Part shown: piece by piece, positions 1-64,000 of the stretch
Position numbering within the stretch: the stretch's first letter is position 1
How the letters are laid out: the number at the start of each line of letters is the position of its first letter
NCBI RefSeq assembly: GCF_017581925.1
Contig: NZ_JAGEVG010000014.1
Coordinates: 62,001 to 126,000 of the forward strand
Length of the DNA: 64,000 nt
Origin: Gelidibacter pelagius
GTDB lineage: Bacteria; Bacteroidota; Bacteroidia; Flavobacteriales; Flavobacteriaceae
Direction of reading: 5' to 3'
Made by a program: the position numbers and the translations under genes
Notes under the pieces: generated by a model
What the model saw: only the letters and a program-made list of their open reading frames with translations
Told to the model about the DNA's origin: nothing
The model's database searches: none

Positions 1-1229
1 CAAAAACCTCAGATGTGGTGGTGATTGATGTTGAAGGGAGCTACGTTTTTCCTGGAGTGATAGATGATCAGGTGCATTTTAGAGAGCCTGGATTGACCCA
101 TAAGGCAACAATCGAATCAGAGTCTAAGGCAGCAATTGCTGGCGGTATTACATCGTTTATCGAAATGCCAAATACCTCGCCACAAACCACGACCATAGAA
201 AAGCTTGAGGAGAAATTTGACATTGCTGCAAACACGTCGTACGCCAATTACTCGTTTATGTTTGGAGGAACCAATACCAATTTGGATGAAATATTGAAGG
301 TGGATTCTAAAAATGTGGCAGGATTGAAGTTGTTTTTGGGATCATCTACTGGAGACATGTTGGTGGATAATACCGAGGTTTTGGAAAACATCTTCAAAAG
401 TACTGATTTATTGATTTCTGTGCATTGTGAAGATGAGGCGACAATTAAGCGAAACCTTGAAGAACATATTCAAAAATACGGAAATGATATTCCTATGGAA
501 TGTCATCCGATAATCAGAAGTGAAGAGGCGTGTTTTATATCATCCTCTAAAGCCATCGAATTAGCTAAGAAAACAGGAGCGCGACTGCATGTTTTCCACG
601 TATCAACAGCGAAGGAGACCAAGTTGTTCACAAATAAAATACCGCTAAAGGATAAGAAGATCACCGCTGAAGTGTGTATTCACCATCTGTGGTTTAGTGA
701 TGAAGATTATAAGAAAAAAGGAACACTCATCAAATGGAATCCTGCAGTAAAGACAGTCAATGATCGTGAAGAGTTGTGGAAAGCCCTTCTGGATGACCGC
801 ATAGATGTGGTTGCAACTGATCACGCGCCGCATACCTTAGAGGAAAAACAAAATATGTATACCGATGCACCTTCTGGAGGACCTTTGGTGCAACATGCCT
901 TGATTGCCATGATTGAAGCTTATCATAAGGATAAAATAAGTTTGGAGAAAATTGCTGAAAAAATGTGCCATAATCCTGCTATTTTGTTTCAAATTGAGAA
1001 GCGCGGTTATATCAAACCCGGGTATTATGCTGATTTGGCCATTGTGGACATTAATAGTCCTTGGACGGTAAATAAGGATAATATCCTCTACAAGTGTGGA
1101 TGGTCGCCTTTTGAAAACGTATCATTCAAGTCGAGAATAACCCATACTTTTGTCAATGGTACTTTGGTTTATAAGAATTTCAAAGTGTTGGACGTTAAAG
1201 CGGGGAAACGATTAACTTTTGAAAGATGA
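1..1229 (+). CDS. pyrC: Dihydroorotase, 5' end cut by window
   Basis: Cytosolic amidohydrolase that closes carbamoyl-aspartate to dihydroorotate in pyrimidine synthesis. The frame is open from base 3 through the window edge, so the first part of the protein lies outside; the GTG triplets near base 15 are ordinary valine codons. Visible motifs are the N-terminal metal site ([10 protein letters not shown]), [11 protein letters not shown] with the likely bridging lysine, HVFHVST and ATDHAPH. In most type I enzymes the first motif reads HxH; here it is QxH, which I recall as usual for Bacteroidota homologues. The stop overlaps the next gene's start (ATGA), so the two are probably cotranscribed. 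Family assignment is secure; activity is inferred. Confidence 0.95.
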
Positions 1230-1657
1230 AACACCTTTTTTACATCTTAATCCTTATTTCTTTTGTTGGTTGCAACACGATTAATAGGCCTAAGAAACCT
1301 AAAGATTTGATTGCTAAGAATAAAATGTCAGACATCATGTATGACCTATATATTCTTAATGCAGCAAAAGGAGTCAATAAAAAAGTGTTGGAACTTAACG
1401 GGATTATGCCTTCGGAATATGTGTACAAAAAATATGGTATTGATAGTTTGCAATTTGCTCAAAGCAACACCTATTATGCGTATGATACAAAGGCCTATGC
1501 TGCTCTTGTGGAAAAGGTAAAGACAGATTTGCAAAAGGACAAAGACCTTTACGAAAAACTGACCAAGGAAGAGCAAAGGGTAAAAGATTCCATTAAAAAA
1601 GCCAATAAGAAAGTAAAAGATACCATAACGAACTTACAAAACGAGTCATTAGATTAA
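1226..1657 (+). CDS. DUF4296-type lipoprotein
   Basis: A 143-residue protein with a lipoprotein signal peptide (hydrophobic residues 3-14, lipobox FVGC with Cys16), a DUF4296-like middle ([14 protein letters not shown], residues about 37-50) and a Lys/Glu-rich, probably helical C-terminus from about residue 100. Function is unknown. Bacteroidota often carry this family beside pyrC, and here it overlaps pyrC by 4 bp. Its stop codon also overlaps that of the convergent epimerase gene. Family call rests on the motif and the neighbour. Confidence 0.75.
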
Positions 1658-2679
1658 GATTCTTTCTTTAAATCTTCCAAAAACAATTGGCAGTTTTCTT
1701 CAATGGAAACCTGCATTGGCTTAAATTCAAAACCCAAAGTGTTTTTTAATTTTGAAGCGTCATATTTTGTGATGCTCCTCGCGCTTTTGGTCATCTGCTT
1801 GGACAATCTTCTGCGCTTTCCTGTAAATAAACGACTTAACCAATCCAATCGCCATCCTATCCCAAGTATGAGCGGTGTGGCCTCTTTTGATGCTGGTTTT
1901 ACACCAAGTGCCGAAGCGGTCTGATCCTGAAATTCCTTAAAGGACAGATTCTCAGAAATGACGATAAAACGTTCGTTTTTAATTGTGCTTTCCATTAATG
2001 ATACCATCGCTCTAACAACATCATCGACATCGACATAAGCCGTAACACCATGAGTGTAATACGGCATGCCTTTATATATTTTTTTGATCAAGCCGCTACT
2101 GCCGCCACTATGCCATAATCCTGGACCGATAATAATTCCAGGATTCAAAATAACAGCATCTACGCCTTCTTGAGTGCCTCTCCAGACTTCAATTTCAGCG
2201 CCATATTTAGTAATGGCATACACGCTATTGTCGCCATCCTGATTCCAATACGTATCTTCTGTGATTAATTGCTGTGGATTTTGATGATGGCCAATAGTGG
2301 CGATAGAACTGACGTAACATAGTTTTTTTACCTGATGCGATATACATAAATTGACCACATTGGCAGTGCCTTCAATATTGATCTTACGCAATTGATGGTA
2401 TTTGTCGGGTTCAAAACTTACAAAAGCCGCACAATGGTAAACATAATCTATATCCTTAAAGGCGATCTGAAGTGCTGGCACGTCTGTAATGTCGGCATTT
2501 ATCCATTCTATTTTCTGGTAAAGTGACTCATAATCGGTGGTGTAGTAGGCAAAGACCTTTTTTACCAATTCCAATTTATGTTCCCTTCGGTAAATTGCTT
2601 TAACCTTATCGTTGGTTTTTAGTAGCTTATATAGTAAATGCGAACCTACCAAACCTGTGCCTCCTGTGACTAATATCAT
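1654..2679 (-). CDS. NAD(P)-dependent epimerase/dehydratase (extended SDR)
   Basis: A 341-residue extended short-chain dehydrogenase. The Rossmann fold starts at once with the cofactor loop TGGTGLVGSH (residues 5-14). The catalytic set is visible as Ser124/125 (YVSSIA) and YxxxK at Tyr154/Lys158 (YAITK). Proteins of this type act on nucleotide sugars, dihydroflavonol-like or sterol-like substrates; the sequence does not decide which. The gene is single, convergent with the DUF4296 gene, and divergent from tyrS with about 90 bp between them. Confidence 0.85.
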   Translation of the reverse strand: MILVTGGTGLVGSHLLYKLLKTNDKVKAIYRREHKLELVKKVFAYYTTDYESLYQKIEWINADITDVPALQIAFKDIDYVYHCAAFVSFEPDKYHQLRKINIEGTANVVNLCISHQVKKLCYVSSIATIGHHQNPQQLITEDTYWNQDGDNSVYAITKYGAEIEVWRGTQEGVDAVILNPGIIIGPGLWHSGGSSGLIKKIYKGMPYYTHGVTAYVDVDDVVRAMVSLMESTIKNERFIVISENLSFKEFQDQTASALGVKPASKEATPLILGIGWRLDWLSRLFTGKRRRLSKQMTKSARSITKYDASKLKNTLGFEFKPMQVSIEENCQLFLEDLKKES

Positions 2680-2732
2680 ATCACTAAAATAAAGAATTAT
2701 TAGATATTAATCCCTACTTCTGCTTTGATGTT

Positions 2733-2740
2733 TATCTTTG
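2733..2740 (+). promoter_or_regulatory. Putative -7 box for tyrS
   Basis: TATCTTTG matches the Bacteroidota -7 consensus TAnnTTTG and lies 32 bp before the tyrS ATG. No good TTTG is present at the expected -33 distance, so this is a tentative call. Confidence 0.4.
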
Positions 2741-2771
2741 CAGAAAATTTATAAAATTAATTTCAAAACTC

Positions 2772-4082
2772 ATGACAAATCCTTTTGTAGAAGATTTACG
2801 CTGGAGAGGAATGGTACACGATATCATGCCCGGAACTGAAGAACAACTCAGTAAAGAGATGACCAGCGCTTATATTGGCTTTGATCCTACATCAGATTCA
2901 CTACATATCGGCAGTTTAGTGCCTATTATTCTTTTGGTCCATTTGGAAAAAGCGGGACACAAACCCTATGCTTTGGTTGGTGGTGCCACTGGCATGATCG
3001 GCGATCCTTCAGGGAAAAGTGATGAGCGCAATTTATTGGATGAGGCAGCTTTAGCAAAGAATGTGGCCGGCATAAAATCAGTGCTGTCCAGATTTTTGGA
3101 TTTCAATTCAACAGCTAAGAATGCTCCTGTTTTGGTGAATAACTACGATTGGATGAAAGATTTTTCATTCATTGATTTTGCGAGAGATGTAGGCAAGCGG
3201 ATTACGGTCAACTATATGATGTCCAAAGATTCGGTCAAGAAGCGTTTTTCAGGTGAAGAAGGCAACGTTGGGATGTCTTTTACTGAATTCACCTACCAAT
3301 TGATACAAGGTTACGATTTTTATCATTTGCACAAGCACCATAATATTCTTTTGCAAATGGGAGGCAGTGACCAATGGGGGAATATTACCACAGGAACCGA
3401 GTTGGTAAGGCGTATGAATGTTGGCCAGGAGGCAAAAGCTTATGCGATGACCTGTCCACTGATTACCAAAGCCGACGGTACTAAATTTGGTAAGAGTGAA
3501 GGCGGGAATATTTGGCTGGATGCTGATAAAACTTCGGTCTACAAATTTTACCAATACTGGTTGAATACTAGTGATGAAGATGCCGTTAGATACATTAAAA
3601 TATTTACGTTTTTAGATCGGGCGACTATTGAGAAATTAATTACAGAACACCAGGAAGCACCCCATTTAAGAATCTTACAAAAGCGATTGGCTGAGGAGGT
3701 CACTACTTTTGTACATTCCAAAGAGGATTTTGAAAATGCTGAAAGAGCCTCAAATATATTGTTCAGTGATAGCTTTAAACAGGATATCAGAACCTTGAAC
3801 GAAGCCATGTTTTTAGAGGTTTTTGAAGGCGTACCCTTAGCAGAAATTTCTAGATCTGAATTTGACGAAGGTGTGGATATGATTGCTGCACTTGCGGCCA
3901 AGACGAATTTTTTGAATTCCAATGGAGAAGCGAGACGTGCATTGAAAGAAAACTCTATTTCCGTGAACAAGGAGAAGGTTGCTGAAGATTATATCTTGAC
4001 AGCAGAGGATCTGATCAATGACAAATACATCATTCTCAATAGAGGGAAGAAGAGTACCTATATTATAAAAGTGAGTTCTTAG
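2772..4082 (+). CDS. tyrS: Tyrosyl-tRNA synthetase
   Basis: A 436-residue class I aminoacyl-tRNA synthetase that charges tRNA-Tyr. The HIGH-equivalent is HIGS at residues 45-48 (after DPTSDSL), the KMSKS-equivalent is KFGKS near residues 237-241, and an S4-like RNA-binding domain fills the last 60 or so residues ([14 protein letters not shown]). Length and motif order match bacterial TyrRS of the KFGKS type. The ATG is preceded by an AT-rich leader without a clear Shine-Dalgarno, normal for this phylum. Confidence 0.97.
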
Positions 4083-4276
4083 TTAGTGATGAATCATAAT
4101 GATAGCGCCATTGAAACGAGCTATTTCATCTGATTGTGTTCTCTTTTTTATGAGATTTCATTTTTTTAAAAAAGTTAAAAAATTAAATTTATTAGATCCC
4201 GTCCGAAAGTGGGATTAGTTCAGCTACGTCCCACTCCCGATTACCATCGGGATGGCGAGACTGCTTCACTAAAAAA
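4083..4276. other. Intergenic region with palindromes, no gene
   Basis: AT-rich spacer between convergent tyrS and the LuxE-like gene. Bases 4209-4234 form a GTGGGA/TCCCAC hairpin that runs into TCCCGATTACCATCGGGA at 4235-4252, a variant of the TCCCGATAGCTATCGGGA family repeated at 12695, 26584 and 30280. I see no open reading frame with coding character. Confidence 0.6.
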
Positions 4277-4308
4277 AACGCCTGACGAACTAAACTTCCC
4301 CAGGCGTT
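4271..4308 (-). terminator. Rho-independent terminator of the LuxE-like gene
   Basis: Inverted repeat AACGCCTG (4277-4284) / CAGGCGTT (4301-4308). Read on the minus strand it is followed by a run of T (plus-strand A run at 4271-4278), so it ends transcripts coming from 5435-4455. No T run follows on the plus strand. Confidence 0.75.
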
Positions 4309-4454
4309 AAAAAACCAACCAATCAACTTAAAAACTTCTCTTTTTCAATTATAGAATACTTTCTTTTGGTTTCCCAAAAAGTCAGTTTTTTAAGTACGTA
4401 GTTGGTCGTGTAAATTGCAAGTTGATTACATGAATTCCAGACTTTAACATAGAT

Positions 4455-5435
4455 TTATAACACCATTAGGTTGCAGCCTCTAATGTCAGAATTATCAAAG
4501 CGACCAATGACTTCAAAAGTGCTATCAGATAAAGTCTTTCCTAAGTCTTGGGTAGCGATAAATGCACAGGAATGGATATTGGCCAAGTCAATAATATTGA
4601 TGCCGCCTGTTTTGTGATTTGGAAGTATGGACAGTGGATCTTCTGTGTCTCTGGTAAGAATGCGCATCCAATTGGGACATTCAAAAATGCCCTGGCCTTT
4701 GGAATATGCTTGGCTCAATAACTCGGTCATCCCATATTCACTATGAATGCTGTTTACTCCAAAACCTTGTTTGAGAATTTGATGTAGTTCCTCCCGTACC
4801 AATTCTTTTCGTCTTCCCTTCATTCCGCCAGTTTCCATGATAATGGTGTTTTTTAATTGAAATTGGTAAGATTCGACCAAATCCAATAAAGCGAAGGAAA
4901 CGCCAATAAGCAGCACCTTTTTGCCTTGACTATCCAAGGCTATTAAAAGGTCTTTTAATTCCGAAAGGTTATGGAGGTAAAATCCACTTTCAACATGTCC
5001 AGAATGTTTGATCATATCTTCCACCATATAGATTAAGGACGAGCCTTCACGCTCCAAATAGGAAGGCAATAATGCCAACACAACATAGTCTTCAACGGGA
5101 CCATAAAAATGGGTGAAAGCACGCCTAAAGCTCTCTTTGTAAATATTTAGATCCGTGACGTGGTGCTTGCTGGTTAAGTCGCCTGTAGTTCCTGAACTCG
5201 TGAACACTTGTTCAACAGATTGCCTAGTGCTTAATACATCATGAGATTTAAAGAATTGAATGGGAAAAAACGGAATGTCGGCAATACGGTTAACGTCACT
5301 TGAATGAATATATAGCAAATCGCAAAACGAACGATACACTCGGTTGTTCTCAAATTGAAATTTAAAAACCTCTAAGCTTGCTGATTCAAATTCGGCAGGT
5401 GTTTGAATGTTGAAAATAGTATCCTTCGTAATCAT
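4455..5435 (-). CDS. LuxE/PaaK-family acyl transferase-like protein
   Basis: A 326-residue protein of the LuxE/acyl-protein synthetase type within the adenylate-forming superfamily. The Ser/Thr/Gly-rich nucleotide loop FTSSGTTG is clear at about residues 78-85, followed by HHVTDLNIYKESF. A later segment (MKGRRKELVREEL, then SEYGMTELLSQAYS) matches the acyl-adenylate-binding region. Flavobacterial homologues sit in many contexts and have no settled substrate; luminescence is not implied, since no luxAB or luxCD is present. It is monocistronic with its own terminator downstream. Confidence 0.75.
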   Translation of the reverse strand: MITKDTIFNIQTPAEFESASLEVFKFQFENNRVYRSFCDLLYIHSSDVNRIADIPFFPIQFFKSHDVLSTRQSVEQVFTSSGTTGDLTSKHHVTDLNIYKESFRRAFTHFYGPVEDYVVLALLPSYLEREGSSLIYMVEDMIKHSGHVESGFYLHNLSELKDLLIALDSQGKKVLLIGVSFALLDLVESYQFQLKNTIIMETGGMKGRRKELVREELHQILKQGFGVNSIHSEYGMTELLSQAYSKGQGIFECPNWMRILTRDTEDPLSILPNHKTGGINIIDLANIHSCAFIATQDLGKTLSDSTFEVIGRFDNSDIRGCNLMVL

Positions 5436-5706
5436 ATCACAAAAATATAGAAAATAAAAAAAGCCTTACCTATATACGATAACGCTTTTCCAATATTTTA
5501 AAGGATTGTTCCGAAATCAATAATTTCTCATTTAAATTGGTGTAATTTCTACGTAATGCCGTCTCATTCAAAGCAGTTAATTCAGAATTGTTCGTTTGAG
5601 ATTAGACTTTAGACTAAAAATCATTTATCAATCAAATAAAAAAGGAGATGATTTTCCGATAGAGGCATTGCTTTATGTGAGTTTTATTACATATTCGGAG
5701 TTGCAA

Positions 5707-6051
5707 CTACCTTACGACAAGTTTTCTAGTGGCAGAATTGCCGCCTTCCTTAATTTTTAGAATGTAAATGCCAGCAACCAATTTGGAAATGTTCAACTCT
5801 TTTCCAAAAAGTGAAGTTGAAAGGATTTTTTTGCCCAAAACATCATATATTTCAATGTCTTTCGACAAATTTTCTTTCGTGGTAATATAGATTTTACCGT
5901 TGCTTACAGGGTTTGGGTAAATGGACAAACCGATAATGCCATCTGATGTAGATATCAATGGTTTGGAGGAATTCGTTTGTGCGTGACTAGTTGTAACGCC
6001 AAAGCCAAGTCCGAAGATTAAAAAAAGAATGTAAAAGTAGTTTTTCATCAA
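5707..6051 (-). CDS. Small T9SS type A sorting-domain protein
   Basis: A 114-residue protein that is almost only signal peptide (residues 1-24, ending SHAQ) and a Por-type C-terminal sorting domain (residues about 40-114, with LSIYPNPVSNG, IEIYDVLGKKI and LVAGIYILKIKEGG, ending in KLVV). Such domains direct secretion by the type IX system and are then cleaved. The passenger is only about 15 residues, so this is either a minimal surface protein or the 3' remnant of a larger one with a regained signal peptide. Function unknown. Confidence 0.8.
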   Translation of the reverse strand: MMKNYFYILFLIFGLGFGVTTSHAQTNSSKPLISTSDGIIGLSIYPNPVSNGKIYITTKENLSKDIEIYDVLGKKILSTSLFGKELNISKLVAGIYILKIKEGGNSATRKLVVR

Positions 6052-6247
6052 ATTGAAATCTTTTAATATAAATGTACTAATATTATGGCAAATCCCATAC
6101 CAAAAGAGTGTTAAACAATTAAAGTTTTCGACAAAAGGTTAAAAGATTGTTTTCCACAGGTTATCTTAATGTTATCAATCCTGTGCTTTTTTATAAGTAT
6201 CTGCTTATAACCTTATCTTTACATAATAATATTTGAATGACCCCCTG

Positions 6248-6931
6248 ATGAATAAAAAGGATATAAAAATTTTATTGGTTGATGATGAACCTGACATTTT
6301 AGAGATAATTGGCTACAATCTATCTGTGGAAGGTTATGAAATCATTACGGCAGATGATGGCATTAAGGCTATAAAAAAAGCGAAGAAAGAACGTCCGCAG
6401 CTTATCATTATGGATGTGATGATGCCTGGAATGGACGGAATTGAAGCCTGTGAGCAAATTCGTAAAATTCCAGAACTGAGCAATACCATCATTACTTTTT
6501 TGACTGCGCGTGGTGAGGACTATTCTCAGATGGCTGGTTTTGATGCTGGGGCTGATGATTATATCACTAAGCCCATCAAGCCCAAAGTGTTGACCAGTAA
6601 AGTGAAAGCCTTACTCAGACGATTAAATGAGGAGCGACCATCGCAAAAAATTCTTAAGATTGGCGAGTTGATTATCAATAGAGAAGAGTATAAGATCTCG
6701 CATCATGGCACTGAGATCATTTTACCAAGAAAGGAATTCGAATTGTTATCTTTGTTAGCAACCAAGCCTAATAAAGTATTTGAACGCGAAGAAATCTTAA
6801 ATAAAGTGTGGGGGAATGATGTCGTCGTAGGCGGTCGCACCATTGATGTCCACATAAGGAAATTGCGTGAAAAAATCGGTGACGATTGTTTTAAGACCGT
6901 AAAAGGGGTAGGCTACAAGTTTGTTGACTAA
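6248..6931 (+). CDS. OmpR/PhoB-family response regulator
   Basis: A DNA-binding response regulator with a receiver domain (acidic pair in LLVDDEPD, phospho-acceptor Asp56 in IIMDVMMPG, conserved Lys in ITKPIKP) followed by a winged helix (RKEFELLSLLATKPNKVF, then GGRTIDVHIRKLREKIG and VKGVGYKF). I chose the ATG at 6248; an in-frame TTG 15 bp earlier has no support. The last base is shared with the kinase start (TAATG), so the pair is translationally coupled. It resembles PhoB/PhoP-type regulators; phosphate control is not shown by the sequence. Confidence 0.93.
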   Translation: MNKKDIKILLVDDEPDILEIIGYNLSVEGYEIITADDGIKAIKKAKKERPQLIIMDVMMPGMDGIEACEQIRKIPELSNTIITFLTARGEDYSQMAGFDAGADDYITKPIKPKVLTSKVKALLRRLNEERPSQKILKIGELIINREEYKISHHGTEIILPRKEFELLSLLATKPNKVFEREEILNKVWGNDVVVGGRTIDVHIRKLREKIGDDCFKTVKGVGYKFVD

Positions 6932-7977
6932 TGCGAAGAAAAGAGATAAGGAAGTCCTATAAGTTTGCTTTTAAAACCACATTGTATATTACTTTGGTTT
7001 TGACGGTAGTGCTTACTGTGTTTTCATTGGTCACAAAATCCTTCAATATATGGCCGATCTTAGGTTTTGCGGTGATTACTTATATCATTTCATTTTTCAT
7101 CATTCAATATCGTGTGGAGCGTTTTATCTATAGAAGAGTCAAAAAAATCTATGATGATTTGACTCTATTGGAATCTGCTTCTTTACGCAAACAGCCCATA
7201 ACTACGGATATGGCCACCCTAACACAGGAAATTGGAAAATTTGCCCAGGATAAAAAACTTGAGATAGAAACCCTAAAAGTTAGGGAAGAGTATCGCAAGG
7301 AGTTTTTGGGAAATATTTCACATGAATTAAAAACGCCGTTGTTTACAGTCCAAGGTTATGTTTTGACCTTATTGGATGGCGCCATGGACAATGAAAATCT
7401 CAGGGTAAAATATCTTGAAAGAGCCAATAAAGGTGTGGAACGATTGATCTACATTGTGCAAGATTTGGATATGATTACCAAATTAGAGGTAGGCGATTTG
7501 AGTCTTAATATAGAACCATTTGATATCGTAGCATTGGTGGAAGGTGTGTTTGATTTGCTGGAAATGAAATCTGCAAAGAAAAAAATCACTTTGACTTTTG
7601 ATATGCACTATCCCGATCCAATTATGGTCAAAGCCGATAAAGAACGGATCAGACAAGTGCTCACAAATCTAGTTGTCAATTCCATCAAATATGGAAGAAT
7701 CAAGGGAACAACCGAAATTAGCATCGAAAATTTGATAAAGAACAAGGTTATTGTGCGGGTTACTGACAATGGCGAAGGGATTGCAAAAGCAAATATTCCT
7801 CGTCTTTTTGAGCGTTTTTATAGAATTGATAAGAGCGGCTCGCGTAAGGAAGGTGGTTCAGGATTGGGATTATCGATTGTAAAACACATTATTGAAGCGC
7901 ACGATGAGAAGATTTATATTGAAAGCGAATTGAGCGTCGGTAGTGAATTCTCATTTACCCTCGAAAAGGTTAAATAG
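6931..7977 (+). CDS. PhoR-like sensor histidine kinase
   Basis: A 348-residue inner-membrane kinase with two transmembrane segments near residues 14-31 and 38-56 and almost no periplasmic loop, so it probably senses within the membrane or through a partner. HisKA has phospho-accepting His131 (NISHELKTP). The ATPase domain has NLVVNSIKYG, DNGEGI and GGSGLGLSIV. It is coupled to the response regulator upstream. The last 27 bp overlap the convergent glycosyltransferase gene. Confidence 0.93.
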   Translation: MRRKEIRKSYKFAFKTTLYITLVLTVVLTVFSLVTKSFNIWPILGFAVITYIISFFIIQYRVERFIYRRVKKIYDDLTLLESASLRKQPITTDMATLTQEIGKFAQDKKLEIETLKVREEYRKEFLGNISHELKTPLFTVQGYVLTLLDGAMDNENLRVKYLERANKGVERLIYIVQDLDMITKLEVGDLSLNIEPFDIVALVEGVFDLLEMKSAKKKITLTFDMHYPDPIMVKADKERIRQVLTNLVVNSIKYGRIKGTTEISIENLIKNKVIVRVTDNGEGIAKANIPRLFERFYRIDKSGSRKEGGSGLGLSIVKHIIEAHDEKIYIESELSVGSEFSFTLEKVK

Positions 7978-9009
7978 TTCTTTAAAATTTGGAGTGTCTT
8001 CAATAGTTTCCAAACCTTTAAAGTTGTCAATATCTTTAAGTTTTTCTAAATTGAAATGCTCTTGTTTGCAAAATGGTGCCATATTGTTTTCTTGCATTCT
8101 TTTTGCTAAATACTCTTGCTCAAATTGCCCAGGTGTCGGAATGAAGAAGGCTTTTTTGCCCAATTTGGCCAAATCCATGATGGTGGTATAGCCAGAACGC
8201 GCTATAATTAATCGACTTGAATTTATGCATTTCTCCAATAAACCGGTGGTCATAAAGTTGTAAATAGTGAGGTTACCAGATTCTTCAATCCTTTGCTCAT
8301 CTTCTATAACACCGCTTACAAAAAGCACTTTGCCTTGATAGATTTTAAATTCCTCTAATAATTTTTTCTCTAAAATCTCGCGTTGTGGCTCAGGACCAGA
8401 CAGCAACACCATAATGTCATAGGATGTCTCACATGATTTTTTTTGAAACCTACTTAATGGTCCAATGTATTTTATGTTGAGTTTTGAATTATCTATATGC
8501 CCCATTTCTCCGCTTAAATTAGGCGGGTTTAAAACGTCAGGAACCCAGCATTCATCAAATTTTTTGATAGTATTTTGATGTATTTTTGTGCTGAGCCATG
8601 TCGTATTTCCACTTAGTACTTTTAACTGATGGGTTATAAAAACGGATGGTAACTCTTTATGGTAAATTCCAAATCGGTTATCCGAAATAACACCATCAAT
8701 AGCGTGCGTCTCTACGATTTTTTTGATTGTTTTTTGTTCTTCGCGTATTGTACTTACAATCTTTGGAGAATCTCTAAAAAGTTTAAATTTTAAAAAGTGG
8801 CCTTTTTTGGAATAGCTGATATTGTAAGACGGTAATTCCAAGGCTTCCAAATTAGGGAACTCTTTTGTCAAAAGAGCAAGGGCAGCGCCATCACTCGCAA
8901 GAATAGGAGTGAAATTGTGCTGAATTAAAGCATGGATGATCGGAATGCAACGCGTGGCATGACCCAATCCCCAATTTAAAGGTGCAATTAATATCTTTTT
9001 TTTCATCAT
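7951..9009 (-). CDS. MurG-like glycosyltransferase (GT28-type)
   Basis: About 352 residues with a two-lobed GT-B layout: N-terminal LNWGLGHATRC, and a C-terminal nucleotide-sugar lobe with IIARSGYTTIMDLAKLGK and FIPTPGQFEQEYLA, which resembles MurG. It lacks the usual cell-wall gene neighbourhood, so it is probably not MurG itself but a related transferase for a lipid or glycan. Two adjacent ATGs (9009 and 9006) are the natural starts before KKKILIAP; a further upstream frame opening adds implausible residues. It overlaps the kinase gene tail-to-tail by 27 bp. Confidence 0.8.
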   Translation of the reverse strand: MMKKKILIAPLNWGLGHATRCIPIIHALIQHNFTPILASDGAALALLTKEFPNLEALELPSYNISYSKKGHFLKFKLFRDSPKIVSTIREEQKTIKKIVETHAIDGVISDNRFGIYHKELPSVFITHQLKVLSGNTTWLSTKIHQNTIKKFDECWVPDVLNPPNLSGEMGHIDNSKLNIKYIGPLSRFQKKSCETSYDIMVLLSGPEPQREILEKKLLEEFKIYQGKVLFVSGVIEDEQRIEESGNLTIYNFMTTGLLEKCINSSRLIIARSGYTTIMDLAKLGKKAFFIPTPGQFEQEYLAKRMQENNMAPFCKQEHFNLEKLKDIDNFKGLETIEDTPNFKELFNLFEGK

Positions 9010-9321
9010 GATTTTTGCGAGCGACCACACCTTCCAAAAATTTCAAGGCGTGTCGTTGGCTTTCTCTGCTGTACTTGCCTAATATTAGCAAAGGTTTTGA
9101 CTAAACAAACAAAAGGCTATTGAACGTTCTTGTAAAGGCAAAAAACGGATGCTGTTCCAAGCTCTCGCACAAATTTAGCAAACATTCAAAAAGAATCTCT
9201 TAACATTCGAAGATAAGGAACTTATGGCTTTCATATATTTGATTAATTTTGCCAATTATTAAAAGACAAGCATGTTCAGATGCGTACAACCCTGAAACGA
9301 CAAACAAGAAACATCTAAAAA

Positions 9322-9996
9322 GTGGGAAGTAAAAACAAACTCAAGAGATTTAAGGAAAATGAAACCTTTTCAAACGTTTATCAACCGACGAGAGAAGAAC
9401 TGGTCAATGACAATTTTGATTTGAAAGGACGTTGGAATGCTGAGGTTTTTAAAAACGATCACCCTTTGGTTTTAGAACTGGGGTGTGGCAAAGGAGAATA
9501 TACTCTTGGTTTGGCAGAGAGATATCCAAATAAAAACTTCATTGGCATAGATATAAAAGGTGCCCGATTTTGGAGAGGTGCAAAAACTGCCGTGGAAGAT
9601 GACGTTCCAAATGTTGCATTCTTGCGTACGCAAATAGAGCTCATTGACCACGCCTTTGGCAAAAATGAAGTTGACGAAATTTGGATTACCTTCCCAGACC
9701 CTCAAATTAAATATAAGCGTACCAAGCACCGTATGACAAATGCTGTTTTTTTGGAGCGCTATAAATCAATCCTTAAGCCAGATGGCGTGGTGCATTTAAA
9801 AACGGACAGTGAGTTTATGCATGGTTACACCTTGGGCTTGCTGCATGGTGCAGGGCATGACGTGGTGTATGCTAATCATAATGTATACAAACAAGAGGGA
9901 AGTCCTGCGGAAGTCACAGAAATTCAGACGTATTATGAAGGTCAGTATTTAGAAAAAAACAAAGCAATTACCTATATTAGATTCAAAATTAAATAA
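9322..9996 (+). CDS. trmB: tRNA (guanine-N7)-methyltransferase
   Basis: A 224-residue SAM-dependent enzyme that makes m7G46 in tRNA. The SAM loop is LELGCGKGEYTLGLAERYP, followed by the family signature ITFPDPQIKYKRTKHRM. The start is GTG at 9322; the resulting MGSKNKLKRFKENETF is the usual N-terminus in related bacteria, and no ATG fits. First gene of a tight trio with the LysE-type exporter (2 bp gap) and the alkyltransferase-like gene. Confidence 0.95.
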   Translation: MGSKNKLKRFKENETFSNVYQPTREELVNDNFDLKGRWNAEVFKNDHPLVLELGCGKGEYTLGLAERYPNKNFIGIDIKGARFWRGAKTAVEDDVPNVAFLRTQIELIDHAFGKNEVDEIWITFPDPQIKYKRTKHRMTNAVFLERYKSILKPDGVVHLKTDSEFMHGYTLGLLHGAGHDVVYANHNVYKQEGSPAEVTEIQTYYEGQYLEKNKAITYIRFKIK

Positions 9997-9998
9997 AC

Positions 9999-10628
9999 TT
10001 GAACATTACTGTCATATTTTTACTTGGAATGGTCATCGCCCTTGTTGGTGTTATTCCTCCTGGATTATTGAATATGACAGCGGCCAAAATAAGCCTTAAA
10101 GAAGGACATGTAAGAGGCATTATGTTTTCGATTGGTGTTTGTGTCATCGTGTTTTTACAAACCTATATTGCGGCCATGTTCGCAAGATATTTAACCAACC
10201 ATCAAGATGTGGTTGACGTATTGCAACGTGTGGCATTTGTTATATTTGTGCTGATCACGGTTTATTATCTTCTTATCGCGAAATCAACCCCGAAAAAGGA
10301 AATTGAGCCACAGCCCAGAAGTAAGCACAGTCGGTTTTTTCATGGCATGTTTTTATCGGCTATCAATGTATTCCCGATTCCCTATCAGGCTTATATGACC
10401 GTTACGTTGGCTTCATTTGGTTGGTTGGAATTCAACAGGCCCATGATTATTTCTTATGTTGGAGGTGCAGTGACGGGAACCTTTGTGATGTTATATATGT
10501 ATATTTTCTTTTTTGATAAAATCAAAAATAAAAATCTCACCTCTCAAAAAAACATGAACTATATCATTGGTACGATAACTGGTATTATAGCCGTTGTCAC
10601 TTTGGTCAATATTATAGCAGACCTATGA
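9999..10628 (+). CDS. LysE-family translocator
   Basis: A 209-residue inner-membrane protein with about six hydrophobic segments and the LysE/RhtB-type N-terminal motif VIPPGLLNMTAAKISLKEG near residues 18-36. Members export amino acids or similar small molecules; the substrate is not visible here. The start is read as TTG at 9999, directly after the trmB stop; the next ATG would cut into the first membrane helix. It overlaps the next gene by 4 bp. Confidence 0.8.
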   Translation: MNITVIFLLGMVIALVGVIPPGLLNMTAAKISLKEGHVRGIMFSIGVCVIVFLQTYIAAMFARYLTNHQDVVDVLQRVAFVIFVLITVYYLLIAKSTPKKEIEPQPRSKHSRFFHGMFLSAINVFPIPYQAYMTVTLASFGWLEFNRPMIISYVGGAVTGTFVMLYMYIFFFDKIKNKNLTSQKNMNYIIGTITGIIAVVTLVNIIADL

Positions 10629-10954
10629 AACCAGAAACGTTCAATTTTTTTGATAAAGTATATGAGGTTGCCAAACAAATTCCCTACGGTCGCGTAACCA
10701 GCTTTGGAGCAATCGCAAACTTTTTGGGCGCAGCTCGAAGCGCACGAATGGTCGGCTATGCCTTAAATGGTTCGGTTGGTAAGGATGTTCCAGCACATCG
10801 TGTGGTCAATAGAAAGGGGTTGCTTACTGGTAAACACCATTTTGAAGGCACTAACTTAATGCAGCAACTCTTGGAGAGTGAGGGTGTTATCGTAAAGGAT
10901 AATCAAGTCCAGAATTTTGATGAAATCTTTTGGGAACCCAGTAAAGAATTATAA
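10625..10954 (+). CDS. Alkyltransferase-like (ATL) protein of the MGMT family
   Basis: A 109-residue DNA-binding domain of the O6-alkylguanine transferase family (YGRVTSFGAIANFLGAARSA is the helix-turn-helix and arginine-finger region). The catalytic PCHR motif reads PAHR at residues 56-59, so the alkyl-accepting cysteine is alanine. Proteins of this kind cannot repair the lesion; they bind O6-alkylguanine and hand it to nucleotide excision repair. It ends the trmB-LysE-ATL operon. Confidence 0.9.
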   Translation: MKPETFNFFDKVYEVAKQIPYGRVTSFGAIANFLGAARSARMVGYALNGSVGKDVPAHRVVNRKGLLTGKHHFEGTNLMQQLLESEGVIVKDNQVQNFDEIFWEPSKEL

Positions 10955-11121
10955 ATTCCAACTCTCAAAACCGAATTATCAGGCATTGATCATTTCAATC
11001 GGATGTTCAGTCTTAGAATTTTGTTCTATTTTTTCCTAATTTCTGTAAAATTTACAAATAATCACATAAAAAATAGTGATAGACCATTTCAATCTTGCCA
11101 TTGAAATCTTCATGCTTCCAG

Positions 11122-11153
11122 TTTCCTTCTTCCAGCTATATTAATTATATTTG
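11122..11153 (+). promoter_or_regulatory. Promoter for the Mrp/ApbC gene
   Basis: TTTC (11122-11125), 20 bp spacer, then TATATTTG (11146-11153), close to the Bacteroidota sigma consensus TTTG-N19-21-TAnnTTTG. It lies about 90 bp before the ATG at 11247. Confidence 0.55.
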
Positions 11154-11246
11154 CACTTTAGAATGATTCTTAATAAAACTAAGCAAAGATTTAACGACGG
11201 ACTTGTATAACCCTCTTTTTTCTTTGTCTTTTAGCATCTTATAACA

Positions 11247-12383
11247 ATGAAATTACATAAACAAGACATCCTTAGGGCGCTCGAGAGCATTTCTGTTCCT
11301 GGCGAGGGTAAAAACATGGTGGAAAGTGGTGCAGTGAAAAACGTAGTTACTTTTGCTGACGAAGTTATTGTAGACATTACTATTTCTAATCCGACACTTC
11401 AGGCTAAAAAGAAGACGGAAGTAGAAATTATGAAAACCATCCATGATAAGGTTTACGAAAAAGCAAAAGTTACCGTCAATATAAAGGTGGATGCGCCACC
11501 AAAATCGCCAGCCAATACCATTAAAGGGAAAGCCATTCCCGGGATTCAAAATATTATAGCAGTAGCTTCGGGTAAAGGTGGCGTTGGGAAGTCAACGGTT
11601 ACCGCAAATTTAGCGGTCACTTTGGCTAAAATGGGTTTTAAAGTAGGCATTCTGGATGCTGATATTTATGGACCATCTGTTCCTATCATGTTTGATGTGG
11701 AATTAGAAAAGCCTATTGCCATAAATGTCGATGGTAAATCCAAAATGAAACCAGTAGAGAGTTACGGTGTTAAGATTTTGTCTATCGGTTTTTTTACCCA
11801 ACCAAATCAAGCTGTAGTCTGGCGAGGACCAATGGCGGCAAAGGCTCTTAATCAAATGATTTTTGACGCGCATTGGGGCGAGTTGGATTTTATGCTCATC
11901 GATTTACCTCCTGGAACCGGTGATATCCATTTAAGTATTATGCAGTCCTTACCTATCACAGGGGCTGTTATTGTCAGTACCCCGCAAAATGTTGCTTTGG
12001 CGGATGCCAAGAAAGGTGTATCCATGTTTCAACAAGAAAGCATAAACGTTCCGGTGTTAGGTATTATTGAAAATATGGCCTATTTTACACCAGCTGAATT
12101 ACCAGATAACAAATACTATATTTTTGGAAAAGAAGGCGCTAGACACCTCGCCCAAGATTTAGATGTTCCATTTTTAGGTGAAATTCCATTAGTACAAAGC
12201 ATCCGCGAAGCAGGAGATGTGGGGCGACCTGCAGCTTTACAAACGGCCACGCCTTTGGAAAAAGCCTTTGAAAAATTAACTCAGAACGTCGTGGAAGAAG
12301 TAGTCAGACGTAATGACGATCTACCACCTACAGAAGCAATTAAAATTACAACGATGGCTGGATGCTCAGCAGTTAAAAAATAA
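11247..12383 (+). CDS. apbC: Mrp/NBP35-family Fe-S cluster carrier ATPase
   Basis: A 378-residue cytosolic P-loop ATPase that transfers Fe-S clusters to apoproteins. A MIP18/DUF59 domain occupies residues 1-80, then the deviant Walker A VASGKGGVGKSTV (residues 106-118), DADIYGPSVP and LIDLPPGTGD. The CPxC cluster-bridging motif usual after ENM(A/S)YF is absent: the sequence runs from ENMAYF into TPAELPDNKYYIFG with no cysteine. One Cys remains near the C-terminus (AGCSAVKK). The nfu gene follows 47 bp later, in line with a role in cluster delivery. Confidence 0.92.
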   Translation: MKLHKQDILRALESISVPGEGKNMVESGAVKNVVTFADEVIVDITISNPTLQAKKKTEVEIMKTIHDKVYEKAKVTVNIKVDAPPKSPANTIKGKAIPGIQNIIAVASGKGGVGKSTVTANLAVTLAKMGFKVGILDADIYGPSVPIMFDVELEKPIAINVDGKSKMKPVESYGVKILSIGFFTQPNQAVVWRGPMAAKALNQMIFDAHWGELDFMLIDLPPGTGDIHLSIMQSLPITGAVIVSTPQNVALADAKKGVSMFQQESINVPVLGIIENMAYFTPAELPDNKYYIFGKEGARHLAQDLDVPFLGEIPLVQSIREAGDVGRPAALQTATPLEKAFEKLTQNVVEEVVRRNDDLPPTEAIKITTMAGCSAVKK

Positions 12384-12430
12384 ATAGCAATACCCTTAAT
12401 TGGTATTGTCAACACCCTTAAATAAGTAAT

Positions 12431-12676
12431 ATGACAACCGAAGAACTTAGATTAAATGTTGAGAAAGCACTTGATGAAATCCGTCCATTTCTGCAAAGTG
12501 ATGGTGGGGACATTGCTTTATTGTCCATTGAAAATGACAATTTGGTAAGAGTACAGTTAGAAGGTGCTTGTGTGGGATGTTCGGTCAATCAAATGACCTT
12601 AAAATCGGGAGTTGAAATGACCATTAAAAAATATGCACCACAAATTGAGCATGTCATCAATGTTGATGGCAAATAA
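12431..12676 (+). CDS. NifU-like scaffold (NFU domain)
   Basis: An 81-residue stand-alone NFU domain with the cluster-binding CxxC at Cys47 and Cys50 (GACVGCSVNQMTLKSG). Such proteins dimerise around a 4Fe-4S cluster and pass it to targets. It follows the Mrp-type carrier in the same orientation, so the two probably work together. Confidence 0.92.
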   Translation: MTTEELRLNVEKALDEIRPFLQSDGGDIALLSIENDNLVRVQLEGACVGCSVNQMTLKSGVEMTIKKYAPQIEHVINVDGK

Positions 12677-12694
12677 AGCAGAGAGAGGTTACTG

Positions 12695-12712
12695 TCCCGA
12701 TAGCTATCGGGA
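12695..12712. repeat. Palindromic repeat TCCCGATAGCTATCGGGA
   Basis: Perfect 18-bp palindrome in the 217-bp gap after the NFU gene. The same 18 bases recur at 26584-26601 and 30280-30297, with looser forms at 4235-4252 and 30306-30321. No other structure or gene is evident in this gap. Confidence 0.85.
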
Positions 12713-12893
12713 AGGTTTTTGTCAATTATCTCTTTAGACATTATTTTCAAAAACATCAGAACCGAATTCTCTACGCAAATGACAAATATCATGAAATTTA
12801 AGTTTTATTATTTGGAGTTTTGCGGAATAAAACGAAGTTGAATTAAATGAAATACCACTTTGGCCTGTTGACAGACAGGTTAGTGGCCACTAT

Positions 12894-13955
12894 ATGATTA
12901 AAACAGATATACTTATCATTGGCGCAGGACCAACAGGACTTTTTGCTGTGTTCGAAGCCGGATTATTAAAAATGAAATGCCACCTTATTGATGCTTTGCC
13001 ACAACCTGGCGGTCAATGTACAGAGCTTTACCCTAAAAAACCCATCTATGATATTCCTGGATTTCCTGAGATCTTAGCGGGCGATTTAACTAAAAATCTT
13101 TTGGAACAGTGTAAGCAGTTTGAACCTGGATTTACTTTGGGTGAGCGGGCAGATACCATTGAAAAACAAGAAGACGGCAGTTTCATTGTCACCACAAATA
13201 AGGGCACGAAACACCAAGCTCCAGTAGTCGCTATTGCTGGTGGTTTAGGGAGTTTTGAGCCACGTAAGCCTTTGATTGCCAATATCGGCTATTTTGAAGA
13301 TAAAGGTGTGGAATACTTTATAAAAGACCCAGAGATTTATAGAAATAAACGTGTGGTCATTTCAGGTGGCGGAGATTCCGCTTTGGATTGGAGCATTTAC
13401 CTTTCCGATATTGCCAAAGAGGTCACTTTGATCCATAGACGTACTGAATTTAGAGGAGCATTGGATTCTGTGGACAAAGTCCAAGAATTAAAAGATGCCG
13501 GAAAAATCAATTTAGTGACACCTGCTGAAGTTATCAATATCGTTGGTGATCATAAAGTTGAGGCGGTGGTAGTTTCTCAAGCCTTAAATATCGAAAAGGA
13601 ATTTGAGATTGAGTGCGATCATTTTATTCCATTGTTTGGGCTATCTCCTAAACTGGGACCGATTGCAAAATGGGGACTTGAAATCGAAAAAAATGCGATA
13701 GTCGTCAACAATGCCTTGGACTATCAAACCAATATCCCTGGAATTTTTGCCATTGGTGATGTGAATACTTACCCTGGTAAATTAAAACTCATTTTGTGCG
13801 GTTTTCATGAAGCGACCTTGATGTGCCAGGCTGCGTATCAAATACTTAATCCTGGTAAGCGCTATGTTTTAAAATACACAACGGTAAGTGGTGTTGATGG
13901 TTTTGATGGTACACGCAAGGAAGCACCGAAACAAGTTGTGAAGGCAATCGATTAA
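12894..13955 (+). CDS. Ferredoxin-NADP reductase, thioredoxin-reductase-like type
   Basis: A 353-residue flavoprotein with an FAD loop at the N-terminus (IIGAGPTGL, residues 6-14), an NAD(P) loop in the middle (VISGGGDSALDW, about residues 157-168) and the closing FAD motif GIFAIGDVNTYPGK. There is no CxxC redox pair, which separates it from thioredoxin reductase and fits type 2 ferredoxin/flavodoxin-NADP reductases. The 2Fe-2S ferredoxin gene follows after about 190 bp, so a reductase-ferredoxin pair supplying electrons to the nearby Fe-S machinery is likely. Confidence 0.88.
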   Translation: MIKTDILIIGAGPTGLFAVFEAGLLKMKCHLIDALPQPGGQCTELYPKKPIYDIPGFPEILAGDLTKNLLEQCKQFEPGFTLGERADTIEKQEDGSFIVTTNKGTKHQAPVVAIAGGLGSFEPRKPLIANIGYFEDKGVEYFIKDPEIYRNKRVVISGGGDSALDWSIYLSDIAKEVTLIHRRTEFRGALDSVDKVQELKDAGKINLVTPAEVINIVGDHKVEAVVVSQALNIEKEFEIECDHFIPLFGLSPKLGPIAKWGLEIEKNAIVVNNALDYQTNIPGIFAIGDVNTYPGKLKLILCGFHEATLMCQAAYQILNPGKRYVLKYTTVSGVDGFDGTRKEAPKQVVKAID

Positions 13956-14058
13956 TGTAGTCGGCAGTGAGCAGTTGGCAGTATGCAGATGGCGCTAATA
14001 AGTAGTATGCAGTAAGATGTAGTTGTAGATAGAGAATAGAATATTCAATAGGAATTCC

Positions 14059-14116
14059 AAAACCTCCTGCAAGGTTTCTAAAACATCCTGCAAGGTTTCT
14101 AAAACCTTGTAGGTTT
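14059..14116. repeat. Tandem and inverted REP-like repeats
   Basis: Two 21-bp direct copies (14059-14079 and 14080-14100, one mismatch: CCTCCTGC or CATCCTGC) followed by the complementary half AAAACCTTGTAGGTTT (14101-14116). The unit is the same family as the hairpin at 62557-62587. It is preceded by degenerate AGTCGGCAGT-like runs at about 13958-13990. Confidence 0.8.
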
Positions 14117-14144
14117 AAAACTTATAGCAATTAAAGATTACTTC

Positions 14145-14477
14145 ATGGAACAAGATGTAAAAATCAAAATAACAGATAGAGAAGGTGTTACTCATGAGGT
14201 TATGGCGCCCACGGATATGGCCATGAACTTAATGGAGGTCGTTAGAAGCTACGAACTTGCTCCAGAAGGCACCATTGGTACCTGTGGAGGAATGGCCATG
14301 TGTGCTTCTTGCCAATGCTATGTTATAAATGGCACTCCGCTGCCAGAAATGCAAGATGAAGAAGAGGCGATGCTATCTGAAGCATTTTATGTGAAAGATA
14401 ATTCACGATTGAGTTGCCAAATTCCTATTACCCTTGAATTGGAGGGTTTGGAAGTGGAATTGGCGCCCGAATCTTAA
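14145..14477 (+). CDS. 2Fe-2S ferredoxin, adrenodoxin/ISC type
   Basis: A 110-residue electron carrier with cluster ligands Cys47, Cys53, Cys56 and Cys91 (C-x5-C-x2-C and a distal Cys), the pattern of ISC/adrenodoxin ferredoxins. Cys58 is an extra non-ligand cysteine. The likely partner is the reductase encoded just upstream. The highly acidic DEEEAMLSEA stretch (residues 71-80) fits the partner-docking helix of the family. Confidence 0.93.
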   Translation: MEQDVKIKITDREGVTHEVMAPTDMAMNLMEVVRSYELAPEGTIGTCGGMAMCASCQCYVINGTPLPEMQDEEEAMLSEAFYVKDNSRLSCQIPITLELEGLEVELAPES

Positions 14478-14485
14478 TTAGCAGA

Positions 14486-14518
14486 AGACCTGACAGGTTT
14501 TAAAAACCTGTCAGGTCT
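14486..14518. repeat. Perfect REP-like hairpin
   Basis: Perfect 15-bp inverted repeat (AGACCTGACAGGTTT and its complement) around a 3-base loop, 8 bp after the ferredoxin stop. Sequence class matches the CCTG-rich palindromes at 14059, 62461 and 62557. It could also act as a 3' stabiliser or weak terminator. Confidence 0.85.
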
Positions 14519-14551
14519 ATCGGTCTTTATTCTTTTATTTAAAAACACAAA

Positions 14552-14579
14552 AAAATGCTTCCGTAAAAAGAAGCATTTT
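14552..14579 (-). terminator. Rho-independent terminator of the acyl-CoA dehydrogenase gene
   Basis: AAAATGCTTC (14552-14561) / GAAGCATTTT (14570-14579), 10-bp stem and 8-base loop. Read on the minus strand it ends in a T run, placing it about 90 bp after the acyl-CoA dehydrogenase stop; it may also stop plus-strand transcripts from the ferredoxin gene. Confidence 0.7.
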
Positions 14580-14646
14580 ATGTTTTACAAATCGATTGGA
14601 TAAGAATACCAACCAACTTCAAGATTAATTAGGTTGAACCTAAAGG

Positions 14647-14666
14647 ATTCCTGCCTACGCAGGAAT
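14647..14666. repeat. Palindromic repeat ATTCCTGCCTACGCAGGAAT
   Basis: Near-perfect 20-bp palindrome abutting the acyl-CoA dehydrogenase stop codon. Related forms occur at 23904-23923 and, as a half copy, at 30606-30620. Confidence 0.75.
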
Positions 14667-14667
14667 T

Positions 14668-15846
14668 TTATTTAAAAGCGTTCAAACCAGTAATGTCCAA
14701 TCCTGTAATCAGTAGGTGGATGTCGTGCGTCCCTTCGTAAGTGATGACGCTTTCAAGGTTCATCGAGTGGCGCATGATGCTGTATTCACCAGTAATTCCC
14801 ATGCCTCCCAATATTTGACGTGCTTCACGAGCAATGTTGATTGCCATATCAACATTATTTCGTTTTGCCATGGATATTTGTGCTGAGGTTGCCGTTCCAT
14901 TTTCTCTCATGACTCCAAGTCTCCAAGCCAAGAGTTGTGCTTTGGTGATCTCTGTAATCATTTCGGCCAATTTCTTTTGTTGCAATTGGAATTGTCCAAT
15001 AGGCTTTCCAAACTGCATGCGCTCTTTGCTATAGCGCAATGCTGTGTCATAACAATCCATAGCAGCTCCAATGGCGCCCCAAGCAATGCCATAACGCGCT
15101 GAATCCAAGCATCCTAATGGTGCGCCTAGACCAGATTTATTAGGCAATAAGTTTTCTTTGGGAACTTTAACATTATCAAAAATAAGTTCTCCTGTAGCCG
15201 AAGCTCTCAAGGACCATTTATTATGTGTTTCAGGGGTTGAAAAGCCTTCCATACCGCGTTCTACAATCAATCCATGGATTCGGCCTTCTTCGTTCTTAGC
15301 CCAAACTACAGCCACTTGACAAAAGGGTGCATTTGAAATCCACATTTTGGCACCATTTAGAAGATAATGATCGCCTTTGTCCTTAAAGTTTGTGGTCATA
15401 CCTCCTGGATCACTACCATGATCTGGTTCAGTCAGTCCGAAACTTCCCATCCACTCACCACTGGCAAGTTTTGGAAGATATTTTTTACGTTGTTCTTCGT
15501 TACCGTATTTCCAGATAGGATACATCACTAATGACGATTGTACAGAAGCTGTACTTCTCACACCAGAATCGCCACGCTCAATTTCCTGCATGATTAGGCC
15601 ATACGAAATTTGATCTAAGCCAGCACCACCATATTCTACAGGAATATAAGGCCCAAAAGCACCAATTTCGGCAAGGCCGTCGATGATCTGTTTTGGGAAT
15701 TCCGCTCGTTGAGCATAGTCTTCAATGATTGGGGAAACTTCACGTTTTACCCATTCTCTTGAGGCATCACGTACCAAACGATGTTCGTCATTTAGTAACT
15801 CATCAATATTATAATAATCAGGGGCTTGAAACAAATCTGGCTTCAT
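14668..15846 (-). CDS. Acyl-CoA dehydrogenase, glutaryl-CoA dehydrogenase-like
   Basis: A 392-residue flavoenzyme with the acyl-CoA dehydrogenase signatures GSFGLTEPDHGSDPGGM (FAD/substrate), MWISNAPFCQVAVVWAK, LGGMGITGEYSIMRH, and the catalytic-base segment TYEGTHDIH near the C-terminus. The sequence type is that of glutaryl-CoA dehydrogenases (lysine/tryptophan breakdown to crotonyl-CoA), but substrate preference cannot be read for certain. A minus-strand promoter lies just upstream and a terminator follows. Confidence 0.88.
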   Translation of the reverse strand: MKPDLFQAPDYYNIDELLNDEHRLVRDASREWVKREVSPIIEDYAQRAEFPKQIIDGLAEIGAFGPYIPVEYGGAGLDQISYGLIMQEIERGDSGVRSTASVQSSLVMYPIWKYGNEEQRKKYLPKLASGEWMGSFGLTEPDHGSDPGGMTTNFKDKGDHYLLNGAKMWISNAPFCQVAVVWAKNEEGRIHGLIVERGMEGFSTPETHNKWSLRASATGELIFDNVKVPKENLLPNKSGLGAPLGCLDSARYGIAWGAIGAAMDCYDTALRYSKERMQFGKPIGQFQLQQKKLAEMITEITKAQLLAWRLGVMRENGTATSAQISMAKRNNVDMAINIAREARQILGGMGITGEYSIMRHSMNLESVITYEGTHDIHLLITGLDITGLNAFK

Positions 15847-15872
15847 TCTTTTGGATTTAAATTATTGAAACA

Positions 15873-15904
15873 CAAAAGTAACGAAAACGATATCAGGGAA
15901 CAAT
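15873..15904 (-). promoter_or_regulatory. Promoter for the acyl-CoA dehydrogenase gene
   Basis: On the minus strand, ATTG (plus 15901-15904), 20 bp, then TACTTTTG (plus 15873-15880), fitting TTTG-N19-21-TAnnTTTG with one mismatch in the -33 box. It lies 27 bp before the start codon. Confidence 0.5.
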
Positions 15905-15910
15905 TTTAAA

Positions 15911-16645
15911 CTACATTTTGAGATAGAAATCTTTCGTCAGGGCAATATACTCTTCAGTGTACTGGTGCCGTGTAGTTTCGATGATAAGCTCCTTTGGCTC
16001 CACTGAAGTTTCCTGAAAAGAGAATTGAAGTAAACTTCGTTTGATTTCTGACTGCGGTGTTCCTTTAACTCTTAGAATCCGGTTGGCATAAAGATGTTCT
16101 TTGGATGCTAATACGATAAACTCCTTTTCTTCCGAAAACGGAATGACTACAGAAAAATATCCTTGTGGAGAAAGTAATTTTGACACACTTTCAATAAGCT
16201 GCCTGAACGGCATAGCATCCATGAATCGGGCCAAATCACGTTGCTCATTGTCGCTCTTGTATGTGTTTAGGTAAAATGGCGGATTCGAAATAATCAGGTC
16301 ATATTTCTCTTCGGGTTCTGACTCATCATCAGAGTGATCTTCAACAAACTCCTCCAATGAAGCATGATAACAGAAAAGCCGATCTCCCCAAGGTGAATTT
16401 TCGAAATTTTCAACACATTGTTCGTAGGCAGCGTCATCAATTTCGATGGCATCAATAAGTTGGGCGCCGCTGCGTTGTGCCAACATCAATGCTAGGACGC
16501 CAGTGCCTGCCCCAATATCTAAAATAGAATAAGGGTGTGCATCCAAAGACGTCCAAGCGCCAAGCAATACCGAATCTGTGCCAATTTTCATGGCGCAACG
16601 GTCTTGGTTTATTGTGAATTGTTTGAAGCTAAATCGGTTTTCCAT
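15911..16645 (-). CDS. trmN6: tRNA1(Val) A37 N6-methyltransferase
   Basis: A 244-residue SAM-dependent N6-adenine methyltransferase. The SAM loop is LDIGAGTGVLALMLAQ (about residues 41-56) and the catalytic NPPF tetrad is in IISNPPFYLN. It modifies A37 next to the anticodon of tRNA-Val(cmo5UAC) in the characterised homologue (YfiC). It follows rimM by 41 bp on the same strand, so it belongs to the same translation-related operon. Confidence 0.9.
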   Translation of the reverse strand: MENRFSFKQFTINQDRCAMKIGTDSVLLGAWTSLDAHPYSILDIGAGTGVLALMLAQRSGAQLIDAIEIDDAAYEQCVENFENSPWGDRLFCYHASLEEFVEDHSDDESEPEEKYDLIISNPPFYLNTYKSDNEQRDLARFMDAMPFRQLIESVSKLLSPQGYFSVVIPFSEEKEFIVLASKEHLYANRILRVKGTPQSEIKRSLLQFSFQETSVEPKELIIETTRHQYTEEYIALTKDFYLKM

Positions 16646-16686
16646 AAGAGTGAAAGTCCTTCCCTTTGTGAAGGATTTAGGATGGC

Positions 16687-17211
16687 TTATAAGTAGAGAT
16701 CAATCAACCCTTCTGGTGTGTCAACAATAATTAATTTCTTCTTTTTGTCCACTTTCTTAATAAAGGCATCATTCATCGGAATCAAGATTTCAATCCCATC
16801 ACGATCAATCTCGAAAAGCGCTTGGGCTGTGGAGTCATTGACAGATTTTACGATGCCGACCTTTCCGAAATTGACATCTTCAACCGTAAATCCGATGATC
16901 TCATGAAAATAAAATTTATCGCCCTCAAGCTTAGGTAGAAATTCCAAAGGGAGATAGAGATCAGATTTTAATAAGGCGTCGGCATCCTGTTCGGTGTCCA
17001 CATCTTCGAATTTAATGCGCAACAATTCTGATTTATGCAATTGAGAGGATTCGATGAAAAATGGCACCAGATTATTGCGAAGATCAACAAAAACGGATTC
17101 CATGTCTTCAAACATTTCTGGTTCATCCGTGTCCAATTTTATCAACAGTTCGCCTTTGAAACTGTATTTCTTTACAATTTTCCCAACGAAAAAGCAGTCT
17201 TTTTTTAGCAT
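16687..17211 (-). CDS. rimM: Ribosome maturation factor RimM
   Basis: A 174-residue RimM, which binds ribosomal protein S19 during 30S head assembly. Visible are the N-terminal beta-barrel start (GKIVKKYSFKGELLIKLDTDEPEMF) and the PRC-barrel second half (FYFHEIIGFTVED, then LIPMNDAFIKKVD and IVDTPEGLIDLYL). It lies after rpsP, the usual bacterial order, with a terminator in between so part of the transcripts stop before it. Confidence 0.95.
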   Translation of the reverse strand: MLKKDCFFVGKIVKKYSFKGELLIKLDTDEPEMFEDMESVFVDLRNNLVPFFIESSQLHKSELLRIKFEDVDTEQDADALLKSDLYLPLEFLPKLEGDKFYFHEIIGFTVEDVNFGKVGIVKSVNDSTAQALFEIDRDGIEILIPMNDAFIKKVDKKKKLIIVDTPEGLIDLYL

Positions 17212-17320
17212 CGGTTCTTTTTTTTTATTTAATCTATAATTTAATTAAGATCCTACATAACGGAGAAAATGTGCCCAATTTAAGTGGGATCTCGCCAAAA
17301 GGCGGGATTTGTTCAATAAC

Positions 17321-17383
17321 GCATTCTTTTTATTCCCACCAGTGGGTTTTAAAATCTCGATATTTTAAATATAAAAAGAATGC
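17321..17383. repeat. Nested inverted repeat between rpsP and rimM
   Basis: GCATTCTTTTTAT (17321-17333) is perfectly complementary to ATAAAAAGAATGC (17371-17383). The 37-base interior holds a second small palindrome, CCCACCAGTGGG (17335-17346). It lies in the 233-bp spacer of the rpsP-rimM operon, 3' of the rpsP terminator on that strand. It may be a small mobile palindrome or an RNA processing hairpin. Confidence 0.6.
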
Positions 17384-17391
17384 TATTTCAC

Positions 17392-17422
17392 AAAAAAACT
17401 CCGATAGGTCATATCGGAGTTT
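17392..17422 (-). terminator. rpsP terminator
   Basis: AAACTCCGAT (17396-17405) / ATCGGAGTTT (17413-17422) with a 7-base loop; the minus-strand transcript ends in seven U. It lies 23 bp after the rpsP stop. As rimM follows, it may attenuate rather than stop the operon. Confidence 0.85.
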
Positions 17423-17444
17423 AAAAGTATAAAAAATAAATTCT

Positions 17445-18002
17445 TTATTCTTCTGTTTTTGTTTCCGCATCTTCTGCAGGAGTTTCTTCAACTTCTGCAA
17501 CTTCTTCAGCAGGCGCATTTGCAGCAGCTTCAGCAGCTTCTGCGTCGGCGATAACCTGTGCAGCTTCAGCTTCACGCTTCGCATTTACTTCTTTTTCAGC
17601 TTCAAGAGCTTTCGCTTTCGCATCGGCACCAGCCTTTGCTAAACCTTCTTTTTTGGCATCAACTTTACTTGCTTTTTCTTCTAACCAAGCAGCATACTTT
17701 TCTTCTGCTTGCTCTTCTGTTAAAGCACCTTTTCTAACACCACCTGCAAGATGATTTTTCAACATGGCCCCTTTGTAAGACAAAATTCCTCTTGCCGTAT
17801 CAGTAGGTTGTGCACCATTTTGAAGCCAACTTACAGCCAAGTCAACATCTAATTCAATAGTTGCTGGATTGGTTGTAGGATCGTAAGCACCGATTTTCTC
17901 TAAGTATTTACCATCTCTTTTTGATCGTGCATCAGCTGCAACAATCCAGAAATAAGGTTTCCCTTTTTTTCCACGTCTTTGTAATCTGATTTTAACTGAC
18001 AT
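17445..18002 (-). CDS. rpsP: 30S ribosomal protein S16 with long C-terminal tail
   Basis: A 185-residue S16. The S16 core is residues 1-80 (VKIRLQRRGKKGKPYFWIVA, LEKIGAYDPTTNP, ARGILSYKGAM). It is followed by a tail of about 100 residues rich in Ala, Glu and Lys (AKAKALEAEKEVNAKREAEA), low complexity and probably helical. Many bacterial S16 proteins are about 80-90 residues; long tails of this kind are common in Bacteroidota. It has its own promoter, structured leader and terminator. Confidence 0.95.
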   Translation of the reverse strand: MSVKIRLQRRGKKGKPYFWIVAADARSKRDGKYLEKIGAYDPTTNPATIELDVDLAVSWLQNGAQPTDTARGILSYKGAMLKNHLAGGVRKGALTEEQAEEKYAAWLEEKASKVDAKKEGLAKAGADAKAKALEAEKEVNAKREAEAAQVIADAEAAEAAANAPAEEVAEVEETPAEDAETKTEE

Positions 18003-18086
18003 AAATAATTAATTAGTGAGGTTCGCGACCTCTATTATTAATAAGTGCCTGCCCGATATAAACAATTTATATCTTTCAGGCGGGCG
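18003..18086 (-). promoter_or_regulatory. Structured 5' leader of rpsP
   Basis: The rpsP transcript predicted from the promoter at 18087-18119 has a leader of about 80 nt with two inverted repeats: an imperfect long one, GCCCG..CGGGC type, over 18050-18086, and GAGGTTCGCGACCTC at 18018-18032 just before the start region. Ribosomal-protein leaders that bind their own product are common, and I recall a flavobacterial S16 leader motif having been described; whether this is it needs a covariance-model search. Confidence 0.55.
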
Positions 18087-18119
18087 CAAAGATACTACAA
18101 ATATTTTTTTATTGTCAAA
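18087..18119 (-). promoter_or_regulatory. Consensus promoter of rpsP
   Basis: On the minus strand, TTTG (plus 18116-18119), 21-bp spacer, then TATCTTTG (plus 18087-18094): a full match to the Bacteroidota housekeeping promoter. Confidence 0.8.
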
Positions 18120-18432
18120 TTATTTACAGTAAATAAAGTGTGATTAAATACATTTGATGTCCTGAGACACAAATATTTACTGATTAATGAAGAATCAAAG
18201 GGTTTCGTCAATGGCAGGAATGGTTTAGGAGCGTCATATCGTGGTGATTTAAATGAGTTGAAGTTGGTTGTTTATTTGAATAAGTGGGCGTAGTGTCCGA
18301 AAATGTAAAATTGGCTTTAGTACGTTTGCTCTTTAAAAAGGTCTTAGGTTTTAAATACCTTCCGTTTTATGCTAATGAAAAGCTTATTTTTCGTTTATTT
18401 AGCCTCTAAATAAGTTGCTTTAATTTAATACT

Positions 18433-18897
18433 ATGAGAAAAATTGTCTTGTTTTTAATTACAATTTCGACATTATATGGGTGTGGTGATGAGGTGCAATT
18501 TAATACGCCTGCGCTGCAAGGAAATAAAAACTATCAACTTTGGCGCGCTACTTATTTTGACGCTGTACTTGGTGAAAATGGCAAACTGACTATCAATGCT
18601 GGAAACAAACTTGAGAAAATGAATTTTGTGCTGTCGTCACTTCAGCAAGGAACCTATAGTTTATCTGAAATGAGTGATTCAAAAATCAATTTTTTAGATC
18701 TTGAAAACATTTCATATTCTACGATTAACCCACAAAATCCAGAGGGCAATTTTGATATGGAAAATGGGCAAGTGATTATAACGGAATTTGATGGAAATAC
18801 AATTACTGGAACCTTTAGATTTATTGCCTTTTCGGCAGACGGTTTGGATTCCGTAGGATTCAATGAAGGAATATTCTATAAAGTGCCAGTACGATAA
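18433..18897 (+). CDS. Small lipoprotein, possibly DUF6252 family
   Basis: A 154-residue lipoprotein: hydrophobic signal residues 4-15, lipobox LYGC with Cys17. The mature part is beta-rich and ends with an element of the kind GTFRFIAFSADG..NEGIFYKVPV, which resembles the DUF6252 pattern of flavobacteria. Function unknown. Monocistronic between rpsP (divergent) and a 567-bp gap before dnaE. Confidence 0.7.
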   Translation: MRKIVLFLITISTLYGCGDEVQFNTPALQGNKNYQLWRATYFDAVLGENGKLTINAGNKLEKMNFVLSSLQQGTYSLSEMSDSKINFLDLENISYSTINPQNPEGNFDMENGQVIITEFDGNTITGTFRFIAFSADGLDSVGFNEGIFYKVPVR

Positions 18898-19433
18898 TGT
18901 AAAGAATCATGAATGAATTTAAATGGCAACGTTTTTAGAGCATAATTATGGTGCCTTTGTCGCAATGGAACGCAGATGACGCCATTTAGGCTTGTTTTCA
19001 CTGATTTTCAAACGCGTATTGAACAGAACTTCACAGATCGTCTTATTGGAGTTTTCAATTTTAAATTTGCTGCTTCTTGAGTTGTCTTAATTCCCAAAAC
19101 TTTCTGTTACTGCATCCCTTCTATTTAAAAATAGAGCATAATACATTTAGAAACTTACTATTATAGTTGATATGGCCTAATTAACCACAACGATGCTTTT
19201 TTTTGTTGGCAACTGTTTATAACTTTCCCTTTAAAAAAGCGTTATTTATATGTAATTTTAAAAACTTTTCTTTCATAGAAAAAATCCAGCAATTTCAGCC
19301 ATTTTAAGCTCAAACAGTCGTGAATTCGTGGTCAAATACGCAGCCATTTAGAAATTGTTTCAAATAATGTTTGAAAAACGATCCTATGATTGTGGGTTTG
19401 AGGAAAAGTAATAAGTATAGTCATAACATTTTT
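18898..19433. other. 536-bp gap with no visible gene
   Basis: AT-rich sequence with many stops in all frames between the lipoprotein gene and the palindrome in front of dnaE. I see no tRNA, terminator with T run or consensus promoter that I would defend. Confidence 0.5.
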
Positions 19434-19457
19434 CCCCTTTGGGGAAATTAAAAGGGG
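19434..19457 (+). repeat. CCCCTTTGGGGAA-type palindromic element before dnaE
   Basis: CCCCTTTGGGG palindrome followed by AAATTAAAAGGGG, ending 7 bp before the dnaE ATG. The same arrangement (CCCC-TTC-GGGG-AAGTTAGAT-GGGG) recurs at 40939-40962 inside the N-terminus of hemW. The terminal AAGGGG could serve as a Shine-Dalgarno for dnaE. Confidence 0.7.
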
Positions 19458-19464
19458 ATTTTTT

Positions 19465-22400
19465 ATGTATTTAATATTCGATACCGAAACTACAGGATTA
19501 CCAAAACGTTGGGATGCGCCCATTACCGATACGGACAACTGGCCAAGATGCATCCAAATTGCATGGCAATTGCACGATGGCATGGGGAATTGTATTGAAC
19601 ATGAGGACTATCTGGTGCAACCTGACGGATTTAATATCCCTTATGATGCTGAGAAAATCCACGGTATTTCGACCGAATTGGCACAACAACAAGGTGTTCC
19701 ACTATCTGAAGTATTAGAGAAATTTAATGCTGCTTTGGCAAAAGCCAAATTTGTGGTGGGTCAGAATGTCGGTTTCGACCTGAATATAATGGGAGCGGAG
19801 TTCCATCGTGAAGCTGTGGTCAATAATTTACAGGAACTTCCGGTTTTGGATACTTGTACTGAACATACCGCAAACTTATGTCAACTCCCTGGAGGACGTT
19901 ACGGTAGGTTCAAATTGCCAACCTTAACGGAGTTGCACGAGTTTCTTTTTAGTACACCTTTTTCAGAAGCTCACAACGCTACCGCCGATGTTGAAGCAAC
20001 AACGCGCTGTTTCTTGGAGTTGATAAGACGTGAGGAGTACACCCAGGAACAGTTGGATGTATCGCCAGATTATTTCGAGAATTTTAAAGAGGCAAATCCG
20101 GCAACAATTCAGCTTATCGGATTAAAGCACATCAACTTAAAGGCTGAAAGTGCGAAAATCAAAAAACAGATTGAGGCACTCCAAGAATCTGACGAGCCGA
20201 CAAAAAAGGAGATTGCCCAAAATATAGAAGAGCTAAAAGAAGTGGAATTTGTGCATTTGCACAACCACTCTCAATTCTCTGTATTGCAATCTACCATTAG
20301 CGTTCCTCAATTGGTAGCCATAGCAGCGGAGCAAAATATGCCTGCGGTGGCGCTTACTGACCATGCCAATATGATGGGAGCCTTTCACTTTATAAGAGCG
20401 GTTGGTAATCATAATAAAACTGTTGAAGCAAAAAATAAAGCTGCGGAAGAGCGCGGTGAAACACCTACCGAAAAAATAATCAAACCCATTCTTGGCTGTG
20501 AGTTTTTTGTATGTGAAGACCATAAAGATAAGTCGCGAAAGGATAATGGTTATCAGATTGTCATCTTGGCCAAAAATAAAAACGGCTACCATAACTTATC
20601 CAAATTGTCATCGCATGCTTTTGTGGATGGCTTTTATTATCTGCCACGGATTGATAAGAAGCTGATCCAACAGTACAAGGAAGATTTAATTGTATTGACC
20701 GGGAATCTCTATGGCGAAGTTCCAAGTAAGATTTTGAATATTGGTGAAAACCAAGCAGAGGAAGCACTGCTCTGGTGGAAAGAAGAATTTGGCGACGATC
20801 TGTATATCGAATTGATGCGCCATAATCAGGAAGATGAAAATCGTGTGAATCCTGTGTTGATTGATTTTGCAAGAAAACATGATATCAAGTTGGTGGCTAC
20901 CAACAATACCTATTATAGTAAGAAAGAAGATGCCAATGCGCACGATATTTTGTTGTGTGTCAAAGATGGTGAGAAGCAGGCCACTCCAATCGGTCGCGGC
21001 AGAGGTTATCGTTACGGGATGCCTAACCAGGAATATTATTTCAAGTCTTCAGAAGAGATGAAAAAACTCTTTAAGGACATTCCGGAAGCCATCTCCAATA
21101 TTCAGGAAGTGGTGGACAAGATTGAGGCATTTGAATTGGCAAGAGATGTACTGTTGCCGGCATTCGGAATTCCTGACGAATTCAAGCATGAAGAAGATCT
21201 TATCGATAAAGGTAAACGGGGAGAGAATGCCTATTTGCGCCATATTACCTATGAAGGCGCCAAAAAACGTTATCCGGAACTTACGGATGAAATTAGAGAA
21301 CGCATCGACTTTGAGTTGAGTGTTATTGAAAATACGGGATATCCTGGGTACTTCTTGATTGTTGAGGACTTTATCAGGGAAGCACGGAATATGGACGTTT
21401 CCGTAGGTCCAGGGCGTGGATCTGCCGCAGGTTCGGTAGTAGCCTATTGCCTGAAGATTACCAATATTGATCCGCTCATGTACAATCTGCTTTTTGAGCG
21501 TTTCTTGAATCCGGACCGTATCAGCATGCCAGATATTGATATCGATTTTGATGATGAAGGGCGAAGCAAGGTGATGGATTATGTCATCCAGAAATATGGA
21601 AGTAACCAAGTGGCTCAAATCATTACTTATGGTACGATGGCGGCCAAATCCTCTATCAGAGATACCGCAAGAGTTTTAGATCTGCCACTTTTTGATGCCG
21701 ATAGGATTTCGAAACTGATCCCTACCATGTCCAAATTGAGTAAAATATTTGGTTATGACGAAAAACAACTCAGTAAAGCGTTCAGGTCTGAGGATTTAGA
21801 GAAAGTAAACGAGTTGCTCAATATCGCCGATGGATCTGGCTTGGAGGCTGAAACTCTTAATTTGGCACGAATTCTTGAAGGATCTGTAAGAAATACCGGA
21901 ATTCACGCTTGTGGGGTGATCATTACCCCTGATGATATTACAAAATTCGTCCCGGTAGCTACCGCTAAGGATTCTGATTTGTATGTGACCCAATTTGACA
22001 ACTCTGTTGTGGAGGATGCGGGATTGCTGAAAATGGATTTCTTGGGATTAAAAACCTTGACCTTAATTAAGGATACAGTGAAAATTGTGAAAGCAAAACA
22101 CGATATTCTGCTGGACCCAGATACTTTTCCTTTAGATGATGAATTGACTTACGAGCTCTTCCAAAAGGGCGAAACCGTTGGGGTGTTTCAGTATGAATCG
22201 CCAGGGATGCAAAAACATCTCAAGGAATTGAAACCAACCGTCTTTGAGGATTTGATTGCAATGAACGCTTTGTATCGCCCAGGGCCAATGGAATACATTC
22301 CGAGTTTTACCCGACGTAAGCATGGTGATGAAGAGATTGAATATGACCTCCCTGCGATGGAGGAGTATTTAAAAGAAACTTACGGTATTACCGTTTACCA

Positions 22401-23853
22401 AGAGCAGGTGATGTTGCTGTCCCAAAAGTTAGCCGATTTCACTAAGGGGGAAGCTGACGTTTTGCGTAAGGCGATGGGTAAGAAGCAAATTGCAGTTTTG
22501 GACAAAATGAAACCAAAATTCATTGCCCAAGCGGAAGCAAATGGTCATGACGCTAAAAAATTGGAAAAAATTTGGAAGGACTGGGAAGCCTTTGCGAGTT
22601 ATGCGTTTAATAAATCACATTCAACTTGTTACGCGTGGATAGCCTATCAAACCGCCTATTTAAAAGCACATTACCCTGCCGAATATATGGCTGCGGTATT
22701 GAGCAATAACATGAACGACATCAAGCAAGTGACTTTCTTTATGGAAGAGTGCAAGCGCATGAAATTAAACGTGCTTGGACCTGATGTCAATGAATCCTTT
22801 TATAAATTTTCTGTAAATAAAGACTATGCGGTTCGTTTTGGAATGGGGGCCATAAAAGGTGTTGGACAAGGAGCGGTGATGACCATTGTGGAAAATCGAA
22901 GAAAAGATGGCCAATATAAATCCATTTTCGATTTTGCAAAACGAGTAGATTTAAGAGCAGCAAACAAAAAAGCCTTTGAGAATTTGGCTTTGGCTGGCGG
23001 GTTTGATTGTTTCACAGATACCCATAGAGCACAGTATTTTCAGGATGAAGGCGACGGAATTACCTTTCTGGAGAAAGCCATAAAGTATGGCAATAAACAT
23101 CAGGAAAATGAAAATTCAGCCCAGGTAAGCTTGTTTGGCGATGCCAGTGATGTCCAAATCGCAGAGCCTTTGGTCCCACCTTGTGAAGAATGGGGTACTA
23201 TGGAAAAATTGGCACAGGAACGTGAAGTGGTCGGAATCTATATCTCCGGGCATCCACTTGATGATTTTAAGGTAGAAATGAAGACTTTCTGCAATGCGAC
23301 TCTGGCACATTTTGCAAATTTGGAACCTTTTGTGAATCGTGAAATGACATTTGGTGGTGTAGTGACCAATGTGGAACACCGTGTTAGCAAGCAAGGTAAA
23401 GGTTGGGCCATGTTTACTATTGAAGATTATACGGATAGTTTTGAATTCCGGATATTTGGAGAGGAATACCTGAGATTCAGACACTTTTTAGTGAGAAGTT
23501 CATTTGTGTATGTTAGAGTGTATGTTAAAGAAGGTTGGATCAATAAAGAGACGGGTAAGAGAACCGATCCGAGATTGCAGTTTTCCAATTTTCAGTTGTT
23601 GCATGACGTCATGGATACCTATGCTAAAAAATTGTCCATCCAATTGGAGATAAAAGATTTGAAAGAGACCAAAATTAAGGCGCTTGAGGATGTTTTAAGA
23701 ATGCATGAAGGTAACCATGCGCTTAATTTCTTAGTGTACGATACAGAAGAGAAAATGAAATTACACATGCCGAGTAGGAAGCAAAAGGTGAGAATTTCTC
23801 AGGAGTTGCTCGATGAACTTGACAACCAGAATGTGTATTATAAGTTGAATTAA
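19465..23853 (+). CDS. dnaE: DNA polymerase III alpha subunit with fused DnaQ-type exonuclease
   Basis: The replicative polymerase, 1462 residues. Residues 1-190 form a DEDDh 3'-5' exonuclease like the epsilon subunit (FDTETTGLP with Asp6/Glu8, NVGFDLN, and HNATADVEAT). The PHP domain begins near residue 257 (FVHLHNHSQFSVL). The polymerase core has the catalytic PDIDIDFDDEGR at about 689-700. An OB fold is near 1290 (FGGVVTNVEHRVSKQGKG), preceded by a beta-clamp motif QVSLF at 1220-1224. Fused proofreading and polymerase domains are known in Bacteroidota DnaE. The start is the only ATG before LIFDTETTG. Confidence 0.96.
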   Translation: MYLIFDTETTGLPKRWDAPITDTDNWPRCIQIAWQLHDGMGNCIEHEDYLVQPDGFNIPYDAEKIHGISTELAQQQGVPLSEVLEKFNAALAKAKFVVGQNVGFDLNIMGAEFHREAVVNNLQELPVLDTCTEHTANLCQLPGGRYGRFKLPTLTELHEFLFSTPFSEAHNATADVEATTRCFLELIRREEYTQEQLDVSPDYFENFKEANPATIQLIGLKHINLKAESAKIKKQIEALQESDEPTKKEIAQNIEELKEVEFVHLHNHSQFSVLQSTISVPQLVAIAAEQNMPAVALTDHANMMGAFHFIRAVGNHNKTVEAKNKAAEERGETPTEKIIKPILGCEFFVCEDHKDKSRKDNGYQIVILAKNKNGYHNLSKLSSHAFVDGFYYLPRIDKKLIQQYKEDLIVLTGNLYGEVPSKILNIGENQAEEALLWWKEEFGDDLYIELMRHNQEDENRVNPVLIDFARKHDIKLVATNNTYYSKKEDANAHDILLCVKDGEKQATPIGRGRGYRYGMPNQEYYFKSSEEMKKLFKDIPEAISNIQEVVDKIEAFELARDVLLPAFGIPDEFKHEEDLIDKGKRGENAYLRHITYEGAKKRYPELTDEIRERIDFELSVIENTGYPGYFLIVEDFIREARNMDVSVGPGRGSAAGSVVAYCLKITNIDPLMYNLLFERFLNPDRISMPDIDIDFDDEGRSKVMDYVIQKYGSNQVAQIITYGTMAAKSSIRDTARVLDLPLFDADRISKLIPTMSKLSKIFGYDEKQLSKAFRSEDLEKVNELLNIADGSGLEAETLNLARILEGSVRNTGIHACGVIITPDDITKFVPVATAKDSDLYVTQFDNSVVEDAGLLKMDFLGLKTLTLIKDTVKIVKAKHDILLDPDTFPLDDELTYELFQKGETVGVFQYESPGMQKHLKELKPTVFEDLIAMNALYRPGPMEYIPSFTRRKHGDEEIEYDLPAMEEYLKETYGITVYQEQVMLLSQKLADFTKGEADVLRKAMGKKQIAVLDKMKPKFIAQAEANGHDAKKLEKIWKDWEAFASYAFNKSHSTCYAWIAYQTAYLKAHYPAEYMAAVLSNNMNDIKQVTFFMEECKRMKLNVLGPDVNESFYKFSVNKDYAVRFGMGAIKGVGQGAVMTIVENRRKDGQYKSIFDFAKRVDLRAANKKAFENLALAGGFDCFTDTHRAQYFQDEGDGITFLEKAIKYGNKHQENENSAQVSLFGDASDVQIAEPLVPPCEEWGTMEKLAQEREVVGIYISGHPLDDFKVEMKTFCNATLAHFANLEPFVNREMTFGGVVTNVEHRVSKQGKGWAMFTIEDYTDSFEFRIFGEEYLRFRHFLVRSSFVYVRVYVKEGWINKETGKRTDPRLQFSNFQLLHDVMDTYAKKLSIQLEIKDLKETKIKALEDVLRMHEGNHALNFLVYDTEEKMKLHMPSRKQKVRISQELLDELDNQNVYYKLN

Positions 23854-23903
23854 CCAAGGCCTGCGATGGTAGGTACATCATGATAAGAAGATGAGTGTAT
23901 ACA

Positions 23904-23923
23904 ATTCCCGCGCAGGCGGGAAT
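23904..23923. repeat. Palindrome ATTCCCGCGCAGGCGGGAAT in the dnaE-trxA gap
   Basis: Near-perfect palindrome about 50 bp after dnaE, related to the copy at 14647-14666. The rest of the 428-bp gap to trxA shows no gene; a TAATTTTG box at 24235-24242 could serve trxA, but no -33 box fits. Confidence 0.7.
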
Positions 23924-24281
23924 CCTTTTAAACTCGTTAATCTAATAATGAGAAGATTTGTTTTGATATAAATCGCCATGGATTCCTTCACAATGTTTAA
24001 ATCATGAGCTTTTGGATGCTTATGTTAGTTATAATTTTCCAAATTTATACATGGGATTGCAATGGGATTCTTTTTATAGGATTAGTGAATTTAGCATAAC
24101 AAGAACTATTAGTTAACAAATGTAGTTGTGATCGAAAGCCCGGTTCATGTGCCCTGAAAATCATCATAACCATCGCAAATCCAGCTATAAGCAAAACAAA
24201 TGTTAAGCCTATAAGGATTGGTAAATATTTTGACTAATTTTGTCTCTTTAAGTGAAAAACAACAATTAAAACATAGAAAAT

Positions 24282-24599
24282 ATGGCATTAGAAATAACAG
24301 ATGCGAATTTTGAAGAAACGGTTTTGAAAAGTGATAAGCCTGTAGTAGTAGATTTTTGGGCCGCTTGGTGTGGACCATGTAGAATGGTTGGGCCAATCAT
24401 TGACCAAATTAGCGATGAGTACGAAGGTAAGGCCATTGTTGGTAAAGTAGACGTTGATGCAAATCAAGAGTTTGCTGCCAAGTATGGTGTGCGTAACATT
24501 CCAACGGTTTTAGTTTTCCAAAACGGAGAAGTAGTTGGAAGACAAGTTGGTGTGGCTCCAAAGAACGCCTATACTGACGCTATTGATGCGCTTCTATAG
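24282..24599 (+). CDS. trxA: Thioredoxin
   Basis: A 105-residue cytosolic thioredoxin with active-site WCGPC (Cys30, Cys33), the buried Asp in VVDFWAAW, and cis-Pro in NIPTVLVF. General protein disulfide reductant. Monocistronic, with a strong terminator 110 bp downstream. Confidence 0.96.
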   Translation: MALEITDANFEETVLKSDKPVVVDFWAAWCGPCRMVGPIIDQISDEYEGKAIVGKVDVDANQEFAAKYGVRNIPTVLVFQNGEVVGRQVGVAPKNAYTDAIDALL

Positions 24600-24707
24600 T
24601 CGTTAATTACAGAGAAGCAACTGCCGTCATAATCGATTCAGAGTAAATAATTATGATGTGATGTGATATCTGTCATCAAAAAAGCATAATATTCGGATAA
24701 TATGATA

Positions 24708-24738
24708 AAAGGTTTGCTGTAATGGCAAACCTTTTTTT
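24708..24738 (+). terminator. trxA terminator
   Basis: AAAGGTTTGC (24708-24717) / GCAAACCTTT (24725-24734), 7-base loop, then T run to 24738. Canonical rho-independent terminator between trxA and the ClpP gene. Confidence 0.85.
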
Positions 24739-24766
24739 ATTTTAGATAAAAATTTAAACTTATAAA

Positions 24767-25312
24767 ATGAGCAATAAATTAAAAATACAAGATCTTATCG
24801 ATAGTAAATTGATAGAAGAGCGTAAAGTGTTTCTTTGGGGGCAAGTAGATGATAAATCTGCAAAACATGTTATTGACCGATTAATGTATTTGGACGCTTT
24901 GGAGACCAAAGACATCCATTTATACATCAATAGTCCGGGAGGCTATGTGACTTCGGGCTTTGCAGTTTATGATTGCATGAAATCCTTAAAAAGTGAGGTG
25001 TCCACAATCTGTACAGGATTTGCCGCCTCTATGGGTTCGATCTTATTGTCAGCAGGAGAAAAAGGAAAACGTTTTATCCAGCCACACGCACGTGTGATGA
25101 TCCACCAACCAAGTGGCGGTGCGCGTGGGCCAGCAAGTGATATTGAAATTACGGCACAGGAAATATTGAAAACCAAAGAATTGAGTGCGCGTTTATTGGC
25201 AGAAAATTGTGGTCAGACCATTGAAAAGGTGATGAAAGATTTTAACCGCGACCATTGGATGGGTGCAGAGGAATCTGTGGCTTATGGGATTGTGGATAAA
25301 ATAATTAAATAA
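24767..25312 (+). CDS. ClpP-type serine protease subunit
   Basis: A 181-residue ClpP-family barrel subunit. The triad is visible: Ser88 (GFAASMGS), His113 (VMIHQPSGG) and Asp162 (NRDHWMG). Compared with the usual ClpP it lacks an N-terminal propeptide, and it has no tig or clpX beside it. It is therefore probably a second ClpP paralog rather than the housekeeping copy, although the other copy would be outside the window. In such paralogs the partner ATPase and function are often unknown. Confidence 0.85.
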   Translation: MSNKLKIQDLIDSKLIEERKVFLWGQVDDKSAKHVIDRLMYLDALETKDIHLYINSPGGYVTSGFAVYDCMKSLKSEVSTICTGFAASMGSILLSAGEKGKRFIQPHARVMIHQPSGGARGPASDIEITAQEILKTKELSARLLAENCGQTIEKVMKDFNRDHWMGAEESVAYGIVDKIIK

Positions 25313-25406
25313 GTATTAAGTATCAAGTACAAAGTATTAAGACTGAAGTGTCCTCAATTTCGGTCTTAATGCTTAATTTCAAAAGCAAAGTGGTCTAATA
25401 TCTAAA

Positions 25407-26339
25407 TTGATGAACTTACAGGCAGAACTCAATAAAACGGGAGGTTTTAAAAACCTTGAACTCCTCGCCAAACAAGTGGTTGAAGGATTTATTGCTGGAA
25501 TGCACAAAAGTCCGTTTCATGGGTTTTCGGCGGAATTTGCTGAGCATAAGATTTACAATCAAGGTGAAAGTACCAAACATATTGATTGGAAACTGTACGC
25601 TAAAACAGATAAGTTGTTTACCAAGCGCTATGATGAGGAAACCAATTTGCGTTGCCACTTGATTATTGATAACAGTAGCTCTATGCATTATCCTGAAATG
25701 AAGGAGTTCTCAATAAGCAATCTTAATAAGATAGCCTTTTCAGCACTAGCTTCAGCCAGTTTAATGCATATTCTTAAAAAACAACGTGATGCCGTGGGCA
25801 TGAGTATTTACAGTGATGCTTATGATTATTACGCACCAGAAAAGGGCAGTGAGCGCCATCATCAAATGTTGTTGAGCGAATTGAGCAAGACTGTAGTTTC
25901 AAAACCAGTTAACAAACAAACGGAAACTTATACCTATCTCCACCAGATTGCCGAGAAAATACATCGGAGATCGTTGATTTTCTTTTTTACCGATATGTTT
26001 CAAACAACAGCTGACGAAGCAAGACTGATTGAAGCGTTAAGGCATTTAAAACATAAAAAGCACGAAGTAGTTTTGTTTCATGTGTTCGATAAGGACAAGG
26101 AGTTGACTTTTGATTTTGAAAACACACCAAAACGTTTTATAGATGTTGAAACGGGTGAACACATCAATTTGTACCCAGAAACCATTAAAGAAGATTATGA
26201 ACGGGCTGTGGGCTCTTATTTTGATGAATTGCGACTAAAATGTGGTCAATATCAAATTAAATATGTGGAGGCAGACATCACAAAAGATTTCGATAAAATC
26301 CTGACAACATACATGGTAGAGCGCGGAAAATTTAAGTAA
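25407..26339 (+). CDS. DUF58 (VWA-like) protein
   Basis: A 310-residue cytosolic protein of the DUF58 family: the family entry GEYxxxxxxD(W) region is HKIYNQGESTKHIDWKLYAK, then a VWA-type metal site DNSSSMHYP. DUF58 proteins usually pair with a MoxR-type AAA ATPase and act as chaperone-like factors for membrane complexes; no MoxR gene lies next to it here. It follows clpP by 94 bp, with a degenerate AAGTATCAAGTA run in between. Confidence 0.87.
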   Translation: MMNLQAELNKTGGFKNLELLAKQVVEGFIAGMHKSPFHGFSAEFAEHKIYNQGESTKHIDWKLYAKTDKLFTKRYDEETNLRCHLIIDNSSSMHYPEMKEFSISNLNKIAFSALASASLMHILKKQRDAVGMSIYSDAYDYYAPEKGSERHHQMLLSELSKTVVSKPVNKQTETYTYLHQIAEKIHRRSLIFFFTDMFQTTADEARLIEALRHLKHKKHEVVLFHVFDKDKELTFDFENTPKRFIDVETGEHINLYPETIKEDYERAVGSYFDELRLKCGQYQIKYVEADITKDFDKILTTYMVERGKFK

Positions 26340-26370
26340 GTAATAATTTTGTAAAAAATGAGCTAAATTG

Positions 26371-26401
26371 TTTGCGATATTGAAAATGCAGTGTATATTT
26401 G
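26371..26401 (+). promoter_or_regulatory. Consensus promoter of tRNA-Asp
   Basis: TTTG (26371-26374), 19-bp spacer, TATATTTG (26394-26401): an exact match to the Bacteroidota promoter. The tRNA 5' end is 19 bases after the -7 box. Confidence 0.85.
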
Positions 26402-26419
26402 CACTCGCATTAACGCAAC

Positions 26420-26493
26420 GGTCTGGTAGTTCAGCTGGTTAGAATGCCGCCCTGTCACGGCGGAGGTCGCGGGTTCGAGTCCCGTCCAGACCG
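26420..26493 (+). tRNA. tRNA-Asp (GTC)
   Basis: A 74-nt cloverleaf: acceptor GGTCTGG pairs with CCAGACC (26486-26492), discriminator G at 26493, anticodon stem CCGCC/GGCGG, anticodon GTC at 26454-26456, T arm GCGGG-TTCGAGT-CCCGT. CCA is not encoded. Own promoter and terminator. Confidence 0.96.
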
Positions 26494-26506
26494 CAATAAT
26501 GCTAAG

Positions 26507-26535
26507 AAGCTCTAAAGAAATTTGGAGCTTTTTTT
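26507..26535 (+). terminator. tRNA-Asp terminator
   Basis: AAGCTCTAAA (26507-26516) / TTTGGAGCTT (26521-26530), one G-U pair, GAAA tetraloop, then T run. Confidence 0.88.
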
Positions 26536-26583
26536 GGCAAGATTCCCATCGGCATGGGAAGAAGATGTTGTGTTGTTTCCTAA

Positions 26584-26601
26584 TCCCGATAGCTATCGGG
26601 A
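26584..26601. repeat. Palindromic repeat TCCCGATAGCTATCGGGA
   Basis: Second perfect copy of the 18-bp palindrome also at 12695 and 30280. It is followed by a second hairpin, ATACCAAA-GCAA-TTTGGTAT (26614-26633), and lies between tRNA-Asp and the peptide-gene promoter. Confidence 0.85.
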
Positions 26602-26725
26602 CGGAACGTAGTGATACCAAAGCAATTTGGTATTCCGATGAGAAGCTTTCCTTTTCTGTTTTTAACAGAATCGGGATGCTTTTTTGTTTTTCATCGAATA
26701 TATTTTACATTCCTCTCTTAATAAT

Positions 26726-26755
26726 TTTGTTAATAACTTTTTTATAATATATTTG
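26726..26755 (+). promoter_or_regulatory. Promoter of the small secreted peptide gene
   Basis: TTTG (26726-26729), 18-bp spacer, TATATTTG (26748-26755). It predicts a start near 26762 and an unusually long leader of about 210 nt before the peptide ATG at 26976. Confidence 0.65.
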
Positions 26756-26839
26756 TCACTCTTAAATAAGCCCCTAAACCAACTTGTTTCAAGAATAATT
26801 TAATCCATTTTTTTACAAGGTGTTATTGCATGTCCTTAC

Positions 26840-26927
26840 TTCCCTCGACATGAAATTGCAATACTAGAGCTTTTTATGCTCAGAAATTAATAATCCATTC
26901 TTCCCTCGAATGGCATTTTTTATGCCC
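26840..26927 (+). repeat. Imperfect direct repeat in the peptide-gene leader
   Basis: TTCCCTCGA occurs at 26840-26848 and 26901-26909; TTTTTATGCTCA (26871-26882) and TTTTTATGCCCA (26916-26927) follow each. The two blocks look like an old duplication within the untranslated leader. Confidence 0.5.
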
Positions 26928-26975
26928 AATTATTAATTAACTAAAATAGTATATAACCCCCTAAATTGTAATTAA

Positions 26976-27149
26976 ATGAAAACTTTAAAAATTACTTTAT
27001 TACTTGCTTTATTTTTAATGGTATCTAGCCAAACTGACACAGCGCCTTCTCAAACTAAATCGGAAGCAAATAAGTACGAACAGTCAAAAACCCAATTTGA
27101 CTTGTTGGCACACTCACGAAGCGGGATTCGTATTCCAACCCAAGGATAG
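26976..27149 (+). CDS. 57-residue secreted peptide
   Basis: A short ORF with a clear Sec signal peptide: MKTLK, hydrophobic ITLLLALFLMVSS (residues 6-18), and a plausible cleavage near SSQ-T. The predicted mature part is about 38 residues, polar and Gln/Ser/Lys-rich, ending in HSRSGIRIPTQG. No cysteines, no lipobox. It has its own promoter (26726-26755) and a hairpin right after it, followed by a sensor kinase gene with extracytoplasmic TPRs. A signalling or surface role is possible but not shown; I recognise no family. Confidence 0.65.
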   Translation: MKTLKITLLLALFLMVSSQTDTAPSQTKSEANKYEQSKTQFDLLAHSRSGIRIPTQG

Positions 27150-27175
27150 ATTTTAATGTCTTTATAAAAAGCATG

Positions 27176-27205
27176 AGCTCTTATTGTTATTAATAAGAGC
27201 TTTCT
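27176..27205 (+). terminator. Hairpin ending the peptide transcript
   Basis: AGCTCTTATT (27176-27185) / AATAAGAGCT (27192-27201), 6-base loop, followed by only a short T stretch, so termination may be partial and allow read-through into the kinase gene. Confidence 0.55.
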
Positions 27206-27281
27206 GCGTTGGCCTAAATTAAACCGTAGAGATTGAATAAATTATTATAAATTTGGAAGCATTCAAATAAAATAATCCAGC

Positions 27282-29315
27282 GTGTTCAGGTTAAGTTTCC
27301 TAATTGTACTTTTATTTTTTTTCGGATCGAGCGTCTATTCCCAAAAGAAGTTGGAGTCGCCTGAATACGATAGTATCCTAAAGTTTCAATCGCTCAGTAA
27401 AAATAATAAGCTAACTCTTGCGGAGCAATTTGCCTATGCAAAAAAAGCAGTGGCGCTTGCAACTGCATTGAAGATTGATTCTGTCATCATTAAGGCAAAT
27501 CATAATTATTCCTTGCTGTGCATTTATACCGGTGATTTTGATGAATTTAAAAGGATCAATTTCAAAACCCTAAAGCTTTCAAAATCAATCAAGGACTCCT
27601 TGGCCATGGCTATTGCCAACCATAACTTGGGTTGGTACCATCATCAAAATAGGGTTCAAAATGATAGTGCCTATTATTATTATTCTAAAGCCTATAAGAT
27701 TTCTGAACAGTTGGCGCTTACGTCACGTCAGGTAGAGATATTAATAAACATCTCAGAAATTCAAGGCCTTGAAAAAGATTATATAGGTAGTGAAGAAAGT
27801 GCGATCGAGGCCATAAAGTTGGCTGAACATCTTCCTAAGGATGAGTATATGATGGATAGTTTATGGTTGCTCTATACAAGGATCGGTACAGGGGCCACGA
27901 CCATCAAAGTATGGGATAGAGCGCTTGAGTATCATGAGAAAGCCTACGCTATTGCTAAAAAAATGAAAGAGGGGTTCATCTTGCAGTTGTCTTCAGAAAA
28001 CAATATGGCACATGTCTATAAGGAAATGGGTGATTATAAAAAAGCATTGACGCTATATGAAGGTATTTTAGATTATAAAGAGTTATTTGAAATAGAGCCT
28101 GATTTTTATGCCTTGATTTTGGACAATGTGGCTTACGCAAGATTTCTGAATGGGAGTAAGGATTTTGAACAGTTGGAGCATATGTTTGAAAGAGCGTATC
28201 ATATTTCTGATAGTCTCAAAGATCCTGTGACCATGCTCTATGTGACCATTGATCTTTCAAAATTTTATAAAGCTCGAGGCCTGAAAGACAAAGCATTAAA
28301 GTATGCCGAAGAATCTTACCATTTGGCAAATGATATTTCGTCTAACGACATCCTACTAGAATCCATGGTTCTGCTCTCTGAATTAAAACCAGGAGAGGAA
28401 GGAAAAGTTTATTTGAAAGAGCACATCAAATTAAGTGATAGTCTCTTGGCTTATGAACGTGGCATCAGAAACAGGTTTGCGCGCATTGAGTTTGAGACCG
28501 ATCAAATGGAATTGGAAAATGAGCGGATTGCCGCAGCGAAAATGTGGTGGACCATTAGCTCCATTGTGTTATTGGTGGGCTCCATCTTGGTCTATATTAT
28601 TTTCACACAGCGGAACAAAAACAAGGCATTGAAGTTTAGACAAGACCAGCAATTGGCCAATGAAGAGATTTATAATTTAATGTTATCACAACAGGACAAA
28701 GTTGATGGTGCAAGAGCAGAAGAAAAAAAGCGTATTTCGCAGGAGCTGCATGATGGTGTTTTAGGACGGCTTTTTGGTACGCGATTGAGTTTGGACAGCT
28801 ATAATTTAAATGAAGGAAAGGAAGCGGTTCAGGTAAGATCAAAATATATTTCTGAATTGCAGGCCATTGAAAACGATATTCGGAAGATTTCTCACGATTT
28901 AAGCACCGATTTTGTATCAGGCTCCGGATTTATGGATATTTTGAAAGAGTTGATTGAGAAACAAACTGAAGCCTACCAGCTGGGCTATGATTTTGATTAT
29001 ACTGACGATATCAATTGGGACGTTGTTTCGAATAAAACCAAAATTAATATTTACAGAATGGTCCAGGAATCACTCCAAAACATCTACAAGCACGCTAAAG
29101 CTAAAACCGTTAAAATTAGCTTTCAACTAAAAAAATCTGTAATTTGCTTGTTAATTATTGATGATGGTATTGGCTTCGATACAAATAAGAGTAAGAAAGG
29201 CATCGGTCTAAAAAACATCAATTCCCGAGTAAAGGAGCTCAATGGAACGGTGACATTCCATTCAAAAATTGATCAAGGCACAAGCATAAAAGTAAAAATC
29301 CCCTATACAACCTAA
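27282..29315 (+). CDS. TPR-containing sensor histidine kinase (HisKA_3 type)
   Basis: A 677-residue inner-membrane kinase. It has a signal peptide (residues 1-20, ending VYSQ), an extracytoplasmic array of TPR-like helices (about 60-390), one membrane helix near 421-443 (WWTISSIVLLVGSILVYIIF), then HisKA_3 with His490 (ISQELHDGVLG) and an ATPase domain (VQESLQNIYKHA, DDGIGFD, GIGLKNI). The start is GTG at 27282; no ATG fits before the signal peptide. The response regulator gene begins 5 bp after the stop. The TPR domain probably binds a protein or peptide in the periplasm. An AAACCGTA half-site at 27220-27227 resembles the operator units at 30059-30099. Confidence 0.9.
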   Translation: MFRLSFLIVLLFFFGSSVYSQKKLESPEYDSILKFQSLSKNNKLTLAEQFAYAKKAVALATALKIDSVIIKANHNYSLLCIYTGDFDEFKRINFKTLKLSKSIKDSLAMAIANHNLGWYHHQNRVQNDSAYYYYSKAYKISEQLALTSRQVEILINISEIQGLEKDYIGSEESAIEAIKLAEHLPKDEYMMDSLWLLYTRIGTGATTIKVWDRALEYHEKAYAIAKKMKEGFILQLSSENNMAHVYKEMGDYKKALTLYEGILDYKELFEIEPDFYALILDNVAYARFLNGSKDFEQLEHMFERAYHISDSLKDPVTMLYVTIDLSKFYKARGLKDKALKYAEESYHLANDISSNDILLESMVLLSELKPGEEGKVYLKEHIKLSDSLLAYERGIRNRFARIEFETDQMELENERIAAAKMWWTISSIVLLVGSILVYIIFTQRNKNKALKFRQDQQLANEEIYNLMLSQQDKVDGARAEEKKRISQELHDGVLGRLFGTRLSLDSYNLNEGKEAVQVRSKYISELQAIENDIRKISHDLSTDFVSGSGFMDILKELIEKQTEAYQLGYDFDYTDDINWDVVSNKTKINIYRMVQESLQNIYKHAKAKTVKISFQLKKSVICLLIIDDGIGFDTNKSKKGIGLKNINSRVKELNGTVTFHSKIDQGTSIKVKIPYTT

Positions 29316-29320
29316 AACCA

Positions 29321-29989
29321 ATGCAACACATTCATATATTGATGGTAGATGACCATCCTATCATAATTGAGGGTTACCAAAATACTTTGATGGCATCCAA
29401 GAAAGAAAACCAAATTTTACGCATAGATACTGCAAATGACTGTGACACCGCCAATCAATTATTGCAGCGTGCCGCAAATGAAAAACCTTATGATATTTGC
29501 TTTTTTGATATCAGCCTGCCCAGTTCCGTAGATGGCAAATTGACATCAGGGGAAGATTTGGCCAAAATGACTCGGGACATCATGCCCAATGCCAAAATAG
29601 TTATTCTGACGATGTTCGATGAATCCTATAGGGTGCATAGCATTATTAAGGATATTAATCCCGACGGATTTTTGATTAAAAGCGATATGACGTCCAGTGA
29701 ATTGGCTGAGGCCTTCCAACATATTTTATCTTCGCCACCTTATTATAGTAGTACTGTTAGCAATTTTCTGAAAAAAACGGTTACCACCGACATTTATGTT
29801 GATGACATCAATCGGAAAATTCTACATCTTTTGTCGCAAGGCATTAGGACAGTTACTCTAAGAGAGCATATCAATTTATCTATGAGTGCTATTGAAAAAC
29901 GCAAAAAGCAACTCAAGCTTTTGTTCTCTGTAGATGATGGAAAGGATGAAACTCTGATTGAAAAGGCACGAAAAAAAGGCTTTATTTAA
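29321..29989 (+). CDS. NarL-like response regulator, divergent output domain
   Basis: A 222-residue regulator. The receiver domain has acidic residues in LMVDDHP, a phospho-acceptor Asp in CFFDISLP, and a conserved Lys in FLIKSDM. The C-terminal part (from about residue 155) keeps a helix-turn-helix of LuxR spacing (ILHLLSQGIRTVTLREHINLS, then SAIEKRKKQLK), but the usual conserved LTxRExEVL core is replaced, so it is a divergent output domain. It is the obvious partner of the TPR kinase just upstream. Confidence 0.88.
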   Translation: MQHIHILMVDDHPIIIEGYQNTLMASKKENQILRIDTANDCDTANQLLQRAANEKPYDICFFDISLPSSVDGKLTSGEDLAKMTRDIMPNAKIVILTMFDESYRVHSIIKDINPDGFLIKSDMTSSELAEAFQHILSSPPYYSSTVSNFLKKTVTTDIYVDDINRKILHLLSQGIRTVTLREHINLSMSAIEKRKKQLKLLFSVDDGKDETLIEKARKKGFI

Positions 29990-30058
29990 TAAAAAGTGTT
30001 AAAGTTTCTCTTTTTTTGATTTTTGAGAATTCTCCAAAACCCTACAGCGCCTAAAGAC

Positions 30059-30099
30059 TACGGTTTTTCCGCAACAAGTTTACGGTTTTACCGTAACAA
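30059..30099 (+). promoter_or_regulatory. Tandem operator-like units downstream of the response regulator
   Basis: Two 19-bp units, TACGGTTTTTCCGCAACAA (30059-30077) and TACGGTTTTACCGTAACAA (30081-30099), with 17 of 19 identical and a 22-bp period (two helical turns). Each holds a CGGT-TTT-ACCG-type palindrome. Relative to the TATATTTG box at 30118-30125 their centres fall near -42 and -64, ordinary positions for a transcription activator. Confidence 0.6.
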
Positions 30100-30117
30100 A
30101 ATGTCAATTCTCTTTTC

Positions 30118-30125
30118 TATATTTG
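30118..30125 (+). promoter_or_regulatory. -7 box of a putative activator-dependent promoter
   Basis: TATATTTG, an exact match to TAnnTTTG, without a TTTG at the -33 position; the upstream tandem units take its place. Confidence 0.55.
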
Positions 30126-30130
30126 AGTTG

Positions 30131-30231
30131 TCAACAATAATTAATTAATCCCTCTAAGTAATTTGTTGAGTTAATAGCAAAAAAAGTAAAAACCTAATAG
30201 TTGACCGTCTGGAAAGCTTTTAGGTTTTTTT
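30131..30231 (+). ncRNA. Candidate small RNA after the TPR-kinase/regulator pair
   Basis: A segment of about 100 nt between a TATATTTG box (30118-30125) and a rho-independent terminator (30188-30230). It contains an internal stem (CAACAATAATT at 30132-30142 with AATTTGTTG at 30160-30168, one bulge) and no start codon with a usable frame. Two operator-like units sit upstream in activator positions. All parts are visible; that it is transcribed, and that the neighbouring response regulator controls it, is inference. Confidence 0.45.
30188..30231 (+). terminator. Rho-independent terminator
   Basis: AAAAACCTAA (30188-30197) / TTAGGTTTTT (30220-30229), 22-base loop, followed by further T. It is more than 190 bp after the response regulator stop, too far to be its simple terminator, and suits the candidate small RNA. 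Confidence 0.7.
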
Positions 30232-30279
30232 AGTGAAACCCGAAACCCAAAAGCGAAGCGCATTGGGTTTTGTTGGTTG

Positions 30280-30321
30280 TCCCGATAGCTATCGGGATAA
30301 TCCCGCCCGATTGGTATCGGG
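30280..30321. repeat. Two adjacent CCCGAT..ATCGGG palindromes
   Basis: Perfect TCCCGATAGCTATCGGGA at 30280-30297 and an imperfect CCCGATTGGTATCGGG at 30306-30321, flanked by near-direct repeats of the AACCCAAAA type (about 30239-30350). Third location of this family in the window. Confidence 0.8.
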
Positions 30322-30493
30322 ATTGGCGGAATCTAAACCCAAAACCCAAAAACGAAGTACATCCAATTTTTCAACTGTCAAATCTGTAGTTCCTCGTTTA
30401 CAATAACGTGAATTTCCGCTCTTTAATATCTTATTGATACTCCAAGATATTTATAAATACTTTTCCCACTTCTATATTATTTTCAATCTTTTA

Positions 30494-30527
30494 AACTAAA
30501 ATGTTAGTTTCAACTAATATTTTAGTT
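30494..30527 (+). promoter_or_regulatory. Paired BlaI operators
   Basis: Two copies of AACTAA-N4-TTAGTT, at 30494-30509 and 30512-30527, 18 bp centre to centre. Both overlap the spacer of the blaI promoter (-7 box 30532-30539), so bound BlaI dimers would block polymerase. Dyads of this size and spacing suit BlaI/MecI repressors, which bind paired dyads before their own genes. Confidence 0.8.
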
Positions 30528-30539
30528 ATATTAGCTTTG
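30508..30539 (+). promoter_or_regulatory. Promoter of blaI-blaR1
   Basis: TTTC (30508-30511), 20-bp spacer, TAGCTTTG (30532-30539); fits TTTG-N20-TAnnTTTG with one mismatch. The transcript would start near 30546, giving an 85-nt leader that includes a half REP (TTCCTGCCTCCGCA, 30607-30620). Confidence 0.65.
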
Positions 30540-30630
30540 TCAAAGTAAAGGAATATGAAATTTTAATGTCCTTAACCATGATAAATTTCTAAATTAACTA
30601 AAAAAATTCCTGCCTCCGCAGACTGTTATT

Positions 30631-30993
30631 ATGAAACAACTTACAAAAGCCGAAGAAGAGATCATGCAGGTGTTATGGCAACTGCAGAAAGCCAATGTCA
30701 AACAGATTATAGAAGAATTGCCCAAACCAAAGCCTGCCTATAATACGGTATCGACGATTGTGCGGATTTTGGAAAGCAAAGGATTTGTGGATTATGAAAA
30801 GCAGGGCAAGGGACATATTTATTTTCCGTTGTTGCCAAAAACGGAATACAGCAACCAAAGTATTAATATGCTGGTAGATAATTATTTTCAAGGCTCTTTC
30901 AAAAGCATGGTCTCATTTTTTGTCAAGAAAAATGATTTGAGCTTAAAGGATATGGAATCGATTTTAAAGGAGATCAATAAAAAAGACGACTAA
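30631..30993 (+). CDS. blaI: BlaI/MecI/CopY-family repressor
   Basis: A 120-residue winged-helix repressor with LTKAEEEIMQVLW at the N-terminus and YNTVSTIVRILESKGFVD as the recognition region (about residues 37-54), then a C-terminal dimerisation helix. In the family, proteolysis triggered by the partner BlaR1 inactivates the repressor. The partner gene starts 3 bp after the stop, and paired operators lie upstream. Confidence 0.92.
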   Translation: MKQLTKAEEEIMQVLWQLQKANVKQIIEELPKPKPAYNTVSTIVRILESKGFVDYEKQGKGHIYFPLLPKTEYSNQSINMLVDNYFQGSFKSMVSFFVKKNDLSLKDMESILKEINKKDD

Positions 30994-30995
30994 TT

Positions 30996-33776
30996 ATGTT
31001 ACACTACATCTTACAGACCATTGCGTTTCAAGTGTTCTTTTTGATCATTTACGATGTGTTTTTAAAAAACGAAACTTTCTTTAATTGGAATCGTGCGTAT
31101 TTGATCGGTACGGCGTTCTTGTCGTTTACCTTACCTTTTCTAAAATTTGAGAGCATCAAAGCCATCGTTCCTGAGCCTATGGTCGTCCGACTGCCAGAAG
31201 TCATCATTGGCGACGTTTCGCCAACATTTGACAACACTGTATTGGTGATGGGATCAGAGCAAATTACAGAGCAAGCGGCAGGTTTTTCTTGGACTTACGT
31301 TTGGATTGTGGGAATGGTCTTGGCGGCATTAATTTTAGCCTATAAGATCATTAAGATTGGCAGAATGCTCTACAAAAATCCGCAACGTTGGCAAGGTGAC
31401 GCCCTGATTGTGTTTTTGTTGAACAGTAGTGCAGCCTTCTCTTTTTTCCATTATATCTTTTTGGGAACTGATATTTCAGCTGAAAAGAAAGAACATATCC
31501 TACAGCATGAAATGGTGCATGTTAAAGAAAAACACAGTTGGGATTTACTGGTCTTCGAGATCTTGAGAATTGTGTTTTGGTTCAACCCATTAATATATAT
31601 CTATCAAAACAAGCTTTCCAATTTGCACGAGTTCATCGCCGATGCAAAAGCCGTCAAGTACAAAGGCAAATCGGCCTATTATCAAAATTTGCTGTCCCAG
31701 GTTTTTGAGACCCAGCAGATCTCCTTCATCAATCCATTTTTCAAAAAATCATTAACCCGCCTGAACGTATTTGGAAAACAATTTACATTCAATAACGGGC
31801 AGGTCAAAAAACGAATCGTCATGTTAAGCAAATCAAAATCAAAACAGATCCGTCTCATTAAATATGTCCTCCTGGTTCCTATTGTTATGGGCATGTTGAT
31901 GTACACGTCGTCTTATGCGAGTGAAATAAAAGATCCTTTTCCAGTGTTTCAAAATGAAGCGTTGGATCAGGAATTAAACTTTAAGGAATTGGTGGACAAA
32001 TATTATAATGAAATTGTTGAAATGGCAGCAACTCAAAATACCGGTATAGGAAATATCTTTTGGGAATACCGCAAAAATGCTGGATTCTTTATCCTAAACG
32101 AAAATGAACTGGCTAAAAATCAGGCCTTTATGAAGTATATACGTTTAAAACTACCGGTTAAAAAGATAACTGATGGAGAAAGTAAAGAAGCTAATGAAGG
32201 GGTTTATGGACAAATCACAAAAGAATACACAACTTATGAAGAATATCTCGCTTATAAAAAAACAGATCAAGCAAAAAGAGATTGGGAAAGTAAAGCAAGA
32301 GGTGGTGAACTGCGCTTGGTGGTTGAAGATATGAAGAATTTAACAGCATCAGAAAATAAACTGAGAGCCGAAAAATTAGAGTTGATAAATAAAGATGATT
32401 TCTATCACACCTTGATTATGACCGATGGTAAAGCAAGTACATCACTAAATTTTGGTAAAAAAGATAAAGAAGGGGAAAACGAAGATTTCGAATCCTATGA
32501 CATTGAAGTGCCATTTGCCGTGATTGAGGAAGTGCCATTGTTTGACGGATGTGTAGCATCAGGGTCAAACGAAAATGATAAGAGATGTACCTCTGATAAG
32601 GTAGCCCAGTTTGTCAATAAAAACTTCAACGTCGATATTGCTACAGAACAGAATCTTGAAGGAAGACAGCGCATCAATGTCATTTTTAAAATTGACGAGA
32701 AGGGAAAGATTAGAGATGTCATGGCAAGAGCGCCACATCCAGCGTTGGAAGCGGAAGCCGTTAGGGTCATTCAATCCATGCCAGATTTTACGCCCGGCAA
32801 ACAAAAAGGAAAAACCGTCACGGTGCCATATAGCTTGCCAATTCTGTTTCAGGTGCAGAATGATAATGTTAGTGCTGAAAAAGCGGAGAAGAAAGTTGTA
32901 AGGGATTCAAATGAAATCATAGAAATCGTTGAAACCCGCGACCAAAATATAGATGATCGGATAGAAGTGCCTTACGCCGTAATTGACCAACCACCGTTAT
33001 TCGATGGTTGTGAAGCATCCGGTTCTAAGGACCATGATAGACGATGTACCTCTGATAATATAGCGCAGTTTGTCAATAAAAACTTCAACATCGATATTGC
33101 TACAGAACTGAACCTTAAAGGAAGACAGCGCATCAACGTCATTTTTAAAATTGGCGAGGACGGAAAAGTTCGAGATGTCATGGCAAGAGCCCCTCATCCA
33201 GCTTTGGAAGTCGAGGCAGTTAGGGTCATTCAATCCATGCCCGATTTCATCCCTGGTAAACAAAAAGGAAAAACTGTGACGGTGCCTTATAGCCTACCAA
33301 TTTTGTTTCAGGTTCAAGCGGATGCACCGGGAACAAATAATGGAAACAAAGATCAGTCAGAACAGGATTATCTTAAAGCCTTGCAATCAAAAGAGCAGAA
33401 AAAGATAGTGGATGAAACGGAAATTCCTTATGCCGTTGTAGATGAAGTGCCTGTATTTCCATCTTGTGAAACTTTAGATTTAAATGAAGATCGTAAAAAA
33501 TGTACTTCTGATAAAATCGCCTCCTTCGTCAATAAAAACTTCAATCCCAAACTGGCCAAAGAAATAGGCTTGACTGGAAGACAGCGCATGAACGCGATTT
33601 TTAAAATAGGTACTGACGGCACAATTTTGAACATTAGAGCGAGAGCTAAACATCCAGAATTAGAAAAGGAGCTAATCCGTGTCATAAAAGCCTTGCCTAA
33701 ACTGAAGCCTGGCAAACAAAATGGTAAAGCAGTAATTGTGTCTTATAGCCTTCCTGTAATTTTTCAAGTCCCATAA
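30996..33776 (+). CDS. BlaR1-like M56 metalloprotease with three TonB-C-type repeats
   Basis: A 926-residue membrane sensor-protease. There are N-terminal membrane helices (residues about 3-20, 33-52 and 100-122), the zinc site HEMVH near 170-174, and a further helix near 290-310 ending the M56 part. A middle domain (about 340-490) is paralogous to the next gene product. Then come three TonB C-terminal-like repeats at about 504-621, 657-774 and 809-926 (each with FDGC/FPSC, KCTSDKIA, GRQR(I/M)N, PGKQKGK and VPYSLP). Repeats 1 and 2 are nearly identical at DNA level. The penicillin-binding sensor domain of classical BlaR1 is absent, so the signal is unlikely to be simply beta-lactam. Confidence 0.88.
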   Translation: MLHYILQTIAFQVFFLIIYDVFLKNETFFNWNRAYLIGTAFLSFTLPFLKFESIKAIVPEPMVVRLPEVIIGDVSPTFDNTVLVMGSEQITEQAAGFSWTYVWIVGMVLAALILAYKIIKIGRMLYKNPQRWQGDALIVFLLNSSAAFSFFHYIFLGTDISAEKKEHILQHEMVHVKEKHSWDLLVFEILRIVFWFNPLIYIYQNKLSNLHEFIADAKAVKYKGKSAYYQNLLSQVFETQQISFINPFFKKSLTRLNVFGKQFTFNNGQVKKRIVMLSKSKSKQIRLIKYVLLVPIVMGMLMYTSSYASEIKDPFPVFQNEALDQELNFKELVDKYYNEIVEMAATQNTGIGNIFWEYRKNAGFFILNENELAKNQAFMKYIRLKLPVKKITDGESKEANEGVYGQITKEYTTYEEYLAYKKTDQAKRDWESKARGGELRLVVEDMKNLTASENKLRAEKLELINKDDFYHTLIMTDGKASTSLNFGKKDKEGENEDFESYDIEVPFAVIEEVPLFDGCVASGSNENDKRCTSDKVAQFVNKNFNVDIATEQNLEGRQRINVIFKIDEKGKIRDVMARAPHPALEAEAVRVIQSMPDFTPGKQKGKTVTVPYSLPILFQVQNDNVSAEKAEKKVVRDSNEIIEIVETRDQNIDDRIEVPYAVIDQPPLFDGCEASGSKDHDRRCTSDNIAQFVNKNFNIDIATELNLKGRQRINVIFKIGEDGKVRDVMARAPHPALEVEAVRVIQSMPDFIPGKQKGKTVTVPYSLPILFQVQADAPGTNNGNKDQSEQDYLKALQSKEQKKIVDETEIPYAVVDEVPVFPSCETLDLNEDRKKCTSDKIASFVNKNFNPKLAKEIGLTGRQRMNAIFKIGTDGTILNIRARAKHPELEKELIRVIKALPKLKPGKQNGKAVIVSYSLPVIFQVP

Positions 33777-33788
33777 AGTTTTATAGTC

Positions 33789-34343
33789 ATGTCCAAGCTT
33801 CTTCTACTTATGTTTTTCCCTCTTTGTACTATTGCCCAGCATGTAGATTTCGAAAATATGTCTGATGAGCAACTTCAATTTACACTTGAAAAGGAACTCT
33901 TGGATATGGAACATAGAGGCGCCACCCCGCCGTTGATTTTTGCAAAGTTTATTGTGGAGACCGATCAATACATTCAGTCTCGCGAGGCTTATTATAGGTT
34001 TGTAGTTCATTTGAATTATGTGGCAGATAAAATGTTGGCCATGAAAATGGAAAATGGAAGTGATACTGCGAGCGATTTTGAAAGGTCCAAAAAATTAAAA
34101 AATCATAAAACCTATCAGGATTACGTCAATTATAGAAAAATTGATAAAGCCAGGGAACACTGGGAAAACAGTACCCAAGACGGTATTTTGAAATTGGTGG
34201 TGGCGAATCATGAACAATTTACTAAGGCCGAACAAAAACGTTTTGACGGTCTCATTATTTTACTGAATAGAGATCCTTATTTTACCCACTTAAATATTAC
34301 TGATGGCAAAATCACTAAAAGGATTATGCCCAATATCAATTAA
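33789..34343 (+). CDS. Secreted paralog of the BlaR1 middle domain
   Basis: A 184-residue protein with a signal peptide (residues 1-17, ending TIAQ). Its C-terminal half matches the middle of the upstream BlaR1-like protein: YRKIDKAREHWENS, KLVVANHEQFTKAEQKR and LNRDPYFTHLNITDGK here against YKKTDQAKRDWES, RLVVEDMKNLTASENK and INKDDFYHTLIMTDGK there. It may be a soluble copy of the sensor's ligand or partner-binding domain. The stop shares an A with the next start (TAATG). Confidence 0.75.
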   Translation: MSKLLLLMFFPLCTIAQHVDFENMSDEQLQFTLEKELLDMEHRGATPPLIFAKFIVETDQYIQSREAYYRFVVHLNYVADKMLAMKMENGSDTASDFERSKKLKNHKTYQDYVNYRKIDKAREHWENSTQDGILKLVVANHEQFTKAEQKRFDGLIILLNRDPYFTHLNITDGKITKRIMPNIN

Positions 34344-35488
34344 TGGCCATCATGATTAAATACTGTACTCTTTTAATAATTACGTTGCTCACATGGTCCA
34401 TCCAAGCGCAGGACGTTCTCTTAAAGCGAGCAGACAGCTTGTATGCGCACGGCAACTATTCTAAAGCCATTGAGGCGTATGAAACCTATGAGCAGCAAGA
34501 TCTAGTCTATGAAAAGATGGCCAAAGCTTATCTGGCACTTGGTAACTATGACTTGGCTTTAAAAAACTATGATCTTGCGCTCAATGCTTTTCCTGAGGAT
34601 GCGCTCATCAAGTATGATTATGCCAAATTGCTGTCCAGAAGCAAGAAACTCAATGATGCTGTGGTGTTGTTCAGTGAACTGGTATATCTCGATTATAGAA
34701 ATCCAAATTACCATTACGAGTTGGGTCTTGTTTTTGAAAAGCAAGGCGATTCCACAGCGATGAAAAGATTTCATTCGGCGTATGAGCTCGATTCCACTCA
34801 TCAAAAAGCCATTTATAAAATTGGCAGGTATTTTTTGGCAAAACGAAAACATGAGTCATCACTCCGTTATATCAACAAGGGTTTGGAGAGTTATGCCGAC
34901 AATGTGGAGTTGATCAATTTAAAAGCACTTAATTATTATTGGAAAGAGGATTATAAGGAATCTTCACTATGGTTTGAGAAATTATTGGCTTTGGGTGAAA
35001 ACTCTCAGTTTATCCATGAAAAATTGAGTTTCTGCTACGCCCAACAAGCCTTGTATGAGAAAGCGATTGTTCATGCGAATCAAGCCGTAAGTTTCGATCC
35101 AAAAAGCGCAACCAATCTTTATATTTTGGGACAGCTGTACGAAACTGTTAAGGATTATGCATCTGCGGAAAAGTGGATTTCTGAGGCTTTGTTCATCATG
35201 GATCAGCCATTAAACGCCGAATACACCAAATTGGCCACCGTTTTAAATCAGCAAGGAAAATATCAGCAAGCCATTGCCGCGCTTCAAAATGCAATAAAGG
35301 AGAATCCTCAGGATGAGACGGCACAATTCTTTTTGGTGCGTACTAAGGACGAATATTATGCCGACAGAGACTCCAAAATTAAGGTCTATGAAGTTTTTAA
35401 GGAAAAGTTTCCCAAAAGCGTCTATATTCCTTTTGCTAATAGACGCTTGAGAGAGCTTAAGGATGAGAAATTCATGAAATCTGAATAA
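34343..35488 (+). CDS. Periplasmic tetratricopeptide-repeat protein
   Basis: A 381-residue TPR protein with a signal peptide (residues 1-22, ending SIQAQ); repeats run over nearly the whole mature part (ALGNYDLALKNYDLALNAFP, LYEKAIVHANQAVSFDPKSA, YQQAIAALQNAIKENPQDE). The start at 34343 is coupled to the previous stop; ATG 34352 is an alternative. It is the fourth gene of the BlaI operon, so presumably it acts as an envelope scaffold or sensor in the same response. Confidence 0.82.
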   Translation: MAIMIKYCTLLIITLLTWSIQAQDVLLKRADSLYAHGNYSKAIEAYETYEQQDLVYEKMAKAYLALGNYDLALKNYDLALNAFPEDALIKYDYAKLLSRSKKLNDAVVLFSELVYLDYRNPNYHYELGLVFEKQGDSTAMKRFHSAYELDSTHQKAIYKIGRYFLAKRKHESSLRYINKGLESYADNVELINLKALNYYWKEDYKESSLWFEKLLALGENSQFIHEKLSFCYAQQALYEKAIVHANQAVSFDPKSATNLYILGQLYETVKDYASAEKWISEALFIMDQPLNAEYTKLATVLNQQGKYQQAIAALQNAIKENPQDETAQFFLVRTKDEYYADRDSKIKVYEVFKEKFPKSVYIPFANRRLRELKDEKFMKSE

Positions 35489-35917
35489 GCAACGAGGTGC
35501 TATATTTTTAACGCAATTCCGATATCCAGTGGGAATGAAGGGTTGCGCCAATATCGCAATGCTTTATTCTATTCGCATATTAAAACTTTACTTGCTCTGA
35601 CGGTTAGGGGTTTGGATTCTAAGTTTTGGGTTCAGAGTTTTGGATTCAAAGTTTCGAGTTTCGAGTTTGAGCATGGCTGAATGGAATTGGCTATTACAAT
35701 TTCATTTCCGCTCCTTACGTTCTTAACGTTTTTTCGTTGCGCTCCTTGCGGTTAAGTTTTAGCATAAGAACTATCCTCTAAAACGAAAATAATTTTCCGA
35801 TCGCGATCAAGCTCAACTATCAAATCCCATTGACACAAATAAATTAATGAACAGAACGGCTTCGAGTGAATTTATTCTCTAAAAAAATTGTATTTTTCAG
35901 CTTCAGTACTCAATGAA
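35489..35917. other. 429-bp gap with quasi-repeats
   Basis: No gene seen. It contains runs built from GTTTTGGATTC/GTTTCGAGTTT words (about 35610-35670) and a CGCTCCTTACG / GCGCTCCTTGCGG pair (35708-35750) of the low-order intergenic kind common in flavobacteria. No consensus promoter found for the next gene. Confidence 0.5.
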
Positions 35918-36391
35918 ATGAAGCCATTATTACTTGTTTTTTTTATCCTACTGTGCTCTTGTGATTATTTTCAATCCAAAAAAGTGTCCCCCGAACAACT
36001 TTTGGAAGAAGAAATGCAGGCTATCAATTGGAATGACGTGGATGAGTACCCGACGTTTTCTGATTGTGATACAGCAACTACAAATCAAGAAAAAAAAGCT
36101 TGTTTTGAAAACCACCTTCATGAATTGCTCACGTCTCATTTAGAAAAACAAATAATTATAGTTACTGAAGATGTTTCAGATACGGTGCTACTGAAAATTC
36201 ATATTGATAAAACTGGACAATTTTCCATCCGTAATATTGATATGGATGCGATGACTAAAGCTCAAATCCCACATTTGGACAGCATTTTGAGGCATAGTTT
36301 TGATTCACTTCCAAAAATTTATCCTGCCATTAAACGCAGTCAGCAAGTGGCTACCGAATTTAGTTTACCGGTCATTGTCAACATTAACTAG
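35918..36391 (+). CDS. Lipoprotein with a divergent TonB-C-like domain
   Basis: About 157 residues from the ATG at 35918: hydrophobic signal then lipobox LCSC. The mature part repeats the layout of the BlaR1 C-terminal units: DEYPTFSDCDTATTNQEKKAC, a cysteine pair with matching spacing, a central KIHIDKTGQFSIRN strand corresponding to FKIGEDGKVRD, and TEFSLPVIVNI at the end corresponding to VSYSLPVIFQV. An upstream in-frame ATG at 35888 would bury the signal peptide, so I prefer 35918. Its stop and that of the convergent barrel gene share CTAG. Confidence 0.7.
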   Translation: MKPLLLVFFILLCSCDYFQSKKVSPEQLLEEEMQAINWNDVDEYPTFSDCDTATTNQEKKACFENHLHELLTSHLEKQIIIVTEDVSDTVLLKIHIDKTGQFSIRNIDMDAMTKAQIPHLDSILRHSFDSLPKIYPAIKRSQQVATEFSLPVIVNIN

Positions 36392-37263
36392 TTGACGTTA
36401 AATTTGAGTCCAAGGGTGATATCCGAAGAAAAGTTGCCTTGGTTTTTAAAAAAGATGGCAAAAATCTGGTTATAGCTCAGATTGGCATAGATGCTATTGC
36501 TCAATTTTACGTCGGCACCCAATCCAATAATTAGCGGAATATCGAATGCGGTTTCATTAACATGCTCGCTACTTATAATGTCGTCATCAACACCGGTAAT
36601 GGTGGCTTTTGTGAAATTTAGGGTTGCAAATTTTGCGTCGCCGTAAACACTAAATCTTGACGTCTGAACAAATCGATAGCGATACCCTAAGGAAAGCTCC
36701 GTAGTTTTATATTTGAAATCATCTTTTTCAGCCACATGACGCAACTGTAAATAGCCAGAATGCCTTTTGTTCGCACTCATGAGCATTTCAATCTCTGCAC
36801 CAAATACGGCCGATTTTACATTCTGAGGATTGCCCACAAACGGACTGTTGGTGATGCCTCCAAAAATACCCAAGCGGATTTCAGGGTTGAAATTAGCGTT
36901 CATGGATACATAATCTGGGTCGACAGAGGAGTTATAGCGGTCAATAAAACGCGCTAAGCTTGGTATGCTCAACTTGACGTTGGATATATCTATGGTGTTG
37001 TTGGTAAGATCTTTTAAGGTCGATTTATATTGTTCCTGATAAGCATTGTCGGCATTTTTCGTGTTGGTCAATTCCACCAACTGATGGTCTTGAGTCTTTA
37101 TGAAATAGCGATACTGATTATCAATAATATTCCATAACAAGCCCAAAGGGCCTTCGGCGGCAGTTTTTAAATGAACAGATTGGCCGTCAATAGTATAGGT
37201 TTCTTGGGCAAAGATCAAAGTGGAGCTGAATAAAAAAATTGCAATTAGAATTAATTTTTTCAT
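36388..37263 (-). CDS. Outer-membrane beta-barrel protein
   Basis: A 291-residue protein with a signal peptide (residues 1-19, ending IFAQ), a 100-residue region without strand pattern (QSVHLKTAAEGPLGLLWN), and a C-terminal half of alternating amphipathic strands (GYLQLRHVAE, ELSLGYRYRFV, IPLIIGLGADVKLS, DITLGLKFNVN). The final residue pattern is that of small outer-membrane barrels. No specific role can be read. Shares stop-codon bases with the convergent lipoprotein gene. Confidence 0.75.
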   Translation of the reverse strand: MKKLILIAIFLFSSTLIFAQETYTIDGQSVHLKTAAEGPLGLLWNIIDNQYRYFIKTQDHQLVELTNTKNADNAYQEQYKSTLKDLTNNTIDISNVKLSIPSLARFIDRYNSSVDPDYVSMNANFNPEIRLGIFGGITNSPFVGNPQNVKSAVFGAEIEMLMSANKRHSGYLQLRHVAEKDDFKYKTTELSLGYRYRFVQTSRFSVYGDAKFATLNFTKATITGVDDDIISSEHVNETAFDIPLIIGLGADVKLSNSIYANLSYNQIFAIFFKNQGNFSSDITLGLKFNVN

Positions 37264-37312
37264 AAAACAGGATTTGGATGAATGTAAATCTACAAAAAGA
37301 AATGATAGCGCA

Positions 37313-38452
37313 CTATTTTTTATAGCTTCTATCTTTCCATTTAAAGCCCTTAAATACAGCTAAGAAGGTCACTAAAACACTAAAGAATGGATAGAGAAAT
37401 GATGATAAAAAGTAATATTTTAAATGGTGTTTCTGATTGAAGAAATTGGCAGCTTTATAAATCAATAGAAAATCAATGCAGAATTTTATGAGGAAAATAA
37501 TTAGTAAATGTAGAGGTTTCATAATGCCGATAGCAGCTAATAAGACACAGCTAACCAAAAGCGCATTTTGGCTTAAAACGATCAGTCCCACAAGTTTTCC
37601 GAACCAATTTTTATAAGCACTCGATTTGGCTGCCCAACGCACGCGCTGTTCAATCAGATCAGACCATGAAGTTAATGCAAATGTAGAAACGACAGCGCCT
37701 TGGCATTTTAAATAATGCACCTTGTTTGAACTTTGTTCTGTGGCTTTTTCAAGTAAAAACACATCATCGCCACTGGCTATTTCTGAGTTGCCTTGAAAGC
37801 CATTGAGCGTTTTAAATAATTCTTTTTTATAAGCCAAATTAGCGCCATTGCATAAAAATGGTCTTTTTATGCCAAAGCCTCCAATTGTTGCGCCTTGCAA
37901 ACTCAATACATCCGAAAGTTGGAAGTTTTGTAAAAAACCTTGGCTATTGGCGTAGGTTATTGGCGCAGCAATAAAGTCAGGCTCTTGTTTTTGGATGAAC
38001 GCATCAAAGCTGTCCAACCAATATTTTGGAAGTATACCATCGGCATCTGTAGTCACGATCCAATCATATTTAGCCTGTGAAATGGCCAAACTAATGGCAT
38101 CTTTTTTTGGTGAATTGCTGGACTTTATATTTTTAACTATTTTGAAGTCGATGGGAGAGGTTCCGTTATTTATCAAAGTGGAATTTAGCATCTGAACCGA
38201 AGTGTCATCAGAATCATCATCTACAAAAATAATTTCGAAATAGTCCTTTGGATAAGTGAGGTTTAAAATCGATTCCAACAGTGTCGGGAGCATTTTTTCC
38301 TCATTCCTAAAGGGAATAATAATGCTAAAACGTGTTATTGGTTTATGTTGGCTCAGCTCAAAGGTTTTAATGCGGTCAAAACCCAAGCTAAAATTCGCAA
38401 TAAGGACGACGTAAATTAAAGTGATACCGATACAAATGAAAATAAAAATCAT
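37313..38452 (-). CDS. Family 2 glycosyltransferase, membrane-bound
   Basis: A 379-residue GT-A transferase with one N-terminal membrane anchor (residues 3-23), a GT2 catalytic core (SIIIPFRNEEKMLPTLLESI, IIFVDDDSDD, VTTDADGILP as the DxD motif, GDDVFLLEKA, QRVRWAAKSS for QxxRW), and C-terminal membrane helices from about 285. The layout is that of processive or lipid-linked transferases. It starts inside the end of the flippase-like gene (ATGA overlap), so the two proteins probably act on the same lipid or glycan. Confidence 0.88.
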   Translation of the reverse strand: MIFIFICIGITLIYVVLIANFSLGFDRIKTFELSQHKPITRFSIIIPFRNEEKMLPTLLESILNLTYPKDYFEIIFVDDDSDDTSVQMLNSTLINNGTSPIDFKIVKNIKSSNSPKKDAISLAISQAKYDWIVTTDADGILPKYWLDSFDAFIQKQEPDFIAAPITYANSQGFLQNFQLSDVLSLQGATIGGFGIKRPFLCNGANLAYKKELFKTLNGFQGNSEIASGDDVFLLEKATEQSSNKVHYLKCQGAVVSTFALTSWSDLIEQRVRWAAKSSAYKNWFGKLVGLIVLSQNALLVSCVLLAAIGIMKPLHLLIIFLIKFCIDFLLIYKAANFFNQKHHLKYYFLSSFLYPFFSVLVTFLAVFKGFKWKDRSYKK

Positions 38453-39417
38453 GATACGGTTTCAGGTAGTTTGAACCTAAGCACATGGTAGCTGCCAATC
38501 ACGCTCGGGAGTACAAAATTTAAAATCCACATGCAGGTGACAATGGACAAAATAATTGACTCAGAAACACCAATTAATCCGAATAAATAAATTGCAACAC
38601 CGCCTTTAATGACGACATCGAAAATAAAAATTGACGGAATAATTGACGTTAAAAGGTACATGCTTGAGATGGCGACCATGGCTTCCAAATAGCTCATGTC
38701 CACCCCAAATAAGAATAACAGATAATAAAATTGAAAGGAAAAAATGAGATAGCGGAATAGAGAATACAGAAGTACTTTAAGCGTAATCTTTATGGAAATA
38801 CACTTCATAAAATCAATTAGTTTGTAAAATATTTTTGTCTGTTTACTTAACCATTTCGCTTTCAAAGTCCAAATAAGCAAAAGACTTGTAGTTACAATCA
38901 CAGCAAGCCAAATGATGATACCGCTATAGTTCAATTCAGGTTCAAATCGGAGCACAAAGTAAATAAATCCAACAGATCCAAAAATAGTGGTCATTGCCAT
39001 TTGTGCACTATTTCCGAGTAAATTCAGAAACATTATTTTTTTTCGAAGATGCGATTGAAAGTACATCGCCTTGGCCCCATAATCGCCAATGCGGTTCGGG
39101 GTCAATAAAGAGGCGGTAAGTGCTCCTAAACTTTGTGATTTGGCTTCAATAAATGAAATTCTCATAACGGCACTTACTAAAGTCTGCCATTTCTGGATTT
39201 CTAAAAACCAGTTAAAAAGGCTCAAAAACAATAAGATTAATACTGTCATTGATGAAATAGAGCTGAATTTTATCAAATTTTGGATGAATTCTCCAAAACT
39301 CAAATCTCCATTTTGAAATAATTTCGAATATATGAAGTAAAAAGCAGCAACAACAAGACTTAATTTAATAAGTACAAGTAAGAATTGTTTAGTTTTGTAG
39401 GAGATTGCCGTTAACAT
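38449..39417 (-). CDS. Flippase-like membrane protein (LPG synthase TM family)
   Basis: About 322 residues with roughly eight membrane helices and the family's conserved stretch SLGALTASLLTPNRIGDYGAK (about residues 93-113). Members of this uncharacterised integral membrane group often accompany glycosyltransferases and are thought to move or modify lipids. I use ATG 39417; an in-frame GTG two codons earlier is the alternative. It is directly coupled to the GT2 gene downstream. Confidence 0.8.
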   Translation of the reverse strand: MLTAISYKTKQFLLVLIKLSLVVAAFYFIYSKLFQNGDLSFGEFIQNLIKFSSISSMTVLILLFLSLFNWFLEIQKWQTLVSAVMRISFIEAKSQSLGALTASLLTPNRIGDYGAKAMYFQSHLRKKIMFLNLLGNSAQMAMTTIFGSVGFIYFVLRFEPELNYSGIIIWLAVIVTTSLLLIWTLKAKWLSKQTKIFYKLIDFMKCISIKITLKVLLYSLFRYLIFSFQFYYLLFLFGVDMSYLEAMVAISSMYLLTSIIPSIFIFDVVIKGGVAIYLFGLIGVSESIILSIVTCMWILNFVLPSVIGSYHVLRFKLPETVS

Positions 39418-39444
39418 AGTCACAAATTAAATGATAATTAGCTT

Positions 39445-40086
39445 ATGACGCCTTATTTTAAAACACAAAACTTTAGTTGGCTATTGTTTTTAGCACTTAT
39501 GGTCAGCTCATTGAGTATGGCTCAAAAAGATGTAGAAAAATGGAAATTACAGCTTGCTATAGGAATTAATAACCCAATTGATAGAGGGCAAGATGACGGT
39601 TATTATTCCAAGTATGTCAATTTTCCCACTGTTAATTTAGGGGTGCAGCATATGTTTTCCAGTAATTTGGGAGCAAAACTAGACTTGGGATACAATAGAG
39701 CCTCGTCAGAAACAGGATCTATTCCTTATAAAATGAATTATACACGCATCAATGTTCAAGCGGTTTATGATTTTAAAGATCTGTTCACTTTCCTGCCACC
39801 TCCAATTGGCGTTGTAGCCCATGCAGGGCCAGGTGTGAGCATGACTAAACCTTTGGGGAGTTATGCCAATAACACCTATAGCTATGTCAATGTTTTAGGC
39901 GGATTGGAAGTGCATTATAGATTGTCAGAATCTGTATCCATTTTTGCTGATGGGGGTTATGCCTATTCGCTATCAGGAAAGGATAAATATGATGTGGATA
40001 CAGATGGATTTTCATTTAACGGTGATTTAATGTATGTTGCTTTCGGGGTATCTATATCTTTGAGCGGATGCCATTATTGTTATTAA
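39445..40086 (+). CDS. Outer-membrane beta-barrel protein
   Basis: A 213-residue protein: signal peptide (about residues 11-27, ending SMAQ), then an eight-strand-like barrel pattern (KLQLAIGINNP, LGAKLDLGYN, RINVQAVYDF, YVNVLGGLEVHYRL, SIFADGGYAYSL, LMYVAFGVSISL). It ends with Cys-His-Tyr-Cys-Tyr, unusual for a barrel C-terminus. The stop abuts the ruvC ATG without a gap. Confidence 0.75.
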   Translation: MTPYFKTQNFSWLLFLALMVSSLSMAQKDVEKWKLQLAIGINNPIDRGQDDGYYSKYVNFPTVNLGVQHMFSSNLGAKLDLGYNRASSETGSIPYKMNYTRINVQAVYDFKDLFTFLPPPIGVVAHAGPGVSMTKPLGSYANNTYSYVNVLGGLEVHYRLSESVSIFADGGYAYSLSGKDKYDVDTDGFSFNGDLMYVAFGVSISLSGCHYCY

Positions 40087-40689
40087 ATGATAAAAGAAAA
40101 AATTATTTTAGGAATTGATCCAGGTACCACCATTATGGGTTTCGGTCTTATAAAAGTGGTTGGTAAAAACATGTTATTTTTACAACTTAACGAACTCGAT
40201 CTCAAAAAATATGACGACCACTATCTCAAACTCAAGCTTATATTTGAACGCACCATTGAACTCATTGATACGCATCATCCCGATGAAATAGCTATTGAAG
40301 CACCCTTTTTCGGCAAGAACGTGCAAAGTATGTTGAAGTTGGGGCGTGCCCAAGGTGTGGCCATGGCAGCGGGATTAAGTAGGGAAATTCCGATCACAGA
40401 ATATGCTCCAAAAAAAATTAAAATGGCAATTACTGGAAATGGAAGTGCCAGTAAAGAACAAGTTGCTAAAATGCTTCAAAGTTTGTTGGGTTTGAAAACC
40501 TTACCAAAAAACCTTGATTCCATGGATGGCTTGGCCGCAGCGGTTTGCCATTTTTATAATTCAGGTAAAATTGAGATCGGTAAAAATTATACTGGATGGG
40601 CTGCTTTTGTGAAACAGAACAGTGCCCCAGCTTCCAAAGGAGGCGTAAGAAATAATCCGATTGTTGATTTGAGAAAGAAGAAAAGATGA
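40087..40689 (+). CDS. ruvC: Holliday junction resolvase RuvC
   Basis: A 200-residue junction-resolving nuclease. Acidic catalytic residues are visible in LGIDPGTT (Asp near 9), AIEAPFFG (Glu near 70) and [12 protein letters not shown] basic tail of about 25 residues ([18 protein letters not shown]) extends past the typical end. It starts at once after the upstream stop, so it is likely cotranscribed with the barrel gene, an unusual pairing. Confidence 0.93.
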
Positions 40690-40898
40690 GAGTTAGTTGA
40701 CAGTCTTCAGTCGGCAGTCAGCAATAAGAAGTCGGCAATTGGGAGTCTCAGTTTTCAATTTTAGTACATTCTATATATGACTTTGTCGAATAGCTTTTTT
40801 ACTTTCGTTAATCAAATCTGTCGAATTTTTAAATTAGTTTAGTAAAAGGCTCGAATGATCTTAGGAAATAACCATTAAAATAAAAGACTTAATCCATT
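40690..40898. other. Spacer with AGTCGGCAGTC-type quasi-repeats
   Basis: Begins with a run built of CAGTCGGCAGTC-like words (about 40700-40745), comparable with 13957-13990. No gene or clear promoter in the 209 bp. Confidence 0.5.
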
Positions 40899-42089
40899 TT
40901 GACAAACAAAGAGACTATCCATTCAAGTAAGAGTTCTTCCCCTTCGGGGAAGTTAGATGGGGCCTTCGGCATCTACATCCACATCCCATTTTGCAAACAA
41001 GCCTGTCACTACTGCGACTTCCATTTTTCGACCTCATTAAAGAAGAAAGATGAATTGGTCAATGCCTTAGCAAAAGAACTGGTTTTGCGAAAAGATGAAT
41101 TCAAAAACCAAAACGTCGACACCATCTATTTCGGTGGCGGCACCCCGTCATTATTATCGATTGAAGAGTTGCAGTTTTTAATTGATGAGGTTTACAAAAT
41201 CTATGATGTATCTGAAAGTCCAGAAATTACGATAGAAGTCAATCCCGACGATTTAACACACCAGAAGCTTAACGATTATTCAGATTCACCTATCAATCGT
41301 CTTTCTATCGGCATTCAATCCTTTTTCGAGGAAGACTTAAAACTGATGAATCGCGCACACAATTCAGAAGAAGCCAAAAGATGTTTGGAAGAAGCCACCA
41401 AACACTTCGATAATATTTCTATCGATTTAATTTACGGCATTCCAGGAATGAGCAACGAGCGCTGGATTCAAAATTTAGAGACTGCCTTAGCATTCAATAT
41501 TCCCCATATTTCAAGCTATGCCTTGACCGTCGAGCCAAAAACAGCTTTGGCTAGCTTTATCAAAAAAGGCATCATTAAAAATGTAGATGATGATTTGGCA
41601 CAAGAGCAATTTCACATCATGATTGAAAAACTGGAAGCTGCTGGCTTTATTCACTACGAACTTTCCAATTTTGGAAAACCAGAGTATTTCAGCAGAAACA
41701 ATTCAGCCTATTGGCAAGGCAAACCGTATTTGGGCATTGGACCTTCGGCACATTCTTTTGACGGGAAAAATCGTAGTTGGAACGTTAGAAATAATTCAAA
41801 ATACATCAATTCTTTAGAAAAGAATATACTTCCCATAGAAACAGAAACCCTTTCTGCAACTGATAAATACAATGAATATGTGATGACAGGATTGCGAACC
41901 ATTTGGGGTGTTTCCTTGGAAAAAGTAGAGCAGGAATTCGGAGAAAAATACAAAACCTATCTGCTGGAGCAATCCCAAAAACATATTATTGAACAATTAT
42001 TGTATCTTGACGATGGCAAATTGCTAGTCACCAAAAAAGGTAAGTTTTTGAGTGATGGCATAGCTTCTGATTTATTTATGTTGAATTAA
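40899..42089 (+). CDS. hemW: HemW-like radical SAM protein with altered N-terminus
   Basis: A radical SAM protein of the HemW (coproporphyrinogen dehydrogenase-like) family, which carries heme; the 4Fe-4S motif is FCKQACHYCDF, with FGGGTPSLL and EVNPDDLT following, and the family C-terminal domain. The conserved region begins GIYIHIPFC. In this sequence no ATG precedes it in frame: the frame opens at TTG 40899 and adds about 23 residues, of which SPSGKLDG is encoded by the palindromic element at 40939-40962. The true start is uncertain (TTG or another rare codon). Confidence 0.85.
   Translation: MTNKETIHSSKSSSPSGKLDGAFGIYIHIPFCKQACHYCDFHFSTSLKKKDELVNALAKELVLRKDEFKNQNVDTIYFGGGTPSLLSIEELQFLIDEVYKIYDVSESPEITIEVNPDDLTHQKLNDYSDSPINRLSIGIQSFFEEDLKLMNRAHNSEEAKRCLEEATKHFDNISIDLIYGIPGMSNERWIQNLETALAFNIPHISSYALTVEPKTALASFIKKGIIKNVDDDLAQEQFHIMIEKLEAAGFIHYELSNFGKPEYFSRNNSAYWQGKPYLGIGPSAHSFDGKNRSWNVRNNSKYINSLEKNILPIETETLSATDKYNEYVMTGLRTIWGVSLEKVEQEFGEKYKTYLLEQSQKHIIEQLLYLDDGKLLVTKKGKFLSDGIASDLFMLN
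40939..40962 (+). repeat. CCCCTTCGGGGAA-type element inside the hemW N-terminus
   Basis: CCCC-TTC-GGGG-AAGTTAGAT-GGGG, the same arrangement as at 19434-19457 before dnaE. Here it lies in the translated frame, directly upstream of the conserved start of HemW. Confidence 0.7.
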
Positions 42090-42100
42090 AGAAAAGATAA

Positions 42101-42129
42101 CTCTCTCAGGGTTTGAAACCCTGAGAGAG
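42101..42129. repeat. REP hairpin upstream of the transposase gene
   Basis: CTCTCTCAGGGTTT / AAACCCTGAGAGAG, perfect 14-bp inverted repeat. It lies between hemW (stop at 42089) and the REP-associated transposase (ATG at 42152), facing the copies at 42778-42828. Confidence 0.88.
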
Positions 42130-42151
42130 CTTTGAGAGCGTTCTAAATAAT

Positions 42152-42769
42152 ATGGCGTCATTAGATAAAATACAATTCGGTCATTATTACCATATCTATA
42201 ATAGGGGAAACAATGGTGTTGCTATTTTCTTTGATGAAGAAAATTACAGATATTTTCTTTCACTCTATCTAAAGTATATTTATCCTGTAGCAGATACTTA
42301 TTGTTGGTGCTTGCTAAAAAACCACTTTCATTTTTTAATCAGGATTAGAGAACTTGATGAAATCAAGATAGAACAATTAAATTATTCCACGAACATTAGA
42401 ATAAACATAAAAAAAGTTAATCCGTCAAAGCAATTTTCACATCTGTTCAATGCTTACACACAAGCTGTAAATAAAAAGTATGACCGAACCGGAAGCGTGT
42501 TTGAAAAACCTTTCAAAAGAAAAACAGTATCTTCTCAGGATTATTTCAGAAAATTGATTTTTTATATCCATAATAATCCAGTTCATCACCGATTAGTGGA
42601 TACAATTTCAGATTATAAATGGTCTTCTTACCATTCAATCCTATCATCTAAGCCAACTTATATATTAAAAAATGACGTCATTGAGCTGTTTGACGATTTG
42701 CCGAATTTTAATATATATCATGCCAAGAATCAAGATTTTGAAGATGTTAAATCTTTAATTTTGGAGTGA
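42152..42769 (+). CDS. REP-associated tyrosine transposase (RAYT, Y1_Tnp)
   Basis: A 205-residue single-strand nuclease of the TnpA_REP group. The HUH motif is HFH at residues 58-60 (LLKNHFHFLIRI), the N-terminal HYYHIYNRGNNG is typical, and the likely nucleophile is Tyr102 (AYTQAVNKK) with the following GSVFEKPFKRK and YIHNNPVHH. Such enzymes cut and move REP palindromes. It is flanked on both sides by CTCTCAGGGTTT hairpins, which are probably its substrates. Confidence 0.93.
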   Translation: MASLDKIQFGHYYHIYNRGNNGVAIFFDEENYRYFLSLYLKYIYPVADTYCWCLLKNHFHFLIRIRELDEIKIEQLNYSTNIRINIKKVNPSKQFSHLFNAYTQAVNKKYDRTGSVFEKPFKRKTVSSQDYFRKLIFYIHNNPVHHRLVDTISDYKWSSYHSILSSKPTYILKNDVIELFDDLPNFNIYHAKNQDFEDVKSLILE

Positions 42770-42777
42770 TTTTAAAC

Positions 42778-42828
42778 CCTCTCAGGGTTTCAAACCCAGC
42801 CCTCTCAGGGTTTCGAACCCTGAGAGGG
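42778..42828. repeat. REP hairpins downstream of the transposase gene
   Basis: A half copy (CCCTCTCAGGGTTTCAAACCC, 42778-42797) and a full hairpin (13-bp stem CCCTCTCAGGGTT / AACCCTGAGAGGG, loop TCG, 42800-42828), same core as 42101-42129. Confidence 0.88.
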
Positions 42829-42862
42829 ATAAGTGATAAAAAAAAGTTGAAATACAAGTAAA

Positions 42863-43615
42863 ATGATGAAAACAACCATACAATACCAGTCAAATACTTA
42901 CGAGATAGACTTATCTCAACCCCTTGATATATCCATTCCTCTGCGTGCTTCAAAAACAAATGTGAATGCGTGGTATATTGGAGAACCGAAAATTGAACCT
43001 GTTAAAACGCGTGATTGGATTGGAAATGTGAAAGCGGGGGGTGCGGTCAACTTTAACAATATTTATTTCAATCCACACGCCCATGGTACGCATACGGAGT
43101 GTATTGGTCATATTACAGAAGAATTCCACTCCATCAATAAAAATTTGAAGCAGTTTTTCTTTACTGCGGAATTGATTTCTGTCGCTCCGGAAAATTATAT
43201 GAACGACACGGTCATTTCCAGGCAACAAATAGAGGTGTTGTTGAAAGGTAAAATACCTGAAGCATTGGTTATTAGGACACTTCCAAATACAAAAGGCAAA
43301 AAAAGCCGACAGTATTCTGAAACCAATTGGACCTATTTAACCGAAGAAGCAATGGTATTTATGAGAGAAAAAGGTATCAAGCATCTGTTGATCGATTTGC
43401 CAAGTGTGGATCGGGAGCATGATGGTGGAAAGCTGACTTCCCACAAAGCTTTTTGGGATTTTGATGGCGAGAGAAGGATGGATTGCACCATCACTGAACT
43501 CATCTATGTTAAAAATAAAATAGAGGACGGTAGTTATCTGTTAAATCTGCAGATAGCTCCGTTTGCGAATGATGCAACACCGAGTAAACCTGTATTATTT
43601 AAAATTTTCGAGTGA
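42863..43615 (+). CDS. Cyclase-family (kynurenine formamidase-like) hydrolase
   Basis: A 250-residue metal hydrolase of the cyclase family. The metal motif HxGTHxD appears as HAHGTHTE at about residues 73-80, with Glu for Asp; a later conserved stretch is LLIDLPSVDREHDGGKLTSHKAFW. Family members open formylkynurenine or related amides. Two ATG codons (42863, 42866) are equal choices. The DUF4260 gene follows 1 bp after the stop. Confidence 0.85.
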   Translation: MMKTTIQYQSNTYEIDLSQPLDISIPLRASKTNVNAWYIGEPKIEPVKTRDWIGNVKAGGAVNFNNIYFNPHAHGTHTECIGHITEEFHSINKNLKQFFFTAELISVAPENYMNDTVISRQQIEVLLKGKIPEALVIRTLPNTKGKKSRQYSETNWTYLTEEAMVFMREKGIKHLLIDLPSVDREHDGGKLTSHKAFWDFDGERRMDCTITELIYVKNKIEDGSYLLNLQIAPFANDATPSKPVLFKIFE

Positions 43616-43616
43616 C

Positions 43617-43988
43617 ATGAAAACGACTTTGAGATTTGAAGAATTGGCCATGTTCGGGCTGGGAATCTTTGCTTTTAACCAATTAGATTTTGCCTGGTGG
43701 TGGTTTTTGGTTCTGATCTTGACCCCGGATATTGGAATGCTTGGATACTTGGTGAATTCAAAAATTGGCGCGCTCAGTTATAACCTTTTTCATCATAAAG
43801 GGATGGCCATTTTAGTTTACTTTTTGGGTCTTTATCTTGCCAATGATGTCTTGCAACTTGTGGGAATCATCTTATTTTCGCATTCAGCTTTTGATCGAGT
43901 TTTTGGTTATGGATTAAAATACCAAAGCTCTTTTAATGATACGCACTTGGGACTTCTAAAAAATGACAGTAATCACCCATTGAAATAG
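43617..43988 (+). CDS. DUF4260 membrane protein
   Basis: About 123 residues from ATG 43617, chosen because it directly follows the cyclase stop; an upstream ATG at 43563 would overlap that gene by 50 bp. The sequence is hydrophobic, with three to four short helices (WWWFLVLILTPDIGMLGYLV, HHKGMAILVYFLGLYLAN) and the DUF4260 end HSAFDRVFGYGLKY..FNDTHLG. Function unknown; likely cotranscribed with the cyclase. Confidence 0.85.
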   Translation: MKTTLRFEELAMFGLGIFAFNQLDFAWWWFLVLILTPDIGMLGYLVNSKIGALSYNLFHHKGMAILVYFLGLYLANDVLQLVGIILFSHSAFDRVFGYGLKYQSSFNDTHLGLLKNDSNHPLK

Positions 43989-44046
43989 TGAAATGAACCA
44001 TTATTGAATTGAGTTTATTGTTTAAATTTAAAGAGTTTAAACGGGC

Positions 44047-44415
44047 TTATGAAACATCATGTTTCATTTTTATATCTGCATTTTGGCTATTCCCAAACCA
44101 ATTATCAAAAAGATAGTTTAACAATTCTTGCAACTCTACACTATAGCCGCCATAGAGATCCTTGACCAGCTTGTAGTCATTTTCTTTTGACGCATCTAGA
44201 TAATGATGTTCCAGATCGGATTTGGGGTTTTTTTCTAAAAAACGTTCATATTTATGTTGTTTATAAGATAAAATATAAATGATTCTGTATGAATTGAAAA
44301 CGAAAAACTCAAAAGGCTTTTGTTTGGAACAACTTTTTTCTTTCTTATTTCCGTCATAAACATAAACTTTAATAAAACCGAAGCTGGTGTTGAAAAGGAA
44401 ATTTAAGTTTACCAC
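44047..44415 (-). pseudogene. Unrecognised ORF lacking a start codon
   Basis: The last 122 codons open with a GTG (44415), but the frame stays open upstream to 44611 and still looks like protein (for example YLDEIISNPFTYRLFNPKNQ), with no ATG or TTG in that part. Either the real start is a rare codon, a frameshift separates it from a lost N-terminus, or it is a 5'-truncated gene. The visible protein is charged, with no signal peptide and no family I recognise. It is isolated, convergent with the DUF4260 gene. Confidence 0.5.
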
Positions 44416-44791
44416 GTCCAGTAAAGACCGTCGTAAATAGGTGTCCTGATTTTTTGGATTGAAGAGACGATACGTAAATGGGTTGGAAATTATTTCATCT
44501 AAGTAGCGATGGTAACATATTGATAGAAAGTGGGAAACATAAGAATATTTGAAAGGAATGATAGGATTTGGTCTGTTTTTTTCGATTATATTTAAGAGTT
44601 GATTAACAGGTTAGTCTGAAAAGGTTCTGATTTTACCAATATAGACTAACGATAGCTGTTTATGGATTTGGAGCTATTTGTACATCTGCAGAGGATCATA
44701 AATAAAGTAAAAAGGCATTGAAATGATTCTTGAGACCGTTTTTCCAGATGAAACCTCCAAATGAAGCCTGAAAACAACTAAAATCAGTAGA

Positions 44792-47700
44792 ATGGATAAG
44801 ACATCAAAAAATATACAAATTAACAAGAATATACTTTGTTGTATGATGTATGTTTTTGGTATGGCTCAACTTTTTGGTCAATCCCAAGTATCTTTTAGGC
44901 AATTATCGGTTCATGACGGTCTTTCTCAAAATAGTGTGGTTTCTGTCACTCAAGACAGTATAGGCTATTTATGGTTAGCTACACAGGATGGTCTCAATAA
45001 GTATGACGGGCATCAATTTGAAATATTTAACGAGTTTTTTGTCGATATTACACGGCCCGATTACAGTTATTTGGGCCAAATTTATACCGATAGGGATGGC
45101 AATATTATTACAATTCCTATATCTAAAAACCCCCAAATCTATAATAAAAAGGAAAATAGATTTACTTCGTTTTCAAATTTGCAAGATGTCAGTACCGTAT
45201 TTCAGGATCGTAAAAAAAATTACTGGTTTGGGACCTACGCATCTGGTGTATTCAAGAAAGATTTTACAAGCGGCAGGATGGTTTCTGTGCTTTCATCCTA
45301 CCAAATAAAGACTATTTTTTCAATTGCTGAAGATCCTCAGGGAACGCTTTGGATTACTAGTCAGGGAAAAATCATAAGTATCGATCAAGACGGTGCCATC
45401 CAAAATTATTTTCCGGATGGCGATACAGATTCGAAAGTAAATTACAGCAAATTAATAGCAGATGGATTAGATGGGATTTGGCTAGGGACCTACGGGAATG
45501 GTTTGTGGCATAAGGATGGTGAATCGTCTGATTTTAAACGGATCAATGCTCTAAATGAAGATGATTTTGAGTTGCCGGACAATCTGAATATCTTATCGAT
45601 GCATTTAGATAAAAAAAACAGATTGTGGGTAGGAACTTTTGGCAACGGACTTTTTAAACTGAATCTCAACAGTTCTCAGATAAAACATTTTGAAGTAAAA
45701 AAACAAGATCCAAGAGCCATACGTCACAATGACATTCTATGCATTTTTGAAGACTACACGGGCACGCTGTGGTTTGGAACCGATGGCGCGGGAATTAGTT
45801 TTTATGATGAATATCTTGAGAAATTCAATTTCATAAATAATAACCAAACTCCGGAAGGTATCCATATTGATTTGGTGAGAGCCATCCATGTGGATAAGAA
45901 TAAAAAGGTTTGGATTGGTACCAGCGGCAAAGGTCTTTCTGCCTATTCACCGCAAACTAACCAATGGAAAACCTATGTCAGATCGAAGAACGGTTTGAGT
46001 TCTAACCGAATAGTGAGTTTATTTACAGATGATGTTGAAGATGAGTTGTGGATTGGAACACAAGAAGGTGGTTTAAACATCTTGCAGGCCAATGGAAGAA
46101 TAACCCATTACAACCATACGACCAGCATAGCCCTTCCTGCGCAAACCATTTGGAGTATTTTAAAAGACGAAGCTCAAAATATTTGGCTTTCAACCAGGGA
46201 TAATGGACTGATTCAATTTGATAAATATAAAGGGGTTTTAAAAATAATTGATGCTTCAAAGGGTTTAATGAGCAACAATATAAGAATTACCATCCCCGGC
46301 GAAAAGGATAAGCTCTGGATTGGTACAGAGGAAGATGGTGTTTTTTCATTTAACACTAAAACTGAAGTTATTACGGATGTCTTGAAAGATTTTCAGGTTG
46401 AAGATAAAAGTTTATTTAAAAAAATAAAATCGCTTTATTACGATAACAAGGGTCTGTTATGGGTAGGGACCAACGGGGATGGACTCGTGGTTTTTGACAT
46501 TAAGAACGGCGAATATTACCAATACACCATGGAAGACGGTTTGCCAAATAATGTGATTTATGCCATTCTTCCAGATTCAGAAAACAATCTATGGTTGAGT
46601 TCCAATAGAGGGATTACTATGATAGAACCTCCGGAAAATCTTAAACACAAACCAGTCATAGTCAATTATAATAATTATGACGGATTGGCCACCGAGTTCA
46701 ATACAGGAGCCTATTTTAAGGCCAAAAACAATAGTCTTTATTTTGGCGGGTTAGAGGGGTTCTATTGGTTCAATCCTGCCGAGATTCAAGAGAATAAAGT
46801 CATTCCAAAAACAGTTTTGACCAATTTCGAGGTGTTTAATAGAAGTCTCCCTTTAACCAATGATACTATCCTTAATTATAAGCAAAATACGTTATCATTT
46901 ACATTTTCAAGTTTACAGTTTTCGCTTCCTAAGAAAAATAATTATCGTTATAAGTTAGAGAATTATGATCAAGATTGGATCGACTCCAAGTTTACCAATA
47001 AGGTGAGATACACCAATTTGGCTTCAGGAAATTACCAGTTTTTAGTAAAATCAAGTAATTATGATGGTGTTTGGAATGACGTGCCGGAAAGTCTTTCTTT
47101 TGTTATCTCAAAACCATGGTATTTAAGTAATTGGATGCTTTTTGCCTATATTTTTCTGAGCATGGTATTGGCTTTTCTCACCTATTATTATTTTAAATGG
47201 CGTTGGAAAATGCAGTTGGACTTAAAACAGGAAAAAGAAGAATCGGTGCGATTAAAGCGGTTGGACGAATACAAAACAAAACTATACACCAATTTGGCCC
47301 ATGAATTTCGGTCGCCGTTAACGCTCATCACCGCGCCAATAAAAAAGCAATTGCTTCGCAATGATTTAAAGTCAGAAGCAAAAAACGATCTGAAATTAGT
47401 AGAACGTAACACTAACCAACTCTTAAACTTGGTCGATCAATTGCTGGAATTATCAAAGTTGGAATCTGGGAAGTTGAGACTCAAGGTGAAGCAGCATGAT
47501 TTAGGATTGTATTTAAAGGTAATTACGGAATCCTTTCAATTTTTGGCAGAGCAACATGGATTGAAACTTAAAGCCTCCATTCCGGAGATTGAGAATGCGT
47601 GGTTTGATGCAGATATTGTTGAAAAAATAGTAAACAACCTTTTTTCTAATGCTATAAAATATACGTCAAAAGGGGGAGAGATTTATTTACACGTGAAAGA

Positions 47701-48778
47701 AGATCATCTGGGGCGGTGTAAAATGACTTTTATAAACGATATCGATGGCATCGTAGAACAGAATATTTCCAAGATATTTAATCGATTTCATCAAATCAAT
47801 GAAGATTCGGAAGGCTCTGGGATTGGTCTTTCCTTAGTTAAGGAACTCGCTACTTTAGCCCACGGCACTATTGAGGCCTCCTATTTAGGAACCACAAAAA
47901 TGAAATTTGTAATCAATTTACCCATTAGAAAAGAGGCTTTTTCCGAAAACGAGATCGATTATACAGTACCCTTTCAAACGATTGAATCGCACCTAGAGAT
48001 AACGCCAAAGAACAAACAGCCCAATACAAAGCCAATCGCCTTGGTGGTTGATGATAACCAGGATATTCGAAACTTCATTAAATCGTTGCTGACCGCTGAT
48101 TTTAGGGTGATCAAGGCGAAAAACGGATCTGAAGGTATTGAAAAAGCGTTTAAGCACATTCCTGATATTATCATTTCGGATGTGGTCATGCCGATAAAGA
48201 CTGGATTTGAACTCTGTAAAACCTTAAAACAGGATGATCGAACGTCCCATATTCCGATTATTATGCTGACCGGAAAAACAGATGAAACCAATGAGATTAT
48301 AGGTTTGGCCACTGGTGCAGATGACTATATTACAAAGCCATTTAATCCCCGAACGTTTCAAATTAAGATTCATAATATTATAGAAAATCGGAAAAAATTA
48401 CATAAACGCTACCAACAGGATAATCTCTTTAGGCCTCAGGAAATTGCGGTAACATCAGCCGATGAAGTCTTTTTGAAAAAGGTTCAAAAAATATTGGATC
48501 AAAACTTATCTGATCCAGAGTTTAATGCCGATACGTTCAGTAAGCAGGTCGGTATGAGCCGAATGCAACTGCACCGAAAAATGTTGGCCTATACAGGACT
48601 TTCTACGTCAAATTTCATAAGATCACAACGCTTGAAACAAGCCACACTTATTCTGCAAGCTTCCGAATATAGCATCAATGAAGTGGCCTATATGGTCGGA
48701 TTTAATACTCCTTCCTATTTTATAAAATGTTTTAAGAAACTCTACGGAGAGACACCTAACGAGTATCTAAAAAAATAG
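44792..48778 (+). CDS. Hybrid two-component system regulator (HTCS)
   Basis: A 1328-residue inner-membrane sensor that carries a whole phosphorelay. It has an N-terminal signal/anchor (residues 1-30), a two-propeller periplasmic sensor of Reg_prop repeats (about 33-640; repeated LWIGT.GNGL motifs), Y_Y_Y (about 690-765), a membrane helix near 778-797, HisKA with His837 (LAHEFRSPLTL), HATPase (NLFSNAIKYTSKGG, GSGIGLSLV), a receiver with Asp1130 (IISDVVMP), and an AraC-type helix-turn-helix at the end. The ATPase G1 box reads NDIDGI rather than the usual DNGxGI. HTCS usually control sugar-use loci; here the downstream genes encode surface proteins, not SusCD. Confidence 0.93.
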   Translation: MDKTSKNIQINKNILCCMMYVFGMAQLFGQSQVSFRQLSVHDGLSQNSVVSVTQDSIGYLWLATQDGLNKYDGHQFEIFNEFFVDITRPDYSYLGQIYTDRDGNIITIPISKNPQIYNKKENRFTSFSNLQDVSTVFQDRKKNYWFGTYASGVFKKDFTSGRMVSVLSSYQIKTIFSIAEDPQGTLWITSQGKIISIDQDGAIQNYFPDGDTDSKVNYSKLIADGLDGIWLGTYGNGLWHKDGESSDFKRINALNEDDFELPDNLNILSMHLDKKNRLWVGTFGNGLFKLNLNSSQIKHFEVKKQDPRAIRHNDILCIFEDYTGTLWFGTDGAGISFYDEYLEKFNFINNNQTPEGIHIDLVRAIHVDKNKKVWIGTSGKGLSAYSPQTNQWKTYVRSKNGLSSNRIVSLFTDDVEDELWIGTQEGGLNILQANGRITHYNHTTSIALPAQTIWSILKDEAQNIWLSTRDNGLIQFDKYKGVLKIIDASKGLMSNNIRITIPGEKDKLWIGTEEDGVFSFNTKTEVITDVLKDFQVEDKSLFKKIKSLYYDNKGLLWVGTNGDGLVVFDIKNGEYYQYTMEDGLPNNVIYAILPDSENNLWLSSNRGITMIEPPENLKHKPVIVNYNNYDGLATEFNTGAYFKAKNNSLYFGGLEGFYWFNPAEIQENKVIPKTVLTNFEVFNRSLPLTNDTILNYKQNTLSFTFSSLQFSLPKKNNYRYKLENYDQDWIDSKFTNKVRYTNLASGNYQFLVKSSNYDGVWNDVPESLSFVISKPWYLSNWMLFAYIFLSMVLAFLTYYYFKWRWKMQLDLKQEKEESVRLKRLDEYKTKLYTNLAHEFRSPLTLITAPIKKQLLRNDLKSEAKNDLKLVERNTNQLLNLVDQLLELSKLESGKLRLKVKQHDLGLYLKVITESFQFLAEQHGLKLKASIPEIENAWFDADIVEKIVNNLFSNAIKYTSKGGEIYLHVKEDHLGRCKMTFINDIDGIVEQNISKIFNRFHQINEDSEGSGIGLSLVKELATLAHGTIEASYLGTTKMKFVINLPIRKEAFSENEIDYTVPFQTIESHLEITPKNKQPNTKPIALVVDDNQDIRNFIKSLLTADFRVIKAKNGSEGIEKAFKHIPDIIISDVVMPIKTGFELCKTLKQDDRTSHIPIIMLTGKTDETNEIIGLATGADDYITKPFNPRTFQIKIHNIIENRKKLHKRYQQDNLFRPQEIAVTSADEVFLKKVQKILDQNLSDPEFNADTFSKQVGMSRMQLHRKMLAYTGLSTSNFIRSQRLKQATLILQASEYSINEVAYMVGFNTPSYFIKCFKKLYGETPNEYLKK

Positions 48779-48978
48779 CAAATTCCCCGTCAAATGGCCT
48801 CAATGTTACACCTGTTCTATAGGTTGTTACAAATATGGTATCCCTTTACAAATCTCCTATCTAAATTTGTTTGCATAGTGCTTCATTAGTATTTAGACTA
48901 AAAATCACTATGAATGGAATTTAAAAACAACTGTGTTTTTTGTTCCACTAAAGATCAATCACCTAAAAATCAAACATA

Positions 48979-49428
48979 ATGAAAACTAAAATGATCCTAT
49001 GCCTGATTGTATTGGGTTTTGCAGTACAGAACACCTATTCACAGAGACGACAGTTGAAATCTACCAAAGTAGTATTTGTAGTGAATAAAAAGTCCAACAA
49101 GATTGAAGGTTTAGAGCTCTTCGAAAAAGAAAGCACTGAAATGCTGGTTAAAAAGTATCCTAAAAAGAAGTTCTTTTTAGGCGTGTTAAAAGGCAATTAT
49201 AAAATGGAGAATAATCGGATGAAACCAAATAAAGGAGCAGTCATTACCATGTATACGGATAAAAAGAAATTACCCGGAGATATGTTCCTTCCTGGAGATA
49301 TGTTTCTTCCTGGCGACATGTTTCTTCCTGGAGATATGTTTCTTCCAGGTGACATGTTCTCACTTGATAGATCAAAGTTTGAAGTTAAAGAAGTGAATGC
49401 TTCACAATTAATTTTTAATACCCTATAA
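48979..49428 (+). CDS. Secreted protein with five LPGDMF hexapeptides
   Basis: A 149-residue protein with a signal peptide (residues 1-22, ending TYSQ). After a Lys-rich beta-like domain comes LPGDMF repeated five times without interruption at residues 98-127, then a short tail. I recognise no family. It is the first gene after the hybrid regulator and 3 bp before the DUF4412 gene, so it probably belongs to that operon. Copy number of the repeat could vary by slippage. Confidence 0.8.
   Translation: MKTKMILCLIVLGFAVQNTYSQRRQLKSTKVVFVVNKKSNKIEGLELFEKESTEMLVKKYPKKKFFLGVLKGNYKMENNRMKPNKGAVITMYTDKKKLPGDMFLPGDMFLPGDMFLPGDMFLPGDMFSLDRSKFEVKEVNASQLIFNTL
49270..49359 (+). repeat. Five-fold 18-bp coding tandem repeat
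   Basis: Five 18-bp units each encoding LPGDMF; units differ only at wobble positions (GGA/GGC/GGT, GAT/GAC, TTC/TTT). Confidence 0.92.
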
Positions 49429-49431
49429 CTC

Positions 49432-50256
49432 ATGAAAACGCTAAAAGTTAAAACAAATCTGTCTCATTATTTGATATTATTACTGTGTTGCCTGGTTTTT
49501 GTCCCAGATGCGAATGCACAGTTTCTTAAAAAACTCAAAAAGCGAGTAGAACAAAAAGTAGAGAATGCAGTTATCGAAAAAACGGCCAATAAGGCCGCTG
49601 AAAAAGCGACCAAATCCATGGACAAAATGTTTGACATCAATCCGTTTGGAGGAAGTAAAGAAAAGGCAGATCCTTCTTTGGTTGCCGATAATTATGATTT
49701 CACTTGGAAATATTCATTAAAAATGTCCACTAAAGAAGGGGAGATCGTTTTTGATTATTATCTAAAACCTGATGCAGCTTATTTCGGATTCACTTCTGCA
49801 ATGATGAACAATATGTTCACGGTCATGGATACTGATCATAATATAATGGCTGTATTTATGGCGTCTGATGGTAACAATATTGGTATGGTCAATCAAATGC
49901 CAGAGATAGATTTAGAGGAAGCCAATGAAGTACCAGAAAATTTCACTTTTGAAACCTTGCCTGACAAAACCATAAACGGATATGATTGTAAAGGCGTCAA
50001 AGCGGTCAATGAGGACTATGAGATGACCATGTATTTTATTACGGATGCCGAAATAAGCTTTGATGACATTTATAAAAACAGCAGGACAAAAATTCCTGAT
50101 GCGCTCAAGGATTATTTCAATGAAGACGATAAAATTCTAATGATCCATATGGATATGAGAAATCTTAAAAATAAAAAAGAGAATGCCACCATGGAATGTA
50201 TAGGGCTTGAGGAAGTTCAAAAGTCGATCAACAAATCTGATTATACATTCATGTAG
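49432..50256 (+). CDS. DUF4412 secreted protein
   Basis: A 274-residue protein with a signal peptide ending in NANAQ (about residue 29), a Lys-rich amphipathic helix (LKKLKKRVEQKVENAV), and a DUF4412-type domain recognised by DKTINGYDCKGVKAVNEDYEMTMYFITD. The family is periplasmic or surface-located in Bacteroidota and its role is unknown. Same strand and 3 bp spacing link it to the hexapeptide protein. Confidence 0.82.
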   Translation: MKTLKVKTNLSHYLILLLCCLVFVPDANAQFLKKLKKRVEQKVENAVIEKTANKAAEKATKSMDKMFDINPFGGSKEKADPSLVADNYDFTWKYSLKMSTKEGEIVFDYYLKPDAAYFGFTSAMMNNMFTVMDTDHNIMAVFMASDGNNIGMVNQMPEIDLEEANEVPENFTFETLPDKTINGYDCKGVKAVNEDYEMTMYFITDAEISFDDIYKNSRTKIPDALKDYFNEDDKILMIHMDMRNLKNKKENATMECIGLEEVQKSINKSDYTFM

Positions 50257-50297
50257 TAGATCATTAAAAATCAAATAATCATCTAAATAAGAAAGTC

Positions 50298-52967
50298 ATG
50301 AAAAAACTACTACTTTTTTTGCTGAGCGTAACGTTTACAGTTACCCTATTTTCACAAACGACCTATACGGTTAACAGTGTGGACAATCTACCTGATAACA
50401 ATATTAATGACACGGTTTGTGCAGATGTCAACGGGAATTGCACTTTGAGAGCTGCCATTCAAAATGCAAATAAAACCAGCACGAAGGATGTCATTCATTT
50501 CAATATTTCTGGCACGGGACCATTTGTCATTGCGGTTATGGATGATATATTACCATCTATCACGAGACCTATTATCATCGATGGACGTACTCAGCCTGGT
50601 TATACTAATGCACCTCTCATCGAGATAGATGGCAATGCATTACCAACAGATAGAAATGGGCTACAACTTATAGGGAGTTCTGAGGGTAGTGAAATTTACG
50701 GATTAAGTATTGGTGGCTTTAAACGTTTAGTGGACTATCCATTTAGTCGGGGTTATGGGATATATGCAAATACTGGGAATCATATTATTCAGGCCAATTA
50801 TATTGGGATGAGGGGAGATGGAACGACCGTTAATGCCAACACTGGTGATGGTATGTATTTCAGAAATTCGGGCGGAAACCTTGTTGGAGGAGTCCAACCA
50901 AATCAGGGGAATTTAATTTCAGGAAACCGGGCAGCCGGAGTTACTTTTGAAGGCCTCGCCACAAATTCTGCCGCTACTAATAATAGGGTTCAAGGTAACT
51001 TAATTGGTACGGATATTACTGGGACTTTAAATAGAGGAAACGTTTATAATGTTCAATTTTTAAATGCCCACAACAATATTCTGGGAGGCAATACAGAGGC
51101 GGCCCGTAATATTATTTCTGGAAGCTATTCTGAAACTGATGACAAGGTAGGAACTGGAATCGCAGTTTCAGGACCGGAGGCTTATGGTAATAAAATTATC
51201 GGAAACTATATTGGTACGGATATTACGGGAACCAAATCCATTCCCAATGTAAGAGGCGGAATTTTTGTGCTGTTTGGAGCCCATGATAATGAGATTGGAA
51301 CCGATCAAGTGGGAGAAGGAAACCTAATTTCCGGAAATGGACTATTTGGCCTTTATTTTCAAGGTGATGACACTTTAGATTCTGTGAGTTCCAATACAGT
51401 TCAAGGAAACTATATTGGTGTTGATGTTACCGGAACTATCGCCCTGCCTAACGGAAGGGGCATAATTATGAATGGAGGACAAACCAATAATAATAGCATT
51501 GGTGGCACTTCAGTAAATTCTCGAAATGTGATCTCGGGGAATGATACCGGGATTTCTTTAACTAGTGGTAGGAATAACCTGGTGATCGGAAATTACATAG
51601 GATTAAACGCTGCGGGCAATGGGGCGGTGCCTAATGCCATAGGAGTATCCATTAGAGCTGCCTCGACAAACACGACCGTTGGAGGTGCTGATCCATCCAA
51701 TCGAAACATTATTTCTGGAAATAGCAATTTTGGAATTTCAGTTTCTGGGATTGGACACAATATTCAGAATAATTATATAGGATTAAATGCGCAGGGCACA
51801 GGAGTCATCAGCAATGGTTACGAAGGCTTAATCTTAGGCGGAACATTAACCGATACCAAGGTGTCCCACAATACGATTTCGGGTAACGGTACCATTATGG
51901 GCCGATCCATAAACGTGAGTTTTGTTTTAGCAGAGGAGGTTCATTTCTATAGCAATAAAGTAGGAACATTGCCCGACGGGAATACGGGAGTTATCAATGT
52001 GGGCGTTGGTTTGACATTGAATAGTTCCAGTAATAATAGGATAGGAGGTACTACTGCAGCTGAAGGGAATATCTTCGGCAATCATGGTACCCATGGCATA
52101 CTCATGGTTGAAAACTCGAGTAACAATAGCGTAGGGTATAATTCTATAGGCGTGGGTTTAGACGGTACTTCCAATATTGGAAATAACTATAGCGGTATCT
52201 TCATTACAGGTGCCAACACAGGTAATTCCATCAAGTATAACCGTATAGCAAATAACCAAACAGGCATAGAGTTAAGTCCTTCTTCAGGAACTCCAACTCA
52301 AGTATCCATTTTGGAGAACAGCATTTTTGATAATTCTTATATAGGAATTCATCTGGTGGGTGCAACTAAAAATGATATTGGCGATGCTGATACAGGGCCT
52401 AATAATCTTCAAAACACCCCAGAAATCAGTACCATTACGTATATGGGAGGAGGTCAGATAGAAATCATCTATGCCGTTCCAAGTTCCGTGACCAACTCTG
52501 CCTATCCTTTATGGATTGAGTTTTTTGGGGCAACCAATGATCAAGGCAAATTTTTTATAGATTCAGATTCATATACCGCTCCAGGAGTTAAAACCGTAAC
52601 TATAGAGCTTCCTAGTGGTTATGATCCCGCTGATTATGAAAACATTGTCGCTACGGCCACCGATGCCAATGGAAATACATCAGAATTTGGAGTGAATGTT
52701 AGTTATACCTTATCTGTTTCACAATTAGAACATCAAATGGTCAAACTTTATCCCAATCCAGTTACCGATAAATTATTTATTCAATCGCCATCTTCAAAAA
52801 ATTTCAATTTAAAACTGGTCAATAGTTTGGGGCAACTTGTAATGAGTCAAGATAGTAATAGTGCTTCCGCAGAATTGGATCTATCGTCATTATCAAGAGG
52901 CCTATATGTTTTGAACGTGATGGATGACAATAGGAATTTCCAAACAATTAAAATCATTAAAAACTAG
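50298..52967 (+). CDS. T9SS-secreted right-handed beta-helix protein
   Basis: An 889-residue surface protein. Signal peptide (residues 1-20, ending LFSQ), a CSLREA-like entry (CTLRAAIQNAN), then a long parallel beta-helix built of repeats of the kind NLISGN..GI, NVVQGNYIGTD.TGT, IGG.. (about 100-690), a linker, and a type IX sorting domain in the last 75 residues (LYPNPVTDKLFI, LVNSLGQLV, LSRGLYVLNV, ending KIIKN). Beta-helices of this kind are polysaccharide-active enzymes or adhesins; no catalytic residues can be named. Confidence 0.9.
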   Translation: MKKLLLFLLSVTFTVTLFSQTTYTVNSVDNLPDNNINDTVCADVNGNCTLRAAIQNANKTSTKDVIHFNISGTGPFVIAVMDDILPSITRPIIIDGRTQPGYTNAPLIEIDGNALPTDRNGLQLIGSSEGSEIYGLSIGGFKRLVDYPFSRGYGIYANTGNHIIQANYIGMRGDGTTVNANTGDGMYFRNSGGNLVGGVQPNQGNLISGNRAAGVTFEGLATNSAATNNRVQGNLIGTDITGTLNRGNVYNVQFLNAHNNILGGNTEAARNIISGSYSETDDKVGTGIAVSGPEAYGNKIIGNYIGTDITGTKSIPNVRGGIFVLFGAHDNEIGTDQVGEGNLISGNGLFGLYFQGDDTLDSVSSNTVQGNYIGVDVTGTIALPNGRGIIMNGGQTNNNSIGGTSVNSRNVISGNDTGISLTSGRNNLVIGNYIGLNAAGNGAVPNAIGVSIRAASTNTTVGGADPSNRNIISGNSNFGISVSGIGHNIQNNYIGLNAQGTGVISNGYEGLILGGTLTDTKVSHNTISGNGTIMGRSINVSFVLAEEVHFYSNKVGTLPDGNTGVINVGVGLTLNSSSNNRIGGTTAAEGNIFGNHGTHGILMVENSSNNSVGYNSIGVGLDGTSNIGNNYSGIFITGANTGNSIKYNRIANNQTGIELSPSSGTPTQVSILENSIFDNSYIGIHLVGATKNDIGDADTGPNNLQNTPEISTITYMGGGQIEIIYAVPSSVTNSAYPLWIEFFGATNDQGKFFIDSDSYTAPGVKTVTIELPSGYDPADYENIVATATDANGNTSEFGVNVSYTLSVSQLEHQMVKLYPNPVTDKLFIQSPSSKNFNLKLVNSLGQLVMSQDSNSASAELDLSSLSRGLYVLNVMDDNRNFQTIKIIKN

Positions 52968-52973
52968 TAAATA

Positions 52974-53066
52974 ATGAATGTGAAAAAACATCTAAAAATT
53001 GTCATGTTCCTTGCGCTATTTTCTTCATGCCAAGACCAGAAAGAGGAAGGGTCAAGTTTAAAATAA
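52974..53066 (+). pseudogene. Truncated lipoprotein leader
   Basis: A 30-codon ORF beginning with a lipoprotein signal (hydrophobic IVMFLALFSSC with Cys19) and stopping 11 codons after the cysteine. The 150 bp that follow have further stops and no continuing frame. It looks like the start of a lipoprotein gene cut by a stop or deletion, or a very short lipopeptide gene. It sits 6 bp after the beta-helix gene. Confidence 0.4.
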
Positions 53067-53219
53067 GGTTGGAGATGGGAGAATTATGTCTAACTCAATT
53101 GATTTTAAATAGAAATTAAGGGGGCAAAAGGGCTGAAAAATAAAGCCTATAATTGGAATTCGGATGTTTAAATTCCAGACCCTAATGAATTTTTTTTCGA
53201 CTGAAAATGGCACTTCTTA

Positions 53220-53729
53220 ATGTTTAAGAATGATAATATGGACGCTTCTGTGATTTTAAATTTTAATATTCATACACCCGCATTGATTGTGTTAGTCTCG
53301 ACAACACCATTTTTGCTGTTTACCATCCGAAATATCATGCTTTCAAAAGCTTCTAAACATTGGACTAAAATAAATGGGATGATTACCACTACAGAAGAAT
53401 TTCAGTTAGGTGCAAAATTCAGGTTGCACTATGAATATAGCTTAGGTGATCATACGTTTACCAGCAGAAGGATTTTTTATTCAAATACCACAACCTATTC
53501 CAAAAGATTGGCTGAGGAATTCGAACAAAGATATTCCAAATACCAAATTGTCAATGTGTTCTACAATCCTAAAAATCCAAAACAATCGGTATTGGAACCT
53601 GGAAGAACGGATGGGGCTTTTTTGATCATCGGTGTTTTGGGAGTTCTTTTTTTGTTGAGTGTTTTAGCAATTTTTTTCCCAAACCTATATAATGCACTTA
53701 TAGATGTTTTAACTCGATTGTTCAATTAA
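53220..53729 (+). CDS. DUF3592 membrane protein
   Basis: A 169-residue protein with two membrane segments (about residues 19-37 and 138-160) flanking a beta-rich DUF3592 domain (GMITTTEEFQ, YEYSLGDHTFTSRRIFY, VNVFYNPKNPKQSVLEPG). Function unknown. It is one of the few proteins of this block without a secretion signal. Confidence 0.8.
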   Translation: MFKNDNMDASVILNFNIHTPALIVLVSTTPFLLFTIRNIMLSKASKHWTKINGMITTTEEFQLGAKFRLHYEYSLGDHTFTSRRIFYSNTTTYSKRLAEEFEQRYSKYQIVNVFYNPKNPKQSVLEPGRTDGAFLIIGVLGVLFLLSVLAIFFPNLYNALIDVLTRLFN

Positions 53730-53739
53730 AACCAAGATT

Positions 53740-55146
53740 ATGAAATCACATTTATATACCAAAAATCTAGTTTGTACCAAGTTATTATTCATCGGAATAA
53801 CTTTATTGTTTTCTCAAGGCAGCAAGGGTCAATGCTGGCAATCAGTATCGGTTGGAAACACCCATACCATTGCATTGACTCCTGAAGGTAGCTTATGGAC
53901 TTGGGGTCTAAGCTCTTACGGTTTAGGGGATGGAAGTGTTCATTCTAATATCCCAAAACAATTAGGTACAGATACAGATTGGAAATTTATTTCGACAGAA
54001 AATAAGCATAGTTTTGCCATTAAAACCGATGGGTCGCTATGGGGATGGGGCTATAACTGGTCTGGGCAATTGGGAAACGGAACTAATACAGACTTAGAGT
54101 TTTTGACGAGAATCGGTACAGATACTGATTGGGATTGGGTATCGTCAGGTCCTAGTCACAGTGTGGGCATAAAAACTGATGGATCCTTATGGGCTTGGGG
54201 ATCTAATGTAAAAGGTGAATTGGGAAATGGTGGTTCAGAAAACTCACATCTGCCTATTCATATTATAAGTCAATATGACTCTACCAAGTGGGAAAAGGCC
54301 TTCGCTGGGGAAATTTTTACGATAGCCATAAAAACTGATGGCACCTTGTGGACTTGGGGACATAATTCAGGAGGGCAATTGGGCGATGGAACAACCACCG
54401 AAAAACGAGTGCCATTTAAAATAGGATCCGATACGGACTGGGCAACCATAGCTACGGGATATCAACACGTCATCGCAATAAAAACTGACGGCACCTTATG
54501 GGCTTGGGGTATTAATAATTTTGGGCAATTAGGTGATGGTACAAATTCACAACGAATAACCCCGACTCAAATAGGAACAGATACCGATTGGAAAGCGGTT
54601 GATGCAGGAGTTCACCATACTCTCACAACAAAAACGGATGGCACCTTGTGGGCATGGGGCTTGAATGGCGCAGGTTCAGTAGGCGATAATACCATCATTA
54701 ATAGAAATGCTCCTGTTCAAATTGGTATGGAGACTGATTGGCAATCTGTATCTGCGGGAAACCTTCAGTCAAAAGCCTTGAAAACAGATGGTAATATTTG
54801 GGCTTGGGGATATAACAACAGTGGTCAAGTAGGAAACGGACCTAGCACCGGATCAGTAAGAACTCCAGTTTTGACAAACTGTGCAGTGTTATCTCTTGAT
54901 GTTATAGAACAAAGTGTTTATTCAGTTTACCCAAATCCAGTCTCCAATATTTTAACTATTGAAACTCCAGTTGGCGCAAATTATAAATTGAAGGTTATAA
55001 ATCAATTAGGGCAACTTGTTTTAAGACAAAACAAGAATACATCGTCTTCTTCATTGGATGTTTCAACCTTATCAAAAGGTCTTTATTTTCTAAACATCAA
55101 CTCTGAGAATGATGGAAAGCAAACGGTCAAATTCATAAAGAACTAA
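53740..55146 (+). CDS. T9SS-secreted RCC1-like seven-bladed propeller protein
   Basis: A 468-residue surface protein. A signal peptide (ending KGQ, about residue 30) is followed by seven RCC1-type units, each with xWxWG preceded by KTDG(S/T)LW and followed by GQLG(N/D)GT, which makes a closed propeller (about residues 32-385). The last 70 residues are a type IX sorting domain (VYPNPVSNILTIETP, LSKGLYFLNI, ending KFIKN). Bacterial RCC1 repeats are binding platforms; the ligand is unknown. Its C-terminal domain closely resembles that of the beta-helix protein two genes up. Confidence 0.9.
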   Translation: MKSHLYTKNLVCTKLLFIGITLLFSQGSKGQCWQSVSVGNTHTIALTPEGSLWTWGLSSYGLGDGSVHSNIPKQLGTDTDWKFISTENKHSFAIKTDGSLWGWGYNWSGQLGNGTNTDLEFLTRIGTDTDWDWVSSGPSHSVGIKTDGSLWAWGSNVKGELGNGGSENSHLPIHIISQYDSTKWEKAFAGEIFTIAIKTDGTLWTWGHNSGGQLGDGTTTEKRVPFKIGSDTDWATIATGYQHVIAIKTDGTLWAWGINNFGQLGDGTNSQRITPTQIGTDTDWKAVDAGVHHTLTTKTDGTLWAWGLNGAGSVGDNTIINRNAPVQIGMETDWQSVSAGNLQSKALKTDGNIWAWGYNNSGQVGNGPSTGSVRTPVLTNCAVLSLDVIEQSVYSVYPNPVSNILTIETPVGANYKLKVINQLGQLVLRQNKNTSSSSLDVSTLSKGLYFLNINSENDGKQTVKFIKN

Positions 55147-55154
55147 CAAAAGTC

Positions 55155-55733
55155 ATGAAAAAATATATTTATGTATCAATTTTTATAGCGCTCTTTTTTT
55201 CTTGTAAAGGAAACGGGCAAACTACTGAACCTATATCGAACAATGACAGTCCCAATCCAGATAGTAATTTCGTGTTCAGCGGTGATTACGACGATTTACT
55301 CACCTTGGAAATGGCATCCAGAATTACCGGGTTCGATGCATCAAAGGCCAATAAAATGCACACAATGAAAGGGATGATGGGTGAAACCCTGCGGTATTAC
55401 TGGGAAAATGGAAGAGAAGAAGTGAAAGAAAAATCGGCTTCAAATCGTAAAACAGTGAGCTACCCACGATCTGATCTCGTTCAGTTAAAATGGGTGGACG
55501 GAGAAGCGGATATGGCATCTTTTTTAGACTTCATCGATCTTGAAGCACATCCAGAATTAGTAAAAATCAATGGCGTTGGCCAGCGTGCGTATTGGAATTC
55601 TGAGAAGCAACATTTAGAGGTGTATTATAACGGCGTTTCATTTACACTACAGGTCGATATTTCTAATGATGATAGTTTGGATAAAGAAAAAACCATCGAA
55701 TTGGCAAAATTAATTATTACTGAACAATTTTAA
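55155..55733 (+). CDS. Lipoprotein of unknown function
   Basis: A 192-residue lipoprotein: signal residues 1-16, lipobox FFSC with Cys17, a Ser/Asn/Pro linker, then a globular part (ASRITGFDASKANKMHTMKG; GVGQRAYWNSEKQHLEVYYN). I do not recognise the family. It lies 8 bp after the propeller gene and 9 bp before the next lipoprotein, in a tight series. Confidence 0.75.
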   Translation: MKKYIYVSIFIALFFSCKGNGQTTEPISNNDSPNPDSNFVFSGDYDDLLTLEMASRITGFDASKANKMHTMKGMMGETLRYYWENGREEVKEKSASNRKTVSYPRSDLVQLKWVDGEADMASFLDFIDLEAHPELVKINGVGQRAYWNSEKQHLEVYYNGVSFTLQVDISNDDSLDKEKTIELAKLIITEQF

Positions 55734-55742
55734 TTTCTACAG

Positions 55743-56339
55743 ATGAAACATACATCAAAAATACCAGTTTTTTTGTTGGCGCTTTCTATTTTATTTAGCT
55801 GTAAAAATGACACTAAAGTAGATGGAGAGACCATAATGAAATCGGTAAATACAGAAGTCTCTAAAGAGAAAAAAGACAGCCCGTCGAACTCTGAATTGGA
55901 AAAATTAAAAGAAGCGCTTATAAATAAAACGCCCTTGACTGATGAACAATTAGTGCGTGCATTTCCTAAGGAGTTGATGGGTTTTCCGTTGGATGAAGTC
56001 AATGCTATCCCAGGAATGTCACAAGTTTATGGGCAATTTAATAATGGGAAAATAGCACTTTCCATTGTCGATGCAGTTGGGAATAAAAACTCTGCAGCGA
56101 TCACGTTTCTTAGTTTTTATGAATACGTGCCGCCTTCCAATGAAAAGAGTAAACTAATCAAAATTGAAAGAGACGGTTTTAAAACGATAAGTGACTATAA
56201 GTATAACGAAACCGAAATGAAATTGCTTCTTGACAATCGTTTTATGGTTAATCTTAGTGCAAAAGCGATGACGCCCGATGAACTTTGGGAAACTTTTGAT
56301 ATAGAGTCCCTTAAAAAATATAAAGAATTGAACAGATAA
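55743..56339 (+). CDS. Lipoprotein, paralog A
   Basis: A 198-residue lipoprotein (lipobox LFSC, Cys20) with an acidic/Lys linker and a globular domain that matches the next gene: TPLTDEQLVRAFPKEL, SIVDAVGNKNSAA, DNRFMVNLSAKAM and LWETFDIESLKKYK. The family is not known to me. The paired copies suggest duplication within the operon. Confidence 0.78.
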   Translation: MKHTSKIPVFLLALSILFSCKNDTKVDGETIMKSVNTEVSKEKKDSPSNSELEKLKEALINKTPLTDEQLVRAFPKELMGFPLDEVNAIPGMSQVYGQFNNGKIALSIVDAVGNKNSAAITFLSFYEYVPPSNEKSKLIKIERDGFKTISDYKYNETEMKLLLDNRFMVNLSAKAMTPDELWETFDIESLKKYKELNR

Positions 56340-56377
56340 AGCTAATCATGGATAATTCTAAAAATCAGATCAAAATG

Positions 56378-56977
56378 AGAACAATAATCAAATTAATCTT
56401 CGTGATAGTGCTAATGGTGGCTTGTAAAGATGTCTCAAATTCCAAAGGTATAGAAAGTGTAATGGACGAAGTTGTTGGTAGAAATGATGTTATAAATGAA
56501 AAATACGACGCACTATTACAAGAGTTAGGCACGCAAACACCATTGACGGAAGCTGAATTGCTGGAAGCTTTTCCAAAACACTTGGGTGGTTTAAGTGGCG
56601 ATTCATCAACTCAACCACGTGTAACAAGCGATAATTCTGTAGTTGGCTCTTTTGGAGAACATGCCATTAGAATTAGAATGGAAATTTTAGATGCCGCCGG
56701 ACAAAACGCTATGGGTGCAGTACTTCCGCTGAAAATGCTACATCTCAATAAAGTGACATCTGAAATGAACAATACAATTCGATATTCAAAAAAAGAACGA
56801 AATGGAATCATGACTTTTGGAACCGATCGTGATGAAGACACTAAAGCTGATTTCCACTCTGAACTTAGGTTTTTATATAATGATCGATTTTATGTTACAT
56901 TAGAAGGTAAGAACATGAATGTTGAAGCACTTTGGGATACCTTTGATTTAAACGCCTTAAAGAATTTTAAAAACTAA
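56378..56977 (+). CDS. Lipoprotein, paralog B
   Basis: About 199 residues from ATG 56378, chosen because the signal peptide (MRTIIKLIFVIVLMVAC, Cys17) begins there; the upstream in-frame ATG at 56348 would place 10 polar residues before it. The domain matches the preceding gene (TPLTEAELLEAFPKHL, ILDAAGQNAMGA, NDRFYVTLEGKNM, LWDTFDLNALKNFK). Function unknown; probably a partner of paralog A. Confidence 0.78.
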   Translation, partial: RTIIKLIFVIVLMVACKDVSNSKGIESVMDEVVGRNDVINEKYDALLQELGTQTPLTEAELLEAFPKHLGGLSGDSSTQPRVTSDNSVVGSFGEHAIRIRMEILDAAGQNAMGAVLPLKMLHLNKVTSEMNNTIRYSKKERNGIMTFGTDRDEDTKADFHSELRFLYNDRFYVTLEGKNMNVEALWDTFDLNALKNFKN

Positions 56978-57013
56978 TAAAATTTCCAATCAACCACCTA
57001 ATTGAGATCTCAA

Positions 57014-60000
57014 ATGGCAACGGAAGAACCACATATATTACAACACAATTCCCGTCGTGCATTTATGCAAGAATTAGCATTGTGTTATTTGGCAGCGCAT
57101 ATGCCATTGACTTTTGTAGCGTGTTCAGATGAGGAACAATCTTATAAAGGTTCAGGGAAAATTCCTTATAAAGTCTGGGAAGAAATGCTCATGGCCTTGC
57201 AAACTTGTCCGGATTATTTGGAAGGTCGGATGAAAGCTTTGGTAGCCTCAAAGGATGCCGAGGCGATGTATAATTTTGTAAAGAACGAAATTTATCTAAT
57301 GCCTGCTTCAAATAAAGCCCTTGGTCAAATAGGTTGGCAATTTAAATGGGGGATTAAAGGCGTTTTGCGTTATGGAATGGCAACCCCACGAGAAAAGGCC
57401 GAATTATTAAGCCAAATGTATTCAGAAGCTGGATTTGTTTCTAAAGTGATGTATGAGCGCACCGATATTACTCCCGAAGAAGCGATGACCTTCTTTTTGC
57501 GACCAATACAAAGAAACTTCAATCTTGATGTTTCTGAACAGCAATGGAAGCAATGGAAAAAAGAACTGAATGTAGACGATTCCAACTTTGAAATGCCAGA
57601 TCAGAATATAGATGCCTCTCAGGCTGAAGTCCTCGCCGACAAGCTTTGGAGTCTTATTCCAGATAATGAAAATATCAGAAGAACCAATTTTGATTTACGC
57701 TGGGACAATTACCGGACACCCACAGTGCAATTTGAAAAGGATGGTATTACAGCTTATGCACATCTGTTTGATCCTAATATTTCTTTCGGAAAACTAAAAA
57801 ATGATGGCGCATTGAAGGAAGCCGATTCGGTAAAATTGAATGACGACACTGTCGAAATCAATATTACCTATAGGGAATCGATTCATCCCGATAAGGAATT
57901 GGAAATGATTTCGGGCAATTGGAAAGCGAGGGATTTAATAGGGAGTCAAATCCATTTTGCAAATCTTAACGGATTAGATTTAGAACAATCTGCCTATACA
58001 CCTATTGGCAGCTTGCGCATTTTTACGCCATCATTGGCCTATCAGAACTTTGACAGTCCACTTGAAGTTATGGAAGAGCGTTCATTTATTGCTGATCCTT
58101 TTACCTTGGAAGGTCAGAAAATACAACTTCCGGATATTCAAACAGGCAGCAAATCACCTATCGTTGTTAATTCATCTAGTGCACAATTACTTAAAACCAT
58201 AAGTGAAATTTCAATTAAGGCTCTTCCTGTAAATAAATCCTTGGTAAAACTGGAAGTAAGACCAACCAATGCTGATGGACAGGTTGTAGAAGGTTTGCAA
58301 GCCAGTGATTTTGCATTTGCAGATAATAAACAACCCATTCAGGTTTTAATGGAATCCAATAGGAAGACACCGTCAGTTCTAATTTTATATGATGGTTCTT
58401 ATAGCATGCCAAAAGCCTATTACCAAGAAAACATGGATCTTTTTGTGTCGTCAATTGAGGAGAAAATACTGGAAAATTTCCCTGCGGCCAAAGTTGGCAA
58501 ATGGGTTACCACTTCAAATTTGTTTACTTGGTTGTTGAAAGCATCTAAAACCAGTTACGATTTAGTGGTTTTTGCCACTGATGGTCATAATGATGATGTC
58601 TACGAGGAAAAGAATTTGGCAACCTACCAAAACGGACCACCAGTTATTATTCTTAATGTTTATAATTCTACTGCAACACATACCATAAATACGTTTAATC
58701 AAATGGCAGCTGTGACCAATGGTTCAGTAATTGATGCGGAAGATCAAGCAGCCACTTTAGAAGGAATTGTGTCTCATGTTAACGGTATGGATATCCCGCC
58801 ATATACCTTCTCATTTTATGCTATTTCCGAAGAAAATCATGAGGTGGAGCTTCAAATGGATCAAAAACGATTAATTGCAAAAGCACAATATACACTGGCA
58901 ACAGATTCCTCGGAAATCAACCAAGGCATTATCGGCATATATCTCAATATTAAAGTTGGCAAGACACTGGTAAAACGTGTTTTGGCAGGTTGGGATCCCA
59001 TTGCACAAAAAAATCAGGTACCTACCAATGCTGATTTTTTAGATGTAAAAAGTTTGATATTGGGCGGATTGAGTTTTTATTTTGAAGGTGAAGGACCAAC
59101 TATGGCAACCTCAATAGTGGATTTGCTAAAATATAAACTTTCAACCCGCGGCTGGGGCGAAGCGCTTTTGAATGACGATTTAGAAACTGCTAAAATAGAA
59201 TTTGAAAAAGGTGGATATCAGTACCATTCAAAGCCAATGTCTTTATTGGCGCCGTTAGATGACCATGTTACTGATAGTTCTTTCACATTTGCCTCCGGAA
59301 TGCGAGTTTGCATCTACAAGCAACAGCTTCATATTGAAGAGAAAAAGACTAAAGAGTCCTTTGATTTTTTACCAACGTCCAATTATGTGAGTTTTGCTAA
59401 AGACAAGGGAGATAGTTTTAAAGTCAATCTTGGCAAAACAGCGCAATTGGCCATACGGGAAGCAGCTCTTTTTGACACGAGCACCTTAACACTTTTAGGA
59501 GGAATACCCCTTGTTGAGCGTACTAACGCGCTTTCAAATAATTGGTATGAAAATTTGGATCGTAACAGCACGGATTATATGTATTGGTATGAACGTATTT
59601 ATCGGGGCGATGGCAATATAAAAATATTTGATGGCTCTGGAACCCAAACGGCATTTTGGACAATCAACGCTCAAGGTGAATTGTACGGAATTTTGAGAGA
59701 TGACACTGGCGGTGGTGGAAGTGAAGAGATGATTGCCGAGCTTAACAGAATAATGATTGTGATGAGTATCTACATATCTATTATCCAAAAAATGGGAGGT
59801 GTGAATTCCATTGGTGGGATGGCGCTTAGCATCGTTGCTACCTACGGCGTGACATTAACCAAGTTGTATGCTATAGTATGTGAATCTATTGTGATTATGG
59901 ATACAACTGGTATGGATGCTAAAATTACCCAAGCTTTAAAAGAATTGGCATTCAATGTTGCAAAAACCATTTGCTATGGTGTTGGTGGTGGGAGATTGGG

Positions 60001-60064
60001 AAGTATGCCCGGATTGGATAATCTTATCAGTTTCATGGGAGGAAGCACAAATCCCTATAGTTGA
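57014..60064 (+). CDS. VWA-domain lipoprotein with a cysteine-less transglutaminase-like segment
   Basis: About 1016 residues from ATG 57014 (an in-frame TTG lies 12 bp before). The N-terminus has a twin-arginine-like SRRAFM (13-18), a hydrophobic stretch and a lipobox-like FVAC (Cys37). Next comes a region like a transglutaminase core (GVLRYGMATPREKAELLSQM, YSEAGFVSKVMYE), but without the catalytic Cys. A VWA domain follows with the metal site DGSYS at Asp460 and TDGHNDD. The C-terminal 150 residues contain a Gly run (DDTGGGGSEE) and hydrophobic, possibly membrane-inserting segments (MIVMSIYISIIQKMGG). I know no named family for the whole. Confidence 0.8.
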   Translation: MATEEPHILQHNSRRAFMQELALCYLAAHMPLTFVACSDEEQSYKGSGKIPYKVWEEMLMALQTCPDYLEGRMKALVASKDAEAMYNFVKNEIYLMPASNKALGQIGWQFKWGIKGVLRYGMATPREKAELLSQMYSEAGFVSKVMYERTDITPEEAMTFFLRPIQRNFNLDVSEQQWKQWKKELNVDDSNFEMPDQNIDASQAEVLADKLWSLIPDNENIRRTNFDLRWDNYRTPTVQFEKDGITAYAHLFDPNISFGKLKNDGALKEADSVKLNDDTVEINITYRESIHPDKELEMISGNWKARDLIGSQIHFANLNGLDLEQSAYTPIGSLRIFTPSLAYQNFDSPLEVMEERSFIADPFTLEGQKIQLPDIQTGSKSPIVVNSSSAQLLKTISEISIKALPVNKSLVKLEVRPTNADGQVVEGLQASDFAFADNKQPIQVLMESNRKTPSVLILYDGSYSMPKAYYQENMDLFVSSIEEKILENFPAAKVGKWVTTSNLFTWLLKASKTSYDLVVFATDGHNDDVYEEKNLATYQNGPPVIILNVYNSTATHTINTFNQMAAVTNGSVIDAEDQAATLEGIVSHVNGMDIPPYTFSFYAISEENHEVELQMDQKRLIAKAQYTLATDSSEINQGIIGIYLNIKVGKTLVKRVLAGWDPIAQKNQVPTNADFLDVKSLILGGLSFYFEGEGPTMATSIVDLLKYKLSTRGWGEALLNDDLETAKIEFEKGGYQYHSKPMSLLAPLDDHVTDSSFTFASGMRVCIYKQQLHIEEKKTKESFDFLPTSNYVSFAKDKGDSFKVNLGKTAQLAIREAALFDTSTLTLLGGIPLVERTNALSNNWYENLDRNSTDYMYWYERIYRGDGNIKIFDGSGTQTAFWTINAQGELYGILRDDTGGGGSEEMIAELNRIMIVMSIYISIIQKMGGVNSIGGMALSIVATYGVTLTKLYAIVCESIVIMDTTGMDAKITQALKELAFNVAKTICYGVGGGRLGSMPGLDNLISFMGGSTNPYS

Positions 60065-60157
60065 TTATAGCGTTCCAACTGTACAGATAAACGAAGTTTA
60101 GCTTAGAAACAGATTTATGTATAACCGAGCCTCTGAAAGATTATAAACAGAAAAATC

Positions 60158-61084
60158 ATGAAAACATTAAAAAAAATTATCTTACTTCTGATACTAATTA
60201 TGGGATTTTCATCCTATGCTCAAACACCTGAGCAGCAAAAAATGATTGAGAAAGCCGAGCGGATGCGCGATAGCATTATGAATACGCCAGAGATTAAAGC
60301 CATCATGAAACAGGCTGGGGAGATGGAAAAAAATAAAAAAACGTCCCAAAAAGTAAAATCGATATCTTCAAGCACCAAAACCATAGATAAATACTGGCAC
60401 AACACGATGGCCAGTAAAAACAATAACAAACTGGAAAATTGGAAAAATGGAACAGCCGATCTTGTGTTTAGTTATTCTTACGATTCAAGAAAAGACCAAC
60501 TCAATTATGTGAAAGTTGGCGTAATTAAATCTGACGGCACTATCGAGTTGCATCCAACAAATGCAGTTCCTATTTTGCAACCCTTAAATAACTTCAAGAA
60601 TAACAATGCGTTTTATGATATTCACAATCCAGATTCTTATCATTATAACAATGGAGATGCAGGTTTTAAACTTAATTCATATTTATTAGTGTATCAAAAT
60701 GATCAAAAAATCGGAACATTAACCATTGGCAACTCCGTTAAAGTAACACGCAATTTATTAATCCCTGGAGACTTATATTTTGGTGATGAAGGTTATATAT
60801 TGTCATGGGTCTATGTTGATAAGCCATGTGCAGTCAATGCCAATGAAAATTGGAAAGGCGATTTAAGCAATACAGGAACACCATTAATAGTTGAAACCAA
60901 TGTAGTTTATAACTTAAGTTTTAAAACCGGTTGGAATTTAGTAGAGACAGAAGTGATTGGGACACATCATTTTCCGGATGCGCCAGAAGAGGATAGGTCG
61001 CGGTTTAAAAAACACGAGCATAGCATAATAGCTTCAATACCTAAGGATGCAACTTATTTTTTTAGAGCCGTGTTTAACGATTGA
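60158..61084 (+). CDS. Secreted protein related to the 61324 gene product
   Basis: A 308-residue protein with a signal peptide (ending SSYAQ, residue 22), a Lys/Met-rich helix (TPEQQKMIEKAERMRDSIM), and a beta-rich domain (YVKVGVIKSDGTIELHPT, GDLYFGDEGYILSWVYVD, NLSFKTGWNLVETEV). The domain aligns loosely with the protein encoded at 61324-62028. Unknown family. It follows the VWA gene with a 93-bp gap and could be its secreted partner. Confidence 0.72.
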   Translation: MKTLKKIILLLILIMGFSSYAQTPEQQKMIEKAERMRDSIMNTPEIKAIMKQAGEMEKNKKTSQKVKSISSSTKTIDKYWHNTMASKNNNKLENWKNGTADLVFSYSYDSRKDQLNYVKVGVIKSDGTIELHPTNAVPILQPLNNFKNNNAFYDIHNPDSYHYNNGDAGFKLNSYLLVYQNDQKIGTLTIGNSVKVTRNLLIPGDLYFGDEGYILSWVYVDKPCAVNANENWKGDLSNTGTPLIVETNVVYNLSFKTGWNLVETEVIGTHHFPDAPEEDRSRFKKHEHSIIASIPKDATYFFRAVFND

Positions 61085-61323
61085 AAGGTTCATTAAAACT
61101 GAAAGCTAAAGTCCAAATACTTCAAGCATCAAATTGTTGATGTGTTTTATAATCTAACAAAAACCCAGCAAGCAACATTGGGGCCTTGTATCGACGATAG
61201 CTTTATTGCGAATAGGCTTGTTAGGATTATTGGTCCTTTATGGTGATTGGCTGTTTTTGCTCCAAACTTATATCTTGAAATTACCGATGCATTATTTCAA
61301 TTATTAAACTAAAAACTAATCTC

Positions 61324-62028
61324 ATGAAAACATCAATTTTAATTATCAGTTTGTTTTTTATCACCTTAGGATTTTCCCAAGACCGACCAAAATTGGAGGA
61401 TTATGCATTGGCTAACTCAGATGTAAGTGTGGTCGTATTTCCATTCGGGATGGAGCATCCTATTACTATTGGTACGCTGACAAAATCGGGCGTAATCAAT
61501 TTCCAATTTCCTAAAACTCTTCCAGAGATTTCTAAGGAAACTGAAGAAAACTTTATGCAAGATTTGATTTACACGGTCTTTAGCGTGTGTAATGAAGGTC
61601 TAAGAATGATTTCTGATAAAGATAATCGTCCGTCTTTTGAAGCAGGAGCGCTCACACTAACCACTGCCGACAATCCTTATGCAGGTGTAATAATAGCTGT
61701 TTCTGACGAAGCGATGATGCCTTGGGTTCAAGATCCTGGTTATGAAGAGCCTGTTTTGGGTTCTTACTTTGAATTGATTTATGTGTCCTCTGCTTTTACA
61801 TATGAAGGCGAGTGTATTCAAACACGCTCGAGCATGAGTGATGATCCAGATATGGAAATTGCTTATAGTTTTAATCTGAACCTTAAAGAAGGTTTCAATT
61901 TTATCGAATATAAGATTGAAAATATCCATAAAACAGATCCCAATGTGATGGCGTCTTTTCCTGATAAAGTTTCGATTATATCCGTGGAAGGCATCCCCGA
62001 TTGTAAATGGATAGGAAAATACTTTTAG
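61324..62028 (+). CDS. Secreted protein, shorter relative of the 60158 gene product
   Basis: A 234-residue protein with a signal peptide (residues 1-19, ending GFSQ). Shared layout with the upstream protein: GTLTKSGVINFQFPK with VGVIKSDGTIELHPT, and FNLNLKEGFNFIEYKIE with YNLSFKTGWNLVETEV. Function unknown. Separated from its relative by 239 bp that hold no evident gene, so it may have its own promoter. Last member of the surface-protein block. Confidence 0.72.
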   Translation: MKTSILIISLFFITLGFSQDRPKLEDYALANSDVSVVVFPFGMEHPITIGTLTKSGVINFQFPKTLPEISKETEENFMQDLIYTVFSVCNEGLRMISDKDNRPSFEAGALTLTTADNPYAGVIIAVSDEAMMPWVQDPGYEEPVLGSYFELIYVSSAFTYEGECIQTRSSMSDDPDMEIAYSFNLNLKEGFNFIEYKIENIHKTDPNVMASFPDKVSIISVEGIPDCKWIGKYF

Positions 62029-62086
62029 GATTTCGTTCAAAAACATTAAATTTAAATACCTGCTATTTAAATTTAAACGCGTATTT

Positions 62087-62449
62087 ATGAACATCGAACA
62101 ACTTCGCCAATATTGTATCTCTAAAAAAGAAGTCACCGAAGATTTTCCTTTTGATCCCGATACACTTGTTTTTAAAGTGTTAGGCAAAATGTTTGCATTA
62201 ATAGGTTTGGAGAAATGGGAAGCAGGTCAAAAAGCAGTGAATCTGAAGTGCGATCCTGATTATGCCGAAGAATTACGAGCTGAGTATGAGGCCATTTATC
62301 CTGGCTACCACATGAGTAAAAAACATTGGAACACAATCGATTTGACTTTGGATGAAATTTCTCCAAAACTCCTTACTGAACTCATTGACCATTCCTACGA
62401 GATGGTGGTCAGAGGAATGTCCAAAAAGATGCAAGATTCTTTAAAATGA
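62087..62449 (+). CDS. MmcQ/YjbR-family DNA-binding protein
   Basis: A 120-residue protein of the MmcQ/YjbR (DUF419) family with a CyaY-like fold: FPFDPDTLVFKVLGKMFALI, LKCDPDYAEELRAEY, PGYHMSKKHWNTIDL. Fold members bind DNA weakly; the cellular role is not settled. It begins 58 bp after the surface block but looks unrelated in function. Confidence 0.88.
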   Translation: MNIEQLRQYCISKKEVTEDFPFDPDTLVFKVLGKMFALIGLEKWEAGQKAVNLKCDPDYAEELRAEYEAIYPGYHMSKKHWNTIDLTLDEISPKLLTELIDHSYEMVVRGMSKKMQDSLK

Positions 62450-62460
62450 ATATCATGTAA

Positions 62461-62493
62461 AAACCTTTCAGGTTTTCAAAACCTGAAAGGTTT
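62461..62493. repeat. REP hairpin
   Basis: AAACCTTTCAGGTTTT-CAA-AACCTGAAAGGTTT, near-perfect stem of 14 bp, 11 bp after the MmcQ-type gene. Confidence 0.85.
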
Positions 62494-62556
62494 GAGCAAC
62501 TTCCTCTTGAACACATTTATTGTTTTGTCGATTTAGTGATCAAAGAGCTTTCCGTT

Positions 62557-62587
62557 GACCTGCAAGGTTTTCAAAACCTTGTAGGTC
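62557..62587. repeat. REP hairpin GACCTGCAAGGTTT type
   Basis: GACCTGCAAGGTTTT / AAAACCTTGTAGGTC around a one-base loop, with one G-T mismatch pair. Same unit as at 14059-14116. Confidence 0.85.
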
Positions 62588-62846
62588 TATATAAAACAGT
62601 ATGTTTACAGAAATAAATAACTACACAACCATTCGCCTCTCTCGTCCGTCTGAACGAATTGATTTGGTCAGTGAAAAGTAAGTTCTGGCAAATTAAAAAC
62701 CCGTCTTAGGGTTTAAAGTTCCAAATTCCAAATTCCAAGTTTCAAGTTCAAAAAAGTCCTATCTTTGAAAAATCAAAATCTTAAATTGGAATTTTATATT
62801 TTTTATTTGGAATTTCAAGTTCTATTAATCTTCAATCGTTACTCTT

Positions 62847-63425
62847 ATGTCGGTTTTACAAATGCTTCAAGATCGAAGCAACACTACTTGCGAACTATGT
62901 GGTTCCAAAGAAAATTTATCACAATATACCATTCCGCCATCGCTGAATGAAAATGTAGCCAATGATGTTTTGGTCTGCAAAACTTGTTTGAACCAAATTG
63001 AAGGCAATGTTGACATGGATACCAACCATTGGCGCTGCCTGAATGACAGTATGTGGAGTGAACATGTAGCCGTTCAAATTATGTCGTGGCGAATGCTTCA
63101 ACGTTTACGAAATGAAGGGTGGCCAAAAGATTTGTTGGACATGATGTATCTTGATGATGAGGCTTTGGCCTTGGCAAGAGCCACGGGCGAGCACGAAGAT
63201 GAAGCTAACAAAATTATCCATCGCGATGTCAATGGAGTTGTTTTGGAAGCAGGCGATTCTGTCGTTTTGATCAAAGATTTAAAGGTCAAAGGTTCCAGTA
63301 TGGTTGCCAAACAAGGAACTGCAGTTAGAAATATTCGTCTGGATCATGAAAATGCCGAATTTATTGAAGGTCGCGTTGACGGACAGCAGATTGTCATCAT
63401 CACTAAATATGTCAAAAAGAGCTAA
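62847..63425 (+). CDS. PhnA-like zinc-ribbon protein
   Basis: A 192-residue protein. The N-terminal zinc ribbon has two cysteine pairs (CELCGS, residues 16-19, and CKTC near 50-53). The C-terminal PhnA/YjdM domain is DVNGVVLEAGDSVVLIKDLKVKGSS and KQGTAVRNIRL. The name comes from a phosphonate operon, but these proteins have no proven phosphonate role. The central helical region (WRMLQRLRNEGWPKDLLDMM) makes it longer than the typical 110-residue PhnA. Confidence 0.85.
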   Translation: MSVLQMLQDRSNTTCELCGSKENLSQYTIPPSLNENVANDVLVCKTCLNQIEGNVDMDTNHWRCLNDSMWSEHVAVQIMSWRMLQRLRNEGWPKDLLDMMYLDDEALALARATGEHEDEANKIIHRDVNGVVLEAGDSVVLIKDLKVKGSSMVAKQGTAVRNIRLDHENAEFIEGRVDGQQIVIITKYVKKS

Positions 63426-63495
63426 TTTTTTCAAGTAGGATAGATTGGAATTTGATTCTTATGAAATTTCAATCTAGCCTCATACCTTCCACATA

Positions 63496-63645
63496 TTACA
63501 TGTCTTCATCCTTATCCTTTCTTTTAAAAAGTCCAAATCCAAGTGGCAACATGAAAAAAAGAAAGAAAAACTTCCCAGAGAGGACGCCATAAATGGTGAT
63601 TAGGGCCGCTATGGTCAGAAGTATCCATACGTATTTTGTTTTCAT
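63496..63645 (-). CDS. 49-residue membrane protein
   Basis: A short ORF: MKTKYVW, then two hydrophobic stretches (ILLTIAALITIYGVL and FFFLFFMLPLGFGLF) joined by Ser-Gly-Lys, ending in the charged FKRKDKDEDM. This is a clear two-helix hairpin with a positive-then-acidic tail. No family recognised. Convergent with the PhnA-like gene. Confidence 0.65.
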   Translation of the reverse strand: MKTKYVWILLTIAALITIYGVLSGKFFFLFFMLPLGFGLFKRKDKDEDM

Positions 63646-64000
63646 ACTACAGTTGTTTTTCAATCAACGAAGATTGTCATTTCCAAAGCTATTTTAGATG
63701 TGTCGATTTAAAGTTTGAAATATTACACATTCCTGATATTTCAGCAATACTACCAAATTAATTTTTTGAAGTTGTTTTTATTTCCATGAAGTATAATTTC
63801 GATATAGATTTTAGGTGCATTAATGCGACATTTAAAGTCATCATTGGTATATATAATCAAAAATATTCCAAGATAGATATTATTTTATCTGATTATAGGC
63901 TTTGACCTAAGCTCATCCAAATATGTTGCGCCTTTTCAGGCGATTTGATTAAATTTGTTTTGTTGGGCTTAATCTATTGAATTTGCTCATGCATTTGTTA
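63646..64000. other. End of window, no gene seen
   Basis: AT-rich sequence with stops in all frames. A promoter for the 49-residue gene would lie at its left end on the minus strand but I cannot identify it. Confidence 0.5.

What the first reader, a model, noticed from the sequence alone, without database searches (positions are those of the whole stretch)
44792..62028. Unrecognised 17-kb surface-protein block under a hybrid two-component regulator
A full HTCS is followed by about a dozen same-strand, tightly spaced genes. Nearly all encode signal peptides, lipoboxes or T9SS domains: hexapeptide protein, DUF4412, beta-helix, RCC1 propeller, three lipoproteins, a VWA lipoprotein, two related secreted proteins. 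HTCS normally drive SusC/SusD and carbohydrate-enzyme loci; none is present. The set suggests an envelope or adhesion apparatus with a VWA core that I cannot match to a described system. Gene content and spacing are seen; coordinated function is inference.
Basis: partly seen in the sequence, partly recalled or inferred. Interest (0 to 1): 0.75.

Follow-up and report, generated by a model that had tools for sequence, protein, structure and literature searches.

The report
Regulator-swapping surface-protein locus in flavobacteria
A block of about a dozen neighbouring genes for cell-surface proteins, including one with an integrin-like binding domain, recurs in many marine bacteria under several different switches and looks like an undescribed, inducible surface-contact apparatus.

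Summary
The block is real. Near VWA relatives in 46 database loci, its genes recur: DUF4412 in 35, the 55743 lipoprotein in 28, HTCS in 17, 60158 and 61324 in 10 each (lower bounds, flanks are short). All 186 ORFs of nine shared families lie on the VWA strand. A flanking gene (HemN-type, 40899), present in 25 of 25 genomes searched, lies near the block, by coordinates, in the three Gelidibacter genomes and perhaps two others. The VWA protein has a twin-arginine motif (39 of 39), a lipobox cysteine, often an acidic surface-export-like motif, invariant MIDAS-type residues, and a modelled domain matching integrin I domains (Z 13.7).

Two corrections. The HTCS is one of three exchangeable regulator types, at least 7 switches on the VWA tree; the nearest relative, 85% identical in VWA, has a sigma/anti-sigma-like pair instead. 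VWA is no obligate core: four genomes keep DUF4412, lipoprotein and 60158/61324-type genes together without it, one of the same genus at the same chromosomal site.

Best explanation: an inducible, modular surface adhesion or recognition apparatus (0.45). Shared function is inferred from conserved neighbourhood. I found no described system that it fits.

The parts
44792..48778 (+). Hybrid two-component regulator (Reg_prop propeller, Y_Y_Y, HisKA, HATPase, receiver, AraC-type HTH)
   Evidence: Pfam; 28% to best other HTCS of the genome, 38-68% to HTCSs of 13 other VWA loci
48979..49428 (+). Secreted protein with about five GDMFLP repeats (family HEX)
   Evidence: by eye; relatives in 15 of 47 loci
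49432..50256 (+). DUF4412 protein
   Evidence: Pfam 24.9 bits, cut-off 21.6; in 36 of 47 loci
50298..52967 (+). Beta-helix protein with T9SS sorting tail
52974..53066 (+). Short remnant of a further LIP lipoprotein gene, where L014 and L008 have a longer one
53220..53729 (+). DUF3592 protein, probably in the membrane
   Evidence: in 7 of 47 loci
53740..55146 (+). RCC1 propeller with T9SS sorting tail
55155..55733 (+). Lipoprotein, no family; rare (3 of 46 loci)
55743..56339 (+). LIP-family lipoprotein
   Evidence: 32 of 47 loci have the family; model with core pLDDT above 90; fold matches inconclusive
56375..56977 (+). LIP-family lipoprotein, second copy (ORF open from 56348)
57014..60064 (+). 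VWA lipoprotein (ORF open from TTG 57002)
57053..57124 (+). Twin-arginine motif and lipobox cysteine of the VWA protein, followed by SDEEQ
   Evidence: RR in 39 of 39; cysteine 23-24 residues on in 38 of 38 readable rows
58364..58795 (+). VWA domain (residues 455-598 counted from 57002), MIDAS-type D464, S466, S468, D527
59729..59899 (+). Most hydrophobic part of the VWA protein, helical, low confidence
60158..61084 (+). Secreted S4-family protein
   Evidence: 16 of 47 loci have the family
61324..62028 (+). Secreted S4-family protein

Best explanation
The block is one copy of a recurring, modular locus of Flavobacteriaceae that, on a periplasmic or envelope signal read by an exchangeable regulator (here the HTCS), puts a set of proteins on the outer surface for contact with a partner: a cell, a surface or a glycan. 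Proposed steps: (1) the HTCS propeller senses a ligand and the AraC-type domain switches the genes on (family knowledge, not tested). (2) The VWA protein folds inside, leaves by the Tat route, is lipidated and, helped by its acidic post-cysteine motif, reaches the outside (motifs seen; export inferred). (3) Its MIDAS-bearing VWA domain binds a protein through a metal ion, as integrin I domains do (residues and modelled fold seen; binding inferred). (4) LIP, DUF4412 and S4 proteins help to assemble, dock or regulate it (inferred from neighbourhood and from two chains that hold an S4-like and a LIP part). (5) T9SS cargo adds locus-specific binding surfaces (tails seen; role inferred).
For: Recurrence with VWA across genera; one strand, 186 of 186; genome-level enrichment of LIP, S4 and DUF4412 with VWA; VWA fold and invariant metal-site residues; twin-arginine, lipobox and, in 29 of 38 relatives, at least two acidic residues at +2 to +6, where published export signals are SDDFE and SDDDD (PMC5080379, passages); T9SS tails on two genes; locus-specific HTCS; repeated regulator exchange around the same output genes.
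Against: No expression, localisation or binding data. Foldseek's own list for the VWA model mixes integrins with Rossmann-type enzymes. The acidic motif is absent in 9 of 38 and has no background control. LIP fold matches are inconclusive. Eight of 47 loci show none of DUF4412, LIP, S4 (some are cut short). VWA is missing from related blocks. LIP has copies away from VWA, so genome-level LIP counts are not adjacency. Large gaps suggest more than one transcript.
Confidence: 0.45

Rival explanations
1. An antagonism locus with exchangeable cargo: secreted effectors act on neighbouring cells, and LIP lipoproteins, often in several diverged copies, protect the producer; VWA docks effectors or targets.
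For: A thiol-cytolysin domain lies in block L010 and in the VWA-less block L119; a surface lipoprotein gives immunity to a CDC-like toxin in Bacteroides (PMC11169675, passages); 14 of 47 loci have two or more LIP copies; LIP's weak fold matches include two T6SS immunity proteins.
Against: The window block has no such domain; the cluster family that holds the cytolysin also holds hemopexin proteins and is in only 5 of 47 loci; the LIP fold matches are inconclusive.
Confidence: 0.22
2. An envelope-maintenance or stress response: the regulator senses envelope damage and the lipoproteins, DUF4412 and VWA act as periplasmic or outer-membrane housekeeping factors.
For: LIP's weak fold matches include RseB and MucB C-terminal domains; sigma/anti-sigma-like pairs control some copies; LIP relatives also sit elsewhere in genomes.
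Against: Patchy occurrence (VWA in 7 of 199 genomes), T9SS cargo, surface-export-like motif.
Confidence: 0.15
3. A glycan-responsive capture locus: a PUL-like device without SusC/SusD in which propeller and beta-helix proteins bind polysaccharide.
For: HTCSs of this build bind oligosaccharides in Bacteroides (PMC3243724, passages).
Against: No SusC/SusD near; no carbohydrate-active family above its cut-off among the block proteins; other copies use other regulators.
Confidence: 0.13
4. Neighbours without a common function.
For: Gene order and content vary; members occur apart, for example an S4 gene without LIP or VWA in L121.
Against: Recurrence across genera at VWA identities down to 32%, one strand throughout, chains holding both an S4-like and a LIP part.
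Confidence: 0.05

Closest known systems
HTCS-controlled polysaccharide utilization loci
   Same: HTCS next to a run of surface and secreted protein genes (PMC3243724, passages)
   Different: No SusC/SusD in the block; other copies of the locus use other regulators
Mfa5, VWA-bearing fimbrial tip protein of Porphyromonas gingivalis
   Same: Bacteroidota surface protein with a VWA domain (PMC7835359, abstract)
   Different: Belongs to type-V fimbriae of the mfa1 operon; here a twin-arginine lipoprotein with other partners; no direct comparison made
CDC-like (CDCL) toxin operons of Bacteroidota
   Same: Some related blocks hold a thiol-cytolysin domain and lipoproteins
   Different: The window block has none
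MoxR-vWA ternary conflict systems
   Same: A vWA protein in a variable, regulated gene set
   Different: Defined by an AAA+ MoxR partner (PMC7159879, passages); none here, and this VWA protein looks exported

Membership tests
Hybrid two-component system (gene 44792) | Sensor, kinase, receiver and AraC-type HTH in one chain | tested here: met
Polysaccharide utilization locus | SusC/SusD pair | tested here: not met
   0 of 18 SusD hits on the contig; nearest of 49 plug hits about 71 kb away
VWA / integrin I-domain fold (57014) | Rossmann-like I-domain fold | tested here: met
   Z 13.7, rmsd 2.4 over 131 residues; Foldseek best E 2.5e-4, integrin beta3
VWA / integrin I-domain fold (57014) | MIDAS DxSxS and distal acidic residue | tested here: met
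   D464, S466, S468, D527 in 39 of 39; the motif itself is recalled
VWA / integrin I-domain fold (57014) | Metal-dependent ligand binding | not testable with these tools
   needs a bench test
Tat-exported lipoprotein | RR motif and lipobox cysteine | tested here: met
   RR 39 of 39; cysteine 23-24 residues on in 38 of 38 readable rows; motifs recalled, no predictor run
Surface-exported lipoprotein (LES) | Acidic stretch after the +1 cysteine | tested here: inconclusive
   SDEEQ here, at least two acidic residues in 29 of 38; no background control
T9SS cargo (50298, 53740) | C-terminal sorting domain | tested here: met
   PF18962 53.5 and 57.0 bits; TIGR04183
MoxR-vWA ternary system | AAA+ MoxR partner | tested here: not met
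   no AAA family among the block proteins
CDCL toxin locus | Thiol-cytolysin-type domain | tested here: not met
   none in the window block; present in L010 and L119
Mog1/PsbP/RseB-C-like fold (LIP) | Shared fold standing well above unrelated rows | tested here: inconclusive
   best Z 8.1, many rows 5-8, no Foldseek E below 0.001
Transglutaminase-like fold (N-terminal part of the VWA protein) | Transglutaminase core | tested here: inconclusive
   PF01841 in 3 of 39, best E 0.025; 3kd4 E 0.39; not folded alone

The most novel reading that the evidence does not exclude
A categorically new kind of bacterial surface module: a Tat-folded, integrin-like VWA lipoprotein displayed with DUF4412, LIP and S4 partners, carrying interchangeable cargo (propellers, beta-helices, leucine-rich repeats, hemopexin or CDC-like pore-former domains) under interchangeable regulators; a plug-in contact apparatus used for kin recognition or antagonism.
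Probability: 0.3. Interest if true: 0.85.

Novelty: new variant of a known kind. Interest (0 to 1): 0.6.

Why it matters
If true, HTCSs, known mainly as switches for glycan use, also run an unrelated surface programme, and the same programme has been re-wired repeatedly to other sensors. That offers a natural experiment: close relatives (the window and Gelidibacter maritimus, 85% identity in VWA) with the same output genes under different regulators, and a member of the same genus that has lost VWA at the same site. It would also give testable roles to several families without one (DUF4412, LIP, S4) and to a Tat-type integrin-like surface protein in marine flavobacteria.

Tried and rejected
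PUL with unannotated SusC/SusD: rejected by whole-genome searches. Anti-phage defence: PADLOC on 8 proteins gave one weak match, E 0.0083. MoxR-vWA system: no AAA partner. Odd base composition: GC 0.372 in the block, 0.376 upstream. Promoters: TANNTTTG 92 against 84.6 expected; sigma-70 and terminator scans near chance. Solved-structure sequence searches gave nothing useful for LIP, S4, DUF4412.

Rows dropped or limits: the raw LIP tally of 144 of 199 genomes was not used, as weak rows cover mainly the signal-peptide end; I counted 26 genomes at E below 1e-10. S4: one weak genome (G169) dropped, 16 left. VWA: one partial hit (G126) dropped, 7 left. The order-level VWA search found 1 of 246 (the window's own genome); the rows shown were largely one genus, so it says little. 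My first left-edge control (seven upstream genes in 0-1 of 46 loci) is weak, because only 16 of the 46 loci hold 3 kb or more beyond the first block gene; I replaced it by the HemN search (25 of 26 loci's genomes held, chosen from 46). In the tree L017 (ECF and LytTR genes) was counted as ECF, L020 (ECF pair and HTCS) as HTCS, L010 (TPR-hybrid) as HTCS; 11 rows labelled none may have a regulator beyond the DNA held (L011 and L036 are cut there). The quick tree has long branches (L022 meets L051).

Full report
What is there. The window is 62001-126000 of contig C9 of a 4.49-Mb genome; the closest named relative of its VWA protein is in Gelidibacter maritimus (84% in the search, 85% in alignment A2). 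From 44792 to 62028 lie a full HTCS and eleven same-strand genes. Gaps are 3-93 bp except three of 200, 252 and 239 bp, so several transcription units are likely. The 252-bp gap holds a short remnant of another LIP lipoprotein gene.

Is it more than chance? One scan of genome contigs with a four-sequence VWA alignment gave 46 distinct loci, titled as Flavobacteriaceae or its genera except three Bacteroidetes or Bacteroidia MAGs. Block genes with a relative in these loci: DUF4412 35, 55743 28, 56348 25, HTCS 17, repeat protein 11, 60158 10, 61324 10, DUF3592 6, beta-helix 4, RCC1 4, 55155 3. With family profiles and counting the window (47 loci): DUF4412 36, LIP 32, S4 16, repeat protein 15; 39 of 47 have at least one of DUF4412, LIP, S4, and all 186 ORFs of nine shared families lie on the VWA strand. 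These are lower bounds: 34 of 46 loci hold 9 kb or more before VWA.

Edges. On the right, YjbR and PhnA recur in 3 of 46 VWA loci, all Gelidibacter, although they also flank three VWA-less blocks, L105, L118 and L119, the last two from other genera. On the left, the first control (seven upstream genes in 0-1 of 46) is weak, as few loci hold that DNA. A better one: the HemN-type gene 40899 has a strong relative in 25 of 25 genomes behind 26 chosen loci (one not held). By coordinates it can lie within about 25 kb of the block, on its left as here, in the three Gelidibacter genomes (L008, L014, L020), and perhaps near it in two more (L031, L033); in the other 20 it is more than 30 kb away or on another contig (against the ranges; contig identity is assumed, as contigs are unnamed). 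HemN-type also lies in the VWA-less locus L119. So the flanks are largely a site shared by close relatives, while the block recurs at many sites.

Genome-level test. In a sample of 199 genomes of the family, VWA is in 7, strong LIP hits in 26, S4 in 16, DUF4412-type hits in 88 (many cover only the first 70 residues, which OmpA-type proteins share). With VWA against without: LIP 6 of 7 and 20 of 192 (p 2e-5), S4 4 of 7 and 12 of 192 (p 9e-4), DUF4412 7 of 7 and 81 of 192 (p 0.003). These counts are presence in the genome, not adjacency: the strong LIP hits of G029 and G054, for instance, are not beside VWA, and seven other fetched LIP loci (L109-L113, L123, L124) show no other block family.

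Without VWA. G013, of the same genus, keeps the flanks (OMP, RuvC, HemN, cyclase; YjbR, PhnA), an HTCS 70% identical to the window's, DUF4412, DUF3592, the 55155 lipoprotein, LIP pieces with a stop, and two S4 genes, but no VWA. G069, G073 and G038 also have DUF4412, LIP and S4 together without VWA.

The VWA protein. No Pfam family at E 1 for the window protein; NCBIfam TIGR03436 weakly just before the VWA domain, 16.5 bits against a cut-off of 81. Among 39 long relatives R18, R19, F21, D464, S466, S468, T503, D527 and D532 are invariant. The model (pLDDT 77.9, pTM 0.78) has an I domain at 455-598, Z 13.7 to LFA-1; Foldseek ranks integrin beta3 first (E 2.5e-4) but then many Rossmann-type enzymes. 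The N-terminal region resembles a transglutaminase core only weakly; the usual cysteine, as I recall the motif, is not there. The last 110 residues or so are helical, poorly predicted and the most hydrophobic part. After the lipobox cysteine the window reads SDEEQ and G. maritimus SDDDQ; 29 of 38 relatives have two or more acidic residues there, 9 do not. Published surface-export motifs are SDDFE (Flavobacterium johnsoniae) and SDDDD (Bacteroides fragilis) (PMC5080379, passages read).

Regulators. Three kinds adjoin the block: HTCS-length proteins before DUF4412 in 13 of 46 loci (a small ORF between in six); response-regulator and kinase pairs in 9 (one kinase tested by Pfam, L009; LytTR type by eye); sigma-like and anti-sigma-like pairs in 11. 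The sigma protein tested, L017, is below the Pfam cut-offs and the anti-sigma one, L008, shows TPR repeats, so these two names are tentative. A TPR-CHAT protein beside the pair was tested in L021 only. On the VWA tree the labels need 12 changes, or 7 without the 11 rows that show no regulator; they are still more clustered than shuffled ones (20.6 changes). The window (HTCS) and its sister L008 (sigma pair directly before the repeat protein; only 3.5 kb more is held) differ, and L020 has both. The window HTCS is 68% identical to that of L020 and 38-45% to the other 12; for 9 of these the best single alignment covers only about 790-870 residues, and the weakest scores 501 bits against 499 for the genome's own best other HTCS, which is 28% identical over its full length. 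That other HTCS lies 3.5 and 7 kb from TonB-plug and SusD hits, a fitting positive control.

Partners and cargo. LIP models confidently (131 of 198 residues at pLDDT 90 or more), but its fold matches are a mixed set of RseB-C, Mog1/PsbP, DcrB, LpqN, SciW and T6SS immunity proteins at Z 5-8. L015 and L019 hold, by reading the sequences, an S4-like and a LIP part in one chain. Large secreted proteins vary: beta-helix and RCC1 here, leucine-rich repeats and a beta-helix relative (L118), other T9SS-tail proteins (L011, L019, L045, L106, L115), hemopexin repeats (L019, L021), an astacin-type protease (L021), a thiol-cytolysin domain (L010, L119). The L010 cytolysin-domain protein and an L019 hemopexin protein share a C-terminal domain, 32% over 242 columns.

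Mechanism. Shown: gene content, conserved neighbourhood, strand, motifs, model folds, regulator exchange. Inferred: shared control, Tat export and surface display, metal-dependent binding, joint assembly. I favour an inducible surface adhesion or recognition apparatus (0.45), with antagonism (0.22), envelope maintenance (0.15) and glycan-responsive capture (0.13) as rivals.

Known or new. Papers were searched for DUF4412 (0 papers), CDC-like proteins, CHAT with sigma factors, lipoprotein export signal, HTCS with RCC1, Gelidibacter, VWA and T9SS, cytolysin with hemopexin, VWA with Flavobacteria, transglutaminase-like with VWA. In the listings shown I saw none that describes this locus; lists were capped, and the library lacks most subscription journals. 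Passages or abstract only were read of PMC5080379, PMC11169675, PMC3243724, PMC7159879 and PMC7835359. The tests exclude a PUL, a MoxR-vWA system and, for the window, a CDCL locus. It remains a sensor-controlled surface-protein locus, hence 'new variant of a known kind', with a bolder reading left open.

Noticed in passing
L015:15596-16846 and L019:15479-16678: Single chains that, read by eye, hold an S4-like part followed by a LIP part, hinting that the two families act together.
   Followed up: partly
L010:5735-7723 and L019:7230-8618: A thiol-cytolysin-domain protein and a hemopexin-repeat protein share a C-terminal domain (32% over 242 columns), as if N-terminal domains were swapped on a common tail.
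   Followed up: partly
L021:2423-5551 and similar genes beside the sigma-like pair: TPR-CHAT (caspase-like) proteins with an apparent signal peptide and C-terminal membrane segment sit beside a sigma-like/anti-sigma-like pair; Pfam-tested in L021 only.
   Followed up: partly
L015:13109-15343 and L122:11238-13400: Related lipoproteins with a caspase-like stretch (by eye); Pfam found no family at E 0.01.
   Followed up: no
L109-L113, L123, L124: A LIP relative in a conserved setting away from the block, beside genes that look like ribonucleotide reductase (by eye, recalled), so LIP may have a housekeeping form.
   Followed up: partly
window 49432-50256 and L105:7442-8746: The first 70 residues or so of the DUF4412 protein are shared with proteins of about 430-480 aa; one, in L105, has an OmpA domain.
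   Followed up: partly
window 49279-49365 (about): About five 18-bp repeats coding GDMFLP with synonymous differences between copies; relatives in other loci have related PGD-type repeats or none.
   Followed up: no
window 52974-53066: Remnant start of a third LIP gene with a stop; L014 has a full-length LIP at this place.
   Followed up: partly
L009, L012, L023, L043, L044: A gene resembling a tyrosine recombinase (by eye) lies in five of the loci, which may bear on how the block spreads.
   Followed up: no
L020 and L051; L015 and L016: Two VWA copies in Gelidibacter gilvus and in one Ulvibacter MAG.
   Followed up: no
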